64,000 bases of DNA, from the NCBI GenBank assembly GCA_948144175.1, contig CANXME010002275.1:5953001-6017000 (forward strand), given 5' to 3'. This DNA comes from Closterium sp. NIES-65 (taxonomy: Eukaryota; Streptophyta; Zygnematophyceae; Desmidiales; Closteriaceae). This document shows, piece after piece, positions 1 through 64,000 of this stretch. A program made the translations under genes and the position numbers. Under the pieces are notes generated by a model. That model had not been told where the DNA came from. It searched no databases and was given only the letters and a program-made list of their open reading frames with translations. Positions within the stretch are counted from its first letter, which is position 1, and each line of letters opens with the position of its first letter.

Positions 1-2413
1 GCCCTTGTTCTTGCTATTTTGCACACGCGAATCCCTTGTTCTTGCTATTTTGCACACGCTAGGCCCTTGTTCTTAAAATTTTGCACATGCTAGGCCCGTG
101 TTCTTGCTATTTTGCACACGCTAGGCCCTTGTTCTTCCAATTTTGCACACTATAGGCCCTTGTTCTTGAAATTCCGCACTCACTAGGCCCTTGTTCTTGA
201 AATTTTACACACGCTAGGCCCTTGTTCTTGCAATTTTGCACACGCTAGGCCCTTGTTCTTGCAATTTTGCACTCGCTAGGCCCTTGTTCTTGCAATTTTG
301 CACACGGTAGGCCCTTGTTCTTGCAATTTTGCACACGCTAGGCCCTTGTTCTTGCAATTTTGCACTCACTAGGCCCTTGTTCTTGCAATTTTGCACTCGC
401 TAGGCCCTTGTTCTTGCAATTTTGCACACGCTAGGCCCTTGTTCTTGCAATTTTGCACTCGCTAGGCCCATGTTCTTGCTATTTTGCACACGCTAGGTTC
501 TTGTTCTTGCTATTTTGCACACGCTAAGCTCTTGTTCTTAAAATTGTGCACATGCTAGGCCCGTGTTCTTGCTATTTTGCACACGCTAGGCCCTTGTTCT
601 TCCAATTTTGCACACGCTAGGCCCTTGTTCTTGAAACTGCGCACTCGCTAGGCCCTTGTTTTTGAAATTTTGCAAACGCTATGCTTTTGTTCTTGCAATT
701 TTGCACACGCTAGGCCCTTGTTCTTGCAATTTTAAACTCGCTAGGCCCTTGTTCTTGCAATTTTGCACACGCTAGGCCCTTGTTCTTGCAATTTTGCACA
801 CGCTAGGCTCTTGTTCTTGCAATTTTGCACTCGCTAGGCCCTTGTTCTTGGAATTTTGCACACGCTAGGCCCTTGTTCTTGAAATGTTGCACACGCTAGG
901 CCCTTCTTCTCCCTTTTTTGCACACGCTAGGCCCTTGTTCTTGCAATTTTGCACACGCTAGGCCCTTGTTCTTGCTATTTTGCACATGCTAGGCCCTTGT
1001 TCTTGCAATTTTGCACTCGCTAGGCCCATGTTCTTGCTAGTTTGCACACGCTAGGCCCTTGTTCTTGCTATTTTGCACTCGCTAGGCCCTTATTCTTGCT
1101 ATTTTGCACACACTAGGCCCTTTTTCTTGCAATTTTGCACTCGCTAGGCCCTTGTTCTTCCTATTTTGCACTCGCTAGGCCCTTGTTCTTGCAATTTTGC
1201 ACACACTAGGCCCTTGTTCTTGCTATTTTGCACACGCTAGGCCCTTGTTCTTAAAAATTTGCACATGCTAGGCCCATGTTCTTGCTATTTTGCACACGCT
1301 AGGCCCTTGTTCTTCCAATTTTGCACACGCTAGGCCCTTGTTCTTGAACTTGCGCACTCACTAGGCCCTTGTTCATGAAATTTTGCGCACGCTTTGCTCT
1401 TGTTCTTGCAATTTTGCACACGCTAGGCCCTTGTTCTTGCAATTTTGCACTCGCTAGGCCCTTGTTCTTGCAATTTTGCACACGCTAGGCACTTGTTCTT
1501 CCAATTTTGCACTCGCTAGGCCCTTGTTCTTGCAACTTTGCACACGATAGGCCCTTGTTCTCGCTATTTTGCACACACTAGGCCCTTGTTCTTGCTATTT
1601 TGCACATGATAGGCCCTTGTTCTTCCAGTTTTGCACACACTAGGCCCTTGTTCTTGAAATTTTGCACACGCTAGGCCCTTGTTCTTGCACTTTTGAACAC
1701 GCTAGGCACTTGTTTTTCCAATTTTGCAGTCGCCAGGCCCTTGTTCTTGCAATTTTGAACACACTAGGCCCTTGTTCTTCTAATTTTGCACATGCTAGAC
1801 CCTTGTTCTTGCTATTGTGCACACGTTGGGCCCTTGTTCCTCCAATTCTGCACTCGCTAGGCCCTTGTTCTTGAAATGTTGCACACGCTAGGCCCTTGTT
1901 CTTGCAATTTTGCGCACGCTAGGCCCTTGTTCTTCCAATTTTGCACATGTAGGCCCTTGTTCCTGAAATTTTGCACATGCTTGGCCCTTGTTCTTGAAAT
2001 TTTGCACGTGCTTGGCCCTTGTTCTTGCAATTTTTCACACGCTAGGCCCTTGTTTTTGCTATTTTGCACAGACTAGGCCCTTGTTCTCGCTATTTTGCAC
2101 ACGCTAGGCCCTTGTTCTGGAAATTTTGCACACGCTAGGCCCTTGTTCTTGCTATTTTGCACATGCTAGGCCCTTGTTCTTCCAGTTTTGCACACGCTAG
2201 GCCCTTGTTCTTGAAATTTTGCACTCGCTAGGTCCTTGTTCTTGAACTTTTGCACACGCTAGGCCCTTGTTCTTGCAGTTTTGCACACACTAGGCACTTT
2301 TTCTTCCAATTTTGCATTCGCTAGGCCCTTGTTCTCAAAATTTTGCACACGCTAGGCCCTTGTTCTTGCAATTTTGCACTCGCTAGGCCCTTGTTCTTGA
2401 AATTTTGCACACG

Positions 2414-2626
2414 CTAGGCCCTTGTCCTTGCTATTTTGCACACGCTAGGCCCTTGTTCTTCCAATTTTGCACATGCTAGGCCCTTGTTCTTGAAATTTTG
2501 CACATGCTTGGCCCTTGTTCTTGAAATTTGCACGTGCTTGGCCCTTGTTCTTGCAACTTTGCACACGCTAGGCCCTTGTTGTTGCAATTTTGCACTCGCT
2601 AGGCCCTTGTTCTTGCAATTTTGCAC
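2414..2626 (+). repeat. Marker block with a 30-bp monomer (1 of 9)
   Basis: This block of about seven monomers contains TTGAAATTTGCACGTG, which lacks one T of the usual four and makes a 30-bp monomer. A GCAACTTTG monomer and a TTGTTGTTGCAATT monomer follow it. The same ordered block occurs at 5,172-5,384, 5,636-5,848, 10,502-10,714, 11,524-11,736, 34,057-34,269, 37,993-38,205, 38,457-38,669 and 43,848-44,060, only in domains A and A'. Because of the one-base loss the reading phase shifts, so the block gives a 70-codon open stretch on the minus strand; I regard that as a by-product. The block is a good tracer for amplification history. Confidence 0.85.
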
Positions 2627-4909
2627 ACGCTAGGCCCTTGTTCTTCCAATTTTGCACACACTAGGCCCTTTTTCTTGCTATTTTGCTCACGCTAGGCCCT
2701 TGTTCTTGAAATTTTGCACACGCTAGGCCCTTGTTCTTGCTATTTTGCACATGCTAGGCCCTTGTTCTTCCAGTTTTGCACACGCTAGGCTCTTGTTCTT
2801 GCTATTTTGCACACGCTAGGCCCTTGTTCTTGCTATTTTGCACACGCTAGGCCCTTGTTCTTGAAATTGTGCACACGCTAGGCCCTTGTTCTTGCTATTT
2901 TGCACACGCTAGGCCCTTGTTCTTCCAGTTTTGCACACGCTAGGCCCTTGTTCTTGAAATTTTGCACACGCTAGGTCCTTGTTCTTGAAACTTTGCACAC
3001 GCTAGGCCCTTGTTCTTGCACTTTTGCACACGCTACGCACTTGTTCTTCCAATTTTGCACTCGCCAGGCCCTTGTTCTTGAAATTTTGCACACACAAGGC
3101 CCTTGTTCTTCCAATTTTGCACAGGCTAGGCCCTTGTTCTTGCTATTTTGCACACGCTATGCCCTTGTTCCTCCAATTCTGCACTCGCTAGGCCCTTGTT
3201 CTTGAAATGTTGCGCACGCTATGCCCTTGTTCTTCCAATTTTGCACATGCTATGCCCTTGTTCCTGAAATTTTGCACATGCTTGGCCCTTGTTCTTGAAA
3301 TTTTGCACATGCTTGGCCCTTGTTCTTGCAATTTTGCACATGTTAGGCCCTTGTTTTTACTATTTTGCACACACTAGGCCCTTGTTTTTGCCATTTTGCA
3401 CACGCTAGGCCCCTGTTCTTGAACTTTTGCACACGCTAGGCCCTTGGTCTTGCTATTTTGCACATGCTAGGCCCTTGTTCTTCCAATTTTGCACTCGTTA
3501 GGCCCTTGTTCTCAAAATTTTGCACACGCTAGGCCCTTGATCTTGCAATTTCGCACACGCTAGGCCCTTGTTCTTCCAATTTTGCACTCGCTAGGCCCTT
3601 GTTCTTGCAATTTTGCACACGCTAGGCCCTTGTTCTTGCAATTTTGCACACGCTAGGCCCTTGTTCTTGCAGTTTTGTACTCGCTTGGCCCTTGTTCTTG
3701 AAACTTTGCACACGCTAGGCCCTTGTTCTTGCTATTTTGCACACGCTAGGCCCTTGTTCTTCTAATTTTGCACATGCTAGGCCCTTTTTCTTGAAATTTT
3801 GCACATGCTTGGCCCTTGTTCTTAAAATTGTGCACGTGCTTGGCCCTTGTTCTTGCAATTTTGCACCCGCTAGTCCTTTGTTGTTGCAATTTTGCACTCG
3901 CTAGGCCCTTGTTCTTGCATTTTTGCACACGCTAGGCCCTTGTTCTTCCAATTTTGCGCACACTAGGCCCTTGTTCTTGCTATTTTGCACACGCTAGGCC
4001 CTTGTTCTTCTAATTTTGCACATGCTAGGCCCTTGTTCTTGCTATTGTGCACACGTTGGGCCCTTGTTCCTCCAATTCTGCACTCGCTAGGCCCTTGTTC
4101 TTGAAATGTTGCACACGCTAGGCCCTTGTTCTTGCAATTTTGCGCACGCTAGGCCCTTGTTCTTCCAATTTTGCACATGCTAGGCCCTTGTTCCTGAAAT
4201 TTTGCACATGCTTGGCCCTTGTTCTTGAAATTTTGCACGTGCTTGGCCCTTGTTCTTGCAATTTTTCACACGCTAGGCCCTTGTTTTTGCTATTTTGCAC
4301 ACACTAGGCCCTTGTTCTTGTTATTTTGCACACGCTAGGCCCTTGTTCTGGAAATTTTGCACACACTAGGCCCTTGTTTTTGCTATTTTGCACATGCTAG
4401 GCCCTTGTTCTTCCAGTTTTGCACACGCTAGGCCCTTGTTCTTGCAGTTTTGCACACACTAGGCACTAGTTCTTCAAATTTTGCACTCGCTAGGCCCTTG
4501 TTCTCGCAATTTTGCACACGCTAGGCCCTTGTTCTTCTAGTTTTGCACTCGCTAGGACCTTGTTCTTGCAATTTCGCACACGCTAAGCCCTTGTTCTTGC
4601 AATTTTGCACACGCTAGGCCCTTGTTCTTGCAGTTTTGCACACACTAGGTACTTGTTCTTCAAATTTTGCACTCGCTAGGCCCTTGTTCTCGCAATTTTG
4701 CACACGCTAGGCCCTTGTTCTTCTAGTTTTGCACTCGCTAGGACCTTGTTCTTGCAATTTCGCACACACTAAGCCCTTGTTCTTGCAATTTCGCACACAC
4801 TAAGCCCTTGTTCTTGCAATTTTGCACACGCTAGGCACTTGTTCTTCCAATTTTGCACTCGCTAGGCACTTGTTCTTGCAATTTTGCACACGCTAGGCCC
4901 TTGTTCTTG

Positions 4910-5840
4910 CAATTTTGCACACGCTAGGCCCTTGTTCTTGCTATTTTGCACACGCTAGGCCCTTGTTCTTCCAATATTGCACTCGCTAGGCCCTTGTTCT
5001 TGCAATTGTGCACACGCTAGGCCCTTGTTCTTCCAATTTTGCACTCGCTAGGCCCTTGTTCTTGCAATTTTGCACACGCTAGGCTCTTGTTCTTGCAAAT
5101 TTGCACACGCTAGGCCCTTGCTCTTGAAATTTTGCACTCGCTAGGCCCTTGTTCTTGAAATTTTGCACACGCTAGGCCCTTGTCCTTGCTATTTTGCACG
5201 CGCTAGGCCCTTGTTCTTCCAATTTTGCACATGCTAGGCCCTTGTTCTTGAAATTTTGCACATGCTTGGCCCTTGTTCTTGAAATTTGCACGTGCTTGGC
5301 CCTTGTTCTTGCAACTTTGCACACGCTAGGCCCTTGTTGTTTCAATTTTGCACTCGCTACGCCCTTGTTCTTGCAATTTTGCACACGCTAGGCCCTTGTT
5401 CTTGCTATTTTGCACACGCTAGGCCCTTGTTCTTCCAATTTTGCACTCGCTAGGCCCTTGTTCTTGCAATTGTGCACACGCTAGGCCCTTGTTCTTCCAA
5501 TTTTGTACTCGCTAGGCCCTTGTTCTTGCAATTTTGCACACGCTAGGCTCTTGTTCTTGCAATTTTGCACACGCTAGGCCCTTGCTCTTGAAATTTTGCA
5601 CTCGCTAGGCCCTTGTTCTTGAAATTTTGCACACGCTAGGCCCTTGTCCTTGCTATTTTGCACACGCTAGGCCCTTGTTCTTCCAATTTTGCACATGCTA
5701 GGCCCTTGTTCTTGAAATTTTGCACATGCTTGGCCCTTGTTCTTGAAATTTGCACGTGCTTGGCCCTTGTTCTTGCAACTTTGCACACGCTAGGCCCTTG
5801 TTGTTGCAATTTTGCACTCGTTAGGCACTTGTTCTTGCAA
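4910..5840 (+). repeat. 464-bp tandem pair in domain A
   Basis: Two copies of a unit of 15 monomers (14 of 31 bp and one of 30 bp, 464 bp in all) lie side by side, each holding the 30-bp marker monomer (blocks at 5,172 and 5,636). The same pair with the same 464-bp spacing is found in domain A' (blocks at 37,993 and 38,457). The pair therefore arose before the A/A' duplication. Outer limits are approximate because neighbouring monomers are alike. Confidence 0.8.
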
Positions 5841-6809
5841 TTTTGCACACGCTAGGCCCTTGTTCTTCTAATTTTGCACACACTAGGCCCTTGTTCTTGC
5901 TATTTTGCACACGCTAGGCCCTTGTTCTTGAAATTTTGCACACGCTAGGCCCTTGTTCTTGCTATTTTGAACATGCTAGGCCCTTGTTCTTCCAGTTTTG
6001 CACACGCTAGGCCTTTGTTCTTGCAATTTTGCACACGCTAGGCCCTTGTTCTTCCAATTTTGCACTCGCTAGGCCCTTGTTCTTGCTATTTTGCACACGC
6101 TAGGCCCTTGTTCTTGCTATTTTGCACACGCTAGGCCCTTGTTCTTGAAATTTTGCACACGCTAGGCCCTTGTTCTTGCAATTTTGCACTCGCTAGGCCC
6201 TTGTTCTTGAAATTTTGCACACGCTAGGCCCTTGTTCTTGAAATTTTGCACACGCTAGGCACTTGTTCTTCCTATTTTGCACTTGCTAGGCCCTTGTTCT
6301 TGAAAGTTTGCACACGCTAGGCCCTTGTTCTTGAAATTTTGCACATGCTAGGCCGTTGTTCTTGCTTTATTGCACACGCTAGGCCCTTTTTCTTCCAATT
6401 TTGCACATGCTAGGCCCTTGTTCTTGAAATTTTGCACATGCTTGGCCCTTGTTCTTGAAATTTTGCACGTGCTTGGCCCTTGTTCTTGCAATTTTGCACA
6501 CGCTAGGCCCTTGTTCTTGCAAGTTTGCACTTGCTAGGCCCTTGTTCTTGCAATTTTGCACACGCTAAGCCCTTGTTCTTCCAATTTTGTACTCGCTACG
6601 CCCTTATTCTTGCAATTTTGCACAAGATAGGCCCTTGTTCTTGCTATTTTGCACACACTAGGCCCTTGTTCTTGCTATTTTGCACACGCTAGGCCCTTGT
6701 TCATGAAATTTTGCACACGCTAAGCCCTTGTTCTTGCTATGTTGCACATGCTAGGCCCTTGTTCTTCCAGTTTTGCAAACGCTAGGCCCTTGTTCTTGAA
6801 ATTTTGCAC

Positions 6810-7987
6810 TCGCTAGGTCCTTGTTCTTGAAATTTTGCACACGCTAGGCCCTTGTTCTTGCACATTTGCACACGCTAGGCTCTTGTTCTTCCAATTTTGC
6901 ACATGCCAGGCCCTTGTTCTTGAAATTTTGCACACACAAGGCCCTTGTTCTTCCAATTTTGCACATGCTAGGCCCTTGTTCTTGCTATTTTGCACACGCT
7001 AGGCCCTTGTTCCTCCAATTCTGCACTCGCTAGGCCCTTGTTCTTGAAATGTTGCACACGCTAGGCCCTTGTTCTTGCAATTTTGCGCACACTAGGCCCT
7101 TGTTCTTTCAATTTTGCACATGCTATGCCCTTGTTCCTGAAATTTTGCACATGCTTGGCCCTTGTTCTTGAAATTTTACACATGCTTGGCCCTTGTTCTT
7201 GCAATTTTGCACACGCTAGGCCCTTGTTTTTGCTATTTTGCACACACTAGGCCCTTGATCTTGCTATTTTGCACACGCTAGGCCCCTGTTCTTGAAATGT
7301 TGCACACGCTAGGCCCTTGGTCTTGCTATTTTGCACATGCTAGGCCCTTGTTCTTCCAGTTTTGCACACGCTAGGCCCTTGTTCTTGAAATTTTGCACTC
7401 GCTAGGTCCTTGTTCTGGAAATTTTGCACACGCTAGGCCCTTGTTCTTGCACTTTTGCACACGCTAGGCTCTTGTTCTTCCAATTTTGCACATGCCAGGC
7501 CCTTGTTCTTGAAATTTTGCACACACAAGGCCCTTCTTCTTCCAATTTTGCACATGCTAGGCCCTTGTTCTTGCTATTTTGCACACCCTAGGCCCTTGTT
7601 CCTCCAATTCTGCACTCGCTAGGCCCTTGTTCTTGAAATGTTGCACACGCTAGGCCCTTGTTCTTGCAATTTTGCGCACGCTAGGCCCTTGTTCTTTCAA
7701 TTTTGCACATGCTATGCCCTTGTTCCTGAAATTTTGCACATGCTTGGCCCTTGTTCTTGAAATTTTACACATGCTTGGCCCTTGTTCTTGCAATTTTGCA
7801 CACGCTAGGCCCTTGTTTTTGCTATTTTGCACACACTAGGCCCTTGATCTTGCTATTTTGCACACGCTAGGCCCCTGTTCTTGAAATGTTGCACACGCTA
7901 GGCCCTTGGTCTTGCTATTTTGCACATGCTAGGCCCTTGTTCTTCCAGTTTTGCACACGCTAGGCCCTTGTTCTTGAAATTTTGCAC
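6810..7987 (+). repeat. 589-bp tandem pair (19 monomers)
   Basis: A 19-monomer unit is repeated once, at about 6,810-7,398 and 7,399-7,987. Shared markers in order are a GGTCCTTGTTCT monomer, CACACACAAGGCCC, CTCCAATTCTGC, GCACATGCTATGCCC, and a GGCCCCTGTTC plus CCTTGGTCTTG pair. The copies differ at only a few positions by eye. A corresponding single segment lies near 39,665-40,250 in A', so this pair probably formed after the A/A' split. Confidence 0.8.
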
Positions 7988-10214
7988 TCGCTAGGTGCTT
8001 GTTCTTGAACTTTTGCACACGCTAGGCCCTTGTTCTTGCCATTTTGCACACGCTAGGCCCTTGTTCTTCCAATTTTGCACATGCTAGGCCCTTGTTCTTG
8101 AAATTTTGCTCTAGCTAGGCCCTTGTTCTTGAAATTCTGCACGTGCTTGGCCCTTGTTCTTGCAATTTTGCACACGCTAGGCCCTTGTTGTTGCAATTTT
8201 GCACTCGCTAGGCCCTTGTTCTTGCAATTTTGCACACGCTAGGCCCTTGTTCTTCCAATTTTGCACACACTAGGCCCTTGTTCTTGCTATTTTGCACACG
8301 CTAGGCCCTTGTTTTTGAAAATTTGCACATGCTAGGCCCTTGTTCTTGCTATTTTGCACATGCTAGGCCCTTGTTCTTCCAGTTTTGCACACGCTAGGCC
8401 CTTGTTCTTGAAATTTTGCACTCGCTAGGTCCTTGTTCTTGAAATTTTGCACACGCTAGGCCCTTGTTCTTGCACTTTTGCACACGCTAGGCAATTGTTC
8501 TTCCAATTTTGCACTTGCTAGGCCCTTGTTCTTGAAATTTTGCACACACTAGGCCCTTGTTGTTACAATTTTGCACACGCTATGCCCTTGTTCTTGCAAT
8601 TTTGCACACCCTAGGCCCTTGTTCTTTAAATTTTGCACTCGCTAGGCCCTTGTTCTTGAAATTTTGCACACATTAGGCCCTTGTTCTTGCTATTTTGCAC
8701 ATGCTAGGCCCTTGTTCTTCCAGTTTTGCACACCCTAGGCCCTTGTTTTTAAAATTTTGCACTCGCTAGGCTCTCGTTCTTGAAATTTTGCACTCGCTAG
8801 GCCCTTGTTCTTGAAATTTTGCACATGCTAGGCCCTTGTTCTTCCAATTTTGCACACGCTAGGCCCTTGTTCTTCCAAGTTTGCACACGCTAGGCCCTTG
8901 TTCTTGCAATTTTGCCCATGACAGGCCCTTGTTCTTGAAATTTTGCACACGCTAGGCCCTTGTTCTTGCAATTTTGCACACGCTAGGCCCTTGTTCTTCC
9001 AATTTTGCACTCGCTAGGCCCTTGTTCTTGCAATTTTGCACACGCTAGGCCCTTGTTCTCGCTATTTTGCACACGCTAGGCCCTTGTTCTTGAAATTTTG
9101 CACATGCTAGGCCCTTGTTCTTGCTATTTTGACACGCTAGGCCCTTGTTCTTCCAATTCTGCACACGCTAGGCCCTTGTTCTTGAAATTTTGCACTCGCT
9201 AGGCCCTTGTTCTTGAAATTTTTGCACACGCTAGGCCCCTGTTCTTGCTATTTTGCACACGCTAGGACCTTGTTCTTGCAATTTTGCACTCGCAAGGCCC
9301 TTGTTCTTGAAATTTTGCACACGCTAGGCCCTTGTTCTTGCAATTTTGCACACGCTAGGCACTTGTTCTTCCAATTTTGCACTTGCTAGGCCCTTGTTCT
9401 TGAAATTTTGCACACGCTAGGCCCTTGTTCTTGCGATTTTGCGCACGCTAGGCCCTTGTTCTTCCAATTTTGCACATGCTAGGCCCTTGTTCCTGAAATT
9501 TTGCACGTGCTTGGCCCTTGTTCTTGAAATTTTGCACGTGCTTGGCCCTTGTTCTTCCAAATTTGTTCACACTAGGCCCTTGTTCTTGCTATTTTGAACA
9601 CACTAGGCCCTTGTTCTTCTAATTTTGCACATGCTAGGCCCTTGTTCTTGCTATCGCGCACAGGTTGGGCCCTTGTTCCTCCAATTCTGCACTCGCTAGG
9701 CCCTTGTTCTTGAAATGTTGCACACGCTAGGCCCTTGTTCTTGCAATTTTGCGCACGCTAGGCCCTTGTTCTTCCAATTTTGCACATGCTAGGCCCTTGT
9801 TCCTGAAATTTTGCACATGCTTGGCCCTTGTTTTTGAAATTTTGCACGTGTTTGGCCCTTGTTCTTGCAATTTTGCACACGCTAGGCCCTTGTTTTTGCT
9901 ATTTTGCACACACTAGGCCCTTGTTCTTGTTATTTTGCACACGCTAGGCCCTTGTTCTTGAAATTTTGCACACGCTAGGCCCTTTTTCTTGCTATTTTGC
10001 ACATGCCAGGCCCTTGTTCTTCCAGTTTTGCACACGCTAGGCCCTTGTTCTTGAAATTTTGCACTCGCTAGGTCCTTGTTCTTGAACTTTTGCACACGCT
10101 AGGCCCTTGTTCTTGCAGTTTTGCACACACTAGGCACTTGTTCTTCAAATTTTGCACTCGCTAGGCCCTTGTTCTCGCAATTTTGCACACGCTAGGCCCT
10201 TGTTTTTCCAATTT

Positions 10215-11940
10215 TGCACTCGCTAGGCCCTTGTTCTTGCAATTTTGCACACGCTAGGCCCTTGTTCTTGCTATTTTGCACACGCTAGGCCCTTTTTCTT
10301 CCAATTTTGCACTCGCTAGGCCCTTGTTCTTGCAATTGTGCACATGCTAGGCCCTTGTTCTTCCAATTTTGCACTCGCTAGGCCCTTGTTCTTTCAATTT
10401 TGCACACGCTAGGCTCTTGTTCTTGCAATTTTGCACACGCTAGGCCCTTGCTCTTGAAATTTTGCACTAGCTAGGCCCTTGTTCTTGAAATTTTGCACAC
10501 GCTAGGCCCTTGTCCTTGCAATTTTGCTTACGCTAGGCCCTTGTTCTTCCAATTTTGCACATGCTAGGCCCTTGTTCTTGAAATTTTGCACATGCTTGGC
10601 CCTTGTTCTTGAAATTTGCACGTGCTTGGCCCTTGTTCTTGCAACTTTGCACATGCTAGGCCCTTGTTGTTGCAATTTTGCACTCGCTAGGCCCTTGTTC
10701 TTGCAATTTTGCACACGCTAGGCCCTTTTTCTTCCAATTTTGCACACACTAGGCCCTTGTTCTTGCTATTTTGCACACGCTAGGCCCTTGTTCCTGAAAT
10801 TTTGCACACGCTAGGCCCTTGTTCTTGCTATTTTGAACATGCTAGGCCCTTATTCTTCCAGTTTTGCACACGCTAGGCCCTTGTTCTTGCAATTTTGCAC
10901 ACGCTAGGCCCTTGTTCTTGCAGTTTTGCACACACTAGGCACTTGTTCTTCCAATTTTGCACTCGCTAGGCCCTTGTTCTTGCAATTTTGCACACGCTAG
11001 GCCCTTGTTCTTGCTATTTTGCACACGCTAGGCCCTTTTTCTTCCAATTTTGCACTCGCTAGGCCCTTGTTCTTGCAATTGTGCACATGCTAGGCCCTTG
11101 TTCTTCCAATTTTGCACTCGCTAGGCCCTTGTTCTTTCAATTTTGCACACGCTAGGCTCTTGTTCTTGCAATTTTGCACACGCTAGGCCCTTGTTCTTGC
11201 AGTTTTGCACACACTAGGCACTTGTTCTTCCAATTTTGCACTCGCTAGGCCCTTGTTCTTGCAATTTTGCACACGCTAGGCCCTTGTTCTTGCTATTTTG
11301 CACACGCTAGGCCCTTTTTCTTCCAATTTTGCACTCGCTAGGCCCTTGTTCTTGCAATTGTGCACATGCTAGGCCCTTGTTCTTCCAATTTTGCACTCGC
11401 TAGGCCCTTGTTCTTTCAATTTTGCACACGCTAGGCTCTTGTTCTTGCAATTTTGCACACGCTAGGCCCTTGCTCTTGAAATTTTGCACTAGCTAGGCCC
11501 TTGTTCTTGGAATTTTGCACACGCTAGGCCCTTGTCCTTGCAATTTTGCTTACGCTAGGCCCTTGTTCTTCCAATTTTGCACATGCTAGGCCCTTGTTCT
11601 TGAAATTTTGCACATGCTTGGCCCTTGTTCTTGAAATTTGCACGTGCTTGGCCCTTGTTCTTGCAACTTTGCACATGCTAGGCCCTTGTTGTTGCAATTT
11701 TGCACTCGCTAGGCCCTTGTTCTTGCAATTTTGCACACGCTAGGCCCTTTTTCTTCCAATTTTGCACACACTAGGCCCTTGTTCTTGCTATTTTGCACAC
11801 GCTAGGCCCTTGTTCCTGAAATTTTGCACACGCTAGGCCCTTGTTCTTGCTATTTTGAACATGCTAGGCCCTTATTCTTCCAGTTTTGCACACGCTAGGC
11901 CCTTGTTCTTGCAATTTTGCACACGCTAGGCCCTTGTTCT
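10215..11940 (+). repeat. 1,022-bp duplication with a nested 279-bp unit
   Basis: The stretch at about 10,215-10,917 reappears at about 11,237-11,939, offset 1,022 bp (32 monomers of 31 bp plus one of 30 bp). Between them a nine-monomer unit (279 bp) is doubled: the marker CTTTTTCTTCCAATTTTGC starts at 10,292, 11,035 and 11,314. The copies look nearly identical, even sharing uncommon variants such as TTTTGCTTACGC and the 30-bp monomer. A single copy exists in A' (block 43,848-44,060), so the extra copy is specific to A. Confidence 0.85.
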
Positions 11941-12721
11941 TCCAATTTTGCACTCGCTAGGCCCTTGTTCTTGCAATTTTGCACACGCTAGGCCCTTATT
12001 CTTGCTAATTTGCACATGCTAGGCCCTTGTTCTTGCTATTTTGCACACGCTAGGCCCTTGTTCTTGAAATTTTGCACACGCTAGGCCCTTGTTCTTGCAA
12101 TTTTGCACATGCTAGGCCCTTGTTCTTGAAATTTTGCACACGCTAGGCCCTTGTTCTTGAAATTTTGCACACGCTAGGCACTTGTTCTTCCTATTTTGCA
12201 CTTGCTAGGCCCTTGTTCTTGAAAGTTTGCACACGCTAGGCCCTTGTTCTTGAAAGTTTGCACATGCTAGGCCCTTGTTCTTGCTATATTGCACACGCTA
12301 GGCCCTTTTTCTTCCAATTTTGCACATGCTAGGCCCTTGTTCTTGAAATTTTGCACATGCTTGGCCCTTGTTCTTGAAATTTTGCACGTGCTTGGCCCTT
12401 GTTCTTGCAATTTTGCACACACTAGGCCCTTGTTCTTGCAATTTTGCACTTGCTAGGCCCTTGTTCTTGCAATTTTGCACACGCTAAGCCCTTGTTCTTC
12501 CAATTTTGCACTCGCTAGGCCCTTATTCTTGCAATTTTGCACACGATAGGCCCTTGTTCTTGCTATTTTGCACACACTAGGCCCTTGTTCTTGCTATTTT
12601 GCACACGCTAGGCCCTTGTTCATGAAATTTTGCACACGCTAGGCCCTTGTTCTTGCTATTTTGCACATGCTAGGCCCTTGTTCTTCCAGTTTTGCAAACG
12701 CTAGGCCCTTGTTCTTGAAAT

Positions 12722-13465
12722 TTTGCACTCGCTAGGTCCTTGTTCTTGAAATTTTGCACACGCTAGGCCCTTGTTCTTGCACTTTTGCACACGCTAGGCT
12801 CTTGTTCTTCCAATTTTGCACTCGCCAGGCCCTTGTTCTTGAAATTTTGCACACACAAGGCCCTTGTTCTTCTAATTTTGCACATAGTAGGCCCTTGTTC
12901 TTGCTATTTTGCACACGCTAGGCCCTTGTTCCTCCAATTCTGCACTCGCTAGGCCCTTGTTCTTGAAATGTTGCACACGCTTGGCCCTTGTTCTTGCAAT
13001 TTTGTGCACGCTAGGCCCTTGTTCTTTCAATTTTGCACATGCTATGCCCTTGTTCCTGAAATTTTGCACATGCTTGGCCCTTGTTCTTGAAATTTTGCAC
13101 TCGCTAGGTCCTTGTTCTTGAAATTTTGCACACGCTAGGCCCTTGTTCTTGCACTTTTGCACACGCTAGGCTCTTGTTCTTCCAATTTTGCACTCGCCAG
13201 GCCCTTGTTCTTGAAATTTTGCACACACAAGGCCCTTGTTCTTCCAATTTTGCACATGCTAGGCCCTTGTTCTTGCTATTTTGCACACGCTAGGCCCTTG
13301 TTCCTCCAATTCTGCACTCGCTAGGCCCTTGTTCTTGAAATGATGCACACGCTAGGCCCTTGTTCTTGCAATTTTGCGCACGCTAGGCCCTTGTTCTTTC
13401 AATTTTGCACATGCTATGCCCTTGTTCCTGAAATTTTGCACATGCTTGGCCCTTGTTCTTGAAAT
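12722..13465 (+). repeat. 372-bp tandem pair (12 monomers)
   Basis: A 12-monomer unit is doubled at about 12,722-13,093 and 13,094-13,465. Both copies show GGTCCTTGTTCTTG, GCACTTTTGCACACG, GGCTCTTGTTCTTCC, CACACACAAGGCCC, CTCCAATTCTGC and GCACATGCTATGCCC in order. The unit is a shortened relative of the 19-monomer unit at 6,810-7,987. Limits are approximate. Confidence 0.7.
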
Positions 13466-14510
13466 TTTGCACATGCTTGGCCCTTGTTCTTGCAATTTTG
13501 CACACGCTAGGCCCTTGTTTTCGCTATTTTGCACACACTAGGCCCTTGTTCTTGCAATTTTGCACATCCTAGGCCCTTGTTCTTGCAATTTTGCACTCAC
13601 TAGGCCCTTGTTCTTGCAGTTTTGCGCTCGTTAGGCCCTTGTTCTTGCAATTTTGCACACGCTAGGCCCTTGTTCTTGCAATATTGCACACGCTAGGCCC
13701 TTGTTCTTGCAATATTGCACACGCTAGGTCCTTGTTCTTGTAGTTTTGCACTCGTTAGGCCCTTGTTCTTGCAGGTTTGCACACGCTAGGCCCTCGTTCT
13801 TGCAATTTTGCACACGCTAGGCCCTTGTCCTTGCAATATTGCACACGCTAGGCCCTTGTTCTTGCAATTTTGCACACGCTAGGCCCTTGTTCTTGCAATA
13901 TTGCATACGCTAGGCCCTTGTTCTTGCAATTTTGCACACGCTAGGCCCTTATTCTTGCAATTTTGCACGCGCTAGGCACTTGTTCTTTCTATTTTGCACG
14001 TGCTAGGCCCTGGTTCTTGCAATTTTGCACATGCTAGGCCCTTGTTCTTGCAATTTTGCACTCGCTAGGCCCTTGTTCTTGCAGTTTTGCACTCGCTAGG
14101 CCCTTGTTCTTGCAATTTTGCACACGCTAGGCCCTTGTTCTTGCAATTTTGCACACGCTAGGCCCTTGTTCTTGCAATTTTGCACTCGCTAGGCCCTTGT
14201 TCTTGCAGTTTTGCACTGGCTTGGCCCTTGTTCTTGCGGTTTTGCACACGCTAGGCCCTTCTTCTTGCAATTTTGCACTCGCTAGGCCCTTGTTCTTGCA
14301 ATTTTGCACACGCTAGGCCCTTGTTCTTGCAAATTTGCACTCGCTAGGCCCATGTTCTTGCTATTTTGCACACGCTAGGCCCTTGTTCTTGCTATTTTGC
14401 ACTCGCTAGGCCCATATTCTTGCTATTTTGCACACGCTAGGCCCTTGTTCTTGAAATTGTGCACACGCTAGGCCCTTGTTCTTGCAATTTTGCACACGCT
14501 AAGCCCTTGT

Positions 14511-15533
14511 TCTAGCTATTTTGCACACGCTAGGCCCTTGTTCTTGCAATTTTGCACTCGCTAGGCCCATATTCTTGCTATTTTGCACACGCTAGGCCCT
14601 TGTTCTTGCTATTTTGCACATGCTAGGCCTTTCTTCTTGCAATTTTGCACTTGCTAGGCCCTTGTTGTTGCAGTTTTGCACTCGCTAGGCCCTTGTTCTT
14701 GCAATTTTGCACATGCTAGGCCCTTGTTCTTGCAATTTTGCACACGCTAGGCCCTTGTTCTTGCAATTTTGCACATGCTAGGCCCTTGTTCTTGCAGTTT
14801 TGCATTCGCTAGGCCCTTGTTCTTGCTATTTTGCACACGCTAGGCCCTTGTTATTGCAATTTTGCACACGCTAGGCCCTTGTTCTTGCAATTTTGCACAT
14901 TTTAGTCCATTGTTCTTGAAATATTGCATACGCTAGGCCCTTGTTCTTGCAATTTTGCACACGCTAGGCCCTTGTTCTTGCAATTTTGCACGCGCTAGGC
15001 ACTTGTTCTTGCTATTTTGCACGTGCTAGGCCCTGGTTCTTGCAATTTTGCACATGCTAGGCCCTTGTTCTTGCAATTTTGCACTCGCTAGGCCCTTGTT
15101 CTTGCAGTTTTGCACTCGCTAGGCCCTTGTTCTTGCAATTTTGCACACGCTAGGCCCTTGTTCTTGCAATTTTGCACACGCTAGGCCCTTGATCTTGCAA
15201 TTTTGCACTCGCTAGGCCCTTGTTCTTGCAGTTTTGCACTCGCTTTGCCCTTGTTCTTGCGGTTTTGCACACGCTAGGCCCTTCTTCTTGCAATTTTGCA
15301 CTCGCTAGGCCCTTGTTCTTGCAATTTTGCACACGCTAGGCCCTTGTTCTTGCAATTTTGCACTCGCTAGGCCCATGTTCTTGCTATTTTGCACACGCTA
15401 GGCCCTTGTTCTTGCTATTTTGCACTCGCTAGGCCCTTATTCTTGCTATTTTGCACACGCTAGGCCCTTGTTCTTGCAATTGTGCACACGCTAGGCCCTT
15501 GTTCTTGCAATTTTGCACACGCTAAGCCCTTGT
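14511..15533 (+). repeat. Domain B higher-order unit, 33 monomers
   Basis: One complete 1,023-bp unit measured from one TCTAGC landmark to the next. It carries, in order, CCCATATTCTTGC, the GCACATTTTAGTCC monomer, CAATATTGCATACG, a GCACGCGCTAGGCAC monomer, GGCCCTGGTTC, and the GCGGTTTTGC plus CTTCTTCTTGC trio. It can serve as a reference unit for this domain. Confidence 0.8.
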
Positions 15534-16499
15534 TCTAGCTATTTTGCACACGCTAGGCCCTTGTTCTTGCTATTTTGCACACGCTAGGGCCTTGTTCTTG
15601 CTATTTTGCACTCGCTAGGCCCTTATTCTTGCTTGTTTGCACACGCTAGGCCCTTGTTCTTGCAATTTTGCACTCGCTAGGCCCATGTTCTTGCTATTTT
15701 GCACACGCTAGGGCCTTGTTCTTGCTATTTTGCACTCGCTAGGCCCTTATTCTTGCTTGTTTGCACACGCTAGGCCCTTGTTCTTGCAATTTTGCACATG
15801 CTAGGCCCTTGTTCTTCCAATTTTGCACTCACTAGGCCCTTGTTCTTGCAATTTTGCACACGCTAGGCCCTTGTTCTTGCTATTTTGCACACGCTAATCC
15901 CTTGTTCTTGCTATTTTGCACACGCTAGGCCCTTGTTCTTAAAATTTTGCACATGCTAGGCCCTTGTTCTTGCTATTTTGCACAAGCTAGGCCCTTGTTC
16001 TTCCAATTTTGCACACGATAGGCCCTTGTTCTTGCTATTTTGCACATGCTAGGCCTTTGTTCTTGCAATTTTGCACTCGCTAGGCCCTTGTTTTTGCAGT
16101 TTTGCACTCGCTACGCCCTTGTTCTTGCAATTTTGCACATGCTAGGCCCTTGTTCTTGCAATTTTGCACATGCTAGGCCCTTGGTCTTGCAGTTTTGCAT
16201 TCGCTAGGCCCTTGTTCTTGCTATTTTGCACACGATAGGCCCTTGTTATTGCAATTTTGCACACGCTAGGCCCTTGTTCTTGCAATTTTGCACATTTTAG
16301 GCCATTGTTCTTGCAATTTTGCACTCGCTAGGCTCTTGTTCTTGCAGTTTTGCACTCGCTAGACCCTTGTTCTTGCAATTTTGCACAAGCTAGGCCCTTG
16401 TTCTTGCAATTTCGCACACGCTAGGCCTTTGTTCTTGCGATTTTGCACTCGCTAAGCCCTTGTTCTTGCAGTTTTGCACTCGCTAGGCCCTTGTTCTTG

Positions 16500-19400
16500 C
16501 AATTTTGCACACGCTAGGCCCTTGTTCTTGCAATTTTGCACACGCTAGGCCCTTGTTCTTGAAATTTTGAACATGCTAGGCCCTTGTTCTTGCAATTTTG
16601 CACATACCTGGCCCATCTTATTGTTATTTTGCACACGCTAGGCCCTTGTTCTTGCAATTTTGCACACGCTAGGCCCTTGTTCTTGCAATTTTGCACATCC
16701 TAGGCCCTTGTTCTTGCAATTTTGCACTCACTAGGCCCTTGTTCTTGCAGTTTTGCACTCGTTAGGCCCTTGTTCTTGCAATTTTGCACACGCTAGGCCC
16801 TTGTTCTTGCAATTTTGCACACGCTAGGCCCTTATTCTTGCAATTTTGCACACGCTAGGCCCTTTTTCTTGCTATTTTGCACACGATAGGCCCTTATTCT
16901 TGCTATTTTGCACGTGCTAGGCCCTTGTTCTTGCAATATTGCACACGCTAGGCCCTTGTTCTTGCAATATTGCACACGCTAGGTCCTTGTTCTTGTAGTT
17001 TTGCATTCGTTAGGCCCTTGTTCTTGCAGTTTTGCACACGCTAGGCCCTCGTTCTTGCAATTTTGCACATGCTAGGCCCTTGTTCTTGCAATATTGCACA
17101 CGCTAGGCCCTTGTTCTTGCAATTTTGCACACGCTAGGCCCTTGTTCTTGCAATATTGCATACGCTAGGCCCTTGTTCTTGCAATTTTGCACGCGCTAGG
17201 CACTTGTTCTTGCTATTTTGCACGTGCTAGGCCCTGGTTCTTGCAATTTTGCACATGCTAGGCCCTTGTTCTTGCAATTTTGCACTCGCTAGGCCCTTGT
17301 TCTTGCAGTTTTGCACTCGCTAGGCCCTTGTTCTTGCAATTTTGCACACGCTAGGCCCTTGTTCTTGCAATTTTGCACACGCTAGGCCCTTGATCTTGCA
17401 ATTTTGCACTCGCTAGGCCCTTCTTCTTGCAGTTTTGCACTCGCTAGGCCCTTATTCTTGCTTGTTTGCACACGCTAGGCCCTTGTTCTTGCAATTTTGC
17501 ACACGCTAGGCCCTTGTTCTTCCAATTTTGCACTCACTAGGCCCTTGTTCTTGCAATTTTGCACACGCTAGGCCCTTGTTCTTGCTATTTTGCACACGCT
17601 AATCCCTTGTTTTTGCTATTTTGCACACGCTAGGCCCTTGTTCTTGCTATTTCGCACTCGCTAGGCCCTTATTCTTGCTATTTTGCACACGCTAGGCCCT
17701 TGTTCTTGCAATTGTGCACACGCTAGGCCCTTGTTCTTGCAATTTTGCACACGTTAAGCTCTTGTTCTAGCTATTTTGCACACGCTAGGCCCTTGTTCTT
17801 GCAATTTTGCACTCGCTAGGCCCATGTTCTTGCTATTTTGCACACGCTAGGCCCTTGTTCTTGCAATTTTGCACATGCTAGGCCCTTAATCTTGCAGTTT
17901 TGCATTAGCTAGGCCCTTGTTCTTGCTATTTTGCACACGATAGGCCCTTGTTATTGCAATTTTGCACACGCTAGGCCCTTGTTCTTGCAATTTTGCACAT
18001 TTTAGGCCATTGTTCTTGCAATTTTGAACTCGCTAGGCCCTTTTTCTTGCTATTTTGCACACGATAGGCCCTTATTCTTGCTATTTTGCACATGCTAGGC
18101 CCTTGTTCTTGCTATTTTGCACATACTAATCCCTTGTTCTTGCTATTTTGCACACGCTAGGCCCTTGTTCTTAAAATTTTGCACGTGCTAGGCCCGTGTT
18201 CTTGCTATTTTGCACACGCTAGGCCCTTGTTCTTCCAATTTTGCACACGATAGGCCCTTGTTCTTGCTATTTTGCACATGCTAGGCCTTTGTTCTTGCAA
18301 TTTTGCACTCGCCAGGCCCTTGTTCTTGCAGTTTTGCACTCGCTAGGCCCTTGTTCTTGCGGTTTTGCATACGCTAGGCCCTTGTTCTTCCAATTTTGCA
18401 CACGCTAGGCCCTTGTTCTTGCAATTTTGCACACGCTATGCCCTTGTTCTTGCAATTTTGCACATGCTAGGCCCTTAATCTTGCAGTTTTGCATTCGCTA
18501 GGCCCTTGTTCTTGCTATTTTGCACACGATAGGCCCTTGTTATTGCAATTTTGCACACGCTAGGCCCTTGTTCTTGCAATTTTGCACACGCTAGGCCCTT
18601 GTTCTTGAAATTTTGAACATGCTAGGCCCTTGTTCTTGCAATTTTGCACATACCTGGCCCATCTTATTGTTATTTTGCACACGCTAGGCCCTTGTTCTTG
18701 CAATTTTGCACACGCTAGGCCCTTGTTCTTGCAATTTTGCACATCCTAGGCCCTTGTTCTTGCAATTTTGCACTCACTAGGCCCTTGTTCTTGCAGTTTT
18801 GCACTCGTTAGGCCCTTGTTCTTGCAATTTTGCACACGCTAGGCCCTTGTTCTTGCAATTTTGCACACGCTAGGCCCTTATTCTTGCAATTTTGCACACG
18901 CTAGGCCCTTTTTCTTGCTATTTTGCACACGATAGGCCCTTATTCTTGCTATTTTGCACGTGCTAGGCCCTTGTTCTTGCAATATTGCACACGCTAGGCC
19001 CTTGTTCTTGCAATATTGCACACGCTAGGTCCTTGTTCTTGTAGTTTTGCATTCGTTAGGCCCTTGTTCTTGCAGTTTTGCACACGCTAGGCCCTCGTTC
19101 TTGCAATTTTGCACATGCTAGGCCCTTGTTCTTGCAATATTGCACACGCTAGGCCCTTGTTCTTGCAATTTTGCACACGCTAGGCCCTTGTTCTTGCAAT
19201 ATTGCATACGCTAGGCCCTTGTTCTTGCAATTTTGCACGCGCTAGGCACTTGTTCTTGCTATTTTGCACGTGCTAGGCCCTGGTTCTTGCAATTTTGCAC
19301 ATGCTAGGCCCTTGTTCTTGCAATTTTGCACTCGCTAGGCCCTTGTTCTTGCAGTTTTGCACTCGCTAGGCCCTTGTTCTTGCAATTTTGCACACGCTAG

Positions 19401-20591
19401 GCCCTTGTTCTTGCAATTTTGCACACGCTAGGCCCTTGATCTTGCAATTTTGCACTCGCTAGGCCCTTCTTCTTGCAGTTTTGCACTCGCTAGGCCCTTA
19501 TTCTTGCTTGTTTGCACACGCTAGGCCCTTGTTCTTGCAATTTTGCACACGCTAGGCCCTTGTTCTTCCAATTTTGCACTCACTAGGCCCTTGTTCTTGC
19601 AATTTTGCACACGCTAGGCCCTTGTTCTTGCTATTTTGCACACGCTAATCCCTTGTTTTTGCTATTTTGCACACGCTAGGCCCTTGTTCTTGCTATTTCG
19701 CACTCGCTAGGCCCTTATTCTTGCTATTTTGCACACGCTAGGCCCTTGTTCTTGCAATTGTGCACACGCTAGGCCCTTGTTCTTGCAATTTTGCACACGT
19801 TAAGCTCTTGTTCTAGCTATTTTGCACACGCTAGGCCCTTGTTCTTGCAATTTTGCACTCGCTAGGCCCATGTTCTTGCTATTTTGCACACGCTAGGCCC
19901 TTGTTCTTGCAATTTTGCACATGCTAGGCCCTTAATCTTGCAGTTTTGCATTAGCTAGGCCCTTGTTCTTGCTATTTTGCACACGATAGGCCCTTGTTAT
20001 TGCAATTTTGCACACGCTAGGCCCTTGTTCTTGCAATTTTGCACATTTTAGGCCATTGTTCTTGCAATTTTGAACTCGCTAGGCCCTTTTTCTTGCTATT
20101 TTGCACACGATAGGCCCTTATTCTTGCTATTTTGCACATGCTAGGCCCTTGTTCTTGCTATTTTGCACATACTAATCCCTTGTTCTTGCTATTTTGCACA
20201 CGCTAGGCCCTTGTTCTTAAAATTTTGCACGTGCTAGGCCCGTGTTCTTGCTATTTTGCACACGCTAGGCCCTTGTTCTTCCAATTTTGCACACGATAGG
20301 CCCTTGTTCTTGCTATTTTGCACATGCTAGGCCTTTGTTCTTGCAATTTTGCACTCGCCAGGCCCTTGTTCTTGCAGTTTTGCACTCGCTAGGCCCTTGT
20401 TCTTGCGGTTTTGCATACGCTAGGCCCTTGTTCTTCCAATTTTGCACACGCTAGGCCCTTGTTCTTGCAATTTTGCACACGCTATGCCCTTGTTCTTGCA
20501 ATTTTGCACATGCTAGGCCCTTAATCTTGCAGTTTTGCATTCGCTAGGCCCTTGTTCTTGCTATTTTGCACACGATAGGCCCTTGTTATTG
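16500..20591 (+). repeat. 2,046-bp tandem duplication (66 monomers)
   Basis: The segment at about 16,500-18,545 is repeated directly at about 18,546-20,591, exactly 66 monomers apart. Rare variants such as CATACCTGGCCCATCTTATTG, GTTAAGCTCTTGTTCTAGC, CTTAATCTTGCAGTTTTGC and TTGCGGTTTTGCATACG occur in both. I saw no difference in the lines I compared. The sequence that precedes copy 1 resumes after copy 2: GCACATTTTAGGCCATTG is at about 16,286 and again near 20,632. That is what a single duplication of two units inside an older pattern would leave. It is probably a recent event, or an assembly error. Confidence 0.9.
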
Positions 20592-23460
20592 CAATTTTGC
20601 ACACGCTAGGCCCTTGTTCTTGCAATTTTGCACATTTTAGGCCATTGTTCTTGCAATTTTGCACTCGCTAGGCTCTTGCTCTTGCAGTTTTGCACTCGCT
20701 AGGCCCTTGTTCTTGCAATTTTGCACACGCTAGGCCTTTGTTCTTGCGATTTTGCACTCGCTAAGCCCTTGTTCTTGCAGTTTTGCACTCGCTAGGCCCT
20801 TGTTCTTGCAATTTTGCACACGCTAGGCCCTTGTTCTTGCAATTTTGCACACGCTAGGCCCTTGTTCTTGAAATTTTGCACATGCTAGGCCCTTGTTCTT
20901 GCAATTTTGCACATGCCTGGCCCATGTTCTTGTTATTTTGCACACGCTAGGCCCTTGTTCTTGCAATTTTGCACACGCTAGGCCCTTGTTCTTGCAATTT
21001 TGCACATCCTAGGCAATTGTTCTTGCAATTTTGCACTCACTAGGCCCTTGTTCTTGCAGTTTTGCACTCGTTAGGCCCTTGTTCTTGCAATTTTGCACAC
21101 GCTAGGCCCTTGTTCTTGCAATTTTGCACACGCTAGGCCCTTGTTCTTGCAATTTTGCACACGCTAGGCCCTTTTTCTTGCTATTTTGCACATGCTAGGC
21201 CCTTGTTCTTGCTATTTTGCACGTGCTAGGCCCTTGTTCTTGCAATTTTGCACACGCTAGGCCCTTGTTCTTGCAATATTGCACACGCTAGGTCCTTGTT
21301 CTTGTAGTTTTGCATTCGTTAGGCCCTTGTTCTTGCAGTTTTGCACACGCTAGGCCCTAGTTCTTGCAATTTTGCACACGCTAGGCCCTTGTTCTTGCAA
21401 TATTGCACACACTAGGCCCTTGTTCTTGCAATATTGCACACGCTAGGCCCTTGTTCTTGCAATATTGCATACGCTAGGCCCTTGTTCTTGCAATTTTGCA
21501 CACGCTAGGCCCTTGTTCTTGCAATTTTACACGCGCTAGGCACTTGTTCTTGCTATTTTGCACGTGCTAGGCCCTGGTTCTTGCAATTTTGCACATGCTA
21601 GGCCCTTGTTCTTGCAATTTTGCACTCGCTAGGCCCTTGTTCTTGCAGTTTTGCACTCACTAGGCCCTTGTTCTTGCAATTTTGCACACGCTAGGCCCTT
21701 GTTCTTGCAATTTTGCACACGCTAGGCCCTTGATCTTGCAATTTTGCACTCGCTAGGCCCTTGTTCTTGCAGTTTTGCACTCGCTTGGCCCTTGTTCTTG
21801 CGGTTTTGCACACGCTAGGCCCTTCTTCTTGCAATTTTGCACTCGCTAGGCCCTTGTTCTTGCAATTTTGCACACGCTAGGCCCTTGTTCTTGCAATTTT
21901 GCACTCGCTAGGCCCATGTTTTTGCTATTTTGCACACGCTAGGCCCTTGTTCTTGCTATTTTGCACTCGCTAGGCCCTTATTCTTGCTATTTTGCACACG
22001 CTAGGCCCTTGTTCTTGCAATTGTGCACACGCTAGGCCCTTGTTCTTGCAATTTTGCACACGCTAAGCCCTTGTTATAGCTATTTTGCACACGCTAGGCC
22101 CTTGTTCTTGCAATTTTGCACATGCTAGGCCCTTGTTCTTGCAATTTTGCACACGCTAGGCCCTTTTTCTTGCTATTTTGCACATGCTAGGCCCTTGTTC
22201 TTGCTATTTTGCACGTGATAGGCCCTTGTTCTTGCAATATTGCACACGCTAGGCCCTTGTTCTTGCAATATTGCACACGCTAGGTCCTTGTTCTTGTAGT
22301 TTTGCATTCGTTAGGCCCTTGTTCTTGCAGTTTTGCACACGCTAGGCCCTCGTTCTTGCAATTTTGCACATGCTAGGCCCTTGTTCTTGAAATATTGCAC
22401 ACGCTAGGCCCTTGTTCTTGCAATATTACACACGCTAGGCCCTTGTTCTTGCAATATTGCATATGCTAGGCCCTTGTTCTTGCAATTTTGCACACTTTAG
22501 GCCCTTGTTCCTGCAATTTTGCACGCGCTAGGCACTTGTTCTTGCTATTTTGCACGTGCTAGGCCCTGGTTCTTGCAATTTTGCACATGCTAGGCCCTTG
22601 TTCTTGCAATTTTGCACTCGCTAGGCCCTTGTTCTTGCAGTTTTGCACTCACTAGGCCCTTGTTCTTGCAATTTTGCACACGCTAGGCCCTTGTTCTTGC
22701 AATTTTGCACACGCTAGGCCCTTGATCTTGCAATTTTGCACTCGCTAGGCCCTTGTTCTTGCAGTTTTGCACTCGCTTGGCCCTTGTTCTTGCGGTTTTG
22801 CACACGCTAGGCCCTTCTTCTTGCAATTTTGCACTCCCTAGGCCCTTGTTTTTGCAATTTTGCACACGCTAGGCCCTTGTTCTTGCAATTTTGCACTCGC
22901 TAGGCCCATGTTCTTGCTATTTTGCACACGCTAGGCCCTTGTTCTTGCAATTTTGCACTCGCTAGGCCCTTATTCTTGCTATTTTGCACACGCTAGGCCC
23001 TTGTTCTTGCAATTGTGCACACACTAGGCCCTTGTTCTTGCAATTTTGCACACGCTAGGCCCTTGTTCTTGCAATTTTGCACTCGCTAGGCCCTTGTTCT
23101 TGCAATTTTGCACTCGCTAGGCCCTTGTTCTTGCAATTTTGCACACGCTAGGCCCTTGTTCTTGCAATTTTGCACTCGCTAGGCCCATGATTTTGCTATT
23201 TTGCACACGCTAGGCCCTTGTTCTTGCTATTTTGCACTCGCTAGGCCCTTATTCTTGCTATTTTGCATACGCTAGGCCCTTGTTCTTGCAATTGTGCACA
23301 CGCTAGGCCCTTGTTCTTGCAATTTTGCACACGCTAAGCCCTTGTTCTAGCTATTTTGCACACGCTAGGCCCTTGTTCTTGCAATTTTGCACTCGCTAGG
23401 CCCATGTTCTTGCTATTTTGCACACGCTAGGCCCTTGTTCTTGCTATTTTGCACTCGCTA

Positions 23461-23770
23461 GACCCTTGTTCTTCCAATTTTGCACTTGCTAGGCCCTTGT
23501 TCTTCCAATTTTGCACACGCTAGGCCCTTGTTCTTGCTATTTTGCACACGCTAGGCCCTTGTTCTTAGAAGTTTGCACATGCTAGGCTCGTGTTCTTGCT
23601 ATTTTGCACACGCTAGGCCCTTGTTCTTCCAATTTTGCACACGCTAGGCCCTTGTTCTTGAAATTGCGCACTTGCTAGGCCCTTGTTCTTGAAATTTTGC
23701 ACACGCTATGCTCTTGTTCTTGCAATTTTGCACACGCTAGGCCCTTGTTCTTGCAATTTTGTACTCGCTA
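23461..23770 (+). repeat. A-like patch inside domain B
   Basis: About ten monomers here have the domain A look (TTCCAATTTTGCACTTG, TTAGAAGTTTGCACATG, GGCTCGTGTTC, GAAATTGCGCAC, ATGCTCTTGTTC). The same order is seen near 31,053-31,362 in the lead of domain A', offset about 7,592 bp, and partly near 520-700. After the patch the array returns to B-type GCACATGCCTGG monomers. It looks like a piece of A-type array carried into B. Confidence 0.7.
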
Positions 23771-24050
23771 GGCCCTTGTTCTTGCAATTTTGCACACGCT
23801 AGGCCCTTGTTCTTGAAATTTTGCACATGCTAGGCCCTTGTTCTTGCAAATTTGCACATGCCTGGCCCATGTTCTTGTTATTTTGCACACGCTTGGCCCT
23901 TGTTCTTGCAATTTTGCACACGCTAGGCTCTTGTTCTTGCAATTTTGCACATGCCTGGCCCATGTTCTTGTTATTTTGCACACGCTTGGCCCTTGTTCTT
24001 GCAATTTTGCACACGCTAGGCCCTTGTTCTTGCAATTTTGCACATCCTAG
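23768..24050 (+). repeat. Local two-step repeat with GCCTGGCCCATG monomers
   Basis: A four-monomer pattern (GCACATGCCTGGCCCATG, then TTGTTATTTTGCACACGCTTGG, then two GCAAT-type monomers) is repeated twice, at about 23,850 and 23,950. A related single copy lies at about 20,900 and degenerate forms at 16,606 and 18,652. Changes of TAG to TGG or AAG leave open stretches of up to 91 codons on both strands, which I do not regard as genes. Confidence 0.7.
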
Positions 24051-25050
24051 GCAATTGTTCTTGCAGTTTTGCACTCACTAGGCCCTTGTTGTTGCAGTTT
24101 TGCACACGCTAGGCCCTTGTTCTTGCAATTTTGCACACGCTAGGCCCTTGTTCTTGCAATTTTGCACACGCTAGGCCCTTTTTCTTGCTATTTTGCACAT
24201 GCTAGGCCCTTGTTCTTGCTATTTTGCACGTGCTAGGCCCTTGTTCTTGCAATATTGCACACGCTAGGCCCTTGTTCTTGCAATATTGCACACGCTAGGT
24301 CCTTGTTCTTGTAGTTTTGCATTCGGTTGGCCCTTGTTCTTGCAGTTTTGCACACGCTAGGCCCTCGTTCTTGCAATTTTGCACACGCTAGGCCCTTGTT
24401 CTTGCAATATTGCACACGCTAGGCCCTTGTTCTTGCAATATTGCATACGCTAGGCCCTTGTTCTTGCAATTTTGCACACGCTAGGCCCTTGTTCTTGCAA
24501 TTTTGCACGCGCTAGGCACTTGTTCTTGCTATTTTGCACGTGCTAGGCCCTGGTTCTTGCAATTTTGCACATGCTAGGCCCTTGTTCTTGCAATTTTGCA
24601 CTCGCTAGGCCCTTGTTCTTTAAGTTTTGCACTCACTAGGCCCTTGTTCTTGCAATTTTGCACACGCTAGGCCCTTGTTCTTGCAATTTTGCACACGCTA
24701 GGCCCTTGATCTTGCAATTTTGCACGCGCTAGGCCCTTGTTCTTGCAGTTTTGCACTTGCTTGGCCCTTGTTCTTGCGGTTTTGCACACGCTAGGCCCTT
24801 CTTCTTGCAATTTTGCACTCGCTAGGCCCTTGTTCTTGCAATTTTGCACATGCTAGGCCCTTGTTCTTGCAATTTTGCACTCGCTAGGCCCATGTTCTTG
24901 CTATTTTGCACACGCTAGGCCCTTGTTCTTGCTATTTTGCACTCGCTAGGTCCTTTTTCTTGCTATTTTGCACACGCTAGGCCCTTGTTCTTGCAGTTGT
25001 GCACACGCTAGGCCCTTGTTCTTGCAATTTTGCACACGCTAAGCCCTTGT

Positions 25051-28000
25051 TCTAGCTCTTTTGCACACGCTAGGCCCTTGTTCTTGCAATTTTGCACATG
25101 CTAGGCCCTTGTTCTTGCAATTTTGCACACGCTATGCCCTTTTTCTTGCTATTTTGCACATGCTAGGCCCTTGTTGTTGCTATTTTGCACGTGATAGGCC
25201 CTTGTTCTTGCAATATTGCACACGCTAGGCCCTTGTTCTTGCAATATTGCACACGCTAGGTCCTTGTTCTTGTAGTTTTGCATTCGTTAGGCCCTTGTTC
25301 TTGCAGTTTTGCATACGCTAGGCCCTCGTTCTTGCAATTTTGCACATGCTAGGCCCTTGTTCTTGCAATATTGCACACGCTAGGCCCTTGTTCTTGCAAT
25401 ATTGCACACGCTAGGCCCTTGTTCTTGCAATATTGCACACGCTAGGCCCTTGTTCTTGCAATATTGCATACGCTAGGCCCTTGTTCTTGCAATTTTGCAC
25501 ACGCTAGGCCCTTGTTCTTGCAATTTTGCACGCGCTAGGCACTTGTTCTTGCTATTTTGCACGTGCTAGGCCCTGGTTCTTGCAATTTTGCACATGCTAG
25601 GCCCTTGTTCTTGCAATTTTGCACTCGCTAGGCCCTTGTTCTTGCAGTTTTGCACTCACTAGGCCCTTGTTCTTGCAATTTTGCACACGCTAGGCCCTTG
25701 TTCTTGCAATTTTGCACACGCTAGGCCCTTGATCTTGCAATTTTGCACGCGCTAGGCCCTTGTTCTTGCAGTTTTGCACTTGCTTGGCCCTTGTTCTTGC
25801 GGTTTTGCACACGCTAGGCCCTTCTTCTTGCAATTTTGCACTCGCTAGGCCCTTGTTCTTGCTATTTTGCACATGCTAGGCCCTTGTTCTTGCAATTTTG
25901 CACTCGCTAGGCCCATGTATTTGCTATTTTGCACACGCTAGGCCCTTGTTCTTGCTATTTTGCACTCGCTAGGTCCTTTTTCTTGCTATTTTGCACACGC
26001 TAGGCCCTTGTTCTTGCAATTGTGCACACGCTAGGCCCTTGTTCTTGCAATTTTGCACACGCTAAGCCCTTGTTCTAGCTATTTTGCACACGCTAGGCCC
26101 TTGTTCTTGCAATTTTGCACATGCTAGGCCCTTGTTCTTGCAATTTTGCACACGCTATGCCCTTTTTCTTGCTATTTTGCACATGCTAGGCCCTTGTTCT
26201 TGCTATTTTGCACGTGATAGGCCCTTGTTCTTGCAATATTGCACACGCTAGGCCGTTGTTCTTGCAATATTGCACACGCTAGGTCCTTGTTCATGTAGTT
26301 TTGCATTCGTTTGGCCCTTGTTCTTGCAGTTTTGCACACGCTAGGCCCTCGTTGTTGCAATTTTGCACATGCTAGGCCCTTGTTCTTGCAATATTGCACA
26401 CGCTAGGCCCTTGTTCTTGCAATATTGCACACGCTAGGCCCTTGTTCTTGCAATATTGCACACGCTAGGCCCTTGTTCTTGCAATATTGCATACGCTAGG
26501 CCCTTGTTCTTGCAATTTTGCACACGCTAGGCCCTTGTTCTTGCAATTTTGCACGCGCTAGGCACTTGTTCTTGCTATTTTGCACGTGCTAGGCCCTGGT
26601 TCTTGCAATTTTGCACATGCTAGGCCCTTGTTCTTGCAATTTTGCACTCGCTAGGCCCTTGTTCTTGCAGTTTTGCACTCACTAGGCCCTTGTTCTTGCA
26701 ATTTTGCACACGCTAGGCCCTTGTTCTTGCAATTTTGCACACGCTAGGCCCTTGATCTTGCAATTTTGCACTCGCTAGGCCCTTGTTCTTGCAGTTTTGC
26801 ACATGCTTGGCCCTTGTTCTTGCGGTTTTGCACACGCTAGGCCCTTCTTCTTGCAATTTTGCACTCGCTAGGCCCTTGTTCTTGGAATTTTGCACATGCT
26901 AGGCCCTTGTTCTTGCAATTTTGCACTTGCTAGGCCCATGTTCTTGCTATTTTGCACACGCTAGGCCCTTGTTCTTGCTATTTTGCACTCGCTAGGCCCT
27001 TATTCTTGCTATTTTGCACACGCTAGGCCCTTGTTCTTGCAATTGTGCACACGCTAGGCCCTTGTTCTTGCAATTTTGCACACGCTAAGCCCTTGTTCTA
27101 GCTATTTTGCACACGCTAGGCCCTTGTTCTTGCAATTTTGCACATGCTAGGCCCTTGTTCTTGCAATTTTGCACACGCTAGGCCCTTTTTCTTGCTATTT
27201 TGCACATGCTAGGCCCTTGTTCTTGCTATTTTGCACGTGCTAGGCCCTTGTTCTTGCAATATTGCACACGCTAGGCCCTTGTTCTTGCAATATTGCACAC
27301 GCTAGGTCCTTGTTCTTGTAGTTTTGCATTTGTTAGGCCCTTGTTCTTGCAGTTTTGCACACGCTAGGCCCTCGTTCTTGCAATTTTGCACATGCTAGGC
27401 CCTTGTTCTTGCAATATTGCACACGCTAGGCCCTTGTTCTTGCAATATTGCACACGCTAGGCCCTTGTTCTTGCAATATTGCATACGCTAGGCCCTTGTT
27501 CTTGCAATTTTGCACACGCTAGGCCCTTGTTCTTGCAATTTTGCACGCGCTAGGCACTTGTTCTTGCTATTTTGCACGTGCTAGGCCCTGGTTCTTGCAA
27601 TTTTGCACATGCTAGGCCCTTGTTCTTGCAATTTTGCACTCGCTAGGCCCTTGTTCTTGCAGTTTTGCACTCACTAGGCCCTTGTTCTTGCAATTTTGCA
27701 CACGCTAGGCCCTTGTTCTTGCAATTTTGCACATGCTAGGCCCTTGATCTTGCAATTTTGCACTCGCTAGGCCCTTGTTCTTGCAGTTTTGCACTCGCTT
27801 GGCCCTTGTTCTTGCGGTTTTGCACACGCTAGGCCCTTCTTCTTGCAATTTTGCACTCGCTAGGCCCTTCTTCTTGCAATTTTGCACACGCTAGGCCCTT
27901 GTTCTTGCAATTTTGCGCTCGCTAGGCCCATGTTCTTGCTATTTTGCACACGCTAGGCCCTTGTTCTTGCAATTTTGCACTCCCTAGGCCCTTATTCTTG

Positions 28001-28088
28001 CTATTTTGCACACGCTAGGCCCTTGTTCTTGCAATTGTGCACACGCTAGGCCCTTGTTCTTGCAATTTTGCACACGCTAAGCCCTTGT
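25051..28088 (+). repeat. Three consecutive domain B units (33, 33, 32 monomers)
   Basis: Measured between TCTAGC landmarks, the units span 25,051-26,073 (1,023 bp), 26,074-27,096 (1,023 bp) and 27,097-28,088 (992 bp). They share GATAGGCCC or GCTAGGCCC after GCACGTG, TTGTAGTTTTGCATT, the run of CAATATTGCAC monomers, GCACGCGCTAGGCAC, GGCCCTGGTTC and the GCGGTTTTGC trio. The 31-bp length difference is one monomer. This is the most regular part of the window. Confidence 0.85.
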
Positions 28089-30058
28089 TCTAGCTATTTT
28101 GCACACGCTAGGCCCTTGTTCTTGCAATTTTGCACTCGCTAGGCCCATGTTCTTGCTATTTTGCACACGCTAGGCCCTTGTTCTTGCTATTTTGCACTCG
28201 CTAGGCCCTTATTCTTGCTTGTTTGCACACGCTAGGCCCTTGTTCTTACAATTTTGCACACGCTAGGCCCTTGTTCTTCCAATTTTGCACACACTAGGCC
28301 CTTGTTCTTGCAATTTTGCACACGCTAGGCCCTTGTTCTTGCTATTTTGCACACGCTAATCTCTATTCTTGCAATTTTGCACTCGCTAGGCCCTTGTTCT
28401 TGCAATTTTGCACACGCTAGGCCCTTGTTCTTGCAATTGTGCACACGCTAGGCCCTTCTTCTTGCAATTTTGCACTCGCTAGGCCCTTGTTCTTGGAATT
28501 TTGCACATGCTAGGCCCTTGTTCTTGCAATTTTGCACTTGCTAGGCCCATGTTCTTGCTATTTTGCACACGCTAGGCCCTTGTTCTTGCTATTTTGCACT
28601 CGCTAGGCCCTTATTCTTGCTATTTTGCACACGCTAGGCCCTTGTTCTTGCAATTGTGCACACGCTAGGCCCTTGTTCTTGCAATTTTGCACACGCTAAG
28701 CCCTTGTTCTAGCTATTTTGCACACGCTAGGCCCTTGTTCTTGCAATTTTGCACATGCTAGGCCCTTGTTCTTGCAATTTTGCACACGCTAGGCCCTTTT
28801 TCTTGCTATTTTGCACATGCTAGGCCCTTGTTCTTGCTATTTTGCACGTGCTAGGCCCTTGTTCTTGCAATATTGCACACGCTAGGCCCTTGTTCTTGCA
28901 ATATTGCACACGCTAGGTCCTTGTTCTTGTAGTTTTGCATTTGTTAGGCCCTTGTTCTTGCAGTTTTGCACACGCTAGGCCCTCGTTCTTGCAATTTTGC
29001 ACATGCTAGGCCCTTGTTCTTGCAATATTCCACACGCTAGGCCCTTGTTCTTGCAATATTGCACACGCTAGGCCCTTGTTCTTGCAATATTGCATACGCT
29101 AGGCCCTTGTTCTTGCAATTTTGCACACGCTAGGCCCTTGTTCTTGCAATTTTGCACGCGCTAGGCACTTGTTCTTGCTATTTTGCACGTGCTAGGCCCT
29201 GGTTCTTGCAATTTTGCACATGCTAGGCCCTTGTTCTTGCAATTTTGCACTCGCTAGGCCCTTGTTCTTGCAGTTTTGCACTCACTAGGCCCTTGTTCTT
29301 GCAATTTTGCACACGCTAGGCCCTTGTTCTTGCAATTTTGCACATGCTAGGCCCTTGATCTTGCAATTTTGCACTCGCTAGGCCCTTGTTCTTGCAGTTT
29401 TGCACTCGCTTGGCCCTTGTTCTTGCGGTTTTGCACACGCTAGGCCCTTCTTCTTGCAATTTTGCACTCGCTAGGCCCTTCTTCTTGCAATTTTGCACAC
29501 GCTAGGCCCTTGTTCTTGCAATTTTGCACTCGCTAGGCCCATGTTCTTGCTATTTAGCACACGCTAGGCCCTTGTTCTTGCAATTTTGCACTCCCTAGGC
29601 CCTTTTTCTTGCTATTTTGCACACGCTAGGCCCTTGTTCTTGCAATTGTGCACACGCTAGGCCCTTGTTCTTGCAATTTTGCACACGCTAAGCCCTTGTT
29701 CTAGCTATTTTGCACACGCTAGGCCCTTGTTCTTGCAATTTTGCACTCGCTAGGCCCATGTTCTTGCTATTTTGCACACGCTAGGCCCTTGTTCTTGCTA
29801 TTTTGCACTCGCTAGGCCCTTATTCTTGCTTGTTTGCTCACGCTAGGCCCTTGTTCTTACAATTTTGCACACGCTAGGCCCTTGTTCTTCCAATTTTGCA
29901 CACACTAGGCCCTTGTTCTTGCAATTTTGCACACGCTAGGCCCTTGTTCTTGCTATTTTGCACACGCTAATGTCTATTCTTGCAATTTTGCACTCGCTAG
30001 GCCCTTGTTCTTGCAATTTTGCACACGCTAGGCCCTTGTTCTTGCAATTGTGCACACG
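26837..30058 (+). repeat. 1,611-bp tandem duplication
   Basis: A unit of 51 monomers of 31 bp plus one of 30 bp is doubled at about 26,837-28,447 and 28,448-30,058. Both copies contain the short monomer with AATCTCTATTCTTGC (28,359; changed to AATGTCTATTC at 29,970) and TTGGAATTTTGCACATG at their start. The copies differ by only a few bases by eye. A third short monomer of this type is at about 30,370. The duplication spans about one and a half of the 1-kb units and breaks their phase. Confidence 0.85.
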
Positions 30059-33000
30059 CTAGGCCCTTGTTCTTGCAATTTTGCACACGCTAAGCCCTTG
30101 TTCTAGCTATTTTGCACACGCTAGGCCCATGTTCTGTCAATTTTGCACTCGCTAGGCCCATGTTCTTGCTATTTTGCACACGCTAGGCCCTTACTCTTGC
30201 TATTTTGCACTCGCTGGGCCCTTTTTCTTGCTTGTTTGCACACGCAAGGCCCTTGTTCTTCCAATTTTGCACTCGCTAGGCCCTTGTTCTTGCAATTTTG
30301 CACACGCTAGGCCCTTGTTCTTGCAATTTTGCACACGCTAGGCCCTTGTTCTTGCTATTTTGCACACGCTAATCTCTATTCTTGCAATTTTGCACTCGCT
30401 AGGCCCTTGTTCTTGCAATTTTGCACACGCTAGGCCCTTGTTCTTCCAATTTTGCACACGATAGGCCCTTGTTCTTGAAATTCCGCACTCGCTAGGCCCT
30501 TGTTCTTGAAATTTTACACTCGCTAGGCCCTTGTTCTTCCAATTTTGCATACGCTAGGCCCTTGTTCTTGCAATTTTGCACTCGCTAGGCCCTTGTTCTT
30601 GCAATTTTGCACACACTAGGCCCTTGTTCTTGCAATTTTGCACACGCTAGGCCCTTATTCTTGCAATTTTGCACTCGCTAGGCCCTTGTTCTTGCAATTT
30701 TGCACTCGCTAGGCCCTTGTTCTTGCAATTTTGCACACGCTAGGCCCTTGTTCTTGCAATTTTGCACTCGCTAGGCCCATGTTTTTGCTATTTTGCACAC
30801 GCTAGGCCCTTGTTCTTGCTATTTTGCACTCGCTAGGCCCTTATTCTTGCTATTTTGCATACGCTAGGCCCTTGTTCTTGCAATTGTGCACACGCTAGGC
30901 CCTTGTTCTTGCAATTTTGCACACGCTAAGCCCTTGTTCTAGCTATTTTGCACACGCTAGGCCCTTGTTCTTGCAATTTTGCACTCGCTAGGCCCATGTT
31001 CTTGCTATTTTGCACACGCTAGGCCCTTGTTCTTGCTATTTTGCACTCGCTAGACCCTTGTTCTTCCAATTTTGCACTTGCTAGGCCCTTGTTCTTCCAA
31101 TTTTGCACACGCTAGGCCCTTGTTCTTGCTATTTTGCACACGCTAGGCCCTTGTTCTTAAAAGTTTGCACATGCTAGGCCCGTGTTCTTGCTATTTTGCA
31201 CACGCTAGGCCCTTGTTCTTCCAATTTTGCACACGCTAGGCCCTTGTTCTTGAAATTGCGCACTCGCTAGGCCGTTGTTCTTGAAATTTTGCACACGCTA
31301 TGCTCTTGTTCTTGCAATTTTGCACACGCTAGGCCCTTGTTCTTGCAATTTTGTACTCGCTAGGCCCTTGTTCTTGCAATTTTGCACACGCTAGGCCCTT
31401 GTTCTTGCAATTTTGCACACGCTAGGCCCTTGTTCTTGCAATTTTGCACTCGCTAGGCCCTTGTTCTTGCAATTTTGCACTTGCTAGGCCCTTGTTCTTG
31501 GAATTTTGCACACGCTAGGCCCTTGTTCTTGAAATGTTGCACACGCTAGGCCCTTCTTCTCCCTTTTTTGCACACGCTAGGCCCTTGTTCTAGCTATTTT
31601 GCACACGCTAGGCCCTTGTTCTTCCAATTTTGCACACGATAGGCCCTTGTTCTTGAAATTCCGCACTTGCTAGGCCCTTGTTCTTGAAATTTTACACACG
31701 CTAGGCCCTTCCTCTTGCAATTTTGCACACGCTAGGCCCTTGTTCTTGCAATTTTGCACTCGCTAGGCCCTTGTTCTTGCAATTTTGCAGACGCTAGGCC
31801 CTTGTTCTTGCAATTGTGCACACGCTAGGCCCTTGTTCTTGCAATTTTGCACACGCTAAGCCCTTGTTCTAGCAATTTTGCACACGCTAGGCTCTTGTTC
31901 TTGCAATTTTGCACTCGCTAGGCCCATGTTCTTGCTATTTTGCACACGCTAGGCCCTTGTTCTTGCTATTTTGCACACGCTAGGCCCTTGTTCTTCCAAT
32001 TTTGCACTCGCTAAGCCCTTGTTCTTGCAATTTTGCACACGCTAGGCCCTTGTTCTTGCTATTTTGCACACGCGAATCCCTTGTTCTTGCTATTTTGCAC
32101 ACGCTAGGCCCTTGTTCTTAAAAATTTGCACATGCTAGGCCCGTGTTCTTGCTATTTTGCACACGCTAGGCCCTTGTTCTTCCAATTTTGCACACGATAG
32201 GCCCTTGTTCTTGAAATTCCGCACTCACTAGGCCCTTGTTCTTGAAATTTTACACACGCTAGGCCCTTGTTCTTGCAATTTTGCACACGCTAGGCCCTTG
32301 TTCTTGCAATTTTGCACTCGCTAGGCCCTTGTTCTTGCAATTTTGCACACGCTAGGCCCTTGTTCTTGCAATTTTGCACACGCTAGGCCCTTGTTCTTGC
32401 AATTTTGCACTCGCTAGGCCCTTGTTCTTGCAATTTTGCACTCGCTAGGCCCTTGTTCTTGCAATTTTGCACACGCTAGGCCCTTGTTCTTGCAATTTTG
32501 CACACGCTAGGCCCATGTTCTTGCTATTTTGCACACGCTAGGCCCTTGTTCTTGCTATTTTGCACACGCTAAGCTCTTGTTCTTAAAATTGTGCACTTGC
32601 TAGGCCCGTGTTCTTGCTATTTTGCACACGCTAGGCCCTTGTTTTTTAACTTTTGCACACGCTATGCTCTTGTTCTTGCAATTTTGCACACGCTAGGCCC
32701 TTGTTCTTGCAATTTTGTACTCGCTAGGCCCTTGTTCTTGCAATTTTGCACACGCTAGGCCCTTGTTCTTGCAATTTTGCACACGCTAAGCCCTTGTTCT
32801 TCCAATTTTGCACTCGCTAGGCCCTTGTTCTTGGAATTTTGCACACGCTAGGCCCTTGTTCTTGAAATGTTGCACACGCTAGGCCCTTCTTCTCCCTTTT
32901 TTGCACACGCTAGGCCCTTGTTCTTGCAATTTTGCACACGCTAGGCCCTTGTTCTTGCTATTTTGCACATGCTAGGCCCTTGTTCTTGCAATTTTGCACT

Positions 33001-35287
33001 CGCTAGGCCCATGTTCTTGCTAGTTTGCACACGCTAGGCCTTTGTTCTTGCTATTTTGCACTCGCTAGGCCCTTATTCTTGCTATTTTGCACACACTAGG
33101 CCCTTGTTCTTGCAATTTTGCACACGCTAGGCACTTGTTCTTCCAATTTTGCACTCGCTAGGCCCTTGTTCTTGCAATTTTGCACACGATAGGCCCTTGT
33201 TCTCGCTATTTTGCACACACTAGGCCCTTGTTCTTGCTATTTTGCACATGATAGGCCCTTGTTCTTCCAGTTTTGCACACACTAGGCCCTTGTTCTTGAA
33301 ATTTTGCACACGCTAGGCCCTTGTTATTGCACTTTTGAACACGCTAGGCACTTGTTTCTCCAATTTTGCAGTCGCCAGGCCCTTGTTCTTGAAATTTTGA
33401 ACACACTAGGCCCTTGTTCTTCTAATTTTGCACATGCTAGGCCCTTGTTCTTGCTATTGTGCACACGCTGGGCCCTTGTTCCTCCAATTCTGCACTCGCT
33501 AGGCCCTTGTTCTTGAAATGTTGCACACGCTAGGCCCTTGTTCTTGCAATTTTGCGCACGCTAGGCCCTTGTTCTTCCAATTTTGCACATGCTAGGCCCT
33601 TGTTCCTGAAATTTTGCACATGCTTGGCCCTTGTTCTTGAAATTTTGCACGTGTTTGGCCCTTGTTCTTGCAATTTTTCACACGCTAGGCCCTTGTTTTT
33701 GCTATTTTGCACACACTAGGCCCTTGTTCTTGCTATTTTGCACACGCTAGGCCCTTGTTCTGGAAATTTTGCACACGCTAGGCCCTTGTTCTTGCTATTT
33801 TGCACATGCTAGGCCCTTGTTCTTCCAGTTTTGCACACGCTAGGCCCTTGTTCTTGAAATTTTGCACTCGCTAGGTCCTTGTTCTTGAACTTTTGCACAC
33901 GCTAGGCCCTTGTTCTTGCAGTTGTGCACACACTAGGCACTTTTTCTTCCAATTTTGCACTCGCTAGGCCCTTGTTCTCAAACTTTTGCACACGCTAGGC
34001 CCTTGTTCTTGCAATTTTGCACTCGCTAGGCCCTTGTTCTTGAAATTTTGCACACGCTAGGCCCTTGTCCTTGCTATTTTGCACACGCTAGGCCCTTGTG
34101 CTTCCAATTTTGCACATGCTAGGCCCTTGTTCTTGAAATTTTGCACATGCTTGGCCCTTGTTCTTGAAATTTGCACGTGCTTGGCCCTTGTTCTTGCAAC
34201 TTTGCACACGCTAGGCCCTTGTTGTTGCAATTTTGCACTCGCTAGGCCCTTGTTCTGGCAATTTTGCACACGCTAGGCCCTTGTTCTTCCAATTTTGCAC
34301 ACACTAGGCCATTTTTCTTGCTATTTTGCACACGCTAGGCCCTTGTTCTTGAAATTTTGCACACGCTAGGCACTTGTTCTTGCTATTTTGCACATGCTAG
34401 GCCCTTGTTCTTCCAGTTTTGCACACGCTAGGCCCTTGTTCTTGCTATTTTGCACACGCTAGGCCCTTGTTCTTGCTATTTTGCACACGCTAGGCCCTTG
34501 TTCTTGAAATTGTGCACACGCTAGGCCCTTGTTCTTGCTATTTTGCACACGCTAGGCCCTTGTTCTTGCAATTTTGCACTCGCTAGGCCCTTGTTCTTGA
34601 AATTTTGCACATGCTAGGCCCTTGTTCTTGCAATTTTGCACACGCTAGGCACTTGTTCTTCATATTTTGCACTTGCTAGGCCCTTGTTCTTGAAAGTTTG
34701 CACACGATAGGCCCTTGTTCTTGCTATATTGCACACGCTAGGCCCTTTTTCTTCCAATTTTGCACATGCTAGGCCCTTGTTCTTGAAATTTTGCACATGC
34801 TTGGCCCTTGTTCTTGAAATTTTGCACGTGCTTGGCCCTTGTTCTTGCAATTTTGCACACGCAAGGCCCTTGTTCTTGCAATTTTGCACTTGCTAGGCCC
34901 TTGTTCTTGCAATTTTGCACACGCTAAGCCCTTGTTCTTCCAATTTTGCACTCGCTAGGCCCTTATTCTTGCAATTTTGCACAAGATAGGCCCTTGTTCT
35001 TGCTATTTTGCACACACTAGGCCCTTGTTCTTGCTATTTTGCACACGCTAGGCCCTTGTTCATGAAATTTTGCACACGCTAGGCCCTTGTTCTTGCTATT
35101 TTGCACATGCTAGGCCCTTATTCTTCCAGTTTTGCACACGCTAGGCCCTTGTTCTTGAAATTTTGCACTCGCTAGGTCCTTGTTCTTGAACTTTTGCACA
35201 CGCTAGGCCCTTGTTCTTGCAGTTTTGCACACACTAGGCACTTGTTCTTCCAATTTTGCACTCGCTAGGCCCTTGTTCTCAAAATTT

Positions 35288-37333
35288 TGCACACGCTAGG
35301 CCCTTGATCTTGCAATTTTGCACACGCTAGGCCCTTGTTCTTCCAATTTTGCACTCGCTAGGCCCTTGTTCTTGCAATTTTGCACACGCTAGGCCCTTGT
35401 TCTTGCAATTTTGCACACGCTAGGCCCTTGTTCTTGCAGTTTTGTACTCGCTTGGCCCTTGTTCTTGAAACTTGGCACACGCTAGGCCCTTGTTCTTGCT
35501 ATTTTGCACACGCTAGGCCCTTGTTCTTCTAATTTTGCACATGCTAGGCCCTTGTTCTTGAAATTTTGCACATGCTTGGCCCTTGTTCCTAAAATTGTGC
35601 ACGTGCTTGGCCCTTGTTCTTGCAATTTTGCACACGCTAGTCCCTTGTTGTTGCAATTTTGCACTCGCTAGGCCCTTGTTCTTGCATTTTTGCACACGCT
35701 AGGCCCTTGTTCTTCCAATTTTGCGCACACTAGGCCCTTGTTCTTGCTATTTTGCACACGCTAGGCCCTTGTTCTTCTAATTTTGCACATGCTAGGCCCT
35801 TGTTCTTGCTATTGTGCACACGTTGGGCCCTTGTTCCTCCAATTCTGCACCCGCTAGGCCCTTGTTCTTGAAATGTTGCACACGCTAGGCCCTTGTTCTT
35901 GCAATTTTGCGCACGCTAGGCCCTTGTTCTTCCAATTTTACACATGCTAGGCCCTTGTTCCTGAAATTTTGCACATGCTTGGCCATTGTTCTTGAAATTT
36001 TGCACGTGCTTGGCCCTTGTTCTTGCAATTTTTCACACGCTAGGCCCTTGTTCTTGCAATTTTGCACTTGCTAGGCCCTTGTTCTTGCAATTTTGCACAC
36101 GCTAAGCCCTTGTTCTTCCAATTTTGCACTCGCTAGGCCCTTATTCTTGCAATTTTGCACAAGATAGGCCCTTGTTCTTGCTATTTTGCACACACTAGGC
36201 CCTTGTTCTTGTAATTTTGCACACGCTAGGCCCTTGTTCTGGAAATTTTGCACACGCTAGGCCCTTGTTCTTGCTATTTTGCACATGCTAGGCCCTTGTT
36301 CTTGCTATTTTGCACACGCTAGGCCCTTGATCTTGCAATTTTGCACACGCTAGGCCCTTGTTCTTCCAATTTTGCACTCGCTAGGCCCTTGTTCTTGCAA
36401 TTTTGCACACGCTAGGCCCTTGTTCTTGCAATTTTGCACACGCTAGGCCCTTGTTCTTGCAGTTTTGTACTCGCTTGGCCCTTGTTCTTGAAACTTGGCA
36501 CACGCTAGGCCCTTGTTCTTGCTATTTTGCACACGCTAGGCCCTTGTTCTTCTAATTTTGCACATGCTAGGCCCTTGTTCTTGAAATTTTGCACATGCTT
36601 GGCCCTTGTTCCTAAAATTGTGCACGTGCTTGGCCCTTGTTCTTGCAATTTTGCACACGCTAGTCCCTTGTTGTTGCAATTTTGCACTCGCTAGGCCCTT
36701 GTTCTTGCATTTTTGCACACGCTAGGCCCTTGTTCTTCCAATTTTGCGCACACTAGGCCCTTGTTCTTGCTATTTTGCACACACTAGGCCCTTGTTCTTC
36801 TAATTTTGCACATGCTAGGCCCTTGTTCTTGCTATTGTGCACACGTTGGGCCCTTGTTCCTCCAATTCTGCACCCGCTAGGCCCTTGTTCTTGAAATGTT
36901 GCACACGCTAGGCCCTTGTTCTTGCAATTTTGCGCACGCTAGGCCCTTGTTCTTCCAATTTTACACATGCTAGGCCCTTGTTCCTGAAATTTTGCACATG
37001 CTTGGCCATTGTTCTTGAAATTTTGCACGTGCTTGGCCCTTGTTCTTGCAATTTTTCACACGCTAGGCCCTTGTTCTTGCAATTTTGCACTTGCTAGGCC
37101 CTTGTTCTTGCAATTTTGCACACGCTAAGCCCTTGTTCTTCCAATTTTGCACTCGCTAGGCCCTTATTCTTGCAATTTTGCACAAGATAGGCCCTTGTTC
37201 TTGCTATTTTGCACACACTAGGCCCTTGTTCTTGTAATTTTGCACACGCTAGGCCCTTGTTCTGGAAATTTTGCACACGCTAGGCCCTTGTACTTGCTAT
37301 TTTGCACATGCTAGGCCCTTGTTCTTGCTATTT
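35288..37333 (+). repeat. 1,023-bp tandem duplication (33 monomers)
   Basis: The unit at about 35,288-36,310 is repeated at 36,311-37,333. Shared rare variants include AAACTTGGCACACG, CCTAAAATTGTGCACGTG, TAGTCCCTTGTTG and CTGCACCCGCTAGG. I counted only about three differences by eye over 1,023 bp, for example CACACG against CACACA near 36,780 and GTTCTTG against GTACTTG near 37,290. Domain A has a single related copy (about 3,530-4,300), so this is a late event. Confidence 0.9.
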
Positions 37334-37729
37334 TGCACACGCTAGGCCCTTGTTCTTGCTATTTTGCACATGCTAGGCCCTTATTCTTCCAGTTTTGCAC
37401 ACGCTAGGCCCTTGTTCTTGAAATTTTGCACTCGCTAGGTCCTTGTTCTTGAACTTTTGCACACGCTAAGCCCTTGTTCTTGCAGTTTTGCACACACTAG
37501 GCACTTGTTCTTCAAATTTTGCACTCGCTAGGCCCTTGTTCTCGCAATTTTGCACACGCTAGGCCCTTGTTCTTCCAGTTTTGCACTCGCTAGGACCTTG
37601 TTCTTGCAATTTTGCACACGCTAAGCCCTTGTTCTTGCAATTTTGCACACGCTAGGCCCTTGTTCATGCAGTTTTGCACACACTAGGCACTTGTTCTTCC
37701 AATTTTGCACTCGCTAGGCCCTTGTTCTT

Positions 37730-38670
37730 GCAATTTTGCACACGCTAGGCCCTTGTTCTTGCTATTTTGCACACGCTAGGCCCTTGTTCTTCCAATTTTG
37801 CACTCGCTAGGCCCTTGTTCTTGCAATTGTGCACACGCTAGGCCCTTGTTCTTCCAATTTTGCACTCGCTAGGCCCTTGTTCTTGCAATTTTGCACACGC
37901 TAGGCTCTTGTTCTTGCAATTTTGCACACGCTAGGCCCTTCCTCTTGAAATTTTGCACTCGCTAGGCCTTTGTTCTTGAAATTTTGCACACGCTAGGCCC
38001 TTGTCCTTGCTATTTTGCACACGCTAGGCCCTTGTTCTTCCAATTTTGCACATGCTAGGCCCTTGTTCTTGAAATTTTGCACATGCTTGGCCCTTGTTCT
38101 TGAAATTTGCACGTGCTTGGCCCTTGTTCTTGCAACTTTGCACACGCTAGGCCCTTGTTGTTGCAATTTTGCACTCGCTAGGCCCTTGTTCTTGCAATCT
38201 TGCACACGATAGGCCTTTGTTCTTGCTATTTTGCACACGCTAGGCCCTTGTTCTTCCAATTTTGCACTCGCTAGGCCTTTGTTCTTGCAATTGTGCACAC
38301 GCAAGGCCCTTGTTCTTCCAATTTTGCACTCGCTAGGCCCTTGTTCTTGCAATTTTGCACACGCTAGGCTCTTGTTCTTGCAATTTTGCACACGCTAGGC
38401 CCTTGCTCTTGAAAGTTTGCACTCGCTAGGCCCTTGTTCTTGAAATTTTGCACACGCTAGGCCCTTGTCCTTGCTATTTTGCACACGCTAGGCCCTTGTT
38501 CTTCCAATTTTGCACATGCTAGGCCCTTGTTCTTGAAATTTTGCACATGCTTGGCCCTTGTTCTTGAAATTTGCACGTGCTTGGCCCTTGTTCTTGCAAC
38601 TTTGCACACGCTAGGCCCTTGTTGTTGCAATTTTGCACTCGCTAGGCCCTTGTTCTTGCAATTTTGCACA
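37730..38670 (+). repeat. 464-bp tandem pair in domain A'
   Basis: This is the counterpart of the pair at 4,910-5,840, with the 30-bp marker blocks at 37,993 and 38,457. Spacing is 464 bp in both places. Its presence in A and A' dates it before the large duplication. Confidence 0.8.
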
Positions 38671-40129
38671 CGCTAGGCCCTTGTTCTTCCAATTTTGCAC
38701 ACACTAAGCCCTTGTTCTTGCTATTTTGCACACGCTAGGCCCTTGTTTTTGAAATTTTGCACACGCTAGGCCCTTGTTCTTGCTATTTTGAACATGCTAG
38801 GCCCTTGTTCTTCCAGTTTTGCACACGCTAGGCCCTTGTTCTTGCAATTTTGCACACGCTAGGCCCTTGTTCTTCCAATTTTGCACTCGCTAGGCCCTTG
38901 TTCTTGCACTTTTGCACACGCTAGGCCCTTATTCTTGCTATTTTGCACACGCTAGGCCCTTGTTCTTGCTATTTTGCACACGCTAGGCCCTTATTCTTGA
39001 AATCTTGCACACGCTAGGCCCTTGTTCTTGCAATTTTGCACTCGCTAGGCCCTTGTTCTTGAAATTTTGCACACGCTAGGCCCTTGTTCTTGAAATTTTG
39101 CACACGCTAGGCACTTGTTCTTCCTAATTTGCACTTGCTAGGCCCTTGTTCTTGAAAGTTTGCACACGCTAGGCCCTTGTTCTTGAAATTTTGCACATGC
39201 TTGGCCCTTGTTCTTGCTATATTGCACACGCTAGGCCCTTTTTCTTCCAATTTTGCACATGCTAGGCCCTTGTTCTTGAAATTTTGCACATGCTTGGCCC
39301 TTGTTCTTGAAATTTTGCACGTGCTTGGCCCTTGTTCTTGCAATTTTGCACACGCTAGGCCCTTGTTCTTGCAATTTTGCACTTGCTAGGCCCTTGTTCT
39401 TGCAATTTTGCACATGCTAAGCCCTTGTTCTTCCAATTTTGCACTCGCTAGGCCCTTATTCTTGCAATTTTGCACAAGATAGGCCCTTGTTCTTGCTATT
39501 TTGCACACACTAGGCCCTTGTTCTTGCTATTTTGCACACGCTAGGCCCTTGTTCATGAAATTTTGCACACGCTAGGCCCTTGTTCTTGCTATGTTGCACA
39601 TGCTAGGCCCTTGTTCTTCCAGTTTTGCAAACGCTAGGCCCTTGTTCTTGAAATTTTGCACTCGCTAGGTCCTTGTTCTTGAAATTTTGCACACGCTAGG
39701 CCCTTGTTCTTGCACTTTTGCACACGCTAGGCTCTTGTTCTTCCAATTTTGCACTCGCCAGGCCCTTGTTCTTGAAATTTTGCACACACAAGGCCCTTGT
39801 TCTTCCAATTTTGCACATGCTAGGCCCTTGTTCTTGCTATTTTGCACACGCTAGGCCCTTGTTCCTCCAATTCTGCACTCGCTAGGCCCTTGTTCTTGAA
39901 ATGTTGCACTCGCTAGGCACTTGTTCATGCAATTTTGCGCACGCTATGCCCTTGTTCTTTCAATTTTGCACATGCTATGCCCTTGTTCCTGAAATTTTGC
40001 ACATGCTTGGCCCTTGTTCTTGAAATTTTACACATGCTTGGCCCTTGTTCTTGCAATTTTGCACACGCTAGGCCCTTGTTTTTGCTATTTTGCACACACT
40101 AGGCCCTTGTTCTTGCTATTTTGCACACG

Positions 40130-41560
40130 CTAGGCCCCTGTTCTTGAAATTTTGCACACGCTAGGCCCTTGGTCCTGCTATTTTGCACATGCTAGGCCCT
40201 TGTTCTTCCAAATTTGCACACGCTAGGCCCTTGTTCTTGAAATTTTGCACTCGCTAGGTCCTTGTTCTTGAACTTTTGCACACGCTAGGCCCTTGTTCTT
40301 GCAGTTTTGCACACACTAGGCACTTGTTCTTCCAATTTTGCACTCGCTAGGCCTTTGTTCTCAAACGTTTGCACACGCTAGGCCCTTGCTCTTGCAATTT
40401 TGCACACGCTAGGCCCTTGTTCTTGAAATTTTGCACATGCTAGGCCCTTGTTCTTGAAATTTTGCACACGCTAGGCCCTTGTTCTTGCCATTTTGCACCC
40501 GCTAGGCCCTTGTTCTTCCAATTTTGCACATGCTAGGCCCTTGTTCTTGAAATTTTGCACATGCTTGGCCCTTGTTCTTGAAATTCTGCACGTGCTTGGC
40601 CCTTGTTTTTGCAATTTTGCACACGCTAGGCCCTTGTTGTTGCAATTTTGCACTCGCTAGGCCCTTGTTCTTGCAATTTTGCACACGCTCGGCCCTTGTT
40701 CTTCCAATTTTGCACACACTAGGCCCTTCTTCTTGCAATTTTGCACACGCTAGGCCCTTGTTTTTGCTATTTTGCACACACTAGGCCCTTGTTCTTGCTA
40801 TTTTGCACACGCTAGGCCCCTGTTCTTGAAATTTTGCACACGCCAGGCCCTTGGTCTTGCTATTTTGCATATGCTAGGCCCTTGTTCTTCCAAATTTGCA
40901 CACGCTAGGCCCTTGTTCTTGAAATTTTGCACTCGCTAGGTCCTTGTTCTTGAACTTTTGCACACACTAGGCCCTTGTTCTTGCAGTTTTGCACACACTA
41001 GGCACTTGTTCTTCCAATTTTGCACTCGCTAGGCCTTTGTTCTCAAACTTTTGCACACGCTAGGCCCTTGCTCTTGCAATTTTGCAGACGCTAGGCCCTT
41101 GTTCTTCCAATTTTGCACCCACTAGGCCCTTGTTCTTGCAATTTTGCACACGCTAGGCCCTTGTTCTTGCAATTTTGCACACGCTAGGCCCTTGTTCTTG
41201 AAATTTTGCACATGCTAGGCCCTTGTTCTTGAAATGTTGCACACGCTAGGCCCTTGTTCTTGCCATTTTGCACACGCTAGGCCCTTGTTCTTCCAATTTT
41301 GCACATGCTAGGCCCTTGTTCTTGAAATTTTGCACATGCTTGGCCCTTGTTCTTGAAATTCTGCACGTGCTTGGCCCTTGTTCTTGCAATTTTGCACACG
41401 CTAGGCCCTTGTTGTTGCAATTTTGCACTCGCTAGGCCCTTGTTCTTGCAATTTTGCACCCGCTCGGCCCTTGTTCTTCCAATTTTGCACACACTAGGCC
41501 CTTGTTCTTGCTATTTTGCACACGCTAGGCCCTTGTTTTTGAAAATTTGCACATGCTAGG
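40130..41560 (+). repeat. Tandem pair of about 0.7-0.8 kb in A'
   Basis: The left part of the unit recurs at a 682-bp offset (GGCCCCTGTTC at 40,134 and 40,816) and the right part at a 775-bp offset (blocks at 40,471 and 41,246). The 93-bp difference is three monomers gained or lost inside one copy. Domain A has one matching copy near 8,053-8,235. Limits are approximate. Confidence 0.7.
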
Positions 41561-44500
41561 CCCTTGTTCTTGCTATTTTGCACATGCTAGGCCCTTGTTC
41601 TTCCAGTTTTGCACACGCTAGGCCCTTGTTCTTGAAATTTTGCACTCGCTAGGTCCTTGTTCTTGAAATTTTGCACACGCTATGCCCTTGTTCTTGCACT
41701 TTTGCACATGCTAGGCACTTGTTCTTCCAATTTTGCACTTGCTAGGCCCTTGTTCTTGAAATTTTGCACACGCTAGGCCCTTGTTGTTACAATTTTGCAC
41801 ACGCTATGCCCTTGTTCTTGCAATTTTGCACACGCTAGGCCCTTGTTCTTTAAATTTTGCACTCGCTAGGCCCTTGTTCTTGAAATTTTGCACACATTAG
41901 GCCCTTGTTCTTGCTATTTTGCACATGCTAGGCCCTTGTTCTTCAAGTTTTGCACACCCTAGGCCATTGTTCTTAAAATTTTGCACTCGCTAGGCTCTTG
42001 TTCTTGAAATTTTGCACTCGCTAGGCCCTTGTTCTTGAAATTTTGCACATGCTAGGCCCTTGTTCTTGCAATTTTGCACACGCTAGGCCCTTGTTCTTCC
42101 AATTTTGCACACACTAGGCCCTTGTTCTTGCAATTTTGCCCATGACAGGCCCTTGTTCTTGAAATTTTGCACACGCTAGGCCCTTGTTCTTGCAATTTTG
42201 CACACGCTAGGCCCTTGTTCTTCCAATTTTGCACTCGCTAGGCCCTTGTTCTTGCAATTTTGCACACGCTAGGCCCTTGTTCTCGCTATTTTGCACACGC
42301 TAGGCCCTTGTTCTTGAAATTTTGCACATGCTAGGCCCTTGTTCTTGCTATTTTGACACGCTAGACCCTTGTTCTTCCAATTCTGCACACGCTAGGCCCT
42401 TGTTCTTGAAATTTTGCACTCGCTAGGCCCTTGTTCTTGAAATGTTTGCACACGCTAGGCCCCTGTTCTTGCTATTTTGCAAACGCTAGGACCTTGTTCT
42501 TGCAATTTTGCACTCGCTAGGCCCTTGTTCTTGAAATTTTGCACACGCTAGGCCCTTGTTCTTGCAATTTTGCACACGCTAGGCACTTGTTCTTCCAATT
42601 TTGCACTTGCTAGGCCCTTGTTCTTGAAATTTTGCACACGCTAGGCCCTTGTTCTTGCAATTTTGCGCACGCTAGGCCCTTGTTCTTCCAATTTTGCACA
42701 TGCTAGGCCCTTGTTCCTGAAATTTTGCACATGCTTGGCCCTTGTTCTTGAAATTTTGCACGTGCTTGGCCCTTGTTCTTCCAAATTTGTTCACACTAGG
42801 CCCTTGTTCTTGCTATTTTGAACACACTAGGCCCTTGTTCTTCTAATTTTGCACATGCTAGGCCCTTGTTCTTGCTATTGTGCACAGGCTGGGCCCTTGT
42901 TCCTCCAATTCTGCACTCGCTAGGCAATGTTCTTGAAATGTTGCACACGCTAGGCCCTTGTTCTTGCAATTTTGCGCACGCTAGGCCCTTGTTCTTCCAA
43001 TTTTGCACATGCTAGGCCCTTGTTCCTGAAATTTTGCACATGCTTGGCCCTTGTTCTTGAAATTTTGCACGTGTTTGGCCCTTGTTCTTGCAATTTTGCA
43101 CACGCTAGGCCCTTGTTTTGCTATTTTGCACACACTAGGCCCTTGTTCTTGTTATTTTGCACACGCTAGGCCCTTGTTCTTGAAATTTTGCACACGCTAG
43201 GCCCTTGTTCTTGCTATTTTGCACATGCCAGGCCCTTGTTCTTCCAGTTTTACACACGCTAGGCCCTTGTTCTTGAAATTTTGCACTCGCTAGGTCCTTG
43301 TTCTTGAACTTTTGCACACGCTAGGCCCTTGTTCTTGCAGTTTTGCACACACTAGGCACTTGTTCTTCAAATTTTGCACTCGCTAGGCCCTTGTTCTTGC
43401 AATTTTGCACACGCTAGGCCCTTGTTTTTCCAATTTTGCACTCGCTAGGCCCTTGTTCTTGCAATTTTGCACACGCTAAGCCCTTGTTCTTGCAATTTTG
43501 CACACGCTAGGCCCTTGTTCTTGCAGTTTTGCACACACTAGGCACTTGTTCTTCCTATTTTGCACTCGCTAGGCCCTTGTTCTTGCAATTTTGCACACGC
43601 TAGGCCCTTGTTCTTGCTATTTTGCACACGCTAGGCCCTTGTTCTTCCAATTTTGCACTCGCTAGGCCCTTGTTCTTGCAATTGTGCACATGCTAGGCCC
43701 TTGTTCTTTCAATTTTGCACTCGCTAGGCCCTTGTTCTTGCAATTTTGCACACGCTAGGCTCTTGTTCTTGCAATTTTGCACACGCTAGGCCCTTGCTCT
43801 TGAAATTTTGCACTCGCTAGGCCCTTGTTCTTGAAATTTTGCACACGCCAGGCCCTTGTCCTTGCTATTTTGCTTACGCTAGGCCCTTGTTCTTCCAATT
43901 TTGCACATGCTAGGCCCTTGTTCTTGAAATTTTGCACATGCTTGGCCCTTGTTCTTGAAATTTGCACGTGCTTGGCCCTTGTTCTTGCAACTTTGCACAT
44001 GCTAGGCCCTTGTTGTTGCAATTTTGCACTCGCTAGGCCCTTGTTCTTGCAATTTTGCACACGCTAGGCCCTTGTTCTTCCAATTTTGCACACACTAGGC
44101 CCTTGTTCTTGCTATTTTGCACACGCTAGGCCCTTGTTCTTGAAATTTTGCACACGCTAGGCCCTTGTTCTTGCTATTTTGAACATGCTAGGCCCTTATT
44201 CTTCCAGTTTTGCACACGCTAGGCCCTTGTTCTTGCAATTTTGCACACGCTAGGCCCTTGTTCTTCCAATTTTGCACTCGCTAGGCCCTTGTTCTTGCAA
44301 TTTTGCACACGCTAGGCCCTTATTCTTGCTATTTTGCACACGCTAGGCCCTTGTTCTTGCTATTTTGCACACGCTAGGCCCTTGTTCTTGAAATTTTGCA
44401 CACGCTAGGCCCTTGTTCTTGCAATTTTGCACTCGCAAGGCCCTTGTTCTTGAAATTTTGCACACGCTAGGCCCTTGTTCTTGAAATTTTGCACACGCTA

Positions 44501-45258
44501 GGCACTTGTTCTTCCTATTTTGCACTTGCTAGGCCCTTGTTCTTGAAAGTTTGCACACGCTAGGCCCTTGTTCTTGAAATTTTGCACATGCTAGGCCCTT
44601 GTTCTTGCTATATTGCACACGCTAGGCCCTTCTTCCAATTTTGCACATGCTAGGCCCTTGTTCTTGAAATTTTGCACATGCTTGGCCCTTGTTCTTGCAA
44701 TTTTGCACACGCTAGGCCCTTGTTCTTGCAATTTTGCATACACTAGGCCCTTGTTCTTGCAATTTTGCGCACACTAGGCCCTTGTTCCTGATAATGTGCA
44801 CATGCTAGGCCCTTGTTCTTGCAAATTTGCACACGCTAGGCCCTTGTTCTTGCAATTTTGCACATTCTAGGCCCTTGTTCTTGCAGTTTTGCACACGCTA
44901 GCCCCTTGTTCTTGAGGTTTTCCGCACGCTAGGCCCTTGTTCTTTCAATTTTGCACACGCTATGCCCTTGTTCTTGCAGTTTTGCACACGCTAGGCCCTT
45001 GTTCTTGCACGTTTGCACACGCTAGGCCCTTGTTCTTGCAATTTTGCACACGCTAGGCCCTTGTTCTTGCAATTTTGCACAAGCTAGGCCCTTTTTCTTG
45101 CAAGTTTGCACACGCTAGGCCCTTAATCTTGCAATTTTGCACACGCTAGGCCCTTGTTCTTGCAATTTGCACACGCTAGGCCCTTGTTCTTCCATTTTTG
45201 CACATGCTAGGCCGTTGTTCTTGCAATTTGCACAAGCTAGGCCCTTGTTCTTGCAATT

Positions 45259-46770
45259 TGCACACGCTAGGCCCTTGTTCTTGCAGTTTTGCACACGCTA
45301 GGCCCTTGTTCTTGCATATTTGCACACACTAGGCCCTTGTTCTTGCAAATTTGCACACGCCAGGCCCTTGTTCTTGCAATTTTGAACACACTAGGCACTC
45401 GTTCTTGCAATTTTGCACACACTACGCCCTTGTTTTTGCAATTTTGCACATGCTAGGCTCTGGTTCTTGCCGTTTTGCACTCGCTAGGCCCTTGTTCTTG
45501 CAGTTGTGCACTCGCTAGGCCCTTGTTCTTGCAATTTTGCACTCGCTAGGCCCTTGTTCTTGCAATTTTGCGCACGCTAGGCCCTTTGTTTTGCAGATTT
45601 GTACATGCAAGCCCCTTGTTCTTGCACTTTTGCGCACGCTAGGCCCTTGTTCTTGCACTTTTGCACACGCTAGGCCCTTGTTCTTGCAGTTTTGCACACG
45701 CTAGGCCCTTGTTCTTGCAATTTTGTACATGCTAGGCCCTTGTTCTTTCACTTTTGCACACGCTAGGCCCTTGTTCTTGCAGTTTTGCACACGCTAGGCC
45801 CTTGTTCTTGCAGTTTTGCACACACTAGGCCCTTGTTCTTGCAATTTTGCACACACTAGGCCCTTGTTCTTGCAATTTTGCACACGCTAGGCCCTTGTTC
45901 TTGCAGTTTTGCACACGCTAGGCCCTTGTTCTTACACTTTTGCACACGCTAGGCCCTTGTTCTTGCACATTTGTACACGCTAGGCCCTTGTTCTTGCAAA
46001 TTTGCACACGCTAGGCCCTTGTTCTTGCAGTTTTGCACACGCTAGGCCCTTGTTCTTGCATATTTGCACACACTAGGCCCTTGTTCTTGCAAATTTGCAC
46101 ACGCCAGGCCCTTGTTCTTGCAATTTTGAACACACTAGGCACTCGTTCTTGCAATTTTGCACACACTACGCCCTTGTTTTTGCAATTTTGCACATGCTAG
46201 GCTCTGGTTCTTGCCGTTTTGCACTCGCTAGGCCCTTGTTCTTGCAGTTGTGCACTCGCTAGGCCCTTGTTCTTGCAATTTTGCACTCGCTAGGCCCTTG
46301 TTCTTGCAATTTTGCGCACGCTAGGCCCTTTGTTTTGCAGATTTGTACATGCAAGCCCCTTGTTCTTGCACTTTTGCGCACGCTAGGCCCTTGTTCTTGC
46401 ACTTTTGCACACGCTAGGCCCTTGTTCTTGCAGTTTTGCACACGCTAGGCCCTTGTTCTTGCAATTTTGTACATGCTAGGCCCTTGTTCTTTCACTTTTG
46501 CACACGCTAGGCCCTTGTTCTTGCAGTTTTGCACACGCTAGGCCCTTGTTCTTGCAGTTTTGCACACACTAGGCCCTTGTTCTTGCAATTTTGCACACAC
46601 TAGGCCCTTGTTCTTGCAATTTTGCACACGCTAGGCCCTTGTTCTTGCAGTTTTGCACACGCTAGGCCCTTGTTCTTACACTTTTGCACACGCTAGGCCC
46701 TTGTTCTTGCACATTTGTACACGCTAGGCCCTTGTTCTTGCAAATTTGCACACGCTAGGCCCTTGTTCTT
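45259..46770 (+). repeat. 744-bp tandem pair (24 monomers)
   Basis: The unit starting at about 45,259 is repeated from about 46,003, exactly 24 monomers on, and the match runs to about 46,770. Both copies share CTCGTTCTTGC, ACTACGCCCTTG, GGCTCTGGTTCTTGCCG, CCCTTTGTTTTGCAG and TTTGTACATGCAAGCCCC. No difference was seen by eye. Confidence 0.85.
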
Positions 46771-49700
46771 GCAGTTTTGCACACGCTAGGCCCTTGTTCT
46801 TGCAATTTTGCACACACTGGCCCTTGTTCTTTCGGTTTTGCACATGGTAGGTTCTTGTTCTTGCAATTTTGCACACGCTAGGCCCTTGTTCTTGCAATTT
46901 TGCACACGCTAGGCCCTTGTTCCTTCGGTTTTGCACATGCTAGGTTCTTGTTCTTGCAATTTTGCACACGCTAGACCCTTGTTCTTGCAATTTTGCACTC
47001 GCTAGGCCCTTGTTCTTGTTTTTTTGAGCAAACTAGGCCCTTGTTCTTGCTATTTTGCACGCGCTAGGCCCTTGTTCTTGCAATTTTGCACACGCTAGGC
47101 CCTTGTTCTTGCAATTTTGCACACGCTAGGCCCTTGTTCTTGCAATTTTGCACACGCTAGGCCCTTGTTCTTGCAATTCTGCACACGCTAGGCCCTTGTT
47201 CTTGCAGTTTTGCGCACGCTAGGCCCTTGTTCTTGCAATTTTGCACACGCTAGGCCCTTGTTCTTGCAATTTTGCACATTCTAGGCCCTTGTTCTTGCAG
47301 TTTTGCACACGCTAGCCCCTTGTTCTTGAGGTTTTCCACACGCTAGGCCCTTGTTCATGCAGTTTTGCACACGCTAGGCCCTTTTTCTTGCAGTTTTGCA
47401 CACACTAGGCCCTTGTTCTTGCAGTTTTGCACACGCTAGGCCCTTGTTCTTGCACTTTTGCACATTCTAGGCCCTTGTTCTTGCAGTTTTGCACACGCTA
47501 GCCCCTTGTTCTTGAGGTTTTCCACATGCTAGGCCCTTGTTCATGCAGTTTTGCACACGCTAGGCCCTTTTTCTTGCAGTTTTGCACACACTAGGCCCTT
47601 GTTCTTGCAGTTTTGCACACGCTAGGCCCTTGTTCTTGCAAATTTGCACACGCTAGGCCCTCGTTCTTGCAAATTTGCACACGCTAGGCCCTTGTTCTTG
47701 CGAATTTGCACACGCTAGGCCCTTGTTCTTGCAAATTTGCACACACTAGGCCCTTGTTCTTGCAATTTTGTACACGCTAGGCTCTTGTTCTTGCAAATTT
47801 TCACATGCTAGGCTCTTGTTCTTGCAATTTTGCACTCGGTAGGCCCTTGTTCTTGCAATTTTGCACAAGCTAGGCCCTTGTTCTTGCAATTTTGCACCTG
47901 CTAGGCCCTTGTTCTTGCAAATTTGCACCTGCTAGGCCCTTGTTCTGCACACAGTGGGCCCTTGTTCTTGCAAATTTGCACATGCTAGGCCCTTGTTCTT
48001 GCAAATTCAGACACGCTAGGCCCTTTTTCTTGCAATTTTGCACATTCTAGGCCCTTGTTCTTGCAGTTTTGCACACACTAGCCCCTTGTTCTTGAGGTTT
48101 TCCACACGCTAGGCCCTTGTTCTTGCAGTTTTGCACACGCTAGGCCCTTGTTCTTGCAGTTTTGCACACGCTAGGCCCTTGTTCTTGCAATTTTGCATAC
48201 ACTAGGCCCTTGTTCTTGCTATTTTGCACAGGCTAGGCCCTTGTCCTTGCTATTTTGCACACGCTAAGCCCTTGTTCTTGCAATTTTGCGCACACTAGGC
48301 CCTTGTTCTTGCAATTTTGCACACGCTAGGCCCTTGTTCTTGCAATTTTGCATACACTAGGCCCTTGTTCTTGCTATTTTGCACAGGCTAGGCCCTTGTC
48401 CTTGCTATTTTGCACACGCTAGGCCCTTGTTCTTGCAATTTTGCGCACGCTAGGCCCTTGTTCCTGATAATCTGCACATGCTAGGCCCTTGTTCTTGCAA
48501 ATTTGCACACGCTAGGCCCTTGTTCTTGCAATTTTGCACATTCTAGGCCCTTGTTCTTGCAGTTTTGCACACGCTAGCCCCTTGTTCTTGAGGTTTTGCA
48601 CACGCTAGGCCCTTGTTCTTGCAATTTGCACACGCTAGGCCCTTGTTCTTCCATTTTTGCACATGCTAGGCCGTTGTTCTTGCAATTTGCACAAGCTAGG
48701 CCCTTGTTCTTGCAATTTGCACACGCTAGGCCCTTGTTCTTGCAGTTTTGCACACGCTAGGCCCTTGTTCTTGCATATTTGCACACACTAGGCCCTTGTT
48801 CTTGCAAATTTGCACACGCGAGGCCCTTGTTCTTGCAATTTTGAACACACTAGGCCCTCGTTCTTGCAATTTTGCACACACTACGCCCTTGTTCTTGCAA
48901 TTTTGCACATGCTAGGCCCTGGTTCTTGCCGTTTTGCACTCGCTAGGCCCTTGTTCTTGCAGTTGTGCACTCGCTAGGCCCTTGTTCTTGCAATTTTGCA
49001 CTCGCTAGGCCCTTGTTCTTGCAATTTTGCGCACGCTAGGCCCTTTGTTTTGCAGATTTGTACATGCTAGCCCCTTGTTCTTGCACTTTTGCGCATGCTA
49101 GGCCCTTGTTCTTGCACTTTTGCACACGCTAGGCCCTTGTTCTTGCAGTTTTGCACACGCTAGGCCCTTGTTCTTGCAATTTTGTACATGCTAGGCCCTT
49201 TTTCTTCAAATTTGCACACGCTAGGCCCTTGTTCTTTCACTTTTGCACACGCTAGGCCCTTGTTCTTGCAGTTTTGCACACACTAGGCCCTTGTTCTTGC
49301 AATTTCGCACACACTAGGCCCTTGTTCTTGCAATTTTGCACACGCTAGGCCCTTGTTCTTGCAGTTTTGCACACGCTAGGCCCTTGTTCTTACACTTTTG
49401 CACACGCTAGGCCCTTGTTCTTGCACATTTGTACACGCTAGGCCCTTGTTCTTGCAAATTTGCACACGCTAGGCCCTTGTTCTTGCAGTTTTGCACACGC
49501 TAGGCCCTTGTTCTTGCAATTTTGCACACGCTAGGCCCTTGTTCCTTCGGTTTTGCACACGCTAGGCCCTTGTTCTTGCACTTTTGCACACGCTAGGCCC
49601 TTGTTCTTGCAATTTTGCACACGCTAGGCCCTTGTTCTTGCAATTTTGCACACGCTAGGCCCTTGTTCTTGCAGTTTTGCACACGCTAGGCCCTTGTTCT

Positions 49701-50290
49701 TGCAATTTTGCACACGCTAGGCCCTTGTTCTTGCACATTTGCACATGCTAGGCCCTTGTTCTTGCAAATTTGCACACGCTAGGCCCTTGTTCTTGCAATT
49801 TTGCACACGCTAGGCCCTCGTTCTTGCAAGTTTGCACACGCTAGGCCCTCGTTCTTGCAATTTTGCACACGCTAGGCCCTTGTTCTTTCGGTTTTGCACA
49901 TGTTAGGTTCTTGTTCTTGAAATTTTGCACACGCTAGGCCCTTGTTCTTGCAATTTTGCGCACACTAGGCCCTTGTTCTTGCAATTTTGCACACGCTAGG
50001 CCCTTGTTCTTGCAATTTTGCATACTCTAGGCCCTTGTTCTTGCTATTTTGCACAGGCTAGGCCCTTGTCCTTGCTAATTTGCACACGCTAGGCCCTTGT
50101 TCTTGCAATTTTGCGCACGCTAGGCCCTTGTTCCTGATAATCTGCACATGCTAGGCCCTTGTTCTTGCAAATTTGCACACGCTAGGCCCTTGTTCTTGCA
50201 ATTTTGCACATTCTAGGCCCTTGTTCTTGCAGTTTTGCACACGCTAGCCCCTTGTTCTTGAGGTTTTCCACACGCTAGGCCCTTGTTCTT
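46020..50290 (+). repeat. 5.9-kb-spaced duplication, copy 1
   Basis: This segment of about 4.3 kb recurs at 51,957-56,225 with an offset of 5,936-5,937 bp. Shared rare marks are a 22-bp monomer (47,936-47,957), TTTTTTTGAGCAAACTAGG (about 47,020), GCAAATTCAGACACG (about 48,001), and a TCACATG monomer near 47,800. The offset changes by one base near 46.4-46.6 kb, where monomer order also differs slightly. Copy 1 ends near 50,290, where copy 2 continues with a TTTCAATTTTG monomer. Confidence 0.85.
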
Positions 50291-51956
50291 GCAGTTTTGC
50301 ACACGCTAGGCCCTTGTTCTTGCACGTTTGCACACGCTAGGCCCCTGTTCTTGCAAATTTGCACACGCCAGGCCCTTGTTCTTGCAATTTTGAACACACT
50401 AGGCACTCGTTCTTGCAATTTTGCACACACTACGCCCTTGTTTTTGCAATTTTGCACATGCTAGGCTCTGGTTCTTGCCGTTTTGCACTCGCTAGGCCCT
50501 TGTTCTTGCAGTTGTGCACTCGCTAGGCCCTTGTTCTTGCAATTTTGCACTCGCTAGGCCCTTGTTCTTGCAATTTTGCGCACGCTAGGCCCTTTGTTTT
50601 GCAGATTTGTACATGCAAGCCCCTTGTTCTTGCACTTTTGCGCACGCTAGGCCCTTGTTCTTGCACTTTTGCACACGCTAGGCCCTTGTTCTTGCAGTTT
50701 TGCACACGCTAGGCCCTTGTTCTTGCAATTTTGTACATGCTAGGCCCTTTTTCTTCAAATTTGCACACGCTAGGCCCTTGTTCTTTCACTTTTGCACACG
50801 CTAGGCCCTTGTTCTTGCAGTTTTGCACACACTAGGCCCTTGTTCTTGCAATTTCGCACACACTAGGCCCTTGTTCTTGCAATTTTGCACACGCTAGGCC
50901 CTTGTTCTTGCAGTTTTGCACACGCTAGGCCCTTGTTCTTACACTTTTGCACACGCTAGGCCCTTGTTCTTGCACATTTGTACACGCTAGGCCCTTGTTC
51001 TTGCTATTTTGCACACGCTAGGCCCTTGTTCTTGCAATTTTGCACACGCTAGGCCCTTGTTCTTGCAATTTTGCACACACTAGGCCCTTGTTCCTGAAAG
51101 TTTGCACACGCTAGGCCCTTGTTCTTGCAGTTTTGCACACGCTAGGCCCTTGTTCTTGCAATTTTGCACACGCTAGGCCCTTGTTCCTTCGGTTTTGCAC
51201 ACGCTAGGCCCTTGTTCTTGCACTTTTGCACACGCTAGGCCCTTGTTCTTGCAATTTTGCACACGCTAGGCCCTTGTTCTTGCAATTTTGCACACGCTAG
51301 GCCCTTGTTCTTGCAGTTTTGCACACGCTAGGCCCTTGTTCTTGCAATTTTGCACACGCTAGGCCCTTGTTCTTGCACATTTGCACATGCTAGGCCCTTG
51401 TTCTTGCAAATTTGCACACGCTAGGCCCTTGTTCTTGCAATTTTGCACACGCTAGGCCCTCGTTCTTGCAATTTTGCACACGCTAGGCCCTCGTTCTTGC
51501 AATTTTGCACACGCTAGGCCCTTGTTCTTTCGGTTTTGCACATGTTAGGTTCTTGTTCTTGAAATTTTGCACACGCTAGGCCCTTGTTCTTGCAATTTTG
51601 CGCACACTAGGCCCTTGTTCTTGCAATTTTGCACACGCTAGGCCCTTGTTCTTGCAATTTTGCATACTCTAGGCCCTTGTTCTTGCTATTTTGCACAGGC
51701 TAGGCCCTTGTCCTTGCTAATTTGCACACGCTAGGCCCTTGTTCTTGCAATTTTGCGCACGCTAGGCCCTTGTTCCTGATAATCTGCACATGCTAGGCCC
51801 TTGTTCTTGCAAATTTGCACACGCTAGGCCCTTGTTCTTGCAATTTTGCACATTCTAGGCCCTTGTTCTTGCAGTTTTGCACACGCTAGCCCCTTGTTCT
51901 TGAGGTTTTCCACACGCTAGGCCCTTGTTCTTTAAATTTTGCACACGCTATGCCCT

Positions 51957-54900
51957 TGTTCTTGCAGTTTTGCACACGCTAGGCCCTTGTTCTTGCACGT
52001 TTGCACACGCTAGGCCCCTGTTCTTGCAAATTTGCACACGCCAGGCCCTTGTTCTTGCAATTTTGAACACACTAGGCACTCGTTCTTGCAATTTTGCACA
52101 CACTACGCCCTTGTTTTTGCAATTTTGCACATGCTAGGCTCTGGTTCTTGCCGTTTTGCACTCGCTAGGCCCTTGTTCTTGCAGTTGTGCACTCGCTAGG
52201 CCCTTGTTCTTGCAATTTTGCACTCGCTAGGCCCTTGTTCTTGCAATTTTGCGCACGCTAGGCCCTTTGTTTTGCAGATTTGTACATGCAAGCCCCTTGT
52301 TCTTGCACTTTTGCGCACGCTAGGCCCTTGTTCTTGCACTTTTGCACACGCTAGGCCCTTGTTCTTGCAATTTTGCACACGCTAGGCCCTTGTTCTTGCA
52401 ATTTTGTACATGCTAGGCCCTTTTTCTTCAAATTTGCACACGCTAGGCCCTTGTTCTTTCACTTTTGCACACGCTAGGCCCTTGTTCTTGCAGTTTTGCA
52501 CACACTAGGCCCTTGTTCTTGCAATTTTGCACACACTAGGCCCTTGTTCTTGCAATTTTGCACACGCTAGGCCCTTGTTCTTGCAGTTTTGCACACGCTA
52601 GGCCCTTGTTCTTACACTTTTGCACACGCTAGGCCCTTGTTCTTGCACATTTGTACACGCTAGGCCCTTGTTCTTGCAAATTTGCACACGCTAGGCCCTT
52701 GTTCTTGCAGTTTTGCACACGCTAGGCCCTTGTTCTTGCAATTTTGCACACACTGGCCCTTGTTCTTTCGGTTTTGCACATGGTAGGTTCTTGTTCTTGC
52801 AATTTTGCACACGCTAGGCCCTTGTTCTTGCAATTTTGCACACGCTAGGCCCTTGTTCCTTCGGTTTTGCACATGCTAGGTTCTTGTTCTTGCAATTTTG
52901 CACACGCTAGACCCTTGTTCTTGCAATTTTGCACTCGCTAGGCCCTTGTTCTTGTTTTTTTGAGCAAACTAGGCCCTTGTTCTTGCTATTTTGCACGCGC
53001 TAGGCCCTTGTTCTTGCAATTTTGCACACGCTAGGCCCTTGTTCTTGCAATTTTGCACACGCTAGGCCCTTGTTCTTGCAATTTTGCACACGCTAGGCCC
53101 TTGTTCTTGCAATTCTGCACACGCTAGGCCCTTGTTCTTGCAGTTTTGCGCACGCTAGGCCCTTGTTCTTGCAATTTTGCACACGCTAGGCCCTTGTTCT
53201 TGCAATTTTGCACATTCTAGGCCCTTGTTCTTGCAGTTTTGCACACGCTAGCCCCTTGTTCTTGAGGTTTTCCACACGCTAGGCCCTTGTTCATGCAGTT
53301 TTGCACACGCTAGGCCCTTTTTCTTGCAGTTTTGCACACACTAGGCCCTTGTTCTTGCAGTTTTGCACACGCTAGGCCCTTGTTCTTGCACTTTTGCACA
53401 TTCTAGGCCCTTGTTCTTGCAGTTTTGCACACGCTAGCCCCTTGTTCTTGAGGTTTTCCACATGCTAGGCCCTTGTTCATGCAGTTTTGCACACGCTAGG
53501 CCCTTTTTCTTGCAGTTTTGCACACACTAGGCCCTTGTTCTTGCAGTTTTGCACACGCTAGGCCCTTGTTCTTGCAAATTTGCACACGCTAGGCCCTCGT
53601 TCTTGCAAATTTGCACACGCTAGGCCCTTGTTCTTGCGAATTTGCACACGCTAGGCCCTTGTTCTTGCAAATTTGCACACACTAGGCCCTTGTTCTTGCA
53701 ATTTTGTACACGCTAGGCTCTTGTTCTTGCAAATTTTCACATGCTAGGCTCTTGTTCTTGCAATTTTGCACTCGGTAGGCCCTTGTTCTTGCAATTTTGC
53801 ACAAGCTAGGCCCTTGTTCTTGCAAATTTGCACCTGCTAGGCCCTTGTTCTTGCAAATTTGCACCTGCTAGGCCCTTGTTCTGCACACAGTGGGCCCTTG
53901 TTCTTGCAAATTTGCACATGCTAGGCCCTTGTTCTTGCAAATTCAGACACGCTAGGCCCTTTTTCTTGCAATTTTGCACATTCTAGGCCCTTGTTCTTGC
54001 AGTTTTGCACACACTAGCCCCTTGTTCTTGAGGTTTTCCACACGCTAGGCCCTTGTTCTTGCAGTTTTGCACACGCTAGGCCCTTGTTCTTGCAGTTTTG
54101 CACACGCTAGGCCCTTGTTCTTGCAATTTTGCATACACTAGGCCCTTGTTCTTGCTATTTTGCACAGGCTAGGCCCTTGTCCTTGCTATTTTGCACACGC
54201 TAAGCCCTTGTTCTTGCAATTTTGCGCACACTAGGCCCTTGTTCTTGCAATTTTGCACACGCTAGGCCCTTGTTCTTGCAATTTTGCATACACTAGGCCC
54301 TTGTTCTTGCTATTTTGCACAGGCTAGGCCCTTGTCCTTGCTATTTTGCACACGCTAGGCCCTTGTTCTTGCAATTTTGCGCACGCTAGGCCCTTGTTCC
54401 TGATAATCTGCACATGCTAGGCCCTTGTTCTTGCAAATTTGCACACGCTAGGCCCTTGTTCTTGCAATTTTGCACATTCTAGGCCCTTGTTCTTGCAGTT
54501 TTGCACACGCTAGCCCCTTGTTCTTGAGGTTTTGCACACGCTAGGCCCTTGTTCTTGCAATTTGCACACGCTAGGCCCTTGTTCTTCCATTTTTGCACAT
54601 GCTAGGCCGTTGTTCTTGCAATTTGCACAAGCTAGGCCCTTGTTCTTGCAATTTGCACACGCTAGGCCCTTGTTCTTGCAGTTTTGCACACGCTAGGCCC
54701 TTGTTCTTGCATATTTGCACACACTAGGCCCTTGTTCTTGCAAATTTGCACACGCGAGGCCCTTGTTCTTGCAATTTTGAACACACTAGGCCCTCGTTCT
54801 TGCAATTTTGCACACACTACGCCCTTGTTCTTGCAATTTTGCACATGCTAGGCCCTGGTTCTTGCCGTTTTGCACTCGCTAGGCCCTTGTTCTTGCAGTT

Positions 54901-56225
54901 GTGCACTCGCTAGGCCCTTGTTCTTGCAATTTTGCACTCGCTAGGCCCTTGTTCTTGCAATTTTGCGCACGCTAGGCCCTTTGTTTTGCAGATTTGTACA
55001 TGCTAGCCCCTTGTTCTTGCACTTTTGCGCATGCTAGGCCCTTGTTCTTGCACTTTTGCACACGCTAGGCCCTTGTTCTTGCAGTTTTGCACACGCTAGG
55101 CCCTTGTTCTTGCAATTTTGTACATGCTAGGCCCTTTTTCTTCAAATTTGCACACGCTAGGCCCTTGTTCTTTCACTTTTGCACACGCTAGGCCCTTGTT
55201 CTTGAAGTTTTGCACACACTAGGCCCTTGTTCTTGCAATTTCGCACACACTAGGCCCTTGTTCTTGCAATTTTGCACACGCTAGGCCCTTGTTCTTGCAG
55301 TTTTGCACACGCTAGGCCCTTGTTCTTACACTTTTGCACACGCTAGGCCCTTGTTCTTGCACATTTGTACACGCTAGGCCCTTGTTCTTGCAAATTTGCA
55401 CACGCTAGGCCCTTGTTCTTGCAGTTTTGCACACGCTAGGCCCTTGTTCTTGCAATTTTGCACACGCTAGGCCCTTGTTCCTTCGGTTTTGCACACGCTA
55501 GGCCCTTGTTCTTGCACTTTTGCACACGCTAGGCCCTTGTTCTTGCAATTTTGCACACGCTAGGCCCTTGTTCTTGCAATTTTGCACACGCTAGGCCCTT
55601 GTTCTTGCAGTTTTGCACACGCTAGGCCCTTGTTCTTGCAATTTTGCACACGCTAGGCCCTTGTTCTTGCACATTTGCACATGCTAGGCCCTTGTTCTTG
55701 CAAATTTGCACACGCTAGGCCCTTGTTCTTGCAATTTTGCACACGCTAGGCCCTCGTTCTTGCAATTTTGCACACGCTAGGCCCTCGTTCTTGCAATTTT
55801 GCACACGCTAGGCCCTTGTTCTTTCGGTTTTGCACATATTAGGTTCTTGTTCTTGAAATTTTGCACACGCTAGGCCCTTGTTCTTGCAATTTTGCGCACA
55901 CTAGGCCCTTGTTCTTGCAATTTTGCACACGCTAGGCCCTTGTTCTTGCAATTTTGCATACTCTAGGCCCTTGTTCTTGCTATTTTGCACAGGCTAGGCC
56001 CTTGTCCTTGCTAATTTGCACACGCTAGGCCCTTGTTCTTGCAATTTTGCGCACGCTAGGCCCTTGTTCCTGATAATCTGCACATGCTAGGCCCTTGTTC
56101 TTGCAAATTTGCACACGCTAGGCCCTTGTTCTTGCAATTTTGCACATTCTAGGCCCTTGTTCTTGCAGTTTTGCACACGCTAGCCCCTTGTTCTTGAGGT
56201 TTTCCACACGCTAGGCCCTTGTTCT
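51957..56225 (+). repeat. 5.9-kb-spaced duplication, copy 2
   Basis: This is the counterpart of 46,020-50,290. The 22-bp monomer is at 53,872-53,893. Only scattered single-base differences were seen, for example GCAGT against GAAGT near 55,204 and CATGTTAGG against CATATTAGG near 55,836. The 1.67-kb stretch between the copies (50,290-51,957) is itself related to the last part of each copy, so the full unit is about 5.94 kb. Confidence 0.85.
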
Positions 56226-58936
56226 TTCAATTTTGCACACGCCATGCCCTTGTTCTTGCAGTTTTGCACACGCTAGGCCCTTGTTCTTGCACGTTTGCAC
56301 ACGCTAGGCCCCTGTTCTTGCAATTTTGCACACGCTAGGCCCTTGTTCTTGCAATTTTGCACAAGCTAGGCCCTTGTTCTTGCAAGTTTGCACACGCTAG
56401 GCCCTTAATCTTGCAATTTTGCACACGCTAGGCCCTTGTTCTTGCAATTTGCACACGCTAGGCCCTTGTTCTTGCAATTTGCACACGCTAGGCCCTTGTT
56501 CTTGCAGTTTTGCACACGCTAGGCCCTTGTTCTTGCATATTTGCACACACTAGGCCCTTGTTCTTGCAAATTTGCACACGCAAGGCCCTTGTTCTTGCAA
56601 TTTTGAACACACTAGGCCCTCGTTCTTGCAATTTTGCACACACTACGCCCTTGTTCTTGCAATTTTGCACATGCTAGGCCCTGGTTCTTGCCGTTTTGCA
56701 CTCGCTAGGCCCTTGTTCTTGCAGTTGTGCACTCGCTAGGCCCTTGTTCTTGCAATTTTGCACTCGCTAGGCCCTTGTTCTTGCAATTTTGCGCACGCTA
56801 GGCCCTTTGTTTTGCAGATTTGTACATGCTAGCCCCTTGTTCTTGCACTTTTGCGCACGCTAGGCCCTTGTTCTTGCACTTTTGCACACGCTAGGCCCTT
56901 GTTCTTGCAGTTTTGCACACGCTAGGCCCTTGTTCTTGCAATTTTGTACATGCTAGGCCCTTTTTCTTCAAATTTGCACACGCTAGGCCCTTGTTCTTTC
57001 ACTTTTGCACACGCTAGGCCCTTGTTCTTGCAGTTTTGCACACACTAGGCCCTTGTTCTTGCAATTTTGCACACACTAGGCCCTTGTTCTTGCAATTTTG
57101 CACACGCTAGGCCCTTGTTCTTGCAGTTTTGCACACGCTAGGCCCTTGTTCTTACACTTTTGCACACGCTAGGCCCTTGTTCTTGCACATTTGTACACGC
57201 TAGGCCCTTGTTCTTGCAAATTTGCACACGCTAGGCCCTTGTTCTTGCAGTTTTGCACACGCTAGGCCCTTGTTCTTGCAATTTTGCACACGCTAGGCCC
57301 TTGTTCCTTCGGTTTTGCACATGCTAGAATCTTGTTCTTGCAATTTTGCACACGCTAGGCCCTTGTTCTTGCAATTTTGCACACGCTAGGCCCTTGTTCC
57401 TTCGGTTTTGCACATGCTAGGTTCTTGTTCTTGCAATTTTGCACACGCTAGACCCTTGTTCTTGCAATTTTGCACTCGCTAGGCCCTTGTTCTTGTTTTT
57501 TTTAACAAACTAGGCCCTTGTTCTTGCTATTTTGCACGCGCTAGGCCCTTGTTCTTGCAATTTTGCACACGCTAGGCCCTTGTTCTTGCAATTTTGCACA
57601 CGCTAGGCCCTTGTTCTTGCAATTTTGCACACGCTAGGCCCTTGTTCTTGCAATTCTGCACACGCTAGGCCCTTGTTCTTGCAGTTTTGCGCACGCTAGG
57701 CCCTTGTTCTTGCAGTTTTGCACACGCTAGGCCCTTGTTCTTGCACTTTTGCACACGCTAGGCCCTTGTTCTTGCAGTTTTGCATACGCTAGGCCCTTGT
57801 TCTTGCAATTTTGTACATGCTAGGCCCTTTTTCTTCAAATTTACACACGCTAGGCCCTTGTTCTTTCACTTTTGCACACACTAGGCCCTTGTTCTTGCAG
57901 TTTTGCACACGCTAGGCCCTTGTTCTTGCAATTTTGCGCACGCTAGGCCCTTTTTTTTGCAGATTTGCACACGCTAGGCCCTTGTTCTTGCACTTTTGCG
58001 CACGCTAGGCCCTTGTTCAGGCAATTTTGCACACGCTAGGCCCTTGTTCTTGCAATTTTGTACACGCTAGGCCCTTATTTTTCAAATTTGCACACGCTAG
58101 GCCCTTGTTCTTGCACTTTTGCACGCGCTAGGCCCTTGTTCTTGCAGTTTTGCACACGCTAGGCCCTTGTTCTTGCAATTTTGCACACGCTAGGCCCTTG
58201 TTCTTGCAATTTTGCACACGCTAGGCCCTTGTTCTTGCAGTTTTGCACACGCTAGGCCCTTGTTCTTGCAATTTTGCACACGCTAGGCCCTTGTTCTTGC
58301 ACATTTGCACATGCTAGGCCCTTGTTCTTGCAAATTTGCACACGCTAGGCCCTTGTTCTTGCAATTTTGCACACGCTAGGCCCTCGTTCTTGCAATTTTG
58401 CACACGCTAGGCCCTCGTTCTTGCAATTTTGCACACGCTAGGCCCTTGTTCTTTCGGTTTTGCACATGTTAGGTTCTTGTTCTTGAAATTTTGCACACGC
58501 TAGGCCCTTGTTCTTGCAATTTTGCACACGCTAGGCCCTTGTTCTTGAAATTTTGCACACGCTAGGCCCTCGTTCTTGCAATTTTGCACACGCTAGGCTC
58601 TTGTTATTTCGGTTTTGCACTTGCTAGGTTCTTGTTCTTGCAATTTTGCACACGCTAGGCCATTGTTCTTGCAATTTTGCATACGCTAGGCCCTTGTTCT
58701 TGCAATTTTGCACATGCTAAGCCCTTGTTCTTGCAATTTGCATACGCTAGGCCCTTGTTCTTGCAATTTTGCACACGCTAGGCCCTTGTTCTTGCTATTT
58801 TGCACACGCTAGGCCCTTGTTCTTGCTATTTTGCATACGCTAGGCCCTTGTCTTGCTATTTTGCAGAGGCTATGCCCTTGTACTTGCAATTTTGCACTCA
58901 CTAGGCCCTTGTTCTTGCAATTTTCCATATGCTAGG

Positions 58937-59069
58937 TGAAGTTTGAACCGTGAAATTTCCGTCGACGGCGTTTCTTATGAACTCGACTTTTCTGTTCAGA
59001 AACTAGGACCAACGATGTTGAGATATTTTGGCTACTAATCTTCATAGACTCTGTCCTTAGTCTCTAACA
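58937..59069 (+). repeat. Non-satellite island, copy 1 (133 bp)
   Basis: The satellite breaks off at CATATGCTAGG and resumes as TTTTGCACACTCTAGG. The 133 bp between are unrelated to the monomer apart from an ACTAGG word. They contain a perfect 10-bp palindrome, CCGTCGACGG (58,959-58,968). The same 133 bp occur at 60,942-61,074 (about two differences) and, more diverged, at 62,716-62,848. It may derive from a plant retrotransposon LTR; I cannot confirm the family. Confidence 0.9.
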
Positions 59070-60941
59070 TTTTGCACACTCTAGGCCCTTGTTCTTGCAA
59101 TTTGCACACGCTAGGCCCTTGTTCTTGCAGTTTTGCACACGCTAGGCCCTTGTTCTTACACTTTTGCACACGCTAGGCCCTTGTTCTTGCACATTTGTAC
59201 ACGCTAGGCCCTTGTTCTTGCAAATTTGCACACGCTAGGCCCTTGTTCTTGCAGTTTTGCACACGCTAGGCCCTTGTTCTTGCAATTTTGCACACGCTAG
59301 GCCCTTGTTCCTTCGGTTTTGCACATGCTAGGTTCTTGTTCTTGCAATTTTGCACACGCTAGGCCCTTGTTCTTGCAATTTTGCACACGCTAGGCCCTTG
59401 TTCCTTCGGTTTTGCACATGCTAGGTTCTTGTTCTTGCAATTTTGCACACGCTAGACCCTTGTTCTTGCAATTTTGCACTCGCTAGGCCCTTGTTCTTGT
59501 TTTTTTGAACAAACTAGGCCCTTGTTCTTGCTATTTTGCACGCGCTAGGCCCTTGTTCTTGCAATTTTGCACACGCTAGGCCCTTGTTCTTGCAATTTTG
59601 CACACGCTAGGCCCTTGTTCTTGCAATTTTGCACACGCTAGGCCCTTGTTCTTGCAATTCTGCACACGCTAGGCCCTTGTTCTTGCAGTTTTGCGCACGC
59701 TAGGCCCTTGTTCTTGCAGTTTTGCACACGCTAGGCCCTTATTCTTGCACTTTTGCACACGCTAGGCCCTTGTTCTTGCAGTTTTGCATACGCTAGGCCC
59801 TTGTTCTTGCAATTTTGTACATGCTAGGCCCTTTTTCTTCAAATTTACACACGCTAGGCCCTTGTTCTTTCACTTTTGCACACACTAGGCCCTTGTTCTT
59901 GCAGTTTTGCACACGCTAGGCCCTTGTTCTTGCAATTTTGCGCACGCTAGGCCCTTTTTTTTGCAGATTTGCACACGCTAGGCCCTTGTTCTTGCACTTT
60001 TGCGCACGCTAGGCCCTTGTTCAGGCAATTTTGCACACGCTAGGCCCTTGTTCTTGCAATTTTGTACACGCTAGGCCCTTATTTTTCAAATTTGCACACG
60101 CTAGGCCCTTGTTCTTGCACTTTTGCACACGCTAGGCCCTTGTTCTTGCAGTTTTGCACACGCTAGGCCCTTGTTCTTGCAATTTTGCACACGCTAGGCC
60201 CTTGTTCTTGCAATTTTGCACACGCTAGGCCCTTGTTCTTGCAGTTTTGCACACGCTAGGCCCTTGTTCTTGCAATTTTGCACACGCTAGGCCCTTGTTC
60301 TTGCACATTTGCACCTGCTAGGCCCTTGTTGTTGCAAATTTGCACACGCTAGGCCCTTGTTCTTGCAATTTTGCACACGCTAGGCCCTCGTTCTTGCAAT
60401 TTTGCACACGCTAGGCCCTTGTTCTTGCAATTTTGCACACGCTAGGCCCTTGTTCTTTCGGTTTTGCACATGTTAGGTTCTTGTTCTTGAAATTTTGCAC
60501 ACGCTAGGCCCTTGTTCTTGCAATTTTGCACACGCTAGGCCCTTGTTCTTGAAATTTTGCACACGCTAGGCCCTCGTTCTTGCAATTTTGCACACGCTAG
60601 GCTCTTGTTATTTCGGTTTTGCACTTGCTAGGTTCTTGTTCTTGCAATTTTGCACACGCTAGGCCATTGTTCTTGCAATTTTGCATACGCTAGGCCCTTG
60701 TTCTTGCAATTTTGCACATGCTAAGCCCTTGTTCTTGCAATTTGCATACGCTAGGCCCTTGTTCTTGCAATTTTGCACACGCTAGGCCCTTGTTCTTGCT
60801 ATTTTGCACACGCTAGGCCCTTGTTCTTGCTATTTTGCATACGCTAGGCCCTTGTTCTTGCTATTTTGCAGAGGCTATGCCCTTGTACTTGCAATTTTGC
60901 ACTCACTAGGCCCTTGTTCTTGCAATTTTCCATATGCTAGG

Positions 60942-61074
60942 TGAAGTTTGAACCGTGAAATTTCCGTCGACGGCGTTTCTTATGAACTTGACTTTTCTGT
61001 TCAGAAACTAGGCCCAACGATGTTGAGATATTTTGGCTACTAATCTTCATAGACTCTGTCCTTAGTCTCTAACA
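60942..61074 (+). repeat. Non-satellite island, copy 2 (133 bp)
   Basis: This is the second copy of the island, 2,005 bp after the first, with the same left and right junctions. CCGTCGACGG is at 60,964-60,973 and CTAGGCCC, a word shared with the satellite core, at 61,008-61,015. It differs from the copy at 62,716 at about 11 of 133 positions by hand count, mostly in the first half. Confidence 0.9.
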
Positions 61075-61125
61075 TTTTGCACACTCTAGGCCCTTGTTCT
61101 TGCAATTTGCACACGCTAGGCCCTT

Positions 61126-61970
61126 GTTCTTGCTGTTTTGCACACGCTAGGCCCTTGTTCTTGCAATTTTGCACACGCTAGGCCCTTGTTCTTGCAATTT
61201 TTTACACACTAGGCCCTTGTTCTTGTTATTTTGCACACGCTAGGCCCTTGTTCTTGCTTTTTTGCACACGCTAGGCCCTTGTTCTTGCTATTTTGCAGAG
61301 GCTAGGCCCTTGTTCTTGCAAATTTGCACTCACTAGGCCCTTGTTCTTGCAAGTTTCACACGCTAGGCCCTTGTTCTTGCAGTTTTGCACACGGTAGGCC
61401 CTTGTTCTTGCAAATTTACACATGCTAGGCCCTTCTTCTTGTAGTTTTGCACACGCTAGGCCCTTGTTCTTGCAATTTTGCACACGCTAGGCCCTTGTTC
61501 TTGCAAATTTGCACACGCTATGCCCTTGTTCTTGCAATTTTGCAATTGCTAGGCCCTTGTTCTTGCCGTTTTCCACTCGCTAGGCCCTTCTTCTTGCAAT
61601 TTTGCACACGGTAGGCCCTTGTTCTTGCAATTTTGCACACGCTATGCCCTTGTTCTTGCAATTTTGCACACGCTAGGCCCTTGTTCTTGAAAATTTGCAC
61701 ACGCTAGGCCCTTGTTTTTGCAATTTTGCACACGCTAGGCCCTTGTTCTTGCAATTTTTCACACGCTAGGCACTTGTTCTTGCACGTTTTTACACGCTAG
61801 GCCCTTGCTCTTGCAATTTTTCACATGCTAGGCCCTTGTTCTTGCAGTTTTGCACACGCTGGGCCCTTGTTCTTGCAGTTGTGCACATGCTAGGCCATTG
61901 TTCTTGTAGTTGTGCACACGCTAGGCCCTTGTTCTTGCAATTTTGCACACGCTAGGCCCTTTTTCTTGAA
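61126..61970 (+). repeat. Mixed satellite tail before the spacer
   Basis: These 27 or so monomers are less uniform than those to the left: TTTTTACACACTAGG, CAAGTTTCACACG (short), CACACGGTAGG, CTTCTTCTTGTAGTTTTGC, GCCGTTTTCCACTCG and GTTTTTACACG forms occur. The order CACACGGTAGG, CAAATTT, CTTCTTCTTGTAG (61,391-61,459) recurs beyond the spacer at 63,503-63,570. This links the two sides of the spacer. Confidence 0.8.
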
Positions 61971-62095
61971 ATATTTGTTGAGTGATGCTACCATTCGCAT
62001 TCACGTCTGTCTGTCTCCCATCATATGTTCGTGCGCTGCATGCGTGTTCTGAGTGTGTGCAAGAATTTGTGTTTTGTGCGGTTTGGTTTTTCTGA

Positions 62096-62112
62096 GTGTG
62101 TGTGTGTGTGTG
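62096..62112 (+). repeat. GT dinucleotide microsatellite
   Basis: About eight and a half GT units in a row lie within the spacer. A short TG-rich stretch also precedes it (62,041-62,060). It is a simple repeat of no evident function. Confidence 0.9.
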
Positions 62113-62124
62113 AATGTTATTTGG

Positions 62125-62160
62125 CTTGAGCAGATATCTGAAGTGACTCCTCTGCTCAAG
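62125..62160. other. Inverted repeat, 9-bp stem and 18-nt loop
   Basis: CTTGAGCAG (62,125-62,133) is perfectly complementary to CTGCTCAAG (62,152-62,160). It is not followed by a T run, and no gene abuts it, so I do not call it a terminator. It may be chance. Confidence 0.5.
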
Positions 62161-62211
62161 AGCTTTCCGAGGAACCAAGTATCGCTTCAATCGGAGCACG
62201 AACAAGAAAGT

Positions 62212-62231
62212 TACGAACGTTGGAGTTCGTA
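62212..62231. other. Inverted repeat, 7-bp stem and 6-nt loop
   Basis: TACGAAC (62,212-62,218) pairs with GTTCGTA (62,225-62,231) across GTTGGA. It is a short perfect hairpin of unknown role in the spacer, quite possibly chance. Confidence 0.45.
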
Positions 62232-62715
62232 TGCTTTTGATATTTGGTTGTGGTGACTATGGGAAGTTGTGGGGTTGACTCAATATGGGGTACAGACTTT
62301 TGAGGGTTGGGAAATTCGTCTTTTCTACTGTAGTTGCTGCCAAATGGCTGGGAGAAACCAAACCAGGCTGGCAAGTGTGGCCAAGTTGGGTTGAGGTGGA
62401 TTGTGGAGGTTGGGATAGTGACAAAGGTCAAAGTTGGGTTGCCTATGGGGAATGGAATTGTATGGCATGGGGTTTCCTTGGTTGGGGACTCTCTTGGGAC
62501 CTTCCCTCTCGTCCTCCTCATCCCTTCCACCTGGTTTAGTGCTACTTCAATTCTCTTGTGGGTACTTGTGTGAACTTTGTGATTGAGTTAAGATTCTTTG
62601 GCAGCATACCCCCTAGTGCGCCGAAATTGATAGCTCAAGAAATACTTCACCTATTCGCATGATTCAACTTGGGAATTGTAGCCACGGAGTAGAGCTACAA
62701 TATATTCGAGTTTGA

Positions 62716-62848
62716 TGAAGTTTTGACTGTGAACTTATCGTCGACGGCGATTCTTGTGAACTCGACGTTTCTGTTCAGAAACTAGGCCCAACGATGTTGA
62801 GATATTTTGGCTACTAATCTTCATAGACTCCGTCCTTAGTCTCTAACA
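62716..62848 (+). repeat. 133-bp segment, copy 3 at the spacer-satellite junction
   Basis: This is the right end of the spacer. It aligns without gaps to the two islands at 58,937 and 60,942, with about 11 differences from the second. On its left it continues into spacer sequence that the islands lack; on its right all three copies run into satellite directly after TCTCTAACA. The CGTCGACG core is at 62,739-62,746 and CTAGGCCC at 62,782-62,789. This copy keeps the longest non-satellite flank, so it is the best candidate for the arrangement from which the islands were copied. Confidence 0.85.
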
Positions 62849-64000
62849 ATATTGCACACGCAAGGCCCTATTCCTTGCAATATTGCACACGCTAGGCCCT
62901 TCTTCTTGCAATTATTCACACGCTAGGCCCTTGTTCTTGCAATTTTTCATACGCTAGGCCCTTTTTCTTGCAATTTTCATACGCTAGGCCCTTGTTCTTG
63001 CAGTTTTGCACACGGTAGGCCCTTGTTCTTGCAATTTTCACACGCTAGGCCCTTGTTCTTGCAATTTTCACACGCTAGGCCCTTGTTCTTGCAAATTTGC
63101 ACACGCTAGGCCCTTGTTCTTACAATTTTGCACACGCTAGGCACTTGTTCTTGCAATTTTTCACAGGCTATGCCCTTGTTCTTGCAATTTTTCGCACGCT
63201 AGGCCCTTGTTCTTGCAATTTTCACACGCTAGGCCCTTGTTCTTGCAGTTTTGCAGACGCTAGGCGCTTGTTCTTGCAGTTTTGCACATGCTAGGCCATT
63301 GTTCTTGCAGATTTGCACACGTTAGCCCCTTGTTCTTGCAATTTTGCACACGCAAGGCCCTATTCCCTGCAATATTGCACACGCTAGGCCCTTGTTCTTG
63401 CAATTATTCACCCGCTAGGCCCTTGTTTTTGCAATTTTTCACACACTAGGCCCTTGTTCTTGCAATTTTCACATGCTAGGCCCTTGTTCTTGCGGTTTTT
63501 CACACGGTAGGCCCTTGTTCTTGCAAATTTGCACACACTAGGCCCTTCTTCTTGTAGTTTTGCACACGCTAGGCCCTTGTTCTTGCAGTTCTGCACACGG
63601 TAGGCCCTTGTTCTTGCAGGTTTGCACACGGTAGGCCCTTGTTCTTGCAAATTTGTACACGCTAGGCCCTTGTTCTTGCATTTTTGCACTCGCTAGGCTC
63701 TTGTTCTTGCTATTTTGCACACGCTAGGCCCTTGTTCTTTCAATTTTGCACACGTTATGTCCTTAATCTTGAAACTTTGCACACGCTAGGCCCTTGTTCT
63801 TGCAAATTTGCACATGCAAGGCCCTTGTTCTTGCAATTTTCCACACGCTAGGCCCTTGTTCTTGCAATTTTTCACAAGCTAGGTCCTTGTTCTTGCAATT
63901 TTTCACACGCTAGGCCCTTGTTCTTGCAATTTTCACACGCTAGGACCTTGTTCTTGCAGTTTTGCACACGCAAGGCCCTTGTTCTTGCAGTTTTGCACAT
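62849..64000 (+). repeat. Degenerate satellite block right of the spacer
   Basis: The same 31-bp repeat in the same orientation resumes here but is more diverged. Many monomers have TTTTTCACACG or the shorter TTTTCACACG in place of TTTTGCACACG, and CAATATTGCAC, CAATTATTCAC, CCTATTCCTTGC and CACACGGTAGG forms are common. A loose duplication of about 492 bp is visible: CAAGGCCCTATTCC at 62,861 and 63,353. The block runs to the window end. Confidence 0.9.
62851..63840 (+). repeat. Diverged tandem pair of about 492 bp
   Basis: GCACACGCAAGGCCCTATTCC, a CAATATTGC monomer, CAATTATTCAC, two TTTCATACG or TTTCACACG monomers and CACACGGTAGG follow in the same order from 62,855 and from 63,347. 492 is four bases short of 16 monomers, matching the short monomers. 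The copies differ far more than the pairs inside the main array, so this is an older event. Confidence 0.65.

Follow-up and report, generated by a model that had tools for sequence, protein, structure and literature searches.

The window, a 64,000-nucleotide stretch of DNA from Closterium sp. NIES-65, is occupied over most of its length by a single short-monomer satellite. Tandem Repeats Finder assigned positions 1-61,977 to a repeat of period 31 (2000.7 copies, 88% matches), and the head-to-tail tandem arrangement of monomers over tens of kilobases that identifies a satellite DNA array is thus present across 61,977 bp. The continuity of the satellite is broken only by two inserts of ∼130 bp, near 59.0 and 61.0 kb; past 61,977 there are ∼870 bp of other sequence, after which the satellite resumes. 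No tRNA was found in the whole window, no Rfam family matched the region searched (58,800-64,000), and the longest open reading frame listed inside the satellite (frames of at least 60 amino acids, bacterial code) encodes 132 amino acids. The array and its subdivisions are as follows.

1 to 61,977, unstranded: 31-bp satellite array, ∼2,000 copies of the consensus GCCCTTGTTCTTGCAATTTTGCACACGCTAG (Tandem Repeats Finder and monomer parse)
1 to 1,740, unstranded: B-to-A transition zone at the left edge, a copy of 32,046-33,379 (class model and alignment)
1,740 to 13,541, unstranded: body of domain A, the first copy, with an internal ∼6-kb repeat and tandem pairs of 589 bp and 1,022 bp that are single in A'
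13,541 to 31,085, unstranded: domain B, an irregular higher-order array of ∼1-kb units
31,085 to 33,379, unstranded: B-to-A' transition zone (class model and alignments)
33,379 to 44,684, unstranded: body of domain A', the second copy; it contains a tandem pair of 1,023 bp and breaks off within the second of its internal repeats, at a position that corresponds to 12,363 of A
44,690 to 58,900, unstranded: domain C, of a different monomer class, holding a duplication spaced 5,936 bp
57,111 to 61,119, unstranded: tandem duplication of 2,004 bp (57,111-59,114 and 59,115-61,119, 99.4% identical), with a ∼130-bp non-satellite insert in each copy

The parse yielded 2,065 segments, and the analysis of monomers was based on the 1,999 that end at or before 61,977; the few spanning the two ∼130-bp inserts, although fitted by force to the monomer columns, were kept. 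Monomers were coded against the consensus, and pairs of monomers were scored by log-odds that weight rare variants. Three classes of monomer were distinguished, the first shared by A and A', the second found in B and the third in C with its tail. In controls the class model was right for 719 of 719 windows in A, 535 of 538 in B and 445 of 445 in C, an easy task as near-copies of the control windows remained in the training set. Blocks shared between domains number zero for A and C, for A' and C and for B and C, one for A and B and two for B and A'; the matches of B to A and A' are confined to the transition zones (1-496, 31,085-31,394 and 32,046-32,541), and none lies in the bodies of A or A'. 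The changes from A to B at 13,541 and from A' to C at 44,684 are abrupt. An earlier note on this DNA, made from the letters alone, had placed domain A between position 1 and ∼12.4 kb; the end of A' holds, at 44,684, but A is cut at the left by the window and reaches 13,541 at the right.

The central claim of the earlier note, that a domain of ∼12 kb occurs twice, ∼32 kb apart and in the same order, is borne out by a collinear chain of matches and by controls that destroy the order of monomers. Between A (1-12,363) and A' (32,046-44,684) 10 ungapped blocks, neighbours among which may have one monomer in common, chain collinearly and include 314 of the 437 monomers of 1-13,541. The chained blocks are 98.3% identical (165 differences in 9,734 positions), compared with 87.6% for random A-A' monomer pairs, and the chain weight of 1,800 exceeds every value obtained in 200 shuffles of block order (mean 1,074, s.d. 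145, maximum 1,464). Alignment of A to A' by monomers aligned 329 of them with a score of 1,525. This score fell to 20 when the monomer order of A' was reversed, and the maxima reached when A' was shuffled in blocks of 5, 10, 20 and 40 monomers (100 shuffles each) were 103, 284, 614 and 967, respectively. A local alignment with strict costs scored 1,229, against a maximum of 86 in 20 shuffles, while a gapped base-level alignment, in which the poorer stretches are counted too, is 96.7% identical (386 mismatches in 11,640 aligned bases). The long broken diagonal that the proposed check called for is present, exact matches of at least 80 bp occurring at offsets of 31,642-33,346 with starts from 152 to ∼12,100. 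For each of the eight offsets that had been reported between the copies, 200 bp was compared at every offset from 31,000 to 34,499, and the reported value was unsurpassed in all eight cases, with 96.5-99% identity; in three of them (at 4,118, 5,172 and 8,053) a second offset does equally well, owing to local repetition of the sequence. When gap extension was made very cheap, local alignment joined unrelated domains, and stricter costs were adopted. The base-level alignment, run globally, started at 31,395 and forced a weak pairing over the first kilobase, the start at 32,046 given by block chaining being better.

The offset between the copies changes along their length mostly in whole monomers. 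Several of these steps had been described as multiples of 31 bp, and most steps are such multiples; the exceptions in the gapped alignment are indels of 1-5 bp, a pair of gaps of 635 and 16 bp that together total 21 monomers, and a gap of 898 bp, which is 29 monomers minus one base. The step from 31,767 to 32,790 does correspond, as had been proposed, to a 1,023-bp tandem pair of A' (35,238/36,261), the members of which are 99.0% identical over 33 monomers and which is single in A. Domain A carries a tandem pair of 1,022 bp (10,196/11,218; 99.6%), which gives a step of −1,022, and another of 589 bp (6,755/7,344; 99.0%), which explains the offset of 32,263 beside that of 32,852; both are single in A'. 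These private pairs are 0.4-1.0% apart, closer than A is to A', and therefore most likely arose later than the A/A' copy. A and A' are collinear over a long distance and have each changed independently since they were copied, as in a segmental duplication within a satellite array, and the data support the view that they are true copies which were edited separately after the duplication.

How far the duplicated unit extends is addressed by the left flanks of the two copies. The first ∼1.4 kb of the window, previously counted as A, are partly of the B class and contain B-class monomer types. At the left edge the class model assigned 1-466 to B by 39 log units, 466-931 to A by 3.4, 931-1,396 to B by 11 and 1,396-1,740 to A by 27. 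Ahead of A' it assigned 31,085-31,581 to A by 6.2 log units, 31,581-32,046 to B by 35, 32,046-32,511 to B by 28, 32,511-33,007 to B by 8 and 33,007-33,379 to A by 16. The segment 1-1,740 aligns with 32,046-33,379 in three blocks of 97.8-98.9% identity, and in the flank itself 1-589 matches 32,046-32,634 at 98.6%. Both left flanks match four common places in B, and two of these places are themselves duplicates. Against B, 1-1,740 attained a best score of 34.2, with 4 diagonals of at least 25; the highest score in 100 shuffles of its monomer order was 17.3, and that of the A body, cut into six equal pieces (342/380 monomers), was 9.9. The bodies of A and A' gave no segment scoring at least 25 against B. 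The order of the locus is the end of a B domain, then A, B, A' and C. As A and A' are both preceded by a B-class end, the duplication reaches left past the edge of the window. The proposal that a unit of at least 32 kb, including domain B, was duplicated consequently survives in altered form: a B-class flank lies to the left of both A copies, but the window holds no second B, none being present from A' to the window end; the domain next to A' is C, which has no block in common with B. The natural reading, and the one that fits best, is a unit of B followed by A with a full length of probably ∼32.3 kb, as suggested by the distance between the right ends of the two copies (44,684 − 12,363 = 32,321 bp); the local offset follows the private duplications and ranges from 31.6 to 33.3 kb.

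The relative age of these events can be approached through a repeat of ∼6 kb inside A (3,998-7,839, termed A1, and 9,607-13,541, termed A2), which is matched in A' by 36,757-39,296 and 42,800-44,684. In 48 monomer quartets all 16 informative sites favour the pairs A1-A1' and A2-A2', with no site in favour of another grouping, a result that may be favoured by the construction of the quartets on the chain chosen for collinear A-A' matches. Distances in this set are 2.5% for A1-A2, 3.0% for A1'-A2', 1.75% for A1-A1' and 1.55% for A2-A2'. Where pairing is consistent from both sides (26 quartets), four of four informative sites again give the A1-A1' and A2-A2' grouping, with a smaller gap in the distances (2.1% for A1-A2, 1.9% for A1'-A2', 1.5% for both A1-A1' and A2-A2'). 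With caution as to the quartets, these data suggest that the ∼6-kb repeat in A came first, that the large copy followed, and that the private duplications of 0.6-1 kb were added last.

Both B and C display higher-order repeats, in which a unit of several monomers is repeated and the copies of the unit are more alike than monomers in general (87.7% identity for random monomer pairs). The units of B measure ∼1 kb (32-33 monomers), with a spacing that is most often 992 or 1,023 bp and also 961, 1,611, 2,046 bp and more. When 10 reference stretches of B, each of 12 monomers, were compared with the whole window, four had 9 matches, four had 5 and two had 2, selves included, and all matches fell within B. 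The length of 1,022-1,023 bp, seen in the duplications of both A and A', is also near the size of the B unit (992-1,023 bp). An exact pair of 2,092 bp in B, at 16,497 and 18,543 (spacing 2,046 bp), must be very recent unless it is an effect of assembly. Between other parts of B the distance is 2.8-3.2% (13,666-15,897 and 26,221-28,359 at 97.2% identity; 13,697-15,494 and 21,261-23,027 at 96.8%), compared with 2.1% for A/A' by the same method, although part of this internal distance may come from pairing monomers that are no true counterparts. These B parts are further apart than A and A', and B was therefore probably already long when A was copied. Several other B pairs are 98.2-98.8% alike. 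In C, the duplicated segments 46,077-50,278 and 52,014-56,214, spaced 5,936 bp, are 99.7% identical over 136 monomers and thus far closer than A and A'. The 2,092-bp pair of B, this pair of C and the 2,004-bp pair at the end of the array are among the youngest events of the locus.

Near the right end of the window a ∼130-bp non-satellite stretch occurs three times in near-identical form (58,938-59,085, 60,943-61,090 and 62,715-62,850), ending in ...GTCCTTAGTCTCTAAC with the satellite directly after it. It looks like an original left border of the satellite that the 2,004-bp duplication trapped inside the array, and it may be the mark of a spacer-plus-array unit. Between the two satellite arrays lies a non-satellite island of ∼870 bp (61,978-62,846). 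The motif of the ∼130-bp insert had no match in viral contigs, 61,960-62,860 had none in plasmids and phages, and four open reading frames of the island had none in Pfam. No convincing relative of the monomer or of the island turned up in the searched sets of prokaryote, virus, phage and plasmid sequences. The full monomer matched no viral contig, while its 17-bp core gave two single matches in genome contigs and two in viral contigs; as the surroundings of all four are without an array, they are taken for chance. A published report of this satellite sequence was not found in the open-licence PubMed Central literature. If the array has a function, it is likely to be exerted as bulk satellite heterochromatin rather than via the large-scale order.

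Offset steps of mostly whole monomers, in combination with tandem pairs at several scales, are the pattern that recombination between misaligned repeats leaves. For the large copy we consider it probable, though well short of assured, that ∼32 kb in the unit order B-A were duplicated in tandem through out-of-register recombination in the 31-bp satellite. In such a history the ∼6-kb repeat would have arisen inside A before the large copy. The mechanism that we infer for the duplication itself is an out-of-register event, which could be an unequal sister-chromatid exchange or break-induced replication restarted out of register, and the layout that results would be (B0)-A / B-A' / C, in which B0 would lie mostly upstream of the window. 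Each copy would then have gained its own tandem duplications of 0.6-1.0 kb, and the right end of A' would have been cut where A' meets C. The steps in offset, being mostly of whole monomers, are as exchange between repeats predicts. Some observations speak against a duplication of ∼32 kb. Domain A is 1.2 kb longer at the right than A', and for a tandem duplication of B plus A the end of A' must later have lost ∼1.2 kb, unless the breakpoints lay inside A; the class calls in the transition zones are also mixed, 466-931 and 31,085-31,581 leaning to A. The unit length of ∼32 kb is moreover deduced from a domain A that is seen twice and a B0 that would lie off the window, and the B-class flank could be a short flank carried with a smaller copied piece. 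Under such an account a piece of ∼12-14 kb, comprising A and a short B flank, was copied to a remote part of the array, inside B, for example by template switching or by way of an extrachromosomal circle. The window has two copies of nothing but A and ∼1.4 kb of its left flank, and a single B, which is consistent with this history, as is the abrupt A-to-B border at 13,541. It requires, however, an extra excision or jump, and the left end of the duplication lies beyond the window with no short left limit visible; we regard it as unlikely.

The spacing of 32 kb would instead be secondary if A and A' had once been nearer, in a unit of ∼14-20 kb, and B had grown between them by local amplification of ∼1-kb units. 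Such growth is in keeping with the ∼1-kb units of B, some of them recently duplicated (2,092 bp exact), and with the several B pairs whose age, at 98.2-98.8% identity, is about that of A/A' or less. The parts of B that are 2.8-3.2% apart, as against 2.1% for A/A', nonetheless indicate that a B of several kilobases probably pre-existed, and this course of events appears distinctly improbable. An artefact of assembly, in which one haplotype or read set was placed twice, has also to be considered, as satellites are prone to such errors. The two copies differ at 1.7% of chained positions, their internal duplications differ and so do their right neighbours (B and C, respectively); an end-to-end join of two haplotypes might in theory yield part of these differences, but we judge an artefact very improbable. 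A tandem duplication of the B-A unit is thus the reading that we retain. Its bolder extension, that the ∼32-kb B-A unit (∼1,040 monomers) is repeated many times in a super-higher-order array whose nested layers, from 31 bp through ∼1 kb and ∼6 kb to ∼32 kb, tell in what order amplification proceeded, is doubtful. If true, this unit would be exceptionally large for an ordered unit of a 31-bp monomer, and further repetition of the 32-kb unit would amount to ordered amplification at about a thousand times the scale of the monomer.

The significance of the locus lies in a nested record of duplication, consisting of the ∼6-kb repeat, the large block copy and the ∼1-kb duplications, that can be read in a satellite of short monomers. 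Such records allow the lengths of the exchange tracts that build satellites to be measured, a question usually studied on longer monomers. Among familiar satellites, alpha satellite has a monomer of 171 bp, and human HSat2 and HSat3 form long arrays of short monomers that differ from the 31-bp monomer described here. The higher-order repeats of primate alpha satellite resemble the present array in that distinct monomers in fixed order are copied as multi-monomer units, and the units differ less than the monomers (PMC11276891). In the orangutan, a 59-mer of this satellite is reported to be larger than any other primate higher-order repeat, and its copies diverge by 0.1% (PMC11276891), compared with 1.7% for A and A'. 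Unlike alpha satellite, the array studied here has a monomer of 31 bp and a largest copied unit of what would be ∼1,040 monomers (∼32 kb), and it presents two copies of the A part only, not a regular array of many copies. Satellites of short monomers with higher-order periods are in print at a smaller scale; human HSat1A has a 42-bp monomer and a nested 9-mer repeat of 378 bp (PMC9909926), and FabTR-2 of Lathyrus sativus has a 49-bp consensus and several higher-order patterns (PMC7004042). By description, the 9-mer of HSat1A (PMC9909926) is smaller than the ∼1-kb unit of domain B (32-33 monomers), and in contrast to both HSat1A and FabTR-2 several nested scales occur here in one stretch. RproSat29-31 of Rhodnius prolixus is a 31-bp satellite family, and the comparison concerns monomer length alone, equality of which is by itself no sign of relation (PMC8199985). 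The locus is ordinary satellite evolution, of the known higher-order-repeat kind and not a new type of system; its notable features are a scale that is large for so short a monomer and well resolved, and layers that can be ordered in time.
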